A stretch of 47,412 nucleotides of DNA from an uncultured Schlesneria sp. (GTDB lineage Bacteria; Planctomycetota; Planctomycetia; Planctomycetales; Planctomycetaceae): contig CAIOKO010000027.1 in NCBI GenBank assembly GCA_903858935.1, positions 1 through 47,412 on the forward strand. Reading direction: 5' to 3'. The notes below the pieces were generated by a model that saw only the letters and a program-made list of their open reading frames with translations, was not told the DNA's origin and made no database searches. Positions 1 to 47,412 of the stretch are shown here, one piece after another (the first letter of the stretch is position 1; every line of letters begins with the position of its first letter). A program made the position numbers and the translations under genes.

Positions 1-483
1 AAAGCCTCTTTGAATACATCGAAACTTTTTACAACCGAGTCAGAAGGCACTCAAAACTCGGTCATCAATCACCCGTAAACTTCGAGCAGACATTATAACC
101 CTAACCCCGCGCCCACATTTCATGGGCAAGTCCACATAAGCAAGAAAGACGAAGAGGAGACCTTCGGTCGATCGCTCGTGCGAGGTCGGGAGACCTTCGC
201 ACAACATGGTTCGCGTTTAAGAGGTCGGGAGACATCAACCGAATCAAGGCCCAGCGACGCTCGAAGAGATCGGCTGAACGCCGATTCGCCTGCGCCGATG
301 GCTGCGGGTTAAACTAAGATGCCTTTTTCATCGTTTAACCGCGCCTCGAAGAGAAGCGAGTCAATCGGCGTCTCTGAGACACCCGCGGTGTCATTGCTCA
401 ATTGACCATTGCGATCCTCTTTTTTACCGAAGGTAAAACAGGATGACACGCCGCCGTTCGCATGTTAGATTCATTTCAGAAAG
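1..483. repeat. Non-coding left end with dispersed repeat (R6)
   Basis: No convincing gene lies here. Positions about 150-300 hold a dispersed repeat in which GAGGTCGGGAGACC-like blocks recur (for example 153-208 and 210-240). Related copies are at about 3774-3895 and 46850-46905 in the same orientation and at about 1331-1408 inverted. The last 60 bases before 484 should contain the promoter of the toxin-antitoxin pair, but no clear -35/-10 pair was recognised. Confidence 0.6.
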
Positions 484-768
484 GTGGTTGTCATGGAACT
501 AGGAACGAAGCCTCCACGAGACGAGATTCTCCGGCAAGCGCTTGCGCTTGATCTGGCCGATCGGGTTTTTCTTGCCGACGAACTCGAGCGAAGCCTTCCT
601 TCAACTGCTTTTCCATCCGATGAAATCGCGACGGCCTGGTCCGAGGAAATCGACCGCCGAATTGCAGCCTATGATCGCGGTGAAACAACTTCGATCAGCT
701 TCGATTCTGCACTCGACCACATCCGAACGGCGCTTGCCGAACGCCGATCACGGATGGCCAATTCGTGA
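484..768 (+). CDS. Addiction-module antitoxin (PF09720-like)
   Basis: Predicted antitoxin of a type II toxin-antitoxin pair, 94 residues. The N-terminal helix around residues 10-35 (ILRQALALDLADRVFLADEL) and the following EIATAWSEEIDRRI segment match the short 'putative addiction module component' family, which usually consists of 70-90 residue acidic helical proteins encoded just before a ParE/RelE toxin. Translation may start at 484 or at the second ATG (493); both are in frame and only three codons apart. The stop overlaps the start of the next gene by four bases (GTGA), so the two are probably translated together. Such antitoxins normally repress their own operon, but no operator was identified. 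The pairing with the toxin makes the call much firmer than the sequence alone would. Confidence 0.82.
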   Translation: MVVMELGTKPPRDEILRQALALDLADRVFLADELERSLPSTAFPSDEIATAWSEEIDRRIAAYDRGETTSISFDSALDHIRTALAERRSRMANS

Positions 769-1073
769 ACTTCGAAGTGCTGCCAGAAGCGAATGGTGAA
801 GCCATCGCTGCGGCCTTGTGGTATGACGAACAGCGACTCGGACTTGGCGACGAGTTTTTGGCCGAATTGGAAGCCGCGTTCACCGCGATCGAAGAAGCGC
901 CGAATCGGTTACGTCGACTGGAAACCTATTCCGGCTCTCACAATCTTCGTCGTCAATTGTTCAAGCGATTTCCCTACGTGGTCGTTGTTGACTGCCGTCC
1001 CGATCGAGTGCTTGTTGTTGCCGTCGCACATACACGTCGTCGTCCGCTTTACTGGCTTGATCGATTGAATTGA
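765..1073 (+). CDS. ParE/RelE-family toxin
   Basis: Predicted type II toxin of 102 residues, usual length for the RelE/ParE superfamily. It starts at a GTG that overlaps the antitoxin stop. Visible family features are the N-terminal helix pair beginning AIAAALWYDEQRLGLGDEF, the central LRRQLFKRFPYVVVV strand, and the C-terminal strand ending in AHTRRRPLYW, which is typical of ParE-like members. ParE toxins poison DNA gyrase and RelE toxins cut mRNA on the ribosome; the sequence does not settle which applies, although the 'HxRRxPxYW' ending favours the ParE/plasmid-stabilisation branch. The gene is intact, with no frameshift. The pair lies in repeat-rich DNA, a common setting for horizontally acquired modules. 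Confidence 0.85.
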   Translation: MNFEVLPEANGEAIAAALWYDEQRLGLGDEFLAELEAAFTAIEEAPNRLRRLETYSGSHNLRRQLFKRFPYVVVVDCRPDRVLVVAVAHTRRRPLYWLDRLN

Positions 1074-1144
1074 GTCTCAACTTCAATATTCGCGTCGCGC
1101 TCGAAAGTGACGAGCGTGGGCGTGGGTTTTGATGGGAACGGTCC

Positions 1145-1345
1145 GGGCCGAAGCGGCAGAGAGTAGTCGTGAGTAAGTAGTAAGTAGAAAATCCAAGAAG
1201 AGTCCGAGGGCGGGCCGAAGCGGCAGAAAGTAGACTCGAGAGAGTATTGAGTAGACAAACCAAGAAGAGTCCGAGGGCGGGCCGAAGCGGCGGAAAGTAG
1301 TCACGAGAGAGTAGTGAGTAGACAAACCAAGAAGAATCCGAGGGC
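1145..1345. repeat. 67-bp tandem repeat, three units
   Basis: Three head-to-tail units of 67 bp begin at 1145, 1212 and 1279, each opening with GGGCCGAAGCGGC and closing with GTCCGAGGGC or a one-base variant. GCCGAAGCGGC can fold into a short hairpin. The same opening motif followed by AGAAAGTAGTCGTGAG appears once in inverted orientation near 47035-47090, so the unit is dispersed as well as tandem. Because the period leaves frames open, several long but meaningless reading frames cross it. Confidence 0.88.
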
Positions 1346-1408
1346 TTACGCACCCCGGCTCGCCTGGACTTGCTCGTTGTGTGAAGATCTTGGGTCGGTT
1401 TCTGACCT
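1331..1408 (-). repeat. Inverted copy of the R6 repeat
   Basis: Read on the minus strand this segment resembles 46870-46940, including the shared stretches GGGCTTACG and CTGGACTTGCT. It is part of the set of repeats found on both sides of the window in opposite orientation. Confidence 0.65.
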
Positions 1409-1543
1409 CGTCTCTCCGCTTTCCACCATGGCTCGCCCAGGTGGGAGCGAATTTGGTCGACCGAATTTCGAGCGTCATTCCACCAAACCTGGCCACCTCC
1501 GAGGCAAGCTCGGAAGGGTCCCTTTTCCCAACGGAATCGGCCG

Positions 1544-1759
1544 GTTCTGGTGACCAAACATGGCTTCCGACCACGCAAGGTGGGCTGCGAGCGTTTTTAC
1601 AAATCGCTAGGGCAAAGGCCCGTTAACCACCGCCGCGGGGGCGGTGGGGTTTGTTCTTTGTAATATCAATACCCGGGGCGGCGCTCGAAGACGAGCTTGC
1701 CCCGGGCTGATAGGCGTCAGCCCTTCAGGCTGAAAAACGCGATTTCATCCGGACATTTT
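1544..1759 (+). repeat. 216-bp direct repeat, copy A (hairpin-rich)
   Basis: The segment from GTTCTGGTGACCAAAC to GGACATTTT is repeated nearly base for base at 3519-3735. It contains three inverted repeats: CCACCGCC/GGCGGTGG near 1628-1648, a CCCGGGGC/GCCCCGGG pair near 1672-1708, and CAGCC-CTTCA-GGCTG near 1718-1732. The two copies flank the DUF2235 gene. No transposase is encoded between them. It may be a REP/MITE-like element rather than a gene-mobilising one. Confidence 0.85.
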
Positions 1760-1935
1760 CATCGAACGCCTGAAGACCTTTGCCTCGTTGTTTGAGGTCT
1801 CCTTCTGACTCGAACACGTACTTGAAACCTCGTTCCGACGGCAGGTCATGCATCGCGTGGAATTCCGTTGATTCATTGATATACTCTTCGCCACCAGTCG
1901 CCGTTTCAAATCAATTGCTAACCAGGGCTGACATC

Positions 1936-3462
1936 ATGGCACTTTATGCTTTCGACGGAACTTGGAATGACTCGCGAGCTCCCGATGAAGAACGCGACTT
2001 CAAGAAAGACACCAATATTCATCGTTTTCGAGTTCTCTATCAGGGGAAAGCCGAATACGTCGATGGAGTCGGCAGCCGAGGCGGAGTGATTGGTAAGATC
2101 GTCGGCGGTTTCTCAGGAGCCGGCGCTCAAAAGCGTATCGACGAGCACTTCGAGGCCTTAAAGCGAAATTTTGCTGATGGCGATACCACCATTGATATTG
2201 TTGGCTACAGTCGTGGGGCGGCCATCGCAAGATTGTTTGTTCAGCGCATCGACAGGGATTTTGATTCCCTGCTGATCAATGGTAAACCCCTGACAAAGAC
2301 ACCCGCAGTACGCTTTCTGGGGTTGTTCGACACCGTCGCTTCGTTCGGTATTCCGTGGAATGCGAACGAGCATGGTTTTGTGACCGACATCCCCGAGTTT
2401 GTCGAAAACACGTTTCATGCGATGGCCCTCGATGAAACGCGCGAGACGTTTGGTATCGAACGATGCTTCGGCAATCGCCGAAAGATTACCGAAGTCTGGT
2501 TTCGCGGTAGTCACGGTGATATCGGTGGCAATGCCACCTACACGAACAAGCAGGGAGAAGTTTCCAATCGTCAGCGGTCAGACATCGCATTGAACTGGAT
2601 GTTATCCAAGGCCAAGGCTTGCAATGTTCCCGTCCCGTCCGAGATCAAGTCCGTTATTGTCGATGGAAATCAGAATGAAGCGCCGATTACAACACGCAGC
2701 GAGGCGATCAGCATAGGCAAGGTGGGAACCTTGTCCCGGCGCATCCACATTGGTGATCTTGTCCACCATTCCGTGGAGCTGACTGAGATGACGCGAGGCA
2801 TTAACGGAAGCCAGTTAAGACGTGTTGATGTTCCGACTCGCATCGAAGACGCTGATCTTCAGCAGAGTGGTGAAGCGTTGATCTGGATTCCGCCCGAGTC
2901 GACCATTATCGAGGCGGACAATACAACGTTCGTCAGCGCCAGGCCCGCAGTTGTCGAACTGAGTTCGCGGCGCTATCCGTTCGATGTTTCACCCGCCCGC
3001 ACCTGGAAATCCTGGTTTAAACGATGGGGAATTGATATCGAAACATTCGCGTTCGATAAAGAACGGCTCGTGGAATTCTGGGCACCATCCGCAGCCGATC
3101 GCGCCTTAGCCTGGGACCTCTACGTCGAGCTACAGACACGGATTACAACTCAAACATTGGATGACGCGGCAGGCAACGACGTGTCTGCGTTGACGAGCGT
3201 TTACAAATTGTTTGAGTTCTCTCGTGAGTTTATGCACAAGCACGGCGTCGAATGTGCCAATACAGCCACCTTACTGAACGCCTTTTTGAACCAGAAAGTT
3301 CGCCCCTTTACGGCCAAATGGCACAAGCGTTCCGTCGATGAGAATTGGCAAGCCAATCCTTCGACGCCGCATCCCGAATTCCGCACAGACCTTAAGGCCC
3401 TGCAACCCACGCTCCAAAACCTCGCCGCCGCGCTTTCTCAACTGGCAGATGCGCAACTGTGA
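1936..3462 (+). CDS. DUF2235 / Tle1-like alpha/beta hydrolase
   Basis: A 508-residue protein with the DUF2235 (T6SS phospholipase Tle1-like) signature. The N-terminus MALYAFDGTWND matches the family's opening FDGTWN; the nucleophile elbow GYSRGAA places the catalytic serine at residue 92; and GSHGDIGGN (about residues 195-203) matches the family's conserved G-x-H-x-D-x-GG block carrying the acidic residue. Upstream in-frame codons to 1780 read into the repeat and lack a family match, so the ATG at 1936 was chosen, with CAGGG upstream as a weak ribosome site. Family members hydrolyse phospholipids when delivered by type VI secretion, but no VgrG, PAAR or immunity gene is adjacent, and many planctomycete members are stand-alone. 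The last 150 residues have no recognised domain. Lipase activity is likely; an antibacterial role is inference. Confidence 0.88.
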   Translation: MALYAFDGTWNDSRAPDEERDFKKDTNIHRFRVLYQGKAEYVDGVGSRGGVIGKIVGGFSGAGAQKRIDEHFEALKRNFADGDTTIDIVGYSRGAAIARLFVQRIDRDFDSLLINGKPLTKTPAVRFLGLFDTVASFGIPWNANEHGFVTDIPEFVENTFHAMALDETRETFGIERCFGNRRKITEVWFRGSHGDIGGNATYTNKQGEVSNRQRSDIALNWMLSKAKACNVPVPSEIKSVIVDGNQNEAPITTRSEAISIGKVGTLSRRIHIGDLVHHSVELTEMTRGINGSQLRRVDVPTRIEDADLQQSGEALIWIPPESTIIEADNTTFVSARPAVVELSSRRYPFDVSPARTWKSWFKRWGIDIETFAFDKERLVEFWAPSAADRALAWDLYVELQTRITTQTLDDAAGNDVSALTSVYKLFEFSREFMHKHGVECANTATLLNAFLNQKVRPFTAKWHKRSVDENWQANPSTPHPEFRTDLKALQPTLQNLAAALSQLADAQL

Positions 3463-3518
3463 AGTTTCGGGACTAACGTGCTGGCGGATTACAGTTATGA
3501 ACTCATGGGTGCATCGCA

Positions 3519-3735
3519 GTTCTGGTGACCAAACGTGGCTTCGGACCACGCAAGGTGGGGGGCGAGCTTTATCTGCAAATCGCCAGGGCAAAGGCCCGTT
3601 AAACCACCGCCGCAGGGGTTGGGGTTTGTTCTTCTAAAATCAATACCCCGGGGCGGCGTTCGAAGACGAGCTTGCCCCGGGGCTGATATGTGTCAGCCCT
3701 TCAGGCTGAAAAACGCGATTTCACCCGAACATTTT
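3519..3735 (+). repeat. 216-bp direct repeat, copy B
   Basis: Second copy of the element at 1544-1759, starting 56 bases after the DUF2235 stop. The 9-bp stem CCCCGGGGC/GCCCCGGGG is perfect here (about 3648-3684), while the CCACCGCC stem is degraded. The copies differ by scattered substitutions, so the duplication is not very recent. Confidence 0.85.
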
Positions 3736-4043
3736 GTGTGAATTGAAGGACCGAACAACTTCCCATCGCTCTGCGAAGTCAGGAGACATCCGCCAAATCA
3801 ATGCCCAAGGACGTTCGAAGTGATCAGGCTCGACGCTCGATCTTCCGGCGCCGCAAGCTGCGAGGTCAGGATACCTTCACACAACCTCGAACGGCCGACC
3901 CTTCAGGCCTTTGGGGATTCCGTTGGCTGATTTCCTGGCCCGATGGAACAGGCTATTTGAACGGTTGGACCTTTGGTCCGGAAGATGGTTCATCGTCGCT
4001 GACTTGCGACGATGAACTGTGCCATGATTGGCGGGTGACCCGA
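3736..4043. repeat. Spacer with degenerate R6 repeat
   Basis: About 3774-3895 resembles 210-310 at the left end: both contain GGAGACATC, then AATCAA(G/T)GCCCA, then (A/G)CG(C/T)TCGAAG in the same order. No gene is supported. An open frame at 3801-4379 crosses the lipoprotein gene on the opposite strand and has no family-like content. Confidence 0.5.
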
Positions 4044-4364
4044 CTAATTTGGTGGGATCGGTGGAGTGGGGCGCCGCGCTTCTGGAAAGAAATCGACCGG
4101 CTTTTCCCCGTTGCGAATACGGTCGGAATTCGGGTTATTAAATCCATACCCTTGCCGCCAGGCGGAATTCATGGACTGGTTGGCCTCGTATTCACGCAGG
4201 TCCCGGTCGTATTTCGCTTTCGCTTGCTCGTACCGTTGTCGAGCCTCTTCAGGAGTCTCTTCTTTCGGTGTAAAGAAACCTGCGATCGTGGCTCGAGTAC
4301 CAGCACAGCCGCCGAGGAAAGTCAGGCCAGCGAGCAACACAAATACCGAATAACAAGCTCGCAT
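4044..4364 (-). CDS. Small lipoprotein, unknown function
   Basis: A 106-residue predicted lipoprotein. From the ATG at 4364 the sequence has a basic residue, a hydrophobic stretch (SVFVLLAGLTFL) and a lipobox ending LGGC, giving a lipid-modified cysteine near residue 19. The mature part begins with a short hydrophobic stretch, then a charged segment EEARQRYEQAKAKYDRDLREYE likely to form a helix or coiled coil, and ends in a Pro-rich tail. A longer frame reaches 4469, but the lipobox and an AAGG about nine bases upstream favour 4364. It stands alone, downstream and convergent to the DUF2235 gene. The family was not recognised. Confidence 0.72.
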   Translation of the reverse strand: MRACYSVFVLLAGLTFLGGCAGTRATIAGFFTPKEETPEEARQRYEQAKAKYDRDLREYEANQSMNSAWRQGYGFNNPNSDRIRNGEKPVDFFPEARRPTPPIPPN

Positions 4365-4666
4365 GGTGATCTGCCTTGATCGACACAAATCATCGGCCAA
4401 AACGGTGGCGGCGAGTCTCACAAGATACCAAATTAGAGTCAATGTCACCTTTCGACAGTCTGGCTTCACTGCTTCATGAATTTGGGACCAAGTTGGTCCG
4501 CGATGTCATTTTTCATCTTGACACACACAACCCGCTCTTGTATTTTTATGTCGGCCTTTTGGGATATCTACAATTCAGAGACAATTTCGATGGTATGCAA
4601 GTTCAAATGCATGACTGACTGCGTTTTTTCTCGCCTCGCAGGCGTTGATAAGTCCTCGTGCGTCAA
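4365..4666. other. Spacer without recognised features
   Basis: Open frames here (4376-4618 and the start of 4476-4958) have no signal peptide, domain or ribosome site worth supporting. The region upstream of 4364 presumably carries the lipoprotein promoter on the minus strand. Confidence 0.4.
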
Positions 4667-4793
4667 CGGTGCCAAATACATTTATTTGTCCCGGGAAGCA
4701 GGTGGCTCGGGATGGAACCTCGCCCTCCCGAAAACAAAACCAGAGGACCAGTGGGTCTCGATGGCCCGATACCAGACTCCTGAGCCAAGCGTG

Positions 4794-4889
4794 AACTTTG
4801 TCAACTTGATCAACTTTGTCAACTTGATCAACTTGATCAACTTTGTCAACTTGATCAACTTGATCAACTTTGTCAACTTGATCAAATTG
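4794..4889. repeat. 9-bp tandem array (AACTTTGTC / AACTTGATC)
   Basis: About eleven 9-base units in mixed order fill 96 bases. The matching array in the right arm (about 46400-46442, opposite strand) has only about five units, so the array has expanded or contracted since the arms diverged. Because the unit is a multiple of three it produces an open frame of repeating NLINFV residues, which is not taken as coding. Confidence 0.85.
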
Positions 4890-5279
4890 AAAAACCGCAA
4901 AAACGCCTACGAAATACGGAACTTGGTCAACTTTATCAACTTAGTCAACGTTTTTTGAACTCCGATAAGACGGCCATTTTCAGATGGCCTGCAGACGAAA
5001 GATAGTGTTGAATCGAAGAGATTGAACCGAAGGAATCGCCTGGCGCTGTCCGATGCGTCTGGTTTGGAGAGCAAAACGGGGGTGGCATCTCGATCTTCGA
5101 GGTTCGTTCCCGTTTTGTGATGTACAACAACGAGATTTGATCTTTGAAAATCTGGAATTCATTAAATACGGATCGCCCCCGCAACTGACTCAAGGTGCGG
5201 GCTGATCCGTGTGGGCTCGTTGCTTGCCATGGGGGTACGGCGCCGAAGCGGCGAGAGAGTCGGTTAGAGAAAGTTGAAA

Positions 5280-5447
5280 GCCGCTGCAAGCGGTTCGCCA
5301 GAAGCTTCCGCTCCATGGACACAAGGAACTTTGTCGACACTTACAATGTCAAGTTCCTCAAGAGCCGCTGCAAGCGGTTCGCCAGGAGCTACCGCTCCAT
5401 GAACCCGAGGAACTTTGGCGACACTTCCGACGTCAAGTTCCTCAAGA
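5280..5447 (-). repeat. Two 84-bp hairpin units
   Basis: Units at 5280-5363 and 5364-5447 are each exactly 84 bp. Read on the minus strand each contains three inverted repeats: GGAACTT...AAGTTCC, GGAGC-nnnn-GCTCC and CCGCT-TGC-AGCGG. Further full units are at 45840-45923, 45924-46007 and 46954-47037, and a degenerate one is at 18216-18298. Changes between copies often sit in the loops. The 84-base length (28 codons) leaves an open frame, but copies differ mostly by amino-acid-changing substitutions, so RNA or DNA structure is more likely what is conserved. Confidence 0.85.
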
Positions 5448-5723
5448 GTAGAAAATCTCAATGATTGATTTAATCTTCTGGTCCGCTCAATCTTCCAGAC
5501 TCTAGCCGCTTCGGCTGCTGGCCTCGAAGACTCGCCTCGGTCCGATGAGACAACCCGAAAGGATGACGATGATCAATCGAACCAACTGCAAAAACGCCTG
5601 AAAAACGAGGAGATTGATCAACTTTTTGTTGATGTTTTGGTGGGACTTCGAAGACTTGTCGGCCCCTGCCTCTTCAGCACGAGGCGTGCCCCGTCTTTTA
5701 CGGCCATGACCGCCTATCGTGCT

Positions 5724-6040
5724 ACTAACGTTTGATTTCTTTGTCTGGCGCGAAGTATTTTCATTGGAAAGTAAGTCACCTGCTGACTCGAGACGTAGGA
5801 TTCCGATTCGTCACAAATTGGTATTAAAAGAAATAGAAACACAAAGGCTCAGGGGGCACAGAGAGAAAGAAGCACGATCGGGGTGTTACCGTCCCCAAAT
5901 ATCTTGAGTTTTTCAACAGGCATTACGATCGCTTCGACTTTTTCTTTCTCCGTGGACTCCGTTTCTTTGTGTTTTAGCCTCTTCATACCCCTTGTAGGGT
6001 TGCCGGCCCGACCCTCGCTGGGCTTTTAGCGGGCTCCATC
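5724..6040. other. Spacer with imperfect long inverted repeat
   Basis: No gene seen. About 5838-5875 and 5931-5978 form an imperfect inverted repeat sharing AAACACAAAG and GAGAAAGAA. This spacer has no counterpart in the right arm, where the minisatellite directly abuts the inverted repeat, so it was inserted on the left or lost on the right. Confidence 0.5.
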
Positions 6041-6592
6041 GTTGCCCTGACGCCGCCAATGTTGCCCAAGCTTTGCCAGAGTTGCCCACCCTAGGTTGCC
6101 CAAGCTTTTCCAAAGTTGCCCATCTATGGTTGCCCAAGCGTTACCAGTGTTGCCCAGCCATAGTTGCCCAGACTTTCTCACGACCGAAATGACGAAATAC
6201 ATTCGCAATCACCATAGTTGCCCAAGCTCTGCCAGAGTTGCCCATCTATGGCTTCTGAAACATTACCAAAGATTCCCGTCCATGGTTGCCCAAACTTTTC
6301 CAAAGTTGCCCACGTATGGCGCCTGAAGCCTTACCAGAGTTACCCATCCATAGCTCTCCAAGCTTTACCAATGTTGCCTAATCATGGTTGCCCAAGCTTT
6401 GCCACGACCCGAATGTCGAAAAACATTTGAAATCACCATGGTTGCCCAGGCTTTACCAATTTTGCCCATCCATGGTTGCTCAAGCGTTACCAATGTTGCC
6501 TAAACATAGTTGCCCAGACTTTCCCACGACCGGAATGCCGAAATACATTGGTAATCACCATAGTTGCCTAAAAATTCGCAATGTTGCCCAAC
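6041..6592 (-). repeat. Left TTGCCCA minisatellite, about 34-bp unit
   Basis: Degenerate tandem units of about 34 bp, each with two TTGCCCA-type heptamers separated by about 8 bases and then CTTTACCA-like bases. Three 37-bp inserts (6179-6215, 6403-6439, 6525-6561), all beginning CACGACC and ending ATCACCAT, interrupt the array and give it a higher-order structure. The opposite-strand counterpart is the more regular 35-bp array at 44847-45540. Open frames through it are by-products of the repeat. Confidence 0.85.
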
Positions 6593-6771
6593 GATTTTTT
6601 GGAAAAACACTCCGTTCAGGTGCGACCTGCCATGTTGAAAGCTATGCTGCCTGCCGCAATTGAGTAATCACAGTCGGTTCACTCCTTTGGCCAGCGGGGT
6701 TTGCCTGATACGCAACACTCGCCGCCTGGTCTTGAAGTCAAAAAATTGTTTAATTCACTTCGGGGTCTCGA

Positions 6772-9303
6772 ATGAAAATTTCAGGACGGCATTTCGCCGC
6801 GATGTTCACGGTGTTGATCGGTGCCACACTGGGAGCCGCACTGGCTCAGCAAAATTCAGAAATTAAAAAACCAGCTGTCGCATCGTCAGGTTCACCGGCC
6901 GCCACCACGTCGATCGATGGTAAGCAACTTCCTGCTCCTGATCCGAAATTCGGCGGTGTGATCAATAACGGCGCCCTGCAGTCCAAGCCCTGGTGGGCAC
7001 CACGTATCGTGCCGCCAGAAGGCGCGCCCAACGTGCTACTGATCATCACGGACGATTCCGGGTTCGGTGTGCCGAGCACATTCGGTGGGGTTATCCCGAC
7101 ACCCACGCTGGATCGGGTCGCAAAGAGTGGCCTGCGATACAATAACATTCACTCCACGGCGCTCTGTTCGCCGACTCGCGCAGCCCTCATTACGGGACGG
7201 AATCATCATTCGGTGGGCTATGGTGTGATCGCCGAACAGGCCACTGGCTTTCCCGGGTACAACAGCATCATTCCCGAGGACAAGGCGACGATCGGACGCA
7301 TCCTCAAAGATAACGGCTATGCAACCGCATGGTTCGGCAAGAATCACAACACGCCGGCGTTCGCCGCCAGCCAGGTCGGTCCGTTTGACAAGTGGCCGAA
7401 CGGCATGGGTTTCGAATATTTCTACGGGTTCAACGGTGGTGATGCGAACCAGTGGCAGCCGAATCTGTTCCGGAACACCACCCAGATTTATCCCTTCCAG
7501 GGGAAACCGGAATGGAACCTGATCACCGGCATGGCCGACGACGCGATTGATTATCTTCACCGAATCAATCAGACGATGCCCAGTAAACCGTTCTTCGTGA
7601 AATACGCACCCGGTGCGACTCACGCTCCGCATCACCCGACGAAGGAATGGGTCAAGAAGATCGCTGACATGCACCTGTTCGACGACGGCTATGAAAAGCT
7701 GCGAGAGCGCATCTTCGCGAACCAGAAGAAGCTCGGGGTGATTCCGGCTGACACGACGCTGGAGCCATGGCCTAAGGAAGTCCTGAAGCCGTGGAACGAT
7801 CTCACGCCGGAAGAGAAGAAACTCTTCATCCGGCAGGTGGAAATATTCGCCGCCTACGAAGCGTACACCGACTTCGAGATCGGACGCGTGATCCAGTCGA
7901 TCGAAGACATGGGCAAACTCGACAATACACTGATTATCTACATCAACGGCGACAACGGTACAAGTGCCGAAGGTGGTCCTTTAGGGACGCCGAACGAAGT
8001 CGCGTTCTTCAACGGCGTGAACATGATCCCTGCAGCCATGCAATTAAAATGGTATGACGTGTGGGGGACCGAGCAGACCTACAACCACATGTCAGCGGGC
8101 TGGTCCTGGGCCTTCGATACCCCCTTCACCTGGTTCAAGCAGAATGCATCCAAGCTTGGAGGGATCCGTCAGTGCATGGCAGTCTCCTGGCCGAACCGAA
8201 TCAAGGATGCGGGCGGCCTGCGTGAGCAGTTCATGCACGTCATCGACGTGGTCCCCACCATCCTCGAATCGGCTGGTATTCCAGCACCGACGACGGTGGA
8301 TGGTATCCCGCAAGCCCCCATTGAAGGGACCAGTTTTGCCTACACCTTTGACGCGAAAAATGCCAAGGCGCCGACTCAGCACAAGACGCAGTATTTTGAG
8401 ATGATGGGCCAGTATGCACTGTATCATGACGGCTGGTTGCTCAGTACCAAGGTGAACCGCGCGCCGTGGGAGGCGTTCGGTCCGGCGAATCCCGACCCGC
8501 TCAACAATCAGGTTCTTGAACTTTACGACCTGAGCAAGGACTTCAGCCAGTCGCAGAACATCGCTGACAAATTTCCCGACAAGGTCAAGACCCTGAAGCA
8601 GCTTTTCATTGAGGAAGCCCGTAAATATCAAGTCTTTCCGATGGACGCTTCGGTCGCCGCGCGCGTCATCGCCCCACGTCCGAACATCACCGCAGGCCGC
8701 ACCGAATTCGTCTACACCCATCCGATGGTCGGCTTGCCTCAAGGGGATTCACCGCAACTCCTCAACGCATCCTATACCATCACGGCCGACATCACGGTTC
8801 CTGAAGGGGGAGCGGAAGGAATGATCCTGACGTCGGGCGGGCGGTTCGCCGGTTATGGCTTCTATCTGCTCAAAGGGAAGCCGGTGTTCCTATGGAACAT
8901 GATCGACTTGGAACGGATCAAGTGGGAAGGTCCCGATGTGCTCGCACCCGGTAAGCACACCGTCGAGTTCGACTTCAAGTATGAAGGGCTTGGAGTCGGC
9001 ACTCTTCTCTTCAATAACATGAGCGGCCTTGCCCGCCCAGGGACTGGCGTACTGAAGATTGACGGCAAGGAAGTCATGACGAAGAAGATGGAGAAGACTT
9101 TGCCCATGACGCTGCAATGGGACGAAAGCTTCGACATCGGCTCCGACACGTTGACGGGTGTGAACGACGCAGACTATCTGCCACCATTCGCCCTGACCGC
9201 CAAGCTGAATAAGCTGACGCTGAAGGTGGACCGTCCGCAGTTGTCTCCCGAGGATATCAAGAAGCTCGAAGCGGCAGAGCGGGAGCACAAGGCGAGCCAG
9301 TGA
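6772..9303 (+). CDS. Secreted long-form arylsulfatase
   Basis: An 843-residue sulfatase that hydrolyses sulfate esters, exported by an N-terminal signal peptide (hydrophobic residues about 8-25, likely cleaved after AALA). The first metal-binding aspartates are D94-D95 in IITDDSGFG. The C-S-P-T-R motif puts the formylglycine precursor at C132, followed by AALITGRN, the usual continuation. GKNHN and GDNGTS supply further metal and active-site residues. The enzyme needs a formylglycine-generating enzyme, which is not encoded here. At 843 residues it is much longer than the common 500-residue forms and resembles the long arylsulfatases with an extra C-terminal beta domain (about residues 640-830). 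The natural substrate, probably a sulfated polysaccharide or small ester, cannot be read from sequence. The gene stands alone just inside the left minisatellite. Confidence 0.93.
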   Translation: MKISGRHFAAMFTVLIGATLGAALAQQNSEIKKPAVASSGSPAATTSIDGKQLPAPDPKFGGVINNGALQSKPWWAPRIVPPEGAPNVLLIITDDSGFGVPSTFGGVIPTPTLDRVAKSGLRYNNIHSTALCSPTRAALITGRNHHSVGYGVIAEQATGFPGYNSIIPEDKATIGRILKDNGYATAWFGKNHNTPAFAASQVGPFDKWPNGMGFEYFYGFNGGDANQWQPNLFRNTTQIYPFQGKPEWNLITGMADDAIDYLHRINQTMPSKPFFVKYAPGATHAPHHPTKEWVKKIADMHLFDDGYEKLRERIFANQKKLGVIPADTTLEPWPKEVLKPWNDLTPEEKKLFIRQVEIFAAYEAYTDFEIGRVIQSIEDMGKLDNTLIIYINGDNGTSAEGGPLGTPNEVAFFNGVNMIPAAMQLKWYDVWGTEQTYNHMSAGWSWAFDTPFTWFKQNASKLGGIRQCMAVSWPNRIKDAGGLREQFMHVIDVVPTILESAGIPAPTTVDGIPQAPIEGTSFAYTFDAKNAKAPTQHKTQYFEMMGQYALYHDGWLLSTKVNRAPWEAFGPANPDPLNNQVLELYDLSKDFSQSQNIADKFPDKVKTLKQLFIEEARKYQVFPMDASVAARVIAPRPNITAGRTEFVYTHPMVGLPQGDSPQLLNASYTITADITVPEGGAEGMILTSGGRFAGYGFYLLKGKPVFLWNMIDLERIKWEGPDVLAPGKHTVEFDFKYEGLGVGTLLFNNMSGLARPGTGVLKIDGKEVMTKKMEKTLPMTLQWDESFDIGSDTLTGVNDADYLPPFALTAKLNKLTLKVDRPQLSPEDIKKLEAAEREHKASQ

Positions 9304-9453
9304 TTGTTGTTTTTCGCATAAGCGATAATGTTTGATTTACCGCAAAAAAGACGATGTTTCTGGACAAATCCGACAAGTTTTGCGCAGAATAGCCTCAACA
9401 GGCACCAGGCTGAGTTCTCGTCTGGCCTTCACTGACGCATTATCGGATGCGCC

Positions 9454-10564
9454 ATGAAACAATTAAAAATCGAATGTCCAAATTGCCATCGTGCGTACGA
9501 AGTCGCCGAAAGTTTTCTGGGGCGAAAAGTCATTTGTGCAAACAAGAGCTGCGGGACCAAGTTCGCCGCCGTGGCTTCCTTGCCATCGCAGAAGAATGAT
9601 GCCGAGACATTCGCAGCATTCGGTGAACCATCTAAACCAGACGACGGCAATCCCCCGCCGTTGCCAATTAACCCTGAGCCAAGTCGTGCGCCACGCCCAA
9701 AAGCTCAGCCGAGTCGAAGTTGACACGGCTCCTCCTGAATCACAGGCTGCGACTGAGGCGCCGGTTGTGGCAACATTGGATGGCGACGCGCCTTTTCGCG
9801 AACAAGTTGTCAAGACTTTAAATTCTGCGTACTCATCAGTACGGATGGTGCATACTCATCTCGAAATCAATATTGCAAGAACTTGTTACAAAGACTTAAC
9901 GGAACATCGAAGCCTCATCCCGGATCGGAAGCATGTGCCCCTTGGAATCCAAGTCGAACATCAACTTGATAAGATGATGAATGACTTCCGACAGGCGATG
10001 CAACTCATTCAAACGCCCAAAATCGTGGAATCATTTGCGGACAAACGGGAAGCTAAAGATTATTTAATGTCGATTGACGACGCACCGGCCTTTGCGAGTG
10101 CCGTTAAAGAGTCACTAAGTAAAGTTACGCAATCTGCGAACGAAATCGCAAAACTGCTTGGCATTGGATTCGATGAGGCGCATGGTTCGGAACAATTCCA
10201 TAAGCGTTCATTGGACTTTCTTGTCGCGGCTCGTGAATGCGTTACGGATCTCAAGCAATTGCCGCCAGACCCGAATCCGGAATCAGTGAAACACGCAACG
10301 ATGGCAAGCGTCCGCCTGGGTGTTCAGCTCGGATTCATTCCAGACGCGCCCGAGTTTATGGTCGGCCGAGAGGCGATTGAATCGGGTTTTGCTGCAATCC
10401 ACGATTTCATCGTAAAGTCAGTAAGTTATTACGATTTCACCTATAAAGCCCATAATCTGATCACACAAGAGGAATACAAAGCACTTCAGAAGCTTTATAG
10501 CGATACTTTGCAAACCGCCGTTAAAGTTGCAGATGAGGCGGAACGTCGATTGAAAAAGAAATGA
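9454..10564 (+). pseudogene. Zinc-ribbon protein gene with apparent frameshift
   Basis: Two overlapping frames appear to be one gene. The first (9454-9723) encodes a zinc ribbon, CPNCHRAYEV...GRKVICANKSCGTKF, then a Pro-rich linker, and stops. The second frame carries the rest to 10564: a linker (TAPPESQAATEAP) followed by about 260 residues of alpha-helical protein of unrecognised family. The Pro/Ala-rich linker continues across the frame change if one base is dropped between about 9690 and 9722. A sequencing error, a true disabling mutation, programmed frameshifting, or two separate proteins are all possible. The upstream part of the second frame (9491-9720) is Arg/His-rich and looks out of frame, which argues against an independent gene starting at 9491. 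Zinc ribbons of this type are common at the N-termini of planctomycete proteins. Confidence 0.65.
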
Positions 10565-10636
10565 ACCTCATTCCCAGCCTGTAATCGCCGATCACGCTCG
10601 CCGACTGAAATGCCAAACTTCGTGACGGCAGGATTT

Positions 10637-12025
10637 TCATACCTTCGACTTTTCTCGAACATTCGCGAAATTCTGGTCCACGAGTAATGCTCCGTCGCGA
10701 AAGACCCATTGCAATTGATCGGGGCGAGGATCGCTGGCTGGGACGGTGATCAGGACTCCCTTTTGAGCGTCGTTCTCATAGACAAGTTTCAGGCGGCCCG
10801 CCTTGGACTTTTTGCCGCGGTCTGTAATGGGCTGCTTAAAGACGTCTCGTTCGTAGTTGTCCACGGTAACCGATGAACATTTGAAGGCGAAGCGCTGAGT
10901 GTCCCGGTTCAGCTTTTGAAGCAACCCTCCGCCCGAGCCAAACGCGATATTGTCGGCTGACCATCTGGCGTTTTCCATGGCGGCCAGAATCAGGTCGAGC
11001 ATCTTGAAGTCGATGCCGTCACCCTGGATGACTCGAACCTTTGGGTGCAGGACTTTATAGCCTTTAGCATTTACAGTGAACCCGAACTTCTCGCCCAGAA
11101 TATCCAGGACTTTTACGACAACCTCTGGGGGATCGCCGGAATCCGGGCGAACGACAAGAGTGCCATCACGGGCCAGGACTTCGTCCTTGAGGACTCCTCC
11201 CCAGATGTTCGCACAGCAATTGTAAATATCGAAACTGTCACTCACGGTGGCGACAAGGCCTGTGGGATACTGAGTCAGCATATTCCGGCAGGCATCGACT
11301 TCGTGGTCCTTACCCCATGACGTGATCGTGCTGTGTTCGGCGGCGGGGATTGAAAAGCCAGCACAAGGATCGTGGTAGAACTCATTCAGCAGCACCAACC
11401 CGGCGACGTTATCCGTCCCTTTGAAGTTGACCAGATGGGCGGCTCCTCCGACCGCAGCTTGTTCGGGACAGGTGACTCCTCGAAAACCAAAGTCATGCAG
11501 TTTGAAGTCAATCAGGCCGGGATCGCCGGTTTTCGCCAGGTATTTCAGAATGACATTTTTCATTGCCCGACTTTGCGTGGCAACGGTCGAAGGATACCAG
11601 ACCTGCACGAGCAATGTTTCCAGGTAGTTGGTCAGCCAGAACACATTCGGGTCGGTATTTTCCACCGTCATAAGGACATTCGATTCGCCGACAACCAGAC
11701 CTTCGGGCGCGGCCTTGATCTCGATGGGAAGCCGCCCACCGTGCTTGTGAAGGATGTACTCCCAGCCGGCTCGGTTAAAGAGCTGTCCACCGAAGTGGGA
11801 ATTGAACAGTTTTTCTGCTTTGTCGATTTTTTCCTGAGTCACAACGGGACCGACCAGATACTGCTTGAGCCAGTATTGCAGACCAAAGAAGCTCGTATGA
11901 AGGTGAACAGATCCGGAACGTGACTCGAAGTACGAATAGACCTGCATCGTTTTTGGCGGGTATTGTTTGTAATGGCTGACCTTGTAGCTGTCGGTCAACC
12001 AGCAGATGTTGTTGATCCAGTCCAT
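10637..12025 (-). CDS. nadV: Nicotinamide phosphoribosyltransferase
   Basis: A 462-residue cytoplasmic enzyme converting nicotinamide and phosphoribosyl pyrophosphate to nicotinamide mononucleotide for NAD salvage. Family features are the N-terminal TDSYKVSHYKQYPP, the HDFGFRG block, and a C-terminal region containing IQGDGID and FGSGGGLLQKLNRDT, which bind phosphoribosyl pyrophosphate. The frame is open to 12151, but the ATG at 12025 (MDWINNICWLTDSYK) has AGAGG about eight bases upstream and gives the usual length; starts at 12043 and 12055 remain possible. No other NAD gene is adjacent. Some bacteria carry nadV beside a Nudix or PRPP synthetase gene; this one is alone and converges on the frameshifted zinc-ribbon gene. 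Confidence 0.93.
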   Translation of the reverse strand: MDWINNICWLTDSYKVSHYKQYPPKTMQVYSYFESRSGSVHLHTSFFGLQYWLKQYLVGPVVTQEKIDKAEKLFNSHFGGQLFNRAGWEYILHKHGGRLPIEIKAAPEGLVVGESNVLMTVENTDPNVFWLTNYLETLLVQVWYPSTVATQSRAMKNVILKYLAKTGDPGLIDFKLHDFGFRGVTCPEQAAVGGAAHLVNFKGTDNVAGLVLLNEFYHDPCAGFSIPAAEHSTITSWGKDHEVDACRNMLTQYPTGLVATVSDSFDIYNCCANIWGGVLKDEVLARDGTLVVRPDSGDPPEVVVKVLDILGEKFGFTVNAKGYKVLHPKVRVIQGDGIDFKMLDLILAAMENARWSADNIAFGSGGGLLQKLNRDTQRFAFKCSSVTVDNYERDVFKQPITDRGKKSKAGRLKLVYENDAQKGVLITVPASDPRPDQLQWVFRDGALLVDQNFANVREKSKV

Positions 12026-12569
12026 TTCGCCGGCCTCTTTCATTGTTGCAGACATTTCGATGCCCGCGGCATGAGATGTCGACCCCTTCAACCAAACTGA
12101 CGTCAACCTAGCGGGAATCGAGTCACCGCACAAACGATGGATAACATGCAACCGCTATACGGAGATTGCCACCAGTCATTTTATTTTGCCGTTCTGGTGG
12201 GCCTTGAAGACTCGACCGCACCCTACGAAAAATTTATCGTGGTTTGTTCTGTTTTAGTGGTCATCGAAGTTGCATAACGAAAACTTTCTCGTTGAAGAAT
12301 GGGACTTATAGGCCGTATGAGACTAATAGGACTTAATGAGACGTAGACACACGCCGTTTTCTAAAGAGGGGCTTCGGGCCATTTTTTGTCATGCCTTAAG
12401 CATGAACTCGGAAAGGAGGACGTTGGCAGCCTCAACACCATCGCAAAAAAACGACAAATCTGTCGGGTGCTGTTTGCGAAATTTGGGATGTTGGCGATAT
12501 TCTTGCTTCCCATCGGAAAGCGAGAAACCCTGTTCTTTTCACCGACCTCTTTTGAGGGAGATCGTGACG
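12026..12569. other. Divergent spacer
   Basis: This spacer separates nadV (minus) from the zinc-ribbon membrane protein (plus) and must hold both promoters. It contains a short repetitive stretch near 12300-12345 (GGGACTTATAGG / TAGGACTTAATGAGAC). Frames through 12336-12569 lack features and are not taken as an extension of the downstream gene. Confidence 0.4.
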
Positions 12570-13001
12570 ATGACCTGTGAGCGATGTGGTGCCGAAGCTC
12601 CAACAAGACGCGTTAACTTCTACAGAAACATTGGGCTTCTCGTCTTTCGATTGACGGAATCCACCGAATGTCGGCTTTGCAAGCCGTGCATACATCAGGT
12701 GTTCTGGAAATACATGCTGATCAATGTGACGCTGGGCTGGTGGGGTGCCATCTCGATTATCCTGACGCCACTGATCATCCTGAGCAACACTGTTCAGTAC
12801 TTGTTTTGCCTGGGTATGGCGACGGCACCACAAAATGCAGTGGCCGAGGGATCATCTGGAACGACGCTGGAAGCAACCAGCCACGATGCTGCTCGGTCAA
12901 CGTCCCACTCGTCTGGCGAAATCATCGAATGTCCCTTCTGCCGCACTCGAGTGAGTGTCTCAGAACGCGGAACATGCCCGTCCTGCCAAGCGTCTCTTTA
13001 A
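12570..13001 (+). CDS. Membrane protein with N- and C-terminal zinc ribbons
   Basis: A 143-residue protein of unknown function. The ATG at 12570 is preceded by GAGGGAG at good spacing; upstream codons to 12336 are rejected. The N-terminus has paired cysteines (CERC, then CRLCKPC about 30 residues later), followed by one long or two short membrane segments (about residues 50-85, IISIILTPLIILS-type hydrophobicity). A Ser/Thr/Ala-rich linker leads to a C-terminal CPFC...CPSC zinc ribbon. Such proteins may sense or scaffold at the membrane, but no function can be assigned. Confidence 0.68.
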   Translation: MTCERCGAEAPTRRVNFYRNIGLLVFRLTESTECRLCKPCIHQVFWKYMLINVTLGWWGAISIILTPLIILSNTVQYLFCLGMATAPQNAVAEGSSGTTLEATSHDAARSTSHSSGEIIECPFCRTRVSVSERGTCPSCQASL

Positions 13002-13172
13002 GTCGGTCAAGCAGTGATGCATGACTCCAGGATTGCGATCAATATCGGATGACGTCAAAAGTGGCCGAGTTTATTGAGACGCCTCCCTAGCCGGTTCGCA
13101 CTCTTGATCAACGCGCGAACGATCAACCTATCCTGAACCCGTTGTGCGACGCGCACAAACTTGCTGTGCCGG

Positions 13173-14960
13173 TCAGCTCTTGCCGAAGTCCAAACCCTTG
13201 TCTTCAGGGGGTGCGCCGACCAGCTTGAAGTTCATTTGTGCATCGCCTGTGAACCTGGCAGTTCCCGCGAGTGCGCCTCCTTCCTTACGTTCGAGGATCA
13301 GGACAGGCCCATCGACTGAATAATGACCGGTCAGTTCTTCACTTTTGTGGTTCGGAGCAGAGAACTTCCAGACGAATGTCCCTTCGTCTGTCAGGAGCAG
13401 CCGGAACCTGGACCCATCTTCTCGAGAAGCATTCCACTCCCCTGGAAGCAGAGTCTTATCAACCGAGGCTAAGTCAGGGCTTTGACCAATGGGAACTTCG
13501 GGTGATTTTACGGGATCGCGAGGATATTTCTCGGAATCACCGGTCACAGGATTTGACGTTCCGTCGTAAACGCGTCTTGGCTCGGCAAATGGATTCGACT
13601 TCGCCACTTGAGGCGCCTGTGGTGACTTCGGTGGCCCCTGCACCATGGCCAGCAGTTCGCCTGCCAATCGATCTTCTGGCATCAGTCTGACCACCTGGCG
13701 TAACTCGTCGATCGCAGCTTCTTTCCGGCTGCTGATCATGCTGTGGTAAGCCAGCAGGAAATGAGCATCTGCGGCCCTGGGATGCTCCCGCGTATAATCT
13801 TCGAGGCGCCGAAGCTGATCGGAATAGACGAACGGATCGGGATAGAGGCTGCTCATGGTCGTATAGTCCCATCCGGGTCCGACGGCGAGCACTGAATGAG
13901 CGACAGCGGCGGACTGTCGATAGTCGTGTAAAGCAAAGAGAACCAGCGAGCGAAACTCGTGCATCACGGCATCCGACGGCGATCGCCTTATGGCCGAATC
14001 AACATGCGCTAACGCATCCTGGTAATCCCCTCGTTTAAATGATTCACGCGCTGCATCAAACGCCGGATTCTCCAGGATTGGCGGGGTTTCTGGTGGAGGC
14101 AAACCGGGCAATGATCCAGTTGGAGTACCGGGTGGTGCCTGAACCATGACTGGAATCGGCCTTGAGTAATCGTAGACAACTGTTGAATAGATCACTGGCG
14201 TGTAATAGGGGTTAACGTAAACATAATACCCCGACGAATAAACGGTGGTCCCCAAGCCCCAGCCGCCGTATCCCCATCCGAGTGGACGCCCCCAATAACC
14301 ATACGGACCATAGGGGCCGTAGTAGGCTGGATAGCCCCAACCTGTGCCAATCCCGACACCCCAACCAGAACCTGCAAAACCAAAAGTCACACCTGGCCCA
14401 AACCCCCACCCCCATCCCCAGGCGTGACCTCCCCAGGGACCGTGATACCACGGATGATAGTAATAGCTGGGACGATATCCCGGGTGCGCAAGATGGACCG
14501 GGTGATTTCCCATGTAAGCCTGATGGTAACCATTCCAATGGGCGCCGGGTGAATGCATCATCTCCGCGTGATATGCACCAGGTCCGCCATGAACCGGCCC
14601 CCCGACGTGATTAGCACCGACGGCGGCGCCGTGCATCGGCTGATTCCCGTGGATTCCGACGTTTCCGTGCGGAACGTTGACTCCCCCTCCAGGATGTGGG
14701 GCACCTGGAGTCCCGCCTCGATGGGGTGGGGGGGCGATGCCGGAACTACCCGGATTCGAATGTTGTGCTCCTCCACCAGCCGGTGCCGGCGGAGCACTTC
14801 GTCCCGCCGGAGCACCTGCGCCAGCGCCGCCACGGAAGCCACCAGCAGCAGGGGCAACACCGCCTCCACGTCCGCCCCCCCCTCGTGCCCAGACCGGCCC
14901 GAGACTGAGACTGATGATGCAAACGACGGCAATTCGACCGAGTTGAACACGATTAAACAT
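13173..14960 (-). CDS. Secreted Gly/His/Tyr-rich TPR protein
   Basis: A 595-residue exported protein. Residues 1-25 are a signal peptide ending in VWA. Residues about 27-270 are low complexity: first Gly/Ala/Pro, then His/Gly, then Trp/Gly/Tyr-rich (GWGWGFGPG, YGPYGPYGYWG). Residues about 297-440 form tetratricopeptide-like helices (FKRGDYQDALAHVDSAIRRSPSD; LRQVVRLMPED). The last 95 residues (LPGEWNASREDGSRFRLLL onward) look like a small beta domain seen at the end of other planctomycete TPR proteins. The low-complexity head suggests a surface-exposed or envelope location. The function is not known. Confidence 0.8.
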   Translation of the reverse strand: MFNRVQLGRIAVVCIISLSLGPVWARGGGGRGGGVAPAAGGFRGGAGAGAPAGRSAPPAPAGGGAQHSNPGSSGIAPPPHRGGTPGAPHPGGGVNVPHGNVGIHGNQPMHGAAVGANHVGGPVHGGPGAYHAEMMHSPGAHWNGYHQAYMGNHPVHLAHPGYRPSYYYHPWYHGPWGGHAWGWGWGFGPGVTFGFAGSGWGVGIGTGWGYPAYYGPYGPYGYWGRPLGWGYGGWGLGTTVYSSGYYVYVNPYYTPVIYSTVVYDYSRPIPVMVQAPPGTPTGSLPGLPPPETPPILENPAFDAARESFKRGDYQDALAHVDSAIRRSPSDAVMHEFRSLVLFALHDYRQSAAVAHSVLAVGPGWDYTTMSSLYPDPFVYSDQLRRLEDYTREHPRAADAHFLLAYHSMISSRKEAAIDELRQVVRLMPEDRLAGELLAMVQGPPKSPQAPQVAKSNPFAEPRRVYDGTSNPVTGDSEKYPRDPVKSPEVPIGQSPDLASVDKTLLPGEWNASREDGSRFRLLLTDEGTFVWKFSAPNHKSEELTGHYSVDGPVLILERKEGGALAGTARFTGDAQMNFKLVGAPPEDKGLDFGKS

Positions 14961-15014
14961 CGTCAGCTCCCTATAAGATCCCTCGCCGGTGCGTCGGGCT
15001 ATTTATAAATGATG

Positions 15015-16061
15015 TCAGTTTTTGCGGAGTTGATTTTGGGCGGCACTGTCGAGCGAGCGGAACGGCTTACGAACAATCGTGAGCTTTTCCGCATCGGGAA
15101 TCCGTTCGCCACTGACGAAGCGATCGGTTGTTTCCGAAGTCATCCGGAATTTATCGACCTGTGTATAAACGTTAGTTGTCGATGCGACATGACCATCGAA
15201 CGTGACACCTGAGGTTCGCAGGACCCATGTGTCGCCATCACGATTGAAGTAACCTTCGGAGAATCCACCTGCCGAATCAAATACCCAGATTTTGAGACGC
15301 TGGGTGATCGGGTCATAGCCGATGCGTTGAGTCCCGGACAGAGGCTTCGCCTCCGCAACTTCCACTGTGAAATCACGCAATAGATAGTTACCGCTTTCAT
15401 CCCAGCGACATGAAAAATGGACGTGTGAATTTCGCCCTTCGCCGATCCAGTCGCCAACCAGCCATTCGAGTTGGCTGACCTGAGCATGATGAGATGAGGC
15501 CTCTGAGGCGTCATCAGATTCGTGCAGGCTGGCAACTAGCCAGAGATCACCTTCACGAGCACAGACCAATCGGCATTTACCTGGGATGACGGTTGCATCT
15601 TCCGATGATCGGAAGCGGGTCGTACATTCCGAAGCAATCAGGTTCCTGGCAATCGCCCGTGCCGAGACGATCTCGATCTCCATCGCTGATCCGGGTGTAT
15701 CACGAAAGAAGGCAGCAAACTCATCGGCGATCGCCTTGCGGCCATGAAAAACGGCACCGTGAGCATCGACGTATTCACCGTCCGGCGTAAAGATGGCAGC
15801 AAACGCTTTTGCGTCGCTTCTCTTATGGGCGGCGAGCAGGGCATCTGCAGCATGCTTGATCACAGCTTCCTGCGGCGACAGCTTTGCTGATGTCGCACGA
15901 TGGGTTTCCGCTGCGGCTTCATTTCTGGGTCGAGACGGAGTGACCTTAGGACCAGGCGGCTCCGCCAGTCCATTGCCTGAAAACTTCGGCTGATCATTCG
16001 CCGTCACGATACAGATCGTTCCGACCACCAACACAAAAGCGGTGACAATCCAATATCTCAT
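15015..16061 (-). CDS. Exported SnoaL-like (DUF4440-type) protein
   Basis: A 348-residue protein starting at the ATG at 16061, directly after a near-perfect ribosome site (AAGGAGG, 8 bases away). It has an N-terminal signal segment (WIVTAFVLVVGTICIV), then a SnoaL/DUF4440-like fold at about residues 65-185 (ALLAAHKRSDAKAFAAIF, EYVDAHGAVFHGRKAI), then a second domain of about 150 residues opening LEWLVGDWIGEG, which resembles the lipocalin-like DUF1579 type. SnoaL-like domains bind or isomerise small hydrophobic molecules, but many are of unknown function. It is transcribed in the same direction as the TPR gene with a 54-base gap. Confidence 0.82.
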   Translation of the reverse strand: MRYWIVTAFVLVVGTICIVTANDQPKFSGNGLAEPPGPKVTPSRPRNEAAAETHRATSAKLSPQEAVIKHAADALLAAHKRSDAKAFAAIFTPDGEYVDAHGAVFHGRKAIADEFAAFFRDTPGSAMEIEIVSARAIARNLIASECTTRFRSSEDATVIPGKCRLVCAREGDLWLVASLHESDDASEASSHHAQVSQLEWLVGDWIGEGRNSHVHFSCRWDESGNYLLRDFTVEVAEAKPLSGTQRIGYDPITQRLKIWVFDSAGGFSEGYFNRDGDTWVLRTSGVTFDGHVASTTNVYTQVDKFRMTSETTDRFVSGERIPDAEKLTIVRKPFRSLDSAAQNQLRKN

Positions 16062-16197
16062 GCCACTCTCCTCCTTGAAGCGTAGTCCATGCAGCGCAAG
16101 TCCGAAGACCGGACAAAGCTTAATCAAGTCTAGAGCGTGTTAAAAAAATCGGGAATACCCATCTCCGCGCACTGGTAAAAGATTGACCACCAAAAGA

Positions 16198-16227
16198 AAA
16201 GAGGTGGCAAGTTTTCGCCACCTCTTT
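16198..16227 (-). terminator. Rho-independent terminator of ettA
   Basis: An 11-bp perfect stem AAAGAGGTGGC/GCCACCTCTTT with an 8-base loop, followed on the minus strand by TTCTTTTGG. It lies about 40 bases after the ettA stop. Confidence 0.85.
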
Positions 16228-16269
16228 CCTTAAATGAGAATTGCGTCGGGATCTGAACCCGATTCGCGA

Positions 16270-17943
16270 TTACTTGATGAGCTTGCGGTATTTGATCCGA
16301 TGCGGCTGGTCTGCATCGGCACCAAGACGCTGCTTCTTGATACTTTCGTAACTTTCGAAGTTTCCTTCGTGGAAATAGACTTGGCTGTCCCCTTCGAATG
16401 CGAGAATGTGAGTCGCCACGCGATCGAGGAACCAACGATCGTGGCTGATGACGACGGCACAACCGCTGAAACTGGCGATCCCGTCTTCCAGCGTACGCAA
16501 CGTTTCAATATCCAGGTCGTTTGTCGGTTCGTCCAACAGCAAAAGGTTGCCCCCGACGGTGACAGTCTTCGCAAGCAGCAGTCGGTTTCGCTCTCCACCG
16601 GACAGGTACTTGACTTGCTTTTGCTGGTCAGGGCCTTTGAAGTTGAACTTACCGCAATACGCACGCGTGTTAATCCGAACGCTGCCGTAATTCAGAAAAT
16701 CGGCTCCGCCCGAGATGTTGTCATAGACGGTCTTTTCACCGTCCAGCGTGGTCCGGTTTTGTTCTGCGTAAGCGATTTTGACTGTTTTGCCGATCGTGAT
16801 TTTCCCGGAATCTGGCGGTTCCTGGCCGACAATCAACTTAAACAGGGTCGTCTTACCTGCTCCGTTCGGACCGATGATGCCAACGATACCAGCGGGCGGA
16901 AGCGAAAACGACAGGTCGCTGATCAACAGCCGATCACCGAAACTCTTCGAGACCTTATCGAAGACAACGACTTGTTCACCCAGTCGAGGGCCTGGTGGAA
17001 TACGAAGTTCAATGCTCTCGTCGCGGGATTCCTGCTCTTCAGCCAGCAGTTTTTCATAGGCTTCCAGACGGGCCTTGCTCTTCGCCTGACGCGCTTTCGG
17101 CGACATGCGAACCCATTCAAGCTCGCGTTGCAACGTCTTGTCGCGTGCCGAAGCAGCCTTTTCTTCCTTACGCAGCCGTTCGGTTTTCTGTTCCAGCCAG
17201 GTCGTATAGTTACCGTGCCAGGGGATACCGCGTCCCTGATCCAGTTCGAGGATCCACTCGCAGCTTTTGTCCAGGAAGTACCGATCGTGGGTCACGGCAA
17301 CGACGGTTCCCTTATAGTCGTGAAGATGACGCTCGAGCCACGCCACGGACTCAGCGTCCAAATGGTTGGTTGGTTCGTCCAGCAGCAGCATATCTGGGTG
17401 TTGCAACAGAGCCTTACACAGTGCGACCCGACGCTTTTCGCCACCGGACAGAGGCCCGATTTTGGATTCGAACGGCGGAAGCTGCATTGCATCGGCCGCG
17501 ATTTCCAGTTCACGGTCAAGTTCCCAGAGGTTCTGGGCGTCGATCTGTTCCTGCACCTTCCCCTGCTCTTCGATCAGTTTATCCATCGCCTCAGGGGTCA
17601 TTTCTTCGCCAAACATGGCATTGATTTCGTCATAACGGGCCAGCAAAGCACGCTTGGCTTTGACGGCGTCATTCAGTTCATCCATGACGGTATGCTCAGG
17701 GTCGAGCACGGGTTCTTGCGGCACGTAGATACAATCGAAGCCGGGGGTCAGCTTCGCCGTCCCCATAAAGTCCTTGTCCTGACCCGCCATGATCCTCAGC
17801 AAGGTCGATTTTCCGGCACCGTTCGGGCCGAGAACCCCGATCTTCGCACCGGGATAGAACGACAGGTAAATGCCCTTCAGCACCTCGTTCTTACCGTGAA
17901 ATTTACGGAGATCCTCCATTGTGAAGATGTATTGTTCGCCCAT
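16270..17943 (-). CDS. ettA: Energy-dependent translational throttle EttA (ABC-F)
   Basis: A 557-residue cytoplasmic ABC-F ATPase that binds the ribosomal E site and gates entry into elongation according to the ATP/ADP state. There are two nucleotide-binding domains: the first with GPNGAGKST near residue 40, an SGGEKRR signature and DEPTNHLD; the second with GPNGAGKTT near residue 350, SGGERNR and DEPTNDLD. The linker between them has the charged, Arg/Lys-rich P-site tRNA interaction motif region (WVRMSPKARQAKSKARLEAYEKL). Length matches E. coli EttA (555 residues). It is a single-gene unit closed by the terminator at 16198-16227. It is probably a housekeeping gene and marks this part as core chromosome. 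Confidence 0.96.
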   Translation of the reverse strand: MGEQYIFTMEDLRKFHGKNEVLKGIYLSFYPGAKIGVLGPNGAGKSTLLRIMAGQDKDFMGTAKLTPGFDCIYVPQEPVLDPEHTVMDELNDAVKAKRALLARYDEINAMFGEEMTPEAMDKLIEEQGKVQEQIDAQNLWELDRELEIAADAMQLPPFESKIGPLSGGEKRRVALCKALLQHPDMLLLDEPTNHLDAESVAWLERHLHDYKGTVVAVTHDRYFLDKSCEWILELDQGRGIPWHGNYTTWLEQKTERLRKEEKAASARDKTLQRELEWVRMSPKARQAKSKARLEAYEKLLAEEQESRDESIELRIPPGPRLGEQVVVFDKVSKSFGDRLLISDLSFSLPPAGIVGIIGPNGAGKTTLFKLIVGQEPPDSGKITIGKTVKIAYAEQNRTTLDGEKTVYDNISGGADFLNYGSVRINTRAYCGKFNFKGPDQQKQVKYLSGGERNRLLLAKTVTVGGNLLLLDEPTNDLDIETLRTLEDGIASFSGCAVVISHDRWFLDRVATHILAFEGDSQVYFHEGNFESYESIKKQRLGADADQPHRIKYRKLIK

Positions 17944-18215
17944 GGACTTCGCTTGCTCCTGTCTCTTTTCGTTCTCGCGGCGTCGATTTAACTTTGAAAC
18001 GCCGATTTTGCTGAAACTCGCTCTGGAAAGCGTATTCTACGGATGGCCGGTCAAAACTGAAGGACAGCGTAATATTATTCGCATCTTTTGATTCGGTCCG
18101 TGATTTGCCGAATGCTGGACTTAGCGGAACAAATCACAAAAGCGGCACTTTTCAGATACCTGCGGCACCGTCTGTCGCATAGAATTGACTCGCCGTAACG
18201 ATGATGCAATTGAGA

Positions 18216-18298
18216 GCCGCACAGTCGGCTCACCATGAGCTGCCGCTTCATGAACCTTAGGAACTTTGGCAACATTGAGAACGTCAAGCCCCACAAGG
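18216..18298 (-). repeat. Degenerate 84-bp hairpin unit upstream of DUF1501
   Basis: Aligns along its length with the 84-bp units (shared GGAACTTTGGC, GACGTCAAG-like and GCTnCCGCT blocks). The first hairpin survives in altered form as AGCCG-CACAGT-CGGCT in place of CCGCT-TGC-AGCGG. It sits just upstream of the DUF1501 start, so it may lie in that gene's leader. Confidence 0.65.
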
Positions 18299-18326
18299 CA
18301 CAGCATAAAGAATGACAAAGGTCACC

Positions 18327-19781
18327 ATGAATATCGAACAATACATCCGACAACCAGCGACTCGACGCGAGTTTCTTTCGCGTTCCGGGACGGGTTTAGG
18401 TTCGCTCGGTTTAGCAAGCCTTTTGGCAACTGATGCTCGAGGTGAAGCGATCGCTCCTGCCGCAATGAGCGGCGGATCGTCACCGATGATGTCAAAACCG
18501 GCTCAGTATCCGGCGAAAGCCAAACAGGTCATTCACATTTTCCTCAACGGTGGCCCTTCTCATGTTGATACATTCGACCCGAAGCCGTCGCTGACGAAGT
18601 ATGCAGGACAGGTGCTGCCAACACCGAATCTACCGACTGAACGAAAAACCGGTGCGGCGATGGCATCGCCATTTCAATTCGCGAAATATGGTCAATCGGG
18701 GATCGAGGTTAGTGAGCTGTTTCAACACACCGCAAAACATATCGACGATATCTGCGTGATTCGGTCAATGCATGCGGAAGTCCCCAATCACGAACCGTCA
18801 CTGATGCTGATGAATTGTGGTGATGGTCGACTGCCACGTCCCAGTTTCGGATCGTGGGTCACATACGGCTTGGGAACAGAGAATCAGAACCTCCCAGGAT
18901 TTATTGCCATGTGTCCGAACGGGCTGCCGATTACGGGCGCGCAGAACTGGCGCTCATCATTTTTGCCTGGTGTTTACCAGGGAACGTATATCGACACGCG
19001 TCATCGTAGTATTGAGAAATTGATCGAGAATATTCGCAACGACCAGATTGGTCGTGGCGAACAACGGCGGCAACTGGATCTGCTTCAAGAGTTGAACCGT
19101 AAACATGCCGATCAACGGGCGAATGAGGCTCCGCTGGAATCTCGAATCCATTCGTTTGAGTTGGCATATCGGATGCAAATGGAAGCAACTGATGCCTTCG
19201 ACATTTCACAGGAACCAAAGCATGTTCAGGAAGCGTATGGAAACAGCGTTCAAGCTCGGCAACTGTTGATTGCCCGCCGATTGATTGAACGAGGTGTCCG
19301 GTTCGTACAGCTCTGGCATGGCGAGGGGCAACCATGGGACAACCACGATGATCTTGAAGTGAATCATCGAAGATTGGCGGGCGATTGCGATAAAGCCATC
19401 GGGGCACTCCTGAATGACTTAAAGGAGCGAGGCTTATTGGACGAAACACTGGTCCTGTGGGGTGGCGAGTTCGGACGAACGCCAACGGTGGAATTGCCGA
19501 CTCCTGGCTCCAACGCTGGAAAGATCAACGGTCGAGACCACAATCATCACGGCTTCACGGTCTGGATGGCAGGTGGTGGAGTCAAAGGCGGCTACGTCCA
19601 CGGCGCAACAGATGAATTTGGATTCCGAGCCGTTGAAAAGAAAGTGTCTGTCCACGACCTTCATGCGACGATGCTGCATCTGCTTGGCTTTGACCACACG
19701 CAGCTGACCTATCGGTATGCCGCTCGTGATTTTCGGTTGACGGATCTTTATGGTGAAGTTGTTCGAGAATTGCTCGCATGA
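18327..19781 (+). CDS. DUF1501 protein, Tat-exported
   Basis: A 484-residue DUF1501 protein of the sulfatase/alkaline-phosphatase-like fold, abundant in planctomycetes. The twin-arginine signal ATRREFLSRSG lies near residues 13-23, followed by a hydrophobic LGSLGLASLLA stretch. IFLNGGPSHVDTFDPKP is the typical first metal-binding block, and GGEFGRTPTVE and DHNHHGFTVWMAGGGVKGG are the usual C-terminal blocks. The ATG at 18327 has AAAGG close upstream; 18312 is an in-frame alternative. In planctomycetes these genes often follow a DUF1549/DUF1553 cytochrome gene, which is absent here; instead the stop overlaps the next gene by four bases. Substrate unknown; a role in periplasmic carbohydrate or sulfate ester metabolism is inferred. 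Confidence 0.93.
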   Translation: MNIEQYIRQPATRREFLSRSGTGLGSLGLASLLATDARGEAIAPAAMSGGSSPMMSKPAQYPAKAKQVIHIFLNGGPSHVDTFDPKPSLTKYAGQVLPTPNLPTERKTGAAMASPFQFAKYGQSGIEVSELFQHTAKHIDDICVIRSMHAEVPNHEPSLMLMNCGDGRLPRPSFGSWVTYGLGTENQNLPGFIAMCPNGLPITGAQNWRSSFLPGVYQGTYIDTRHRSIEKLIENIRNDQIGRGEQRRQLDLLQELNRKHADQRANEAPLESRIHSFELAYRMQMEATDAFDISQEPKHVQEAYGNSVQARQLLIARRLIERGVRFVQLWHGEGQPWDNHDDLEVNHRRLAGDCDKAIGALLNDLKERGLLDETLVLWGGEFGRTPTVELPTPGSNAGKINGRDHNHHGFTVWMAGGGVKGGYVHGATDEFGFRAVEKKVSVHDLHATMLHLLGFDHTQLTYRYAARDFRLTDLYGEVVRELLA

Positions 19782-20794
19782 TTGAGTCCACACCTCAACT
19801 GGCTGACTCGGCAATTGAAAGTCCATCAACCAAGAATTGGTTTCGTCGTCTGTTGCTTTTTGTTCGACGAGCCAACGCACGGTTTATCTGGAGCGTTGTG
19901 GCAATTGGGCTGATTCTCCGTTTCACCATTCGAGATCAGTTTCATCCATGGGCCATCGTTTACTACTTGACTCCGATCGCCAGCTTACCGATCTGGTTAG
20001 TGTTAGCGAAGCTTTTGTGGGGACGAAGCGATGGCCAAACATGTTCGCGATCAAGTCGCTTACGAAGTTTCTTGAATCTCGTCGCGATCCCGGGATTCGT
20101 CGCTTGGGCATTCTGCTCAGAGAACGTTGAGAAAGCGAAGACTCCGAGTTCAACAGATGTCCGAATCGTCTATTGGAACACAGCGAACGCCTCTTGGGGG
20201 GTCGACCGGCTCGCCGCTCAACTTGTCAAATGGGATGCTCCCATCATTGGTTTGATTGAAGCAAATTCGTATTTCCCGTCAACGCTCAAAGAGTGGCAGA
20301 GCCAATTGCCTGAATATCAGGTTGTCCCTGCTCATTTTGGAGGATTAATCGCCGTCAAAGGAACTGTCAAAAAGCAAATCAGCCACCGTCTTTTACCGTC
20401 GTCTCATTGCGAGCAATTTGACCTTGCCGTCGGTGACGATGAGTTTACATTGTTGTTAGTGGACATTTCGGCACAATTGAGCCTCTCGCGCCGCCAACCA
20501 CTTCAAGACCTGGCTGCACTGGCCGAAAAACTGAACGATCGCCCTTTGGTCATCATCGGTGATTTCAACACTCCGGATGATTCAGTCCACTTACGTCCCT
20601 TATACAATCAGTGTCGAAACATCTTTCGAGAGGATGGGACTGGATATGCCGCGACATGGCCGATGCCGCTGCCTGTGTTGACGCTCGATCAAGTCTGGGT
20701 CAACCAGCAAGTTAACGCCTCAAAGTGCGAACACCTCTGGTCATTCTTCAGCGACCATCGCCCAACAGTCAGCAGCGTCACTTTTCAGAAGTAG
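19778..20794 (+). CDS. Membrane endonuclease/exonuclease/phosphatase-family protein
   Basis: A 338-residue protein whose start overlaps the DUF1501 stop (ATGA), implying translational coupling. The N-terminal 130 residues hold two or three membrane segments (FIWSVVAIGLILRF; IASLPIWLVLAKLLW; LVAIPGFVAWAF). The C-terminal part is an EEP catalytic domain: VYWNTANA, IIGLIEAN (metal-binding Glu), IIGDFNTPDD and the final SDHRPTV carrying the catalytic histidine. Known relatives cleave phosphodiesters in nucleic acids, inositol phosphates or lipids. The membrane anchor puts the domain probably on the outer face of the inner membrane. No substrate can be named. Confidence 0.88.
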   Translation: MIESTPQLADSAIESPSTKNWFRRLLLFVRRANARFIWSVVAIGLILRFTIRDQFHPWAIVYYLTPIASLPIWLVLAKLLWGRSDGQTCSRSSRLRSFLNLVAIPGFVAWAFCSENVEKAKTPSSTDVRIVYWNTANASWGVDRLAAQLVKWDAPIIGLIEANSYFPSTLKEWQSQLPEYQVVPAHFGGLIAVKGTVKKQISHRLLPSSHCEQFDLAVGDDEFTLLLVDISAQLSLSRRQPLQDLAALAEKLNDRPLVIIGDFNTPDDSVHLRPLYNQCRNIFREDGTGYAATWPMPLPVLTLDQVWVNQQVNASKCEHLWSFFSDHRPTVSSVTFQK

Positions 20795-20803
20795 TCGAAC
20801 GGG

Positions 20804-21433
20804 TCATTCAGCAAGCGACTTAATCCGGATATTTCGAAACTCAACTTTGAGTGGTCCGCCGCTATGGACTTGCAGGGCGATAATCCCCTTGCGAGCAATC
20901 TCGGCATCCGGCTCTTTGTAGTCGACCGTCGTGACTCCGTTGACCTTCAGCACGATGTGGTCACCTTTGGCCTGAATCGTATACTCGTTCCAGTCCCCCT
21001 TTTTCAGAGATTTTTCGAAGTCGCCCGGGGCCTTAACGAGGATCTTGTTTCGACGGGATTCATCATAGAGACATCCCCAATAGTTCTCGCCAATATCCGC
21101 CTGGTAGCCGGAAACCTCGGTGCTGTTGGGGATTCGCTTCGTTCGAAACTGCACGCCTGAGTTACCCACACCGTCTTTGAGTCGAAACTCCAGTTTCAAT
21201 TCAAAGTCACTGAACTCTTCTTTCGAGACCAGAAACTGATTGTGCTGGATTCCCGCCGAGTCACCGACGATGGTGTTATCCACAGCCTTCCAGAGTTTAA
21301 GATCTCCATCCCAACCGGCGAGGTCTTTTCCGTTAAACAATGGACGAAAACCAGGCTCATCGGACCAAGCGTATGTGCTGGAGAGAATTATCAAGGGAAC
21401 TAACACCAACGACCGATAAAATCGATTTAACAT
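20804..21433 (-). CDS. DUF1080 (3-keto-disaccharide hydrolase-type) protein
   Basis: A 209-residue secreted protein. The ATG at 21433 precedes a signal peptide (LVLVPLIILSSTYAWS), then FRPLFNGKDLAGWDGD, the standard DUF1080 opening, LKLEFRLKDGVGNSGVQFR, and the closing GGPLKVEFRNIRIK. The fold is a concanavalin-like jelly roll; some members hydrolyse 3-keto-glycosides. It converges tightly (9 bases) with the EEP gene and is divergent from the Gfo/Idh/MocA gene. Oxidoreductases of that family and DUF1080 hydrolases are linked in 3-keto-sugar pathways, which suggests joint sugar catabolism, though no experiment supports it here. Confidence 0.92.
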   Translation of the reverse strand: MLNRFYRSLVLVPLIILSSTYAWSDEPGFRPLFNGKDLAGWDGDLKLWKAVDNTIVGDSAGIQHNQFLVSKEEFSDFELKLEFRLKDGVGNSGVQFRTKRIPNSTEVSGYQADIGENYWGCLYDESRRNKILVKAPGDFEKSLKKGDWNEYTIQAKGDHIVLKVNGVTTVDYKEPDAEIARKGIIALQVHSGGPLKVEFRNIRIKSLAE

Positions 21434-21670
21434 GGCAGGTTTTCTTTCATAGTAGAGAATTTGGATGGAAGACAATAACAAGGGTTTTGTCAGTTAAAAC
21501 AACTTGCTCCGCTGAAATCAATAGCCGTAAACCCTGAACATACTGATAACGGCCAGATGAGTGGTGAGCCATCCCGCCAGTTTGCAAACGCAACTCGCGT
21601 CTGAAACAATCCCTTCCCGCTACCTTCGAGTGTTCACTGCAATCGCTTATCGAAATTTGGAAAGATCGAA

Positions 21671-22774
21671 ATGGCCAACGAAAAAGTTCGTATCGCAATC
21701 ATCGGAGCCGGTCTGGTCTCTGACTTTCATCACGTTCCAGGAATTCGTGTCGATTCCCGATGCGAACTGGCAGCTGTTTGCGATCCCAACGAACAACTCC
21801 TTAATCAACGGAAAAACGAATGGGGACCGGCAAAATACACAACCGACTTCCACGCGATTGCGAATGACAAGGATATCGATGCGGTCATCATCGCCACGCC
21901 GAATTTTACCCACAAAGAAATTGCTCTCGCGTGTATCGAAGGTGGAAAACATGTGATGTGCGAGAAGCCACTCGGCGTCAGCTTTGCCGAAGCAAACGAA
22001 ATGTATCAGGCAGCCAAAGCGAAGGGGGTTCGGCACATGACCGCCTTTACCTATCGTTTTGCTCCCTCCATGCGGTACCTCAGCCATCTCGTCAAGAGCG
22101 GCGCACTCGGTGAGCCGAGGCATTTTCGGAGTCAACGATTCCTCGATCTTCCTGAAACCAGTTGGGGCTGGCGCCAATATAAGAAGCTGGCAGGCGCGGG
22201 GGATCTTTATGATATGACGATCCACAGAATCGATTTCGCTCAAGATTTGATGGGACCGATTCAAAGCGTTTGTGGTTCGGTCAAAACGTTTGTTCCTCGC
22301 GACAAGACTGTCGACGGCCAGCCCTGTGCACCATCGGAAGTTGATGACTGGTCAGCGTTGATCGGCACGTTCAAGTCGGGTGCGGTCGGTGTGTGGGAAG
22401 GAAGCACACTGATGAAAGGGCACCACAATAGTGGTGTCGGTTTTGAGTGGGCTGAAGTCAACGGCAGCGAAGGTTCGGCTGTGTACCAGCTTGTCGATCC
22501 GAATTACATCCTGGTCGGTAAGTATGGGGGGACGATGGAAAAATCACTGGTTCCTGAACAGTTCATGAAGCCAGCCAAAAGCCCTCGCAATCCTGCCGAA
22601 GGTAAGCCTAGCACTGTATTCCGCTATGATCTGGTCTTCGAACTGGTGGACGCCATCGTCGAAGGTCGCGACGCCGTTCCTGGCTTCGACGATGGGGCGA
22701 GTGCTCAAGCCGTGGCCGATGCCGTTTTGCAGTCCTACGCCGAGCGACGCTGGATCGACATCCCGTCTATTTAA
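21671..22774 (+). CDS. Gfo/Idh/MocA family oxidoreductase
   Basis: A 367-residue NAD(P)-dependent sugar or cyclitol dehydrogenase. The Rossmann motif is at the N-terminus (IAIIGAGLVSDFHH), IIATPNFTHKEIA follows, and the family's EKPLG motif lies near residue 97, its lysine being catalytic. The C-terminal alpha/beta domain contains DLYDMTIHRIDFAQDL, where the His/Asp pair is expected at the active site. GGAAAG upstream supports the start. There is no Tat or Sec signal, so it is cytoplasmic. The exact substrate is unknown; the divergent DUF1080 gene points to oxidised glycosides. Confidence 0.93.
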   Translation: MANEKVRIAIIGAGLVSDFHHVPGIRVDSRCELAAVCDPNEQLLNQRKNEWGPAKYTTDFHAIANDKDIDAVIIATPNFTHKEIALACIEGGKHVMCEKPLGVSFAEANEMYQAAKAKGVRHMTAFTYRFAPSMRYLSHLVKSGALGEPRHFRSQRFLDLPETSWGWRQYKKLAGAGDLYDMTIHRIDFAQDLMGPIQSVCGSVKTFVPRDKTVDGQPCAPSEVDDWSALIGTFKSGAVGVWEGSTLMKGHHNSGVGFEWAEVNGSEGSAVYQLVDPNYILVGKYGGTMEKSLVPEQFMKPAKSPRNPAEGKPSTVFRYDLVFELVDAIVEGRDAVPGFDDGASAQAVADAVLQSYAERRWIDIPSI

Positions 22775-22819
22775 ACCTCAGGCTTTGATATTTTGAGCGA
22801 AGACTTTACACGGAAGGGC

Positions 22820-22882
22820 GAGGCTCCTGCCGAGCCGTGAAGTAAGGTAAACGCATCGAGTTAGCGGCTCGGCAGAAGCCTC
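22820..22882. terminator. Bidirectional terminator between convergent genes
   Basis: An 18-bp inverted repeat (22820-22837 and 22865-22882; GAGGCT...GAGCCG paired with CGGCTC...GCCTC, one mismatch) with a 27-base loop, between the convergent Gfo/Idh/MocA and GAF-HlyD genes. There is no clear T-run, so it may instead be a palindromic repeat. Confidence 0.6.
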
Positions 22883-22912
22883 TAACTCCCATTGAGCCCG
22901 CGTTGTAATGCT

Positions 22913-24997
22913 TTACCACCAGAGATATCTCTGGATGAACTCGACGACGTCTCCAAATAGAACGTCGCCCAGATTAGACTTGCCACACCCGATGCGAGCA
23001 CGGACGTCCGCTCCGATCGCTCGCGACGGGAGTTTATCTGTATCGAGGGTCGCGCGCGCTTCGAGAACGCTTCCGTCCTCTTCAGCCGTGACCGTGCGGG
23101 TCGCTAGAGATTTCAGTGTTGCTTCGTAGCTCGATTCCGGGCTTGTCAGCAAGCGGTATTCGATTGGAAGGTGCTCACCAAGCTCTTTCTGGGCCTTTAA
23201 TATACGCCCGACACGGTGTTCCGCGATCTCCAGCTCAAGCTGCCAATCCCCTTTTTCATCCATCACCTGTAGCAACAGATCGCCCCGCTTGACAGGTCGG
23301 TTCTCTAACAACTGTTGAACCTGAAATGTGGTGACAATACCGGCAATGGGCGCCCGTACGATTAACCGTTTCTCTCGGTCTTGCAAAATCTCCTGCTGTA
23401 ATTGAAGACCCTCGATTTCGACTCTTGTCTCACTCGCTTTGCCATTCGCTTTGTTCTTATCCTCGGTTTTGCCAAGCTTTCCAGCCTCGTCAGCCTGGAT
23501 TTTCAACGAATGTAGAAGCCTTTGTTTTTCGTGAAGCTCGCCATTCACTTTGGCAAGTTCGGCTTGCAAATCGTCATTCCGAAGCGTGATCAGCGGCTGG
23601 TCCTTTTCAACGCGCTCGCCACCTTCGACCAAAAGTTCAAGGACCTGCCCATCCCAGGGTGCGAAAACTTCCCGCTGGATCACCGGCATTAATCGCCCCG
23701 TTCCATCCACTCGATAATCCCACGGGACGAGAACGAGTGCGGCCCCCGCAGAAACAATTGCCGCAGCAACCGCCCCGGCAATCGCAAGTCGACGTCCACG
23801 CAGCCATTCGAAAAAACGCCCCATCGAGCGCCAGACCGGAAGCAGGAAAATCGTACTGTGCGAATGAGAATTGTATGCCGCAGCGGCGATATGATCTGCG
23901 ACGGAATCGAGAGTCCCCTTCAATTGTGTTGACGGTTCGCTGCTCGACATTTGTTCGACAATCAACGCACCAATAGGTTCGCGATCGATTCGTTGCGGCT
24001 TTCCGCCTCCCATCGGCTCTTCCGGCTTAACGAGTCGTTCAGGTTCCAGCAGAGGAACGATCATCAGAAATCGAGTCCCCGCCTCCTGGATAAACTCCGC
24101 CAGTGGTTCTTCAAGCTCTTTTGGAACATTTCCAATCGAGCCATCGTATCGGAACGATTCTCCCGAAGAAAGGACTTTCTGAGTCAGTCGCCCCATGGCA
24201 CGGATCAGGTTACCGCGTGGATGAACTGATTCCTGGCCGCTAACGGCGGTGATGACGGCTTTTCGTCCACGGCGCATGGCCAGACTCACGCGATCGACTC
24301 CGAAAAGAATCCGACCGTCGTTGACCACGACGTTCGCCACTTCATTCAGGTCAAGACTTCGTTGAAGCGACAACAGATAGTCAAAAACCGCTTGTGGATC
24401 AACTTGTTGGCGAGTTGCTGCGGGTGACTGGACTGCGGCCATCCGAGGACTAGAAATCTGAGGGGCCGTCGCGTTACTGATCGATCCCAATGATGGAGCC
24501 AAACTCGGCACGGCGGTGGGAGGCATTACGGCTTCAGGGGCGGGGTCGCGGTTCGGCACAACCGTCTTCGCAATCTGATTCGTGAGTTCTCGGCAACGTA
24601 ATTCGACATGTCGCATCATGCCGATTCGCTGTTGTTGCGGGAGATTCGGCCGTTCTGCCACCAGGATGACACCCGGCTGCGTATTTGAGATCAACATCGG
24701 AACAACAAATAACGTTGCGTGGCCGAAAACGGTTGGCTCGATCAGTCCCTCAGTGTCAAACGTCTGTGCTCGCCCCTGGTTGATTGCGTCGCTTAAAATC
24801 TGCTGCAGAAACTGCTTACCGTTGGCTCCGCTAAAAAGGCCGGATTCTTCCAGACCGACAGCAAACACCGGTATTAGTTGTCCGGACTCGCCGATCCACA
24901 TGGCTCCGACTTTTGAACCAAGTTCCCCAAGAACTTGACGCAAGAACTCGCCCGCGTTCAATGAAGGGTGGCCAGATCCAAGCTCGTCGTTCGACAT
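22913..24997 (-). CDS. GAF-HlyD fusion membrane protein
   Basis: A 694-residue protein. The first about 190 residues resemble a sensory GAF-like module (LGSKVGAMWIGESGQLIPVF; GHATLFVVPMLI). A second GAF domain spans about 200-370 (SLDLNEVANVVVNDGRILFGVDRVSLAM). One transmembrane helix lies at about 399-424 (LAIAGAVAAAIVSAGAALVLV). The periplasmic part is an HlyD/RND adaptor: barrel-sandwich halves around residue 440 (VFAPWDGQVLELLVEGGERV) and residue 555, separated by a coiled-coil hairpin (LAKVNGELHEKQRLL). The C-terminus GDVVEFIQRYLWW is typical of planctomycete HlyD proteins that neighbour M50 peptidases, but none is next to this one. Start at 24997 is preferred over 25024 or 25108 because homologous content begins there; the ribosome site is weak. 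Role in export or envelope sensing is inferred. Confidence 0.85.
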   Translation of the reverse strand: MSNDELGSGHPSLNAGEFLRQVLGELGSKVGAMWIGESGQLIPVFAVGLEESGLFSGANGKQFLQQILSDAINQGRAQTFDTEGLIEPTVFGHATLFVVPMLISNTQPGVILVAERPNLPQQQRIGMMRHVELRCRELTNQIAKTVVPNRDPAPEAVMPPTAVPSLAPSLGSISNATAPQISSPRMAAVQSPAATRQQVDPQAVFDYLLSLQRSLDLNEVANVVVNDGRILFGVDRVSLAMRRGRKAVITAVSGQESVHPRGNLIRAMGRLTQKVLSSGESFRYDGSIGNVPKELEEPLAEFIQEAGTRFLMIVPLLEPERLVKPEEPMGGGKPQRIDREPIGALIVEQMSSSEPSTQLKGTLDSVADHIAAAAYNSHSHSTIFLLPVWRSMGRFFEWLRGRRLAIAGAVAAAIVSAGAALVLVPWDYRVDGTGRLMPVIQREVFAPWDGQVLELLVEGGERVEKDQPLITLRNDDLQAELAKVNGELHEKQRLLHSLKIQADEAGKLGKTEDKNKANGKASETRVEIEGLQLQQEILQDREKRLIVRAPIAGIVTTFQVQQLLENRPVKRGDLLLQVMDEKGDWQLELEIAEHRVGRILKAQKELGEHLPIEYRLLTSPESSYEATLKSLATRTVTAEEDGSVLEARATLDTDKLPSRAIGADVRARIGCGKSNLGDVLFGDVVEFIQRYLWW

Positions 24998-25350
24998 CAG
25001 GGGGAACCTTGGTGGAAACAGCATTAAATGAAAAAATTCAAGACCGCCAGAGTATCGTTCGTAACCCCCATTTTCGACAAGACCAAGGGTGAATCCTTTG
25101 AAAATCAAAATCGGCAGTCAGGACCTGACGCAGTCGAGAACGAGTTCGACGACCAAAGCTTCAACAACGCCCAGCGGATATTTGATTTTTCTGAAATCCA
25201 TCATCGGCAAAAGGAGACGCTTTTTTTCTCATAAACGGTTTGGTATGACTCTAGACTGATTGTCTCAGTTTAGCGCAAGAGCGTCCGTTAATCTCGTCAT
25301 ATCGCCACGTCGGCGATCCGCTTCATCAGTTTGACCAGGGGAATTGATTC

Positions 25351-26379
25351 ATGGCAAATCCTTCAGGCCCAGTGACGACAAACCTGAGCGACAACGATGT
25401 CGAGGCCATTGATCGGCTGCGGGAACTATATGGTCGACTGAAAACAGAACTCGGACGGGTCATCATTGGACAGAATGATGTCATCGAACGACTGGCAATC
25501 TGCATGTTCGCTCGCGGGCACGGGCTATTAATGGGTGTTCCCGGTCTGGCAAAGACCTTGCTTGTCAGCAAACTCGCCGAAACCATGTCTTTAAACTTCA
25601 GCCGCATCCAATTCACACCAGATTTAATGCCGATGGACATCACGGGTACGGATATTCTTCAAGATGGGGCTGATGGCCGACGCGATTTTCAATTCATTCG
25701 CGGCCCGGTTTTTGCGAACATCGTTCTGGCAGACGAAATCAACCGGGCCCCTCCAAAGACTCAAGCTGCAATGCTCGAGGCGATGCAAGAACAGAAGGTG
25801 ACCGTCGTAGGAAAAACCTTCCGACTCGACTCACCGTTTTTCGTGCTCGCCACACAGAACCCCGTGGAGCAGGAAGGGACCTACCCCCTTCCCGAAGCAC
25901 AACTCGACCGGTTCATGTTCCTGATCGAATTGGACTATCCGTCCGAAGAGGAAGAAGTTCTGATCGCACGGACGACTACGGGAGATGCACTTCCGGAACT
26001 AAATCATCTGATGACGGCGGCTGAGATTATCGATCATCAGCATCTGGTCCGCCGAGTTCCCGTGCCAGACCATATCTACCGTTACGCCGCCAAGCTTGTG
26101 AGAAAAACGAGGCCGAAAGGGACGTCGGCACCGGCGTGGCTGAAGCCGCTGGTGGCGTGGGGAGCGGGTCCACGTGCCGTCCAGTTCTTGATCCTCGGTG
26201 CGAAAGCCAGGGCGGCCTTGCATGGCAGTTATATGGTGCGACTGGAAGACATCCACGAAGTTGCGGTTGCCGTTTTGACGCACCGGGTCATTACAACCTT
26301 CGCTGCACAAGCAGAAGGATTCGACGCGAAACAGATCGTGAAACGGTTAATTAGTGAGACGATTGAAGAACGGTCTTAG
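25351..26379 (+). CDS. MoxR-family AAA+ ATPase
   Basis: A 342-residue cytoplasmic ATPase, first gene of the long plus-strand run. Walker A is GVPGLAKT (residues 62-69), Walker B LADEINRAPPKTQAAMLEAMQE, sensor 1 ATQNPVEQEGTYPLPEAQLDRF. AGGGG about 10 bases upstream supports the start. MoxR proteins act with von Willebrand partners as chaperones that insert metals or remodel enzymes and envelope complexes; the DUF58 protein that follows 91 bases later is the usual partner. The 240-base region upstream, shared with the divergent GAF-HlyD gene, should hold the operon promoter. Confidence 0.96.
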   Translation: MANPSGPVTTNLSDNDVEAIDRLRELYGRLKTELGRVIIGQNDVIERLAICMFARGHGLLMGVPGLAKTLLVSKLAETMSLNFSRIQFTPDLMPMDITGTDILQDGADGRRDFQFIRGPVFANIVLADEINRAPPKTQAAMLEAMQEQKVTVVGKTFRLDSPFFVLATQNPVEQEGTYPLPEAQLDRFMFLIELDYPSEEEEVLIARTTTGDALPELNHLMTAAEIIDHQHLVRRVPVPDHIYRYAAKLVRKTRPKGTSAPAWLKPLVAWGAGPRAVQFLILGAKARAALHGSYMVRLEDIHEVAVAVLTHRVITTFAAQAEGFDAKQIVKRLISETIEERS

Positions 26380-26470
26380 TTGATGGTTTAAGAGAGACGG
26401 ATGCCGTCCGTTTCGATTTTCTGCAGGTCGAAATTGATCTACTGACGTGCTTCCGCTCCAGGGACAAGGC

Positions 26471-27382
26471 ATGCTTACTGATCGCCAGCCTCGAAGCTTT
26501 ATCGACGCGCAAGTCTTGTCGCGATTGGCGGGTATCCCGCTATTTGCCCGACGACCGATGCAAGGGAATGTATCAGGACGGCACGCCAGTCCGCACCGGG
26601 GATCAAGCGTTGAGTTCGCTGAATACCGCAAATACGTGCCTGGCGATGACCTTCGACGACTCGACTGGCGAGCCTACGGACGGTCCGATCGGTTCTATGT
26701 GAAAGAATTCGAAGCTGACACGAACCTGCGCTGCTGCTTTGTGCTCGATACCAGCGGGTCCATGAATTTCGGTTCAACCGGCATCACAAAGATCGAATAC
26801 GCGCGGCAAATCGCTGGAACTCTAGGGTATCTCGCCAGCCAGCAAGGAGACGCGGTGGGTCTTGCGTGCGTGGCCAATGGGATCGTGCAAAACCTGCCCC
26901 CGAAAAGGAATGCAGCACATTTAAGGCTGGTCCTGGACTTGCTTGAAAATGCAAAGCCGAAGGGAGAAACCCAACTCGCCAACGTTCTGCACGAACTGGC
27001 GGAAACGATACGTCAGAGAGCATTGATCGTCATTATTTCAGACCTGTTCATCGAACCAGAACTATTACGGGGGTGTTTCCAGCATTTGCGGTTTCGACAT
27101 CATGACGCCGCGGTATTTCATCTGCTCGATCCGCTCGAATTGAATTTTCAGTTTCGTCGACCGATGCGGTTTCTCGATATGGAAGGTGGCCCTGCAATCT
27201 TCGCAGAGCCCAATGATATTGCTGATCGATACGACAAGGCCTTGCAACAATATCTGGCTCAATTAAGACAGGTTGTGCTTGAGTCGGCAATCGATTACCA
27301 GCGGATCAGCATTGACGAAAACTACGAACAGGCATTAGTCCGCTTCCTTATCGGACGGGCTCAGGCAAAGGGGATGCGATGA
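26471..27382 (+). CDS. DUF58 von Willebrand-type protein
   Basis: A 303-residue DUF58 protein, the standard partner of MoxR. The family block YRKYVPGDDLRRLDWRAYGR lies near residues 55-75. The von Willebrand metal site DTSGS is at residues 93-97, so the MIDAS motif is intact. The ATG at 26471 has AGGGACAAGG upstream; a GTG at 26447 is an alternative. It lacks membrane segments and is probably peripheral on the cytoplasmic face, with MoxR. The stop overlaps the next start by four bases (ATGA). Confidence 0.94.
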   Translation: MLTDRQPRSFIDAQVLSRLAGIPLFARRPMQGNVSGRHASPHRGSSVEFAEYRKYVPGDDLRRLDWRAYGRSDRFYVKEFEADTNLRCCFVLDTSGSMNFGSTGITKIEYARQIAGTLGYLASQQGDAVGLACVANGIVQNLPPKRNAAHLRLVLDLLENAKPKGETQLANVLHELAETIRQRALIVIISDLFIEPELLRGCFQHLRFRHHDAAVFHLLDPLELNFQFRRPMRFLDMEGGPAIFAEPNDIADRYDKALQQYLAQLRQVVLESAIDYQRISIDENYEQALVRFLIGRAQAKGMR

Positions 27383-29379
27383 GCTTTTTGCAACCCTGGT
27401 TGCTGTGGGGCCTGCCACTAATCGCCTTACCGATCATCATCCACCTGATCAATCAGCGGCGGTTTCAGACGATCCAATGGGCAGCCATGATGTTTTTGCT
27501 GGCCGCACACCGCATGGCACGTGGCTATTCCCGATTGCGGCAATGGCTGATCATGTTATTCCGCATGCTGGCGATCGCAGGTCTGCTGTTCGCCGTCGCT
27601 CGACCTCTCGCCAGTGGTTGGCTGGGACTGGCGGCGGGAGGCCAAGCGGACACAACAATCGTACTGCTGGACCGTTCGCCCAGTATGCAGCAGCGCGGAT
27701 CAGGGACCGGTGAGTCGAAGCTGGAAACCGGCAAGAAGCAACTTGTGCAGACGCTGCAGACGCTTGGTTCGGCTCGCTGGGTCGTGATCGACAGCGTTTC
27801 CAATTCTCCACACCAGATCGATTCGCCTGCAGCGATCATGAATCTTCCAACCGCAGGGCCCGCCAGCTCACCGGCCGATCTGCCCATCATGCTTCAAGCT
27901 GCTCACGATTATGTCCGCGATAACCGATCGGGGCGAACTGAGATCTGGGTCTGTTCCGACTTGCGCGAAAACGACTGGACGGCTGAAAGCAACCGTTGGT
28001 CAACGCTGCGCGACGCCTTTCTGGAATTCCCTCAAGGAGTGCGGTTTCACTTGCTTGCTTATTCGCAGCTCCCTTCGACCAATACTTCAATCCGAGTAAC
28101 AGACGTGAAGCGACAGGCAGCAAGTGACGGTGCGGAACTGCTGGTCTCGCTTAAGATCGCTCGCGAAGGGACTGACGACCAGAAAGTCAGTATTCCGGTC
28201 GAGTTTGACATTGAGGGGGCTCGCTCGGTTCTCACTGTCGAACTCGACGGATTTTCGACCGAAGTTAAGGATCATCGCATCCCATTGGAGCGAGCACGAG
28301 AACGAGGCTGGGGTCGTGTTTCGATCCCTGCCGACGCCAATCCGGCGGACGATGACTTCTATTTCGTGTTTGACGTTCCACCTCCCCGAAAGACAATCAT
28401 CGTTGCTGAAGAGCCGCAAGTGGAAAAAACACTGCAACTTGCCGCCGCAATCCCACCGGAGCCATCTTTTGTCTGTACTGCAGATGTGATCGGGCTTGAG
28501 CAATTGCCCACGGTCGAATGGGACCTGGTCTCTTTGGTCCTCTGGCAGGCAGCACTTCCATCGGGAACAGAGGCAGAACTGCTGCAGTCGTTTGTTGAAC
28601 GTGGCGGCCAGGTTGTCTTTCTTCCACCTCGAAACCCCTCAAGTGACGAATTTTTGGGAATTCGGTGGAACGAATGGGTCAGCTCAAACGACAATATTCC
28701 ACTCGAAACATGGCGCAGCGACGGCGACCTGCTTAGCCGCACATTAAACGGCACAGCGCTTCCCGTCGGGCAACTCGAAATTCATCAATATTGCGGGCTA
28801 AGTGGTGATCACACGCCATTGGCAATACTCAAAGGGGGAGCAACGTTGCTCGCGCGAGTCCCGACCAAACGAGGGGGAGTCTATTTCTGGACGACGACCC
28901 CGGCACCTCGCGACTCGTCCCTGGCGACCGGTGGCGTCGTTTTGTACGCCTTCGTGCAACGAGCGATCTCGGCCGGAGCCGTGGTGCTTGGCAAATCCAG
29001 GCAGCTTGACGCTGGTGACGCTCAAGGGGAAATCTCGTCAACCTGGAATCCTGTTGTTGAAGGAGACCAGGGATTATCGACCGAAGCGTTATATCACCGG
29101 GGAGTTTACAGCGCAAACGACCGACTGCTGGCGGTCAATCGGCCGGCTAACGAGGACGACGCCCGTGTTTTGAATGAGTCTCGACTGGCCGAATTATTTC
29201 GTGGTTTAAACTTCGTCCGCGTTGACGATCAGGCCGGAAGCGTCAGTTCTTTGATCCAGGAAATCTGGCGAGTGTTTCTGATTGCGATGTTGATTTCGTT
29301 GATTCTTGAAGCCGTACTTTGTCTCCCCAAAGTTGCGCGAACGACGGAACCGACACGAACTGTGGGAGCCACGGCATGA
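27379..29379 (+). CDS. BatA-like membrane protein with von Willebrand domain
   Basis: A 666-residue membrane protein. The N-terminus is the BatA/aerotolerance-type domain: FLQPWLLWGLPLIALPIIIHLINQ-type first helix followed by a basic loop (residues 25-50) and a second helix (LIMLFRMLAIAGLLFAVARPL, broken here into recognisable parts). A von Willebrand domain with DRSPS at residues 98-102 keeps the MIDAS serines. Its middle is soluble and periplasmic by topology, and a last membrane helix near residues 630-650 (VFLIAMLISLILEAVL) anchors the C-terminus. It overlaps both neighbours by four bases, so three genes are coupled. Bat-type proteins span the inner membrane and are proposed to couple MoxR ATP hydrolysis to periplasmic targets. 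Confidence 0.92.
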   Translation: MSFLQPWLLWGLPLIALPIIIHLINQRRFQTIQWAAMMFLLAAHRMARGYSRLRQWLIMLFRMLAIAGLLFAVARPLASGWLGLAAGGQADTTIVLLDRSPSMQQRGSGTGESKLETGKKQLVQTLQTLGSARWVVIDSVSNSPHQIDSPAAIMNLPTAGPASSPADLPIMLQAAHDYVRDNRSGRTEIWVCSDLRENDWTAESNRWSTLRDAFLEFPQGVRFHLLAYSQLPSTNTSIRVTDVKRQAASDGAELLVSLKIAREGTDDQKVSIPVEFDIEGARSVLTVELDGFSTEVKDHRIPLERARERGWGRVSIPADANPADDDFYFVFDVPPPRKTIIVAEEPQVEKTLQLAAAIPPEPSFVCTADVIGLEQLPTVEWDLVSLVLWQAALPSGTEAELLQSFVERGGQVVFLPPRNPSSDEFLGIRWNEWVSSNDNIPLETWRSDGDLLSRTLNGTALPVGQLEIHQYCGLSGDHTPLAILKGGATLLARVPTKRGGVYFWTTTPAPRDSSLATGGVVLYAFVQRAISAGAVVLGKSRQLDAGDAQGEISSTWNPVVEGDQGLSTEALYHRGVYSANDRLLAVNRPANEDDARVLNESRLAELFRGLNFVRVDDQAGSVSSLIQEIWRVFLIAMLISLILEAVLCLPKVARTTEPTRTVGATA

Positions 29380-31592
29380 ACACCGTCCGCTCATTAACAT
29401 TTGTCTGGGCACCCTGGTCGATCATTCTTTCGTTGATCGTTATCGCCGTCACAGCAGGGCTTTGTTACGTCGCCTGGCAGCGAACCGGCTATCGTCGATC
29501 AATCGGTTCACTGGAGTTGTTGCGACTGGCGCTCGTCTCCCTGGGCGTCTTGCTGTTCAACCAGCCGGAGTGGGTTGAAGAATACCGACCGGACGACAAA
29601 CCGACGGTTGCTGTCCTTTGGGATAATTCCGCCAGCATGGAAACGAGGGACGTACCCAACAATGAAACGGCGTCGACAACTGTCAAAACCCGTCGCGAAG
29701 CGATTGCCATGCTGACCGAAACGCCCTTCTGGTCATCGCTGCAGGAACGGTTAACGGTCATCGTTCAGCCGTTTGGAACTTCTGACTCGACGTCGACGAC
29801 TCCAACGGGACGTGGCACGAACTTATATGAACCACTCGCAAGCGCTCCCCAGCGATTCAAAAATCTTCACGCAGTTGTCCTGGCGTCCGATGGAGATTGG
29901 AACGAGGGGCCGCCACCCGTTGAAGCCGCTTCAGCATTAAGGCTTAAAGGAGTTCCGGTATTTACAGTGCCAGTCGGAAGTTCGTCGCGATTGCCCGATG
30001 TCGAATTACTCAGCCTCGACTCGCCGACGTTCGGCATTACGGGGAAATCTGTACGGATTCCGTTTACTGTCGACAGCACGCTGCCGCGCGAACATGTGAC
30101 GACGATTAAGCTGATGGTCTCTGACGGCGAAGAGATCTCCAGGGAAATTCGGATCGCTCCCATGGGCCGGACCAGCGACTTCCTGATCTGGAAACCTAAA
30201 ACCACGGGCGACTATACACTATCACTCGACGTCCCCAAGCATGCGGATGAACTTGTCGCCGATAACAACAAGCTGTCAGCACCGATTGCTATTCGAGAAG
30301 AAAAGCTGCGTGTTCTGGTAATCGAGTCGGTCCCTCGCTGGGAATATCGCTACCTGAGAAATGCCCTGTCTCGCGATCCGGGTATCGAAGTTTCCTGCCT
30401 CCTGTTTCACCCGGGACTGAATAAAGCGGGTGGCGGCAACAAGGATTACATCAAACAGTTTCCCAAGGGTCTGGATGAATTATCAAAATATGACGTTGTG
30501 TTCCTGGGTGATGTGGGGCTTGAAGACGGACAACTGACCGAAGAAGACTGCCGACTGTTAAAGGGGCTTGTCGAACATCAGGCCAGTGGACTGGTCTTTA
30601 TGCCTGGCTTGCTGGGACGGCAAATGTCGCTCTCGGATACCGAACTCGGAAAACTTTGCCCCGTTATTCTCGATCCGGCTCAACCAGGGGGTTGGGGCTC
30701 GCGAACCCCAAGTCATTTTGAATTGACCGAGCTTGGACGCCGCAGCCTGCTCACAAAACTGGCGGATACACAAGATGACAATATTGAGGTCTGGGAAGGA
30801 CTTCCAGGCTTTCAATGGTATGCACCGGCACTCAAAGTGAAAGCTGGTTGTGAGGTGCTGGCGGTCCACAAGGATGTCGCTAACGAGTATGGCCGTCTTC
30901 CGCTACTGGCCACCGGTACGTATGGTGCCGGTAAAGTCCTGTTCATGGGGACCGATGGTGCGTGGCGTTGGCGAAAAGGAGTGGAAGATAAATACCACTA
31001 TCGCTTTTGGGGCCAGGTGGTACGCTGGATGGCGTATCAGCGAAACATGGCCAAGGGCGAGTCAATGCGGATGTACTATTCCCCCGAACAACCTCAGGTG
31101 CGTCAGACGATTGCATTGAGTGCAAACGTCATGGAAAAGAGTGGCGAGCCGTTACCGAAGGGGGACGTCACCGCTCGGATTGTTGCTCCGTCAGGAAAAG
31201 CCGAGACCATCCGGTTTCAGTCATCTGGCGATGAATGGGGCGCATTTGCGTCTCGCTTTACCCCGGAAGAACCCGGTAAGCACGAAGTCTTCCTGGGTTG
31301 CAAGCAGACCGGAGCAATTTTGGAAGCGTCGTTTTTCGTTCAGGGACTAGCCGTCGAACGAATCGGTCGCGCCGCTCGGCCTGAAGTCATGGAAGAGATT
31401 TCACGAGTCTCAAAAGGACAAGTGATCGGACTCGATCGATTAGAGCAAGTGCTGAAATCGCTGGCCGCGTTGCCGGAACCGTTGCCATCCGTCAGACGCG
31501 TTCAGTTGTGGTGTCATCCCATCGTCGCATCATTGTTAGTTGCGATGCTGGGGGCGTTTTGGGTAGGACGTAAAATGGTTGGTTTGATTTAA
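29376..31592 (+). CDS. Membrane von Willebrand / amidotransferase-like protein
   Basis: A 738-residue membrane protein, starting at the ATGA overlap. Two N-terminal helices (SIILSLIVIAVTAGLCYVAW; LLRLALVSLGVLLF) precede DNSAS at residues 83-87, a third intact MIDAS in a row. The mid-region contains VLVIESVPRWEYRYLRNAL followed by a class I glutamine amidotransferase-like fold common in planctomycete Bat clusters; the catalytic Cys-His pair of true amidotransferases is not evident, so it is probably structural. A beta-sandwich portion (about 560-660) and a final membrane helix (VASLLVAMLGAFWVG) complete the protein. The function in the complex is unknown. Confidence 0.88.
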   Translation: MNTVRSLTFVWAPWSIILSLIVIAVTAGLCYVAWQRTGYRRSIGSLELLRLALVSLGVLLFNQPEWVEEYRPDDKPTVAVLWDNSASMETRDVPNNETASTTVKTRREAIAMLTETPFWSSLQERLTVIVQPFGTSDSTSTTPTGRGTNLYEPLASAPQRFKNLHAVVLASDGDWNEGPPPVEAASALRLKGVPVFTVPVGSSSRLPDVELLSLDSPTFGITGKSVRIPFTVDSTLPREHVTTIKLMVSDGEEISREIRIAPMGRTSDFLIWKPKTTGDYTLSLDVPKHADELVADNNKLSAPIAIREEKLRVLVIESVPRWEYRYLRNALSRDPGIEVSCLLFHPGLNKAGGGNKDYIKQFPKGLDELSKYDVVFLGDVGLEDGQLTEEDCRLLKGLVEHQASGLVFMPGLLGRQMSLSDTELGKLCPVILDPAQPGGWGSRTPSHFELTELGRRSLLTKLADTQDDNIEVWEGLPGFQWYAPALKVKAGCEVLAVHKDVANEYGRLPLLATGTYGAGKVLFMGTDGAWRWRKGVEDKYHYRFWGQVVRWMAYQRNMAKGESMRMYYSPEQPQVRQTIALSANVMEKSGEPLPKGDVTARIVAPSGKAETIRFQSSGDEWGAFASRFTPEEPGKHEVFLGCKQTGAILEASFFVQGLAVERIGRAARPEVMEEISRVSKGQVIGLDRLEQVLKSLAALPEPLPSVRRVQLWCHPIVASLLVAMLGAFWVGRKMVGLI

Positions 31593-31747
31593 ACGGAATC
31601 AAAAGCTGCCGAACAACGCAAGCCGTGACCTCTACCGGTAACGGTTTTCTTGGACAAAGTTTGATATTTTTCAAGTAAAACACGACCGGATGATGAATCC
31701 ATCCGACATGCATTTAGAGTTCGTTTGTGTTCCAGGAGAAAGCTGAA

Positions 31748-34700
31748 ATGAGCGTTTCACAGCCGAATACCGGACTGAAGTTGCCTTCATCGCTGAAGAC
31801 GCAACTGGATGAATTCCGCCGTCGTGTCTGGACTATCAAGTCCATCGAAGCGATCTGTGGTGCTCTGTTCGGAATCTTTGTTTCCTATCTGGTCGTCTTC
31901 GGACTCGACCGGGTTATGGACACTCCGGCCTGGGCTCGTACGGCGATCTTCTTGATCGCGGTCGCGGCATGTGCCTATGTGCCGGTCTACCTGCATCGCT
32001 GGATCTGGTGCAATCGGCATCTGGAACAACTCGCCCGATTGCTCAGCCGTCGCTATCCAAGCATCGGCGATCAGATGCTGGGAGTGATCGAACTGGTTCG
32101 TAACGATCTGGAGCAGCAGCGATCACGAGCGTTGTGTGAAGCGGCCATCAACCAGGTTGCGAATGTCGCAAGCAAGAGAGACTTCACTGACGCCGTCCCC
32201 AACCCACGCCATCGGATGTGGGCTTGGATGGCTGCTGTTCCCGCCGCCGCTGCATTGCTGATACTCGCCATTTTCCCATCGGCGGCTTCAAACGCCTGGG
32301 CCAGATTTGCCGCTCCGTGGCAGCCAACGCCTCGCTATACATTTACGGAAATCGAACGTCTCGCCGACCGTGTTGTTGTTCCACACGGTGAAGCGGTGAC
32401 TATTCCCGTACAACTTTTGGAAACGTCCAGTTGGCATCCTGCACAAGGAACCGCCCAACTCGGCAGTCAAGTTCCGCTGAAAGCCGAACTGAAAGAAGGT
32501 CGCTACGAATTCACATTGGCGCCTCAAATCGACGCCGGGCGTTTTGATTTACAGATCGGCGATGCACGACAGAGAACACGGGTCGAACCAAAACTGCGTC
32601 CGGAACTGACGCACGTTGTGGCTGATATCCAATTACCGGCTTACCTGAACCGAACCCAGCCATTGCACAAGGATATTCGTGGTGGGACGGTCACAGTTGT
32701 GAACGGCAGCTCTGCCACGTTCAGCGTCACCGCTAATCGCCCTCTGGTCTCTGGCGAGTGGACGACAGCCGACCGCCCCGACGAATCGCTCGCAGTTGCT
32801 CCAAGCCCAAATCCTTTCAGTGAAACCATGTCGAGCCCCGTCATCCCAATCGATGCATCTAAGAAAGTGCAGTTTCAATGGAAAGACGAGTATGGGTTGA
32901 TGGGAAAAGAACCGCTAACAATCACGGTAAACTCTCGTGAAGACGAGGCACCGTCACTGGCTTGTGAGGATCTTCCGCGCCAGAGGGTTGTGATCGATTC
33001 GGAAACCCTAACGTTCAAAGTCCGTGCTCAAGACGATTTCGGCATTAAGGTTGTTGGTATCGAATGGAAAGGGGCCGATAAGTCCGCTGTCTCGAAATTG
33101 GCACATGGCGAACGGATTTTAGCCGCTGGAGCCAGTGAAAAAGAACTGCTGGAGCTGACAGGAACGTTCTGTGCCAAAACTCTCGACATCGAACCGCAAC
33201 CTCTTAACGTTCGATTGTTTGTTGAAGATTATTTTCCTGGCAGGTCTCGAACGTATTCGACTCCTTTCGTCTTATATGTCCTGAGTGCCGAACAGCATTC
33301 CATCTGGCTCACGGAACAATTGAGTAAATGGCACCGACAGTCCCTGGAAGTTCGTGACCGCGAAATGCAGCTGCATCACACGAACCAGGAGCTTCGCATG
33401 CTCTCGTCAGACGAGCTCGATCAACCCGACAATCGGCGAAAAATCGAAACTCAGTCAACCGCCGAACGAGCAAATGGTCGACGACTGACGGGCCTCGTTA
33501 ATGGCGGTGAAGACCTGATTCGTCAGGCGATGCGCAATCCAGAGTTCGGAGTCGGGCACCTGGAAAAGTGGGCCGAGATGCTGCAAATCTTAAAGGACAT
33601 TTCGGGGAATCGAATGCCCAATGTGGCGGACCTGTTAAAGCAGTCATCACAGGCACCTGGCATGTTGGCCAGTCAGTCACCAAAACCAAACGGGCCAACG
33701 GCAGGGCAGAATCGTGCCAGCGGATCGGGTGCTCCGCAAAAACAAGGCGAAAGCAAGCCGAAACCTCCAGTTCCAACTGTTGCTGATGGCGAATCTTCGC
33801 AAAACCCTGCCAAGAAGCAGGAAGGTGAACCCGAAGAACCGAGCAATTCCAACCCGCGACTTGGTTTGCCGGTGACGACAATTATTGCCGCCGGAAACAA
33901 CAAACCGAAGCCACCTGCTCCTGCCGCAAAGAAGCTGGACGAAGCGGTCAAAGCACAACAGGATCTGTTGGCCGAATTCGACAAGATCGCAGACGAACTG
34001 AATAAGGTTCTGGCTAATCTTGAAGGAAGCACATTGGTCAAACGATTGAAAGCCGCGTCGCGAAAGCAATACGTGGTCGCTGGTAAAATCGGTGATCAAG
34101 TGAGCGGCGCGTTCGGTTTGAAGAACAAGACCGCTGGTCCATTGAAACAGGCAATGGAAGACTTGTCGAAACAAGAAGCGGCAAGCAGCCAGGACGTTTC
34201 CATGATCATGGATGACATGCAATCGTATTTTGAACGCCGACGATTCCAACGATTCAAGACTGTTCTCGACGAAATGCGAACGCAAGACGCCATCGGCAGC
34301 TTGCGTCAACTGGGGGATGACCTGAAAGTCGAAACCGGAATGTCGATTGCCCAGTGCGAATTCTGGTCAGACACGCTGGATCGCTGGGCCGATGATCTGG
34401 TCGACCCCGCCTGCTGCGGCAAGTGCCCAGGCTGCAAATCCAAAGCCAGCCTCCCTCCGTCCGTTGTGTTGGAAGCGATGCAAATCCTCGAGGCCGAAGT
34501 CAACTTGCGAGAAGAAACCCGCGTCGCGGAACAAGCCCGCCCAGCCATCTCGGCGGCAGAGTACGGCGATCGAGCAAACCAACTGTCGAAGACTCAGGAC
34601 GAACTTTCTGATCGGGTCGCCAAGCTGACCGTTCGCATTCGCGAACTGCCTGATGGCGAAGAGGAGTTCGCCAAAGAGATCTCCCTGCTCAATCGAGTTG

Positions 34701-35038
34701 AATTGGTCATGGATGAAGCAACAGGTCTGCTGAAGAGTCCTGACACTGGTGCGCGAGCCGTCGGGGCTGAAACGGAAGCGATTGAACTTTTGCTCCAATC
34801 CAAAAAGATCAATCCCAAAGGTGGTGGCGGAGGAGGATCGAGTCCTGGCGGCGGCGGCGAAGGGACAACGAACGACTCGGCCCTGGCTTTGGTCGGATCA
34901 GGCGTCAATGACAAGGAAGTTCGCGAAGATCGCGGAATCTCTCAATCGACGGGTGAATCGGGTGCTTCGTTGCCTGAAGAATTTCGAGCCGGACTGGATG
35001 AATACTTCAATCGTCTTGAACGAGAATCGAGCAGATAG
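31748..35038 (+). CDS. Giant membrane protein of the MoxR cluster
   Basis: A 1096-residue protein. The ATG at 31748 has AGGAG nine bases upstream. Three hydrophobic segments occur in the first 190 residues (IEAICGALFGIFVSYLVVF; AIFLIAVAACAYVPVYL; AVPAAAALLILAIF). The following 400 residues look like beta-sandwich periplasmic domains (AWARFAAPWQPTPRYTFTEI; DEYGLMGKEPLTITV). From about 520 the protein becomes helical and charged, with a Pro/Lys/Gln-rich linker at about 640-720. A cysteine knuckle C889-C890-x2-C893-x2-C896 may bind metal. A Gly-rich stretch near 1030-1045 precedes the C-terminus. This is a recurring large protein of planctomycete Bat loci, similar in layout to DUF4175 proteins, but no activity is known. 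Confidence 0.85.
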   Translation: MSVSQPNTGLKLPSSLKTQLDEFRRRVWTIKSIEAICGALFGIFVSYLVVFGLDRVMDTPAWARTAIFLIAVAACAYVPVYLHRWIWCNRHLEQLARLLSRRYPSIGDQMLGVIELVRNDLEQQRSRALCEAAINQVANVASKRDFTDAVPNPRHRMWAWMAAVPAAAALLILAIFPSAASNAWARFAAPWQPTPRYTFTEIERLADRVVVPHGEAVTIPVQLLETSSWHPAQGTAQLGSQVPLKAELKEGRYEFTLAPQIDAGRFDLQIGDARQRTRVEPKLRPELTHVVADIQLPAYLNRTQPLHKDIRGGTVTVVNGSSATFSVTANRPLVSGEWTTADRPDESLAVAPSPNPFSETMSSPVIPIDASKKVQFQWKDEYGLMGKEPLTITVNSREDEAPSLACEDLPRQRVVIDSETLTFKVRAQDDFGIKVVGIEWKGADKSAVSKLAHGERILAAGASEKELLELTGTFCAKTLDIEPQPLNVRLFVEDYFPGRSRTYSTPFVLYVLSAEQHSIWLTEQLSKWHRQSLEVRDREMQLHHTNQELRMLSSDELDQPDNRRKIETQSTAERANGRRLTGLVNGGEDLIRQAMRNPEFGVGHLEKWAEMLQILKDISGNRMPNVADLLKQSSQAPGMLASQSPKPNGPTAGQNRASGSGAPQKQGESKPKPPVPTVADGESSQNPAKKQEGEPEEPSNSNPRLGLPVTTIIAAGNNKPKPPAPAAKKLDEAVKAQQDLLAEFDKIADELNKVLANLEGSTLVKRLKAASRKQYVVAGKIGDQVSGAFGLKNKTAGPLKQAMEDLSKQEAASSQDVSMIMDDMQSYFERRRFQRFKTVLDEMRTQDAIGSLRQLGDDLKVETGMSIAQCEFWSDTLDRWADDLVDPACCGKCPGCKSKASLPPSVVLEAMQILEAEVNLREETRVAEQARPAISAAEYGDRANQLSKTQDELSDRVAKLTVRIRELPDGEEEFAKEISLLNRVELVMDEATGLLKSPDTGARAVGAETEAIELLLQSKKINPKGGGGGGSSPGGGGEGTTNDSALALVGSGVNDKEVREDRGISQSTGESGASLPEEFRAGLDEYFNRLERESSR

Positions 35039-35105
35039 ACGCGTCATTAGTGATGGAAACAAATCGTTGAATCGATATCAGGTTTCGAGATTGCGTTGAT
35101 TATCC

Positions 35106-36128
35106 ATGAGAAATCTCGTGCAGAAATCGTTGGCTACGTCCTTGCTATTCATCGCTGCGTCTGCGTTGACCATAATCGCAGACGATGAGTCAGCAAAGGT
35201 TCAATTCAAGGTCGTCGGCACCGTTATCGAGGTTAAGAAAGAAGCACCGAAGAAAGAGGCAGCGAAAGAGGAACCTGCCGATCGTCTGAATCTGGATGTT
35301 TTGATCGCCCCGTTTCGACTTTTGTTTGGTGACGGTGACGCAGTGGCAGCACCAGTTGCCTTGAACGTCAATGTCGTCGATGCCAAGGCTCAAGCTGACG
35401 CAATGACACAGCAGTTTCTCGTACAGTTTCGCCCATTACTGACGGAAGAATTAGGATTCGTTCGATTGGTTTGCAGCGATCTTTCAACCGAGCAGCGACC
35501 GAAAATCAAAGCGGCGGGCGAAGCCATTCTGAAACAAGCGGCTAAGGAATCGGCGCGTTTTCAAAATCGCCAAAATCAGAACAACGTATTCGCAATTCCA
35601 GGGATCGCTGCCGAACCGCTTAAACAACCAGAACCACGAAAAATGGTTCGTGAGGCAATCGCGAAGGCGCTTAAGGAAACGTTAACGACCGAGCAGATGC
35701 AACGTTACTCGCGAGAAGCAACGGCACGAAAGAAACAGCGAAAACAGGCCGCGATACTGTGTGTTGTCTCGCGACTGGATGGTTGCCTGAGTCTGAATGC
35801 CGAACAACGGGAGAGAATCATCGATTCAATCTCGACTCACTGGGAAGACGAATGGGAACAGTGGTTGATGATAAGTAACTATGGCGATCAGTATTTTCCC
35901 GAAATGCCTGAATATTTTATCATCCCTTTTTTGAATACCGAGCAGAAGTCTGTCTGGAATGAAGTGCAGAAAATCACTTTTGGAGTGTGGTGGGGAAACA
36001 ATGGACAAAACCCGCCCAGCGATGGATGGTGGGGTGACGAACCTGATGTCGCAAATCAGGCAAACGGGCAACCGGCTTTCAACATTATCATCGAAGAGCA
36101 AGAGGCCATCGGGGTCCTCGTGGAGTAG
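35106..36128 (+). CDS. Secreted helical protein, paralog family member 1
   Basis: A 340-residue exported protein (signal segment SLATSLLFIAASALTIIA). Four short motifs of the form L-x-x-E-Q recur in the mature part: LSTEQRPKI, LTTEQMQRY, LNAEQRERI and LNTEQKSVW, spaced through helical sequence. This recalls the LTxxQ motif of periplasmic Spy/CpxP proteins, though overall similarity is not demonstrated. A Lys/Glu-rich stretch (EVKKEAPKKEAAKEE) lies near residues 40-55. It opens a run of five secreted proteins with the same layout and is the most divergent of them. No strong ribosome site is visible. Confidence 0.78.
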   Translation: MRNLVQKSLATSLLFIAASALTIIADDESAKVQFKVVGTVIEVKKEAPKKEAAKEEPADRLNLDVLIAPFRLLFGDGDAVAAPVALNVNVVDAKAQADAMTQQFLVQFRPLLTEELGFVRLVCSDLSTEQRPKIKAAGEAILKQAAKESARFQNRQNQNNVFAIPGIAAEPLKQPEPRKMVREAIAKALKETLTTEQMQRYSREATARKKQRKQAAILCVVSRLDGCLSLNAEQRERIIDSISTHWEDEWEQWLMISNYGDQYFPEMPEYFIIPFLNTEQKSVWNEVQKITFGVWWGNNGQNPPSDGWWGDEPDVANQANGQPAFNIIIEEQEAIGVLVE

Positions 36129-36130
36129 CG

Positions 36131-37153
36131 ATGATGAGACCAAGTTGGAATCGAGGGAATGATCGCGGCCAGGAACTGAGCGTTCCCTCGCTAGCCCGAC
36201 GCGCAAACGTTTGTAGCATCTTTTTCGGATTTTGCCTGACTGCCATCATGATCCAGATTCTGGGATCGTCATTCGCATGCGCCGCTCCAGATGACGTTGA
36301 AGCGGTCAAACAAGACGAACAGCAGATTAACGTCCAGTTCTTTCAGATGGACGAACAAAACTTTGATGCAAACGTCTTTCAACCCAGCGGCAACGCCAAG
36401 GCCGCACGCACACAAATTGAAACTAAACTGAAGTTGCAACTGGATGAACTCCATCGCGTTTGCGGGATCACCGATGCTCAGAAACAAAAACTGACGTTGG
36501 CCGCCAGTTCCGATATCAAGCGATTTTTCGACGACGTTGACAGGATTCGTAAGAAGGTCAAGGCGGGAAAAATCGACCAGAATGCCTGGAACAACATCTG
36601 GCAAGAGATCCAGCCTCTGCGGAACAGGCAATCGGCAGGCCTGTTTGGCGATACCTCATTCTTCGCGAAGACCGTCCGGAAGACTCTCACGGAAGAACAA
36701 ATCCAGAAGTATGACGTCGTCGTAAAGGAACGCCGTAAGTTTCGCTATCGGGCGACCCTTGAAGTTGTCGTGACAAACCTCGCGAGCACGGTCCCCTTGC
36801 GGCACACACAACACGAAGCCATCGTCAAGTTGCTTCTTGAAGAAACGCAACCACCACCAACGTTTGGCCAGTACGACCAGTATCTGGTGATGCATCAACT
36901 GGGAAAACTTGCCGAGCCCAAATTGAAACCGTTGCTTGAGGAACATCAATGGAAGCTGTTGGAAGGACAGATTCAACAATACAAGGGGATGGAACAATTC
37001 CTGATTCAAAACGGACTCATTCCTAAAGAGGACGAAGAACTGAAAGCACGAGTCACCGTCAAGAAACGAATCCCAGTTTCAAACCAGCAAGCCGACGCCG
37101 AAGAACCTGAAAATCAGACGCGAGAAAAACCTGTTCCCTGCCCCGATCCCTGA
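36131..37153 (+). CDS. Secreted helical protein, paralog family member 2
   Basis: A 340-residue exported protein starting two bases after member 1, with GGAG just upstream. The signal segment is unusually far in (residues about 27-50, IFFGFCLTAIMIQILG). The mature part shares a linear order of blocks with members 3 to 5: a helix with LHRVCGITDAQKQKLTLAA, then GLFGDTSFFAKTVRKTLTEEQIQKY, then LRHTQHEAIVKLLLEE, then HQLGKLAEPKLKPLLEEHQW and a closing QFLIQNGLI. These correspond block by block to member 3. No catalytic motif is seen. Function unknown. Confidence 0.82.
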   Translation: MMRPSWNRGNDRGQELSVPSLARRANVCSIFFGFCLTAIMIQILGSSFACAAPDDVEAVKQDEQQINVQFFQMDEQNFDANVFQPSGNAKAARTQIETKLKLQLDELHRVCGITDAQKQKLTLAASSDIKRFFDDVDRIRKKVKAGKIDQNAWNNIWQEIQPLRNRQSAGLFGDTSFFAKTVRKTLTEEQIQKYDVVVKERRKFRYRATLEVVVTNLASTVPLRHTQHEAIVKLLLEETQPPPTFGQYDQYLVMHQLGKLAEPKLKPLLEEHQWKLLEGQIQQYKGMEQFLIQNGLIPKEDEELKARVTVKKRIPVSNQQADAEEPENQTREKPVPCPDP

Positions 37154-37165
37154 ATTGAGGCTGTT

Positions 37166-38182
37166 ATGGACAAGCCACGTTTTCACTTTTTGAGACATAC
37201 AACCGCTGTCGTCGTTATTTTGATGGCGTGTTGCGCGAGCGTCCGAGCCGAGGACTTCGTACGCCAGGAAGCGGCAGTCCGCCTGCAGCAAGCTCAGATC
37301 GAGAGATTGGAAAACGGTCGGTTACTCGCCGAACAAACTCCGCGAGAGGCAAAGCTTCCTGTTATGAAACCCGTCTTTCAGGGAAATGTCTTCGTCCGTG
37401 AAGAATTCCATCACATCGATCACGTTGTATACGGAACTTCCACAATTTACGGCCAACAGATCATCGAAAATCAACTTAAAAACAAAGTCCAGCAATTAAG
37501 TTCCGAGTATGTCCTCACGGAAACTCAGCAATCAAAACTCCTGCTCGCCGGTCAGTGGGAAGCAAAACAGTTTGCGAACGACGTTGATGTGTTGCGCCAG
37601 AAATATACTTCTTCGGAGGGAGATATTGTCGAACAGCAAATCGTCGTGAAACAAGCTCAAACTCTTCAAAAGCAGCGGCGGATGTTATTTGGCAACGGTT
37701 CGTTCTTGTTGAAAGTGATGGCCAGAACGGTGACTGGCGAACAATTACTAAAATACCAGGCGGCACTCGACAACCGCCTGAGGCTTCGACATCGCTCGAA
37801 CGTTGAAGGAGCGATTCGGGATATCGAACGTCAGGTCGTCATCAAAATCTCGCAACAGGAGATGCTCGTCGAGTTGTTGATGTCGGAAATCCCCCCTCCG
37901 ACATCGGCTAACGATTACGACGAAGCGGTGGTCAAATATCAGTTCTCCCGAATCCCCGAACAGAAGGTGCGACCAATTTTTGACGAAGGCCAATGGCCTC
38001 AGGTACGCCAGACACTCGACGGATTTAACGAGTTGGAAACAGTACTCACACAACAAGGCCTGATTGAGGAGGAAGCTGCAGCAGCGCCAAAACCTGCAAC
38101 TGTCCTTCAGCAGGACAAGTTACCGACCGACACAACTGCAATTAATCGATACCGAGAGCAGCAAGACGGGAAAAAACCATGA
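37166..38182 (+). CDS. Secreted helical protein, paralog family member 3
   Basis: A 338-residue exported protein; signal segment AVVVILMACCASVRA, cut site likely before EDF. Ribosome site GAGG lies five bases before the ATG, and the gap to member 2 is 12 bases. Shared blocks are LSSEYVLTETQQSKLLLAG, MLFGNGSFLLKVMARTVTG, ISQQEMLVELLMSEIPPP, VKYQFSRIPEQKVRPIFDEG followed by QWPQVR, and LTQQGLIEEE. The aligned motif Y-x-(F/L)-S...K-x-x-P-(I/L)-F...Q-W is the best family signature. After it the operon has its only large internal gap. Confidence 0.82.
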   Translation: MDKPRFHFLRHTTAVVVILMACCASVRAEDFVRQEAAVRLQQAQIERLENGRLLAEQTPREAKLPVMKPVFQGNVFVREEFHHIDHVVYGTSTIYGQQIIENQLKNKVQQLSSEYVLTETQQSKLLLAGQWEAKQFANDVDVLRQKYTSSEGDIVEQQIVVKQAQTLQKQRRMLFGNGSFLLKVMARTVTGEQLLKYQAALDNRLRLRHRSNVEGAIRDIERQVVIKISQQEMLVELLMSEIPPPTSANDYDEAVVKYQFSRIPEQKVRPIFDEGQWPQVRQTLDGFNELETVLTQQGLIEEEAAAAPKPATVLQQDKLPTDTTAINRYREQQDGKKP

Positions 38183-38418
38183 ACAGCGGATTCAGTCATC
38201 CCCGTGCCAAGCTCTCCACCGACCTCGTGTCAGTTGTGAGCGATCCATTTCACCTGGGTTCTCTTGATCTAGTTAGCCACTCACTGCTTCCACCGACTCA
38301 AAGTCGGTGGAGAGCGTTTTCCAAGCATTGCTTCAGCGATGGCCTTGTTTTCTCTCCCCAGAAAGATCCGTCACGGAGTTACCGGCTAATGCCAGGCCAT
38401 CCATTTACTGTGTTTTGA
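38179..38418 (+). CDS. Possible small ORF in the operon gap
   Basis: A 79-codon frame whose ATG overlaps the stop of member 3 (ATGA) and which ends 12 bases before the start of member 4. The position is what one expects of a coupled gene, but the sequence has no signal peptide, no domain and an irregular composition, and it spans two alternative hairpins (38211-38315). It may be chance, a remnant, or a leader whose translation affects the hairpins. Confidence 0.25.
   Translation: MNSGFSHPRAKLSTDLVSVVSDPFHLGSLDLVSHSLLPPTQSRWRAFSKHCFSDGLVFSPQKDPSRSYRLMPGHPFTVF
38211..38315 (+). promoter_or_regulatory. Mutually exclusive hairpins inside the operon
   Basis: The segment 38302-38315 (AGTCGGTGGAGAGC) can pair in two ways: its first nine bases with the adjacent 38290-38298 (CCACCGACT, three-base loop), or 13 bases with the distant 38211-38223 (GCTCTCCACCGAC). 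Both pairings are perfect. The arrangement is like an attenuator, although it could be an old repeat insertion. No strong T-run follows. Confidence 0.5.
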
Positions 38419-38430
38419 ATCCCGATTCTC

Positions 38431-39345
38431 ATGACCAGACGCTTTCGCCACCGAACTAGAATGATGCCACTTTCGGCCATAATGTTCGCGTGCGCCTCGA
38501 TCGTTGTCGCTGATGACGACATTAAAGAAGTTGTTCCTCAGAATGCTGGCAATTTCATTCGGTTCGCCAAAGACGAGCCGTTCGATAGCTGGATGTTTCG
38601 CGGAAATCCTGGTTTTGTTCGAAAACAACTAGAAGCCAAAATCGGACCAGCGATCAACGACCTTTGCAACAAGTATTCTCTCGCAAATGTGCACCGCCCA
38701 AAATTGGAACTCGCCGCTCGCATTGATCTCCATCGATACGATGTCCGAATTGAAGAGCTACGTCGACGGTTCGAAGCCGCGATGAAAGACAAGAACGAAT
38801 TGGGACAGCATGACTCCAAAAGCGAATGGGTCATTGTTCGAAACGAAATACAGAAATATCGTGATAGCGATATACAAAATCTATTCGACGCCAATTCCTT
38901 CGTCGCTAAGTCTGCAACCAAGATCGCTGCCGACATGCAACGTCGCTCTAGCATTCACCGAATGATCAAGGAAATCGAAAACTACGTTGACTTAGAGAGA
39001 ACTCAGAAAGAAACGCTCATCACACTGCTCTCGGCGGAACCCCGCCCAACCAGAATCAATCCCGAACTTGACTTTGTTGACGTCAAATATCAGCTCTCTC
39101 AATTAACTGATTCGACGTTAAAGCCATTGTTTAACAATGATCAATGGCCACTCATACGTCATCTGCTCGAAGAGATTGAAGCGAATCGAAATTCGTTGAT
39201 GAATCAACGATTGATCGCAAGGAACTCCGAAGACGACGTCAAACGCCCGACCGTCAGCCGATATCGGCAAAGAACCCGTCCTGCCGATGCCACGACCCCC
39301 GAAAACATTCCCGATCCGATTGCTTTGAAGAAGGATGGTGAATGA
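38431..39345 (+). CDS. Secreted helical protein, paralog family member 4
   Basis: A 304-residue exported protein; signal segment MMPLSAIMFACASIVVA with likely cleavage before DDD. The start may be 38431 or the internal ATG at 38461. Blocks shared with member 3 are FRGNPGFVRKQLEAKIG at the N-terminus, LCNKYSLANVHRPKLELAA, NLFDANSFVAKSATKI, TQKETLITLLSAEPRP, VKYQLSQLTDSTLKPLFNND followed by QWPLIR, and LMNQRLIARN. It lies after the hairpin-bearing gap and ends one base before member 5. Confidence 0.82.
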   Translation: MTRRFRHRTRMMPLSAIMFACASIVVADDDIKEVVPQNAGNFIRFAKDEPFDSWMFRGNPGFVRKQLEAKIGPAINDLCNKYSLANVHRPKLELAARIDLHRYDVRIEELRRRFEAAMKDKNELGQHDSKSEWVIVRNEIQKYRDSDIQNLFDANSFVAKSATKIAADMQRRSSIHRMIKEIENYVDLERTQKETLITLLSAEPRPTRINPELDFVDVKYQLSQLTDSTLKPLFNNDQWPLIRHLLEEIEANRNSLMNQRLIARNSEDDVKRPTVSRYRQRTRPADATTPENIPDPIALKKDGE

Positions 39346-39346
39346 C

Positions 39347-40282
39347 ATGAACTGTTTTGTGCGATCATTCCCAATCCAACTTCTGGTACTACTTTCAGGA
39401 GTTGTATATTCCTCTGTTTTCGCTGCTGAGGATGACGTTGTTAATGATTGCCTGGACGCACAGCTTACGAAGGACGGCGTAAATGCAGCCAAGATCCAAA
39501 AGGTCTTTGCAATCAGGAATCAGGCGATCGTGCCAATCGGTGACAGAGCCGCAATCCAGTTTGAAAAAATGATTTTCCGTCAGGACGGAAGCGCGGCGAT
39601 TGGAGACCTATGGGTCAAAGCTGAGCGGGAACAGGTGATTAATTCTCTCGACCGCACCGTTCAGTTGACGGACAATCAAAAGCGAAGATTCGATCTGGCC
39701 GGCGAAATCGATCGTCGTCGGTTTCTCTCTCAAGTTAAAGCCGTAAGTCAAATGATTCGTGGCGGATTGGACTTTACTGAGGAAGATCAAAAAGCAGTCA
39801 GGCTTTTGCAGGCGAAAGCGACTACGGGACTCCTTGGCCCAGGATCGTTTTTTATAAAGTCGATTCCGACCATTCTCGCCAACAATCAACTTGCGTTACT
39901 CAACGAACGTAAACGTTCCATTCACAGCGGCTTAATCAGGAATGCCTTACGTGACTTTGAAGCGAGATTGACGCTGAGTGAACAACAGCGAAAGTCCCTC
40001 ACTCAGATCATGCTTGATGAGATTCCGTATGACCCGGCGAGCGAGAACGGTGAATTACTTGCCGCAAGGTCAGAACGAATCATGATGATGTACCGACTCT
40101 CCTGTTTTGCCAACGAAAAAATCGAATCGTTATTTGACCCGGTCCAATGGCAGAAGGTGCGCCCAATGCTTGAGGAATGCTACCATTATAAAGAATATCT
40201 GATTGAGCGAGGCTTGCTCGACCCCGATGCGGACGTTGTAGAGGCTGACCAACCCGCGATTCGAATGAAGGAACCGAAATGA
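39347..40282 (+). CDS. Secreted helical protein, paralog family member 5
   Basis: A 311-residue exported protein. The ATG at 39347 is one base after the stop of member 4; a start at 39335 would overlap it. Signal segment is IQLLVLLSGVVYSSVFA. Shared blocks are VQLTDNQKRRFDLAGEID, GLLGPGSFFIKSIPTILANN, LSEQQRKSLTQIMLDEIP, MYRLSCFANEKIESLFDPV followed by QWQKVR, and YLIERGLLDPD. Its stop overlaps the toroid protein start by four bases, which ties the paralog set to that gene. Confidence 0.82.
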   Translation: MNCFVRSFPIQLLVLLSGVVYSSVFAAEDDVVNDCLDAQLTKDGVNAAKIQKVFAIRNQAIVPIGDRAAIQFEKMIFRQDGSAAIGDLWVKAEREQVINSLDRTVQLTDNQKRRFDLAGEIDRRRFLSQVKAVSQMIRGGLDFTEEDQKAVRLLQAKATTGLLGPGSFFIKSIPTILANNQLALLNERKRSIHSGLIRNALRDFEARLTLSEQQRKSLTQIMLDEIPYDPASENGELLAARSERIMMMYRLSCFANEKIESLFDPVQWQKVRPMLEECYHYKEYLIERGLLDPDADVVEADQPAIRMKEPK

Positions 40283-41361
40283 ATAAGACAATCCTCTTTT
40301 CGATTCACATTTTGCGTGTGCTGATGCTTTCACTTTTGGCGTTCGGGATAACGAGTTCTCGCTCGTTCGCTCAGACCCCTTCTGTCCGCTTCGGCGAAGT
40401 TGTCCCTCGTGATGTTCGTGAAATCTACGAACGTGGCCTGCAATTCCTTGTCACCACACAGAATGAAGCGGGGGACTGGAAAGGGGGCGGCGAACAGGGA
40501 CCGGGAGTCACAGGTTTGTGCCTGATGGTGCTCCTCGCCAGCGGTGAAGACCCGAACTTTGGCCTCTATAGCAACAATGTTCGTCGAGCCCTGCGCAATA
40601 TTATCTCTGGGCAGGACGCGGGCACCGGCTTTTACGGTGGCCATCTGGGGCATAGCAGCATGTACAACCACGGATTCGCCATGCTCGGACTGGCGGAAGC
40701 TTATGGAGCGGTCGACGATCGCAACTTGTGGACCGGAAACGAACCGAACCGCCGATCGATTGGCCAGTCATTAGAATTAGCTGTCCGTGCCGCGATCACC
40801 TCTCAAAAGAAGAACTCGTTCGGTGGATGGCGATATTCTCCTGATGGAAACGACGCAGACACATCTGTCAGTGGTGCCGTTCTGGTTGGATTGCTCGCGG
40901 CAAGAAACGCTGGAATCGAAGTCCCTGACGAAGTGATCGACAAGTCGATCAACTACTTCACCAAAATGACATCTCCCTCCGGCCAAGTCGGTTATTCTGG
41001 CGGGTTCGGCGGATTTGACGAATCGTTCGCACGGATTTCAATCGCCACCCTGGTCTATTCGGTCTCTCGACGAAAAGACCTCTCCCAGTACAAGGCGACT
41101 CTCAGCTATCTGACTCAACGACTGGAAAATGTCTCGCAGCAAAACTGGCCCGAATACACGCGATATTATCAGGCCCAGGCGTTGTTTCAGGGTGACGTCG
41201 AAGCGTGGGAAAAGTGGAACAAGCTGCTCGTCCGTCATCTCAAGCAGATCCAACTGGCAGACGGAAGTATCCCCGGCCAGATGGGGGTGACACTGGGAAC
41301 TTCAATGTCCTGCCTCGCATTGGCTTTGAATTACCGCTTTTTGCCGATTTACGAAAGATAA
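40279..41361 (+). CDS. Secreted alpha/alpha-toroid (squalene cyclase-like) protein
   Basis: A 360-residue exported protein with signal segment VLMLSLLAFGITSSRSFA. The mature part has prenyltransferase/squalene-oxidase repeats: GLQFLVTTQNEAGDWKGG, FGGWRYSPDGNDADTSVSG and VGYSGGFGGFDESF. True squalene-hopene cyclases carry DxDD; here the corresponding stretch is DADTS, lacking the second of the paired aspartates, and at 360 residues the protein has only one toroid of the two in a cyclase. Planctomycetes have many such proteins of unknown function; it is more likely a binding or structural protein than a terpene cyclase. The AAGGAA ribosome site lies inside member 5. Confidence 0.87.
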   Translation: MNKTILFSIHILRVLMLSLLAFGITSSRSFAQTPSVRFGEVVPRDVREIYERGLQFLVTTQNEAGDWKGGGEQGPGVTGLCLMVLLASGEDPNFGLYSNNVRRALRNIISGQDAGTGFYGGHLGHSSMYNHGFAMLGLAEAYGAVDDRNLWTGNEPNRRSIGQSLELAVRAAITSQKKNSFGGWRYSPDGNDADTSVSGAVLVGLLAARNAGIEVPDEVIDKSINYFTKMTSPSGQVGYSGGFGGFDESFARISIATLVYSVSRRKDLSQYKATLSYLTQRLENVSQQNWPEYTRYYQAQALFQGDVEAWEKWNKLLVRHLKQIQLADGSIPGQMGVTLGTSMSCLALALNYRFLPIYER

Positions 41362-41364
41362 TGC

Positions 41365-41395
41365 CATTCAGGGCGACGCCGTGAATGATTTTTTT
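41365..41395 (+). terminator. Terminator closing the MoxR operon
   Basis: CATTCAG-GGC-GAC-GCC-GTGAATG forms a hairpin with a single G-G mismatch and three-base loop, followed by ATTTTTTT. It begins four bases after the toroid gene's stop. Confidence 0.75.
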
Positions 41396-41441
41396 GCCTG
41401 AAAAAAAGAGAGATGGCCCCCTTTATTGCCGTCCTGGAAGG

Positions 41442-41669
41442 ACATCAGTGATCAGCGGGTGGTTGAGCGAAAGCGACACCACCGGAATCGAACGAATGGA
41501 AGACAAACCCAATCCCGGCGGGATTGAAGAACGAACCAGGAAAACGCATCAATTGAACACAAGTCCAAAATCGAAATGAATTCTGGCATCCCTCCGGGAT
41601 GCAAATGTCTTTTCCATACCGCTGTCCGGTGGTGTCGCTAACGCTCAACCACCGGCTGATCACTGAAAT
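41442..41669. repeat. Palindromic-ended repeat element
   Basis: About 45-bp inverted ends (41442-41486 and 41625-41669) share ATCAGTGATCAGC and GGTGGTTGAGCG with few mismatches. Between them lies a perfect hairpin GCATCCC-TCC-GGGATGC. No transposase is inside. It is likely a MITE or long REP element. It separates the operon terminator from the TlpA-fusion gene. Confidence 0.72.
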
Positions 41670-41881
41670 GCCTTCGGCATAAGGAATTATGGGTGTCTTG
41701 TCGACTCATTGTTTTACCGACGAAAAATCCTTCACGGCGTTGCCCATTCAGGGCAAAAAGACATTTTACGACGACCTTGATTGAAATGGCTCCTATTTCG
41801 CGGCTTGGCGGGAGCCTCGCCTCTCCCTTGGAAAAGCCTTCGCCATACGCGAAGAAACAAAATGTTAGAGGAAACGCCAAC

Positions 41882-44731
41882 GTGCCAAACGCCACTATCA
41901 TTCCATCGACGGCCAGAGACATTCGAAGAACTCAATGGGTGACTTCGGTCAGGTCTCGTTGGGATCGCACACGACTGATCTGCTTTTGCCTACTCGGCCA
42001 GTTTGTCGCAGCGACCGTATTTGCTGACTTGCCAGCCAACCAGACGCAGTCCCCTGTCATGAATCTGACAAACGGTGACCATATCACGGGGACTCTTGTC
42101 AATTCTGTCGACCCGACAAGACTCGGATGGCAATCCCCCGCGTTCACAGAACCGTTTTTCTTTGCACTCGGTGGAATCGCCTCGATTCACTTTCCGGCCC
42201 CTACCAAACCGCAGTCACATGAGGGTGATTATTGCATCGAAGTTGCAGGGAACGATGTCCTGTTTGGATCACTGATCGGCCTCGACGCAAAATCGGCGAT
42301 CATTGATGTACCCAAGATTGGCAGAACGACAATCGATCGATCGGTCATCAAGCGGATGTATCGCTGGGGGGGAAGTTCGTCTCAGTTGTTTATCGGCCCC
42401 AGCGGACTCAATGGATGGCAGACTTCGGGCGAAGAGAATGGATGGCGTGAAGAAGCCGGACAATTAATTGCGGATAAGCCGATGGCAATCCTTCGTCGCG
42501 AGTTTGGAATTCCTAACCAGGCTCGATTCGAGTTCGAACTTTCCTGGACTGCACAGCCCGATTTCGAACTGGCGCTTGGCGTCGGTGACGATCCCAAGAC
42601 AGCGCTACGCGCCTATAAGTTCGAAGTTTGGAATAAGCTGGTCGTGATCCAACGCGAAACCGAGCGGGAAGCAGACGTAGAACGTCTGCAGGTCGCCGAT
42701 GAAAAAGGAGGACGCGTACATTTGCAGGCCTTTCTCGATCAGACAGCAGGAAAAATACTTGTTTATTCGTCGAGCGGAGAACCACTGGCAAATCTGACGG
42801 TTCAAACAAACAAACCACAAGTACTTGGCGGTATTCAACTCATCAATCGAAGCGGTGACGTTCGGCTGGAAAGCTTACGCATCGGTCGCTGGAACGGTGA
42901 TTTGCCACGTAAGGCGGAACTCAACAAGTCGCGAATCCATGGAAGCGATGGAACGATCGAGTACGGATCATTAACGTCATACGATCCAGACACGCATGAA
43001 TTCGTCGTTGGTGATGAGGCCAATTCAAAACGAATTGCGGAGGATCTGGTTCAAGATGTCTTCCTGTCACAAGGGTCTGAGATGACCCCGAGATCCCTGC
43101 GCGCGGTATTTCTTTCGGGAACGAAAATCAGTGGCGATCTTGTCCGAATCGAAGACGGTAAGGCAATTCTCAAATCCCCCGGGATTCAGGAATCAATCTC
43201 GATACAGCTTGACCTACTGCAATCGTTCGTCGTCCTGGCACCGAAGAGTGATCCTGCCGAGCTACCTGAGCGTCGGGGACGGTTGGAAACAAAGGGAACT
43301 CGATTACACGGTTGCCTGACGGACTCGCGGGATGACAAAAATCAGTGCCTGGTATGGCTGCCGGCACGCAGCATGACTTCCAGTCCATTGAAGCCAGGGA
43401 CCTCGGCCCAAATTGTCTATCGCGATCCACCACCTCCGCCTCCACAGCAAACAGCTCAACAACAGCAGCAGCAACTTATGGTACAAGGCCAAGTTCGAGC
43501 TGCCCGAGCTGGCGGGCTTATCGGCCAGGTTCAAGGCATGTTCATGGACGGCGAAACGCAAAATGCTGGTGGCAAGAAATCCAAAAAGCCTGAACCGGTG
43601 CTGCACCTGCGGACTGGAGACAAGATCCCCTGCAAGGTCAGCGGAATCGATGAACTTGGCGTGACATTGGAATCAAATGTGTCGGATGCGAAATTCGTCC
43701 CTCACGATCAAATTCAAGCGCTGGAACTGATTTCCGATGCTCCTCCTGTCGAAATCAAAACGCTGAAAAAACAACGTTTGCTGACTTTACCTCGCATGCA
43801 GCGCGATAACCCACCGACTCATCTGGTCCGTTCTATCGATGGCGACTATCTAAGAGGTCGTATTGTCTCAATGGACGAGGCCCAGATGCAGTTCGAATTA
43901 CGGCTTGAACCACAAATCGTGCGTCGTGACCGAATCGCCCGCATTATCTGGCTGCATCCGGAAACGACTTCGCCTGATGAAAAAACGGCAGAAGCCGAAC
44001 GAACAACCGACGCCAGACGAATTCAGGCATTACGGAGCGATGGAAACAGACTGACCTTTATCCCTGAAAAAGTCTCAGGCTCATCCCTGACAGGGAAAAG
44101 CGAATTGTTGGGGACTTGTCATGTCGATCTGAAGGACGTTGACCAGTTAATGACCGGGGCGGCCATTGAAGTTGCGGCGGCCGGATTGCCGTTTCACGAT
44201 TGGAAACTGCAACAGTCTGCTGATCCAGTTGGACCACCAGAAGGTGGCGAAGGTTCTGGCGACGGTGGCGAAGGGATGGAATCAGTGCTTGTGGGAAAAC
44301 CCGCGCCCGATATTTCGCTCGACATGCTTGATGGGAAGAAGTTTATCCTGGCGGATCACAAGGAAAATATTGTCGTTCTCGACTTCTGGGCCTCGTGGTG
44401 CGGTCCGTGCCTGCAGACCATGCCACAGATCGATAAGGTGGCGCATGAATTCGCCGACCAGGGCGTTGAACTCTTCGCCATTAATCTGGAAGAATCGGCA
44501 GATAAGATTACGAAGGCTCTGGAACGGTTGAAATTGTCGACAACGGTCGTGCTCGACAAGAATGGTCGGATCGCCGAGAAATACGGCGCAACGGCGATCC
44601 CGCAAACGGTGATCATCGACCGCGAAGGAAAAGTGGCCCGACTGTTCGTAGGAGGCGGTGCCCGGTTCGACGAACAGCTTCGCGCGGCGTTGAAAACCGT
44701 TCTGGAAGCCCAGCCACAAAAAAGCGAATGA
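41882..44731 (+). CDS. Exported multi-module protein with TlpA-like thioredoxin domain
   Basis: A 949-residue protein if translation starts at the GTG at 41882, which has GAGGAAA upstream; GTG at 41939 is an alternative, and ATGs further up lie in repeat DNA. A hydrophobic export segment (RLICFCLLGQFVAATVFA) is followed by about 700 residues with repeated beta-rich modules of the form 'G-D-x-I-x-G-x-L...': LTNGDHITGTLVN near residue 60, then near 415 (FLSGTKISGDLVRI), 575 (LRTGDKIPCKVSGI) and 655 (IDGDYLRGRIVSM). A jelly-roll-like domain (GLNGWQTSGEENGWREEAG) lies at about 175-340. The last 150 residues are a thioredoxin fold with WCGPC (C840, C843) and a cis-Pro at AIPQT. TlpA-like domains reduce periplasmic disulfides. 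A Gln-rich stretch near 520-540 looks like a linker. Confidence 0.86.
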   Translation: MPNATIIPSTARDIRRTQWVTSVRSRWDRTRLICFCLLGQFVAATVFADLPANQTQSPVMNLTNGDHITGTLVNSVDPTRLGWQSPAFTEPFFFALGGIASIHFPAPTKPQSHEGDYCIEVAGNDVLFGSLIGLDAKSAIIDVPKIGRTTIDRSVIKRMYRWGGSSSQLFIGPSGLNGWQTSGEENGWREEAGQLIADKPMAILRREFGIPNQARFEFELSWTAQPDFELALGVGDDPKTALRAYKFEVWNKLVVIQRETEREADVERLQVADEKGGRVHLQAFLDQTAGKILVYSSSGEPLANLTVQTNKPQVLGGIQLINRSGDVRLESLRIGRWNGDLPRKAELNKSRIHGSDGTIEYGSLTSYDPDTHEFVVGDEANSKRIAEDLVQDVFLSQGSEMTPRSLRAVFLSGTKISGDLVRIEDGKAILKSPGIQESISIQLDLLQSFVVLAPKSDPAELPERRGRLETKGTRLHGCLTDSRDDKNQCLVWLPARSMTSSPLKPGTSAQIVYRDPPPPPPQQTAQQQQQQLMVQGQVRAARAGGLIGQVQGMFMDGETQNAGGKKSKKPEPVLHLRTGDKIPCKVSGIDELGVTLESNVSDAKFVPHDQIQALELISDAPPVEIKTLKKQRLLTLPRMQRDNPPTHLVRSIDGDYLRGRIVSMDEAQMQFELRLEPQIVRRDRIARIIWLHPETTSPDEKTAEAERTTDARRIQALRSDGNRLTFIPEKVSGSSLTGKSELLGTCHVDLKDVDQLMTGAAIEVAAAGLPFHDWKLQQSADPVGPPEGGEGSGDGGEGMESVLVGKPAPDISLDMLDGKKFILADHKENIVVLDFWASWCGPCLQTMPQIDKVAHEFADQGVELFAINLEESADKITKALERLKLSTTVVLDKNGRIAEKYGATAIPQTVIIDREGKVARLFVGGGARFDEQLRAALKTVLEAQPQKSE

Positions 44732-44846
44732 CGCTTTGGCCCGAAACGATGTTTGCGTGCGGTGACGCAGAATTTCGTACGGGAGTTTTTGGGCAACTAT
44801 GTTGATGACAGCCCTTTTCGACACCCCCGTCGCAGGAAAGTTTGAG

Positions 44847-45540
44847 CAATATCGACAAAGCTTGAGCAACCATGCATGGGCAACTCTGATAAATGCTTGA
44901 GCAACCATGCATGGGCAACTCTGATAAATGCTTGGGCAAACATGCATGGGCAACTCTGGGAAACGCTTGGGCAAACATGCATGGGCAACTCTGGGAAATG
45001 CTTGGGCAACCATGCATGGGCAACTCTGGTAAACGCCTGGGCAACCATGCTTGGGCAACTCTGGTAAACGCCTGGGCAACCATGCATGGGCAACTCTGGT
45101 AAACGCTTGGGCAAACATGCATGGGCAACTCTGATAAACGCCTGGGCAATCATGCATGGGCAACTCTGATAAACGCCTGGGCAATCATGCTTGGACAACT
45201 CTGGGAAACGCTTGGGCAACTATGCTTGGGCAACTCTGGTAAACGCCTGGGCAACCATGCTTGGGCAACTCTGGTAAACGCCTGGGCAACCATGCTTGGG
45301 CAACTCTGGCAAATGCTTGGGCAATCATGCTTGGGCAACTCTGGGAAACGCTTGGGCAATCATGTATGGGCAACTCTGGTAAACGCTTGGGCAACCATGC
45401 TTGGGCAACTCTGGCAAATGCTTGGGCAACCATGTATGGGCAACTCTGGCAAATGCTTGGGCAACCATGCTTGGGCAACTCTGGCAAATGCTTGGGCAAC
45501 CATGCTTGGGCAACTCTGGTAAACGCTTGGGCAAACATGC
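44847..45540 (+). repeat. Right TTGGGCAAC minisatellite, 35-bp unit x 19
   Basis: Units start at 44882 and every 35 bases up to 45512 (19 units), preceded by half a unit. Each reads AACTCTG(G/A)nAAA(C/T)G then C(C/T)TGGGCAA(C/A/T)(C/A)ATGC(A/T)TGGGC with few substitutions. It is more regular than its inverted counterpart at 6041-6592 (34-bp unit), so it was homogenised more recently. Neither strand has stops in several frames, which creates long false reading frames. No unique spacers, so it is not a CRISPR array. Confidence 0.93.
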
Positions 45541-45550
45541 AGCCCGATAA

Positions 45551-46557
45551 AAGCATGATAGACGGCCAAGGCCTTAAAAAACGGTACCCGCCTCGTGCTG
45601 AAGAGGCAGGGTGCGGTCAAGTCATTGAAGTCCTACCAAAACATCAACAAAAAGCTGACCAGGTTGATCACAATCCTTGTTTTTCAGTCCCTTTTTTGTG
45701 GTTAGCCCGATTGATCATCATCACCCTTTCGGGTTGTCTCATCGGACAGGAGCGGGTCTTCGAGGGCAGTAGCCGAAGCGGCTGGAGTGTGGAAGGTAGA
45801 GCGGATCAGAAAAATAGATCAATCATTTGGATTTTCTACTCTTGAGGAATTTGACGTCGGAAGTGTCGCCAAAGTTCCTCGGGTTCATGGAGCGGTAGCT
45901 CCTGGCGAACCGCTTGTAGCGGCTCTTGAGGAATTTGACATTGTAAGTGTCAACAAAGTTCCTTGTGTCCATGGAGCGGAAGCTCCTGGCGAACCGCTTG
46001 CAGCGGCTTTCAATTCTCTCTAACCGACTCTCTCGCCGCTTCGGCGCTGCACCCTCAAAGCAAGCAACGAACCGACACGGATCAGCCCGCACCCTCAGGC
46101 AGTTGCGGGGGCGATCCGTTTAAAATTAGTTCCAAGATTTCAAAGATCAAATCTCGTCGTAGCACATCACAAAACGGAAACGAACCTCGTAGATCGAGAT
46201 GCCATCCCCGTTTTGTTCTCCAAACCAGACGAGCCGGCCAGCGTCAGGCGACTCCTTCGGTTCAAGCTCGTCGATTCAACTCCATATTTCGTCTGCAGGC
46301 CGTCTGAAAACTGTCATCGCATCTCAGTTCAAAAAACGTTGGCTAAGTTGGTAAAGTTGACCAAGTTCCGTATTTTGCAGGCGTTTTTGTGGTTTTTGAA
46401 TTTGGTCAAGTTGACAAAGTTGATCAAGTTGACAAAGTTCACACTTGGTTCAAGAGTCTGGCGTCGGGCCTTCGAGACCCACGGGCTTTTTTCGGGAGCA
46501 CAAAGCTCCAAATCAAGCCACCTGCTTCCCGGCACCAACAAAAAGCATTTGGCACCG
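45551..46557 (-). repeat. Right arm of large inverted composite repeat
   Basis: Reverse-complement counterpart of 4667-5723 with the same order of blocks. The shorter 9-bp array (about 46400-46442) accounts for about half of the length difference. Confidence 0.85.
45840..46007 (+). repeat. Two 84-bp hairpin units
   Basis: Units 45840-45923 and 45924-46007 pair with 5364-5447 and 5280-5363 respectively on the opposite strand. GGAGC-nnnn-GCTCC stems are perfect in both. Confidence 0.85.
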
Positions 46558-46849
46558 CTGAGACACCTCAATGGTCATCAAGACCGTCGCCGAGCCTGTT
46601 TTCACGCTCGCCAACCATCACACACCCCTATGAGACAATCTACAATACACTTCTTATTAACGACATAAATTTATACACAACACTCAAGAGTGTCAACATG
46701 CAAAGTGAAATGATTCGGAAAAACTGAAATTTTTCTTGAGAGAGGGAAACATGGTATTCAATGACCGAATGCCTGCACTTCGTCTTTATTGCCATTAATC
46801 GCAGCCCAACTGATGAAAACGAAAAGAAATTCGGAAGAAATTCAGAGGA
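46558..46849. other. AT-rich spacer
   Basis: Contains a hairpin ACACTC-AA-GAGTGT near 46680-46697 and a 15-codon frame at 46751-46798. Nothing else was recognised. Confidence 0.4.
46751..46798 (+). CDS. Possible 15-codon ORF with strong ribosome site
   Basis: ATG preceded by GAGAGAGGGAAAC, an excellent ribosome-binding arrangement for so short a frame (MVFNDRMPALRLYCH). It may be the surviving start of a gene cut off by the repeat that follows at 46850, or chance. Confidence 0.2.
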   Translation: MVFNDRMPALRLYCH

Positions 46850-46940
46850 GACCTTCGGTCGGCACCTTGCGCGAGGTCAGGGGACCTTTGCACAACAATA
46901 GCAAGTCCAGGCAAGCCGGGCGTAAGCCCCCGGACTCTTC
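46850..46940 (+). repeat. R6 dispersed repeat, right copy
   Basis: Same orientation as 153-208 (shared GAGGAGACCTTCGGTCG and GCGAGGTC blocks) and inverted relative to 1331-1408. Confidence 0.75.
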
Positions 46941-46953
46941 TCGAATTTTCTAC

Positions 46954-47037
46954 TCTTGAGGAACTTGACGTTGGAAGTGGCGACAAAGTTCCTCAGGTTC
47001 ATGGAGCGGAAGCTCCTGGCGAACCGCTTGCAGCGGC
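46954..47037 (+). repeat. 84-bp hairpin unit, single copy
   Basis: One complete unit outside the inverted arm, with all three inverted repeats present. It is followed at about 47037-47090 by the inverted form of the 67-bp unit's opening motif. Confidence 0.85.
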
Positions 47038-47153
47038 TCACGACTTACTCACGACTACTTTCTGCCGCTTCGGCCCGCCCTTGGACTTCTTCGAGTGTGA
47101 AACTTGTCTTATTGAGTCAAGTTTCAGGATTTCTTTCAACGTAGCCTTCTTCG

Positions 47154-47289
47154 CTCCGCGTGATGAGCATGCGTCGGAAATGATTCAACCGTTGTCGACG
47201 CGTCGAAACAATAAATTCGTTTGAATACTTTTTTGAAGATATGCGGATTGGAATTTGGCAGGTTTTCGAACGATGCTCATCACGCGGAG
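47154..47289. repeat. 17-bp perfect inverted repeat, 102-bp spacing
   Basis: CTCCGCGTGATGAGCAT at 47154-47170 and its reverse complement at 47273-47289. The sequence between is AT-rich with no gene. It may be the ends of a small mobile element or a regulatory structure ahead of the gene at 47373. Confidence 0.65.
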
Positions 47290-47372
47290 AGGCTGTCATT
47301 TTTTGCATTTTACCGACGAATTTCACGGAATGAATCTTTCCACGCTTGTGATCAGGCGCTAGGATTCGCGCC

Positions 47373-47412
47373 ATGACACAACCTCCCCCAGACGATCGCG
47401 TTTCGAACTTAA
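47373..47412 (+). CDS. Start of a gene running off the window
   Basis: ATG followed by 12 open codons (MTQPPPDDRVSNL) to the window edge, with AGGA about 10 bases upstream. Too short to identify. The Pro-rich polar N-terminus is like those of many planctomycete cytoplasmic proteins, but this is weak. Confidence 0.4.
   Translation, partial: MTQPPPDDRVSNL

Follow-up and report, generated by a model that had tools for sequence, protein, structure and literature searches.

A gene cluster in an uncultured Schlesneria sp. is read here, with moderate confidence, as a Bat-type operon variant built around a Sec/Cys protein family and a relay linked to a thioredoxin-domain protein. The window, that is, the whole stretch of 47,412 nt that was analyzed (contig CAIOKO010000027.1, assembly GCA_903858935.1), encodes, among others, a membrane protein of 1,103 aa (GIANT), a set of five helical proteins that are secreted (PARs), a toroid protein (SQH), and the thioredoxin-domain protein (TRX). 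The evidence supports the recognition of GIANT as a Sec/Cys protein family not previously described, given the in-frame TGA found at its Cys900 position in relatives, the presence of the selenocysteine machinery, and a hairpin in which the choice of synonymous codons is fixed. The initial annotation of the operon was partly confirmed in its observations and partly supported in its interpretation.

Gene Order and Extent of the Cluster

Eleven genes (25351-41361) follow one another without a change of strand, in the order initially described: MoxR, DUF58, two membrane proteins, GIANT, five PARs, and SQH, all on the + strand, as are the other genes and motifs given below. The MoxR-type AAA+ ATPase (25351-26379; Pfam AAA_3 209.6 bits, AAA_lid_2 51.7 bits) contains the Walker A motif GVPGLAKT and the Walker B motif ADEINR, and scores only weakly against bpMoxR (36.7 bits), below its AAA_3 match. 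The DUF58 protein (26447-27382; Pfam DUF58 150.8 bits) has no membrane segment and bears a DTSGS motif, which is taken to be MIDAS-like, while its gene overlaps by 4 bases with that of the BatA-like membrane protein (27379-29379; Pfam BatA 69.9 bits, TIGR02226 77.6 bits; DRSPS motif). The next gene (29376-31592, with the likely start at the ATG at 29376 and the ORF listed from 29319) encodes a protein with three hydrophobic segments that is kept in the relatives. Of the two membrane von Willebrand proteins claimed initially, one has the BatA N-terminus in Pfam; the Pfam search of the second returned no vWA match, and its vWA-type label is given because of its DNSAS motif and gene position.

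Conservation was assessed in a sample of at least 79 GIANT loci of relatives, found through peptide patterns; L192, which has the same contig as L112, was left out before counting, and two unrelated places matched by the motif pattern (L115, L117) were excluded. The claim of a single functional unit is supported by the conserved gene order: PAR1, PAR2, and SQH are present in 50/53 relatives whose sequence continues for 6 kb or more past GIANT, and MoxR, DUF58, BatA, and vWA in 43 of the 48 that have 9 kb or more ahead of it, MoxR being absent upstream in 5/48 loci. Contrary to what had been supposed, position 41361 is not the end of the unit: the next gene, TRX (41693-44731), belongs to the cluster in the relatives, where it stands next after SQH in 49/50 of those with room. 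Within 2.5 kb on either side of the MoxR-TRX run, no further gene family occurs in more than 6/49 loci before or 3/51 after, and extra conserved genes were rejected on this basis. The core of the cluster probably consists of nine genes: MoxR, DUF58, BatA, vWA, GIANT, PAR1, PAR2, SQH, and TRX.

The spacing is tight in part, with 4-base overlaps (DUF58/BatA and PAR5/SQH), but it is broken by a gap of 248 bp (38183-38430) that resembles the intergenic DNA of L083 and L084. No PAR remnant was found in this gap; the matching interval holds an additional paralog in L083, L084, and L085. The single terminator placed at 41365 is no more than a candidate: a terminator-like hairpin followed by T7 (41365-41387) does fold well (-12.8 kcal/mol, z -2.66), but it is absent from the consensus scan, which lists another hairpin on the + strand, in the MoxR-DUF58 gap (26394-26414), among 37 terminator-like sites against a mean of 21.6 in shuffles. 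Only 2 promoter-like sites were found, against a mean of 10.1 in shuffles, and no promoter is therefore claimed.

GIANT and Its Cys/Sec Position

GIANT (31748-35038; the likely start is the ATG at 31748, with the ORF listed from 31727) is a conserved protein with three TM helices, beta domains, and a coiled coil. An in-frame TGA interrupts its gene in 24 distinct relatives, and in 23 of them the TGA lies at the codon of Cys900 in the window (TGC, 34424-34426, in GKCPGCKSK): 22 of the 79 loci have a single TGA in this column, as does L193, while in L195 the TGA lies within a rearranged motif. Cys900, the single near-invariant cysteine of the protein, is kept in 37/38 aligned full-length TGA-free copies, the exception being L144; the loci with neither Cys nor Sec are L135, L144, L150, L161, and L199-L201. 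Sec and Cys have interchanged at least eight times on the supported branches of the GIANT tree, a quick build with SH-aLRT support only, from which L151 and L155 were left out, in which L193 and L195 sit on long branches, and in which the columns flanking the Cys/Sec were kept.

A code in which TGA means Trp or Gly was rejected, as the other operon genes have no recurrent TGA; the other single splits, ten in number, fall at borders between tandem genes, in isolated copies, on a noisy contig (L155), or in a copy that has decayed (L151). The only other GIANT splits of the TGA-like kind are two TAG codons in the decayed L151. CCGKCPGC was also considered as a metal-binding motif, but this reading was rejected because the Sec forms retain just one of its positions.

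Searches for the Sec machinery covered 50 of the 79 loci (22 TGA-form, all named records of which are MAGs, and 28 others), leaving out the genomes of L193 and L195. A selA gene scored over the cut-off in all 22 TGA-form genomes against 10/28 others (Fisher 8e-7), selB in 19/22, plus two fragments, against 11/28, and a tRNA-Sec of at least 63 bits in 17/22 (including L109, without selB) against 11/28. In a phylogeny-aware test of six independent pairs, with machinery labels set by hand from these searches and L114 scored positive on two selA fragments, 2-3 pairs show the Sec form and the machinery in agreement and none shows them in conflict, a number too small to reach significance.

The Ser-Leu codons after the TGA are AGT-TTG in 23/23 TGA forms against 4/47 Cys-class loci, a class that still includes L147 owing to a stray Cys, whereas a control motif in the same GIANT genes uses AGC in 19/21 and CTG/CTC in 20/21; L193, which the pattern did not catch, reads AGT-CTG. 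The TGA forms share a hairpin with a 3-nt loop (GTT), 22 nt after the TGA, of which the 18-nt energy is -8.89 kcal/mol, against -2.33 kcal/mol in the Cys forms, and the bare 18-nt hairpin reaches -7.5 kcal/mol or lower in 17/23 TGA forms (with L195, without L193) against 2/47 Cys-class loci. The bSECIS rules, as set out in PMC13188914, are a loop of 3-9 nt with a G in the first two positions, 16-37 nt from the UGA, and a stem of 4-16 bp with an energy of -7.5 kcal/mol or lower. Loop, stem, and spacing agree with these values in the 23 aligned TGA forms and the energy in 17/23, the hairpin of L195 being weak (-5.7), and in PGGK-type lineages, of which L096 was folded, the more stable structure is an alternative hairpin of greater length. 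Covariation is slight, with one pair changing on both sides, which was matched in 125/500 shuffles; the covariation score was reached in just 5/500. Three sequence-level marks of a selenoprotein are found: a TGA at a conserved Cys, a SECIS-like hairpin, and the Sec machinery in the host.

No redox fold was recognized in GIANT by Pfam, NCBIfam, or the comparison of its structure model, and no NCBIfam model matched two of its Sec forms at E<=0.1. The model yielded 132 Foldseek matches at E<=0.001, of which the best 50 are mostly tandem beta-sandwich arrays (complement, alpha-2-macroglobulin, and Ig receptors) with TM-scores of at most 0.32, and these predicted resemblances are taken as generic. 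The Cys900 position lies in a flexible loop.

TRX and Its Co-Variation with GIANT

TRX (P0012), the last conserved gene of the cluster, encodes a protein of some 1,000 aa that is probably secreted, since it has a hydrophobic segment near the N terminus (residues 93-115, as numbered in the listed ORF). Its C-terminal ResA/TlpA-like thioredoxin domain scores over the Pfam cut-offs (AhpC-TSA 92 bits, Redoxin 87.7 bits) and contains the CxxC, read in the sequence as WCGPC (CGPC at 44399-44410; Cys903, Cys906). The nearest models are ResA, StoA, and DsbE, and, because the ResA score (NF002854) is 102.3 bits against a cut-off of 170, TRX is described as a thioredoxin-domain protein rather than as ResA. 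The redox signal formed by the GIANT Cys/Sec and the WCGPC domain lay outside the earlier reading of this DNA.

The WCxPC motif is intact in 51/51 loci with a GIANT Cys/Sec and in 0/6 of those without, in a count from which L192, L151, and the loci with TRX cut by contig ends (L085, L097, L133, L147) were left out, and for which five of the six no-Cys/Sec rows (L199, L200, L201, L135, L150) were entered, and the labels of L147 and of the loci missed by the motif pattern assigned, by hand. The six represent two or three independent events, L150 and L161 being kin and L199-L201 one family. In one of them the thioredoxin fold remains, with WCGPC replaced by AVQPS, while in L199-L201 the gene after SQH scores below recognition as TRX, and in L135 and L150 the TRX homolog sits on a different contig of the same genome. 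This joint absence makes TRX the likely partner of GIANT, and the pattern of 51/51 intact and 6/6 missing supports, at the level of sequence, a thiol/selenol relay outside the cytoplasm, which may be coupled to the MoxR/vWA machine.

PAR and SQH Proteins

The five PARs comprise PAR1 (P0006; 35106-36128), a secreted protein with an N-terminal hydrophobic segment, the conserved Cys123, and four LTxxQ-like motifs; the helical PAR2 (P0007; 36131-37153), the second PAR of the core, with Cys111; and three expansion copies, PAR3 (P0008; 37166-38182), without the Cys, PAR4 (P0011; 38431-39345), without an LTxxQ motif, and PAR5 (P0009; 39335-40282). Their kinship, proposed in the initial annotation, is beyond chance in both phmmer and the comparison of family profiles. 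In a 9-sequence phmmer set, PAR2-PAR5 match pairwise at E 8e-6 to 3e-34, and PAR1 matches PAR2 at E 1.5e-7 and the other PARs only at 0.017 or worse; the family profiles of PAR1 (A4) and PAR2 (A3) match with a probability of 98.7% (E 3e-16). By these comparisons, the PAR family takes in all five, with PAR1 as a distant member. The shared block K-x-x-P-L-F...Q-W survives as the aligned, invariant Q and W, the remainder being loose.

The number five holds for the window but is lineage-specific. Two PARs are usual (35/53 relatives' loci, counted as ORF pieces, so that a split copy, in L097, scores as two), and the five are therefore a local expansion. In a sample of 392 genomes of the phylum, in which only the best few candidates per genome were scored, a PAR was found at E<1e-8 in 12 genomes, all within the 15 with a full-length GIANT, and at the genus level both families are present in 13/15 and neither in 2. 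Free occurrence of the PARs without the MoxR genes had been named as grounds against the unit, and on this point the outcome is mixed: free-standing extra copies do exist, both in the same genome (C180) and on 11/12 examined contigs (of 15 G022 matches), but each of the 20 PAR-positive genomes also has GIANT. The 'TGA inside' those PAR matches that were compared with ORF ends (G001 C214 and C261, two in G004 C179, and G015) is not selenocysteine, as the match overruns the gene's own stop.

The PARs look like a variable periphery rather than the core, because they are the fastest evolving, with a dN/dS of 0.07-0.41 against 0.02-0.08 in the other families compared (MoxR, DUF58, BatA, vWA, GIANT, SQH). 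The PAR1 Cys is present in 20/20 TGA-form loci (58/66 overall) and the PAR2 Cys in 18/19 (50/60 overall); the former is absent in five loci that keep the GIANT Cys, and the latter is retained in L161, which has no GIANT Cys/Sec. Given these exceptions, the two cysteines are weak candidates for a relay partner. Names from Pfam, NCBIfam, and PDB sequences were dismissed, the matches being at chance level, and the PAR2 model found nothing in Foldseek at E<=0.001. L[TS]xxQ motifs are nevertheless enriched, with 79 against 14.4 expected from shuffling in the PAR2 family and 73 against 4.4 in the PAR1 family.

SQH (40279-41361; 55-95% identical to 45 relatives) is a secreted alpha/alpha-toroid that resembles squalene cyclases and, as first described, overlaps the fifth PAR by 4 bases. 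In the PDB its family profile matches lanosterol synthase at E 1.7e-4 and squalene-hopene cyclase at E 3.6e-3, and it stays below the cyclase cut-offs (17.3 of 26.1 bits for Pfam SQHop_cyclase, 16.3 of 322.7 for TIGR01787), so there are no grounds for calling it a cyclase.

Proposed Mechanism and Alternatives

The cytoplasmic MoxR and DUF58 would power, with ATP, the remodeling of a BatA/vWA/GIANT membrane complex, which may open or reset the thiol/selenol relay. Outside the cytoplasm, TRX would exchange electrons with the GIANT thiol/selenol, and GIANT, in turn, would act on a partner disulfide or oxidized thiol, the nearest candidates being PAR1 Cys123 and PAR2 Cys111. The PARs may serve as helical adaptors of the LTxxQ type or may bind clients, and the toroid SQH may be a scaffold, with cell-envelope thiol quality control or redox-dependent assembly as the most likely purpose. 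The complete scheme—an ATP-driven, membrane-spanning redox machine in which the MoxR/vWA motor gates a relay from the TRX CGPC through the GIANT Cys/Sec to the PAR1/PAR2 Cys—is proposed tentatively, with slightly more doubt than confidence.

A plain Bat-type chaperone operon, in which MoxR/vWA assemble an envelope or respiratory complex with the PARs as clients or adaptors, SQH as a scaffold, and the Cys/Sec as a minor detail, appears rather unlikely. This corresponds to the model of the initial annotation, whose idea that MoxR/vWA matures or positions a layered set of helical proteins is neither borne out nor contradicted here. The chaperone reading would accommodate the MoxR, DUF58, and BatA families and their conserved order, the several-fold faster evolution of the PARs, as clients or adaptors might show, and the persistence of GIANT in the lineages that have neither Cys nor Sec. 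Against it, Sec and Cys have been exchanged repeatedly, and the CxxC of the thioredoxin domain is absent in just those loci whose GIANT has no Cys/Sec, which argues that redox chemistry is central and not a minor detail. Another reading is a selenol peroxidase or disulfide-reductase system, with TRX reducing GIANT, GIANT reducing peroxides or oxidized envelope thiols, and MoxR/vWA merely regulating, as the ResA, StoA, and DsbE affinities and CGPC of TRX, the 'aerotolerance' name of BatA, and the single near-invariant Cys of GIANT might suggest, but GIANT has no recognized redox fold, and the WCGPC motif favors disulfide exchange over peroxidase chemistry, leaving this distinctly improbable.

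The least credible alternative, for which there is hardly any room, is that the TGA is a real stop and that gene fission has split GIANT into two polypeptides in the TGA lineages. Exactly one stop codon does part the two frames, where ordinary gene calling ends the protein, but the codon is TGA in 24/24 loci, 23 at the Cys codon and in the same frame, selA is present in 22/22 genomes searched, and the fixed synonymous codons belong to a hairpin that is correctly spaced from the TGA.

A residue that has switched repeatedly between Cys and selenocysteine is likely to mark an active site. On the preferred reading, a Bat-type variant with a TRX-linked Sec/Cys protein, the hitherto anonymous operon would become a redox machine that can be tested. 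If the machine is real, GIANT would be the first selenoprotein within a MoxR/vWA machine, as far as the literature surveyed goes, and would represent a new kind of energized envelope thiol chemistry. Ordinary gene calling would drop approximately the last 200 residues of GIANT in the selenocysteine lineages.

Comparison with Known Systems

Bat-type MoxR/vWA operons are widespread, with the gene order MoxR, DUF58, BatA, and a second membrane vWA-type protein, and they include the TPR protein BatC and BatD. The present cluster, which is probably a planctomycete variant of this type, has the same four genes in the same order, with MoxR, DUF58, and the BatA N-terminal anchor (PF07584) recognized by Pfam, and differs in that neither BatC TPR nor BatD is among the Pfam matches of its genes, their place being taken by GIANT with its Sec/Cys, the PARs, the toroid SQH, and TRX. 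Deletion of Bat in Leptospira gave no oxidative phenotype, according to the abstract of PMC3557215. The MoxR-vWA ternary conflict systems described in a 2020 eLife paper (PMC7159879) also pair an AAA+ MoxR with a vWA partner in planctomycetes; the third components described there (VMAP, iSTAND, FtsH, and beta-propeller) are not found among the Pfam matches of the cluster genes, and the components here are, unlike those, membrane-bound or secreted.

TRX shares its C-terminal domain and WCGPC with the secreted thioredoxins ResA, TlpA, and DsbE, and differs from them in some 860 additional residues without a Pfam match and in its fixed place in the operon. The PARs resemble the CpxP/Spy/CnrX LTxxQ proteins in their all-helical model, N-terminal hydrophobic segment, and enriched LTxxQ-like motifs, with weak Foldseek matches of PAR2 to CnrX (TM by target ~0.5, E 4 to 6). 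They differ in that none of the five in the window has an LTxxQ-family Pfam match (PF07813, which is taken to be the CpxP/Spy LTxxQ family), nor has any PAR of the relatives among the matches listed (the best 25 of 41; 17 of 17), and in that PAR4 has no motif. SQH matches both lanosterol synthase and squalene-hopene cyclase by profile, but it is a single small domain, below the Pfam cut-off, with DxDTS where squalene-hopene cyclase has DxDD.

Prokaryotic selenoproteins comprise 119 families in Table 1 of PMC13188914, and GIANT, absent from this table, would add a family to the 2026 inventory. Like them, GIANT has a predicted Sec at a conserved Cys position, a bSECIS-like hairpin, and both Sec and Cys homologs, but its Sec stands without a surrounding thioredoxin fold, in a membrane protein of approximately 1,100 aa that belongs to a MoxR operon.

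Organization and Conservation of the Cluster

In the window, the genes encoding MoxR, DUF58, a BatA-like protein, a vWA-type protein, the 1,103-residue membrane protein GIANT (31748..35038), five secreted helical proteins (PAR1–PAR5), and SQH, the squalene-cyclase-like toroid protein (40279..41361), occupy positions 25351-41361 of the forward strand. The genes overlap at DUF58/BatA, BatA/vWA (the ATG of vWA is at 29376), PAR4/PAR5, and PAR5/SQH. A single hydrophobic segment, at the N-terminus, is present in every PAR and in SQH; BatA, vWA, and GIANT each contain three or four. The source genome has 7.93 Mb in 280 contigs, and the window GIANT is 97% identical to that of two uncultured Schlesneria MAGs, which places the source among the planctomycetes of this group.

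The initial annotation closed the unit at 41361, a limit that is not borne out, given that the thioredoxin-domain gene TRX (41693-44731) comes next, and a homologue follows SQH in 49 of the 50 relatives whose sequence extends 1.5 kb or more beyond that gene (the exception is L124). The TRX reading frames of the relatives start from 336 bases before to 453 bases after the end of SQH, and the window has a hairpin resembling a terminator (41365-41387) between the two genes. The TRX protein has an N-terminal hydrophobic segment, and its last 150 residues form a thioredoxin/redoxin domain that carries WCGPC. Among NCBIfam models, ResA scores highest, under its cut-off. Within 2.5 kb outside the MoxR–TRX interval, no family was shared by more than six of 49 loci before it or three of 51 after it.

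The upstream neighbor of MoxR is a divergent gene on the reverse strand (22913-25108) with HlyD and GAF matches. A family in the same place, which may or may not include the window gene, is common to four relatives, including L083-L085. The palindromes CCACCGACTCAAAGTCGGTGG and GCATCCCTCCGGGATGC are found in the intergenic DNA at 38183-38430, where near relatives have an extra paralog, and at 41440-41690, where most relatives go straight from SQH to TRX.

A scan with the GIANT profile listed at least 79 loci, all with planctomycete record titles save one, titled just “bacterium” (MAG names are those of the submitters). Two cultured organisms, Bythopirellula polymerisocia (L120) and Aquisphaera insulae (L153), are among the carriers of the cluster. 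Among the listed loci, MoxR, DUF58, BatA, and vWA are all present in 43 of the 48 that reach 9 kb or more upstream (missing in L122, L138, L139, L151, and L158), and PAR1, PAR2, and SQH in 50 of the 53 with at least 6 kb downstream (missing in L139, L141, and L151). Two PAR copies are usual (35 of 53 listed loci), with a range of 0-8. In a sample of 392 genomes of the phylum, in which the best few candidates per genome were scored, full-length GIANT (>700 bits) was found in 15 genomes and PARs at E<1e-8 in 12, all of them among those 15, and five further genomes gave PAR hits that were marginal, with E-values from 9e-5 to 8e-4. At the genus level, GIANT and PAR occur together in 13 of 15 genomes and are both absent from the other two, and all 20 PAR-positive genomes of one PAR search also have GIANT.

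The operon is decaying in genome G008 (L056 and L151, the latter on contig C32 of a Schlesneria MAG), with TAG/TAA stops in GIANT and SQH split by a TAG. One MAG (JACQFH01) has two operon copies, L108 and L144, one with a TGA-form GIANT and the other with neither Cys nor Sec, which may be a true duplication or the result of mixed binning. In another genus group (L194, L196, L197, and L198), GIANT-SQH-TRX is divergent or separate from the MoxR operon, and a long PAR1-like gene adjoins MoxR in three of the four.

Selenocysteine and Cysteine Forms of GIANT

The comparison of sequences indicates that GIANT is very probably a selenocysteine/cysteine protein. A single in-frame TGA stands at the codon of Cys900 (34424..34426 in the window) in 22 of the 79 listed loci (GGT*PGG versus GKCPGC), one of them, L155, on an otherwise noisy contig. 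Further TGA forms, at the Cys900 column in L193 and in a rearranged motif in L195, bring the total to at least 24 distinct loci. Ten same-frame splits were found in other operon genes, none of them recurrent, and GIANT splits other than the TGA forms amount to just two TAG, in the decayed L151.

The machinery for selenocysteine was sought in the genomes of 50 loci (22 TGA and 28 others), where at least one component was present in 22/22 TGA genomes versus 11/28 others (Fisher p 2e-6). The selA gene exceeded the cut-off in 22/22 versus 10/28, and selB in 19/22 (with two more as fragments) versus 11/28. A tRNA-Sec of at least 63 bits was recovered in 17/22 (including L109, which lacks selB) versus 11/28, a search in which 67 candidates were scored per genome and misses are possible. 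The genome of the window has no selB above the cut-off, which agrees with its Cys-form GIANT. On a quick tree built from 81 GIANT sequences, 10 changes of the Sec label are required, at least eight of them on supported branches. When Sec form and machinery were compared in pairs with the phylogeny accounted for, two or three pairs agreed and none disagreed, in an underpowered set (n = 6).

The serine and leucine codons 3′ of the TGA are AGT-TTG in 23/23 TGA forms versus 4/47 Cys-class loci, and in a control motif of those TGA-form genes the codons are AGC in 19/21 and CTG/CTC in 20/21. L193, outside the search pattern, has AGT-CTG. In three sister pairs (L125/L126, L114/L109, and L132/L112), the Cys member deviates from the fixed codons.

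The aligned region contains a common hairpin, with a GTT loop beginning 22 nt past the TGA, and the mean energy of its 18 nt is -8.89 kcal/mol in the TGA forms versus -2.33 in the Cys forms. Energies of -7.5 kcal/mol or lower occur in 17/23 TGA and 2/47 Cys forms, and an average of 4.8% of synonymous versions reach the stability of the TGA-form hairpin. Pairing holds in 95.8% of cells versus 92.2% in shuffles, and covariation is slight, with one pair changed on both sides (equalled in 125/500 shuffles) and a covariation score equalled in 5/500. In L096, of the PGGK type, the minimum-energy fold is a longer alternative stem. Loop, stem, and spacing conform to the bacterial SECIS rules in the accessible part of PMC13188914.

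Probable Coupling of TRX and GIANT

The GIANT model (mean pLDDT 74) comprises membrane helices, beta domains (215-519), and further helices, together with a linker that is disordered and a coiled coil. Cys900, the sole near-invariant cysteine of the protein (37/38; the next best reaches 31/38), lies in a low-confidence loop (893-907) between helices 874-892 and 911-936, and the charges flanking the membrane segments suggest that this region is outside the cytoplasm.

A coupling of TRX and GIANT is likely. Among the loci with an untruncated TRX gene, WCxPC is present in 34/34 with Cys and 17/17 with Sec, and it is absent in 6/6 in which GIANT has neither. The TRX homologue stops ahead of the thioredoxin domain in L161 and the genome of L150, and in that of L135 the domain is kept, with FWASWCGPC changed to FWSAAVQPS. 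In L199-L201, phmmer does not match the gene after SQH to TRX at 1e-3; the C-terminus of its product resembles only the stretch before the domain, and the motif occurs in no ORF of at least 280 residues in the 20-kb stretches. The number of independent events behind these joint absences is two or three. With midpoint rooting, the tree is equally compatible with joint losses and with a single shared gain of both features in the main clade. The PAR1 cysteine, scored in one PAR1 per locus, is present in 58/66 and tracks GIANT less strictly than the TRX motif; the eight loci without it include L161, L144, and L147, which have lost the GIANT motif, and five that keep it.

The PAR Proteins

The description of five tandem paralogs in the initial annotation stands, with PAR1 more distant. 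In a nine-sequence set, PAR2-PAR5 match one another with phmmer E-values of 8e-6 to 3e-34, and PAR1 matches PAR2 at 1.5e-7 and the other three at 0.017 or worse; the PAR1- and PAR2-family profiles align with 98.7% probability (E 3e-16). L[TS]xxQ motifs are 17- and 5-fold above shuffles in the PAR1 and PAR2 families, respectively, and PAR4 is the sole PAR of the window without one. The first LTxxQ motif is directly preceded by the one conserved cysteine, in 37/38 PAR1 and 43/65 PAR2 sequences, and at least 13 of the 22 losses in PAR2 are in expansion copies. The predicted PAR2 structure consists entirely of helices (mean pLDDT 83); nothing in the PDB matches it at E<=0.001, and several of the weak hits are CnrX. 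In comparisons with three close relatives, dN/dS is 0.07-0.41 in the PARs and 0.02-0.08 in MoxR, DUF58, BatA, vWA, GIANT, and SQH.

The genome of the window (G000) has a free-standing PAR1-like gene on contig C180 (L043:9542-10615), the upstream neighbor of which has a cytochrome-like CSGCH motif, and single copies resembling it occur in G001, G002, G004, and G005. Genome G022, from another member of the family, has 15 PAR hits, free-standing on 11 of the 12 contigs examined; these 11 (L066-L071, L073-L076, and L082) carry PAR-domain genes and no other operon genes, some as ORFs of 500-1,050 residues. In L101, a 1,003-residue ORF (9538-12546) with a PAR2-like match of 92 bits comes after TRX and overlaps its end.

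A Possible Mechanism

The sequences support the interchange of Sec and Cys, the gene neighborhood, and the co-absence with CxxC. Outside the cytoplasm, electrons may pass between TRX and GIANT, the thiol or selenol of which would act on a partner, perhaps the PARs. ATP-driven remodelling, which has been attributed to other MoxR/vWA pairs, would come from MoxR, DUF58, and the membrane vWA proteins, and SQH, which is under the same degree of constraint as the motor, may be a scaffold. We lean modestly towards this scheme as a whole, that is, the relay, the partner step, the remodelling, and the scaffold.

Comparison with Known Systems

Operons of MoxR, DUF58, and BatA are known as Bat operons. 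The window cluster shares these three components with them, but has no TPR or BatD match. Among the open-licence papers listed for planctomycete MoxR, selenoproteins, selenocysteine with MoxR, DUF4175, motif strings, and thioredoxin/vWA/squalene, none, judged by its listing, describes GIANT or the cluster. Two Sec-form GIANTs have no NCBIfam match, and a GIANT-like protein is absent from the inventory table of PMC13188914 and from the accessible part of PMC12013277. The use of selenocysteine is known in planctomycetes, according to the accessible part of PMC4807772, and GIANT may figure among the selenoprotein candidates tabulated there. In the MoxR-vWA systems described in the accessible part of a 2020 eLife paper (PMC7159879), the third components differ from those of the window cluster.
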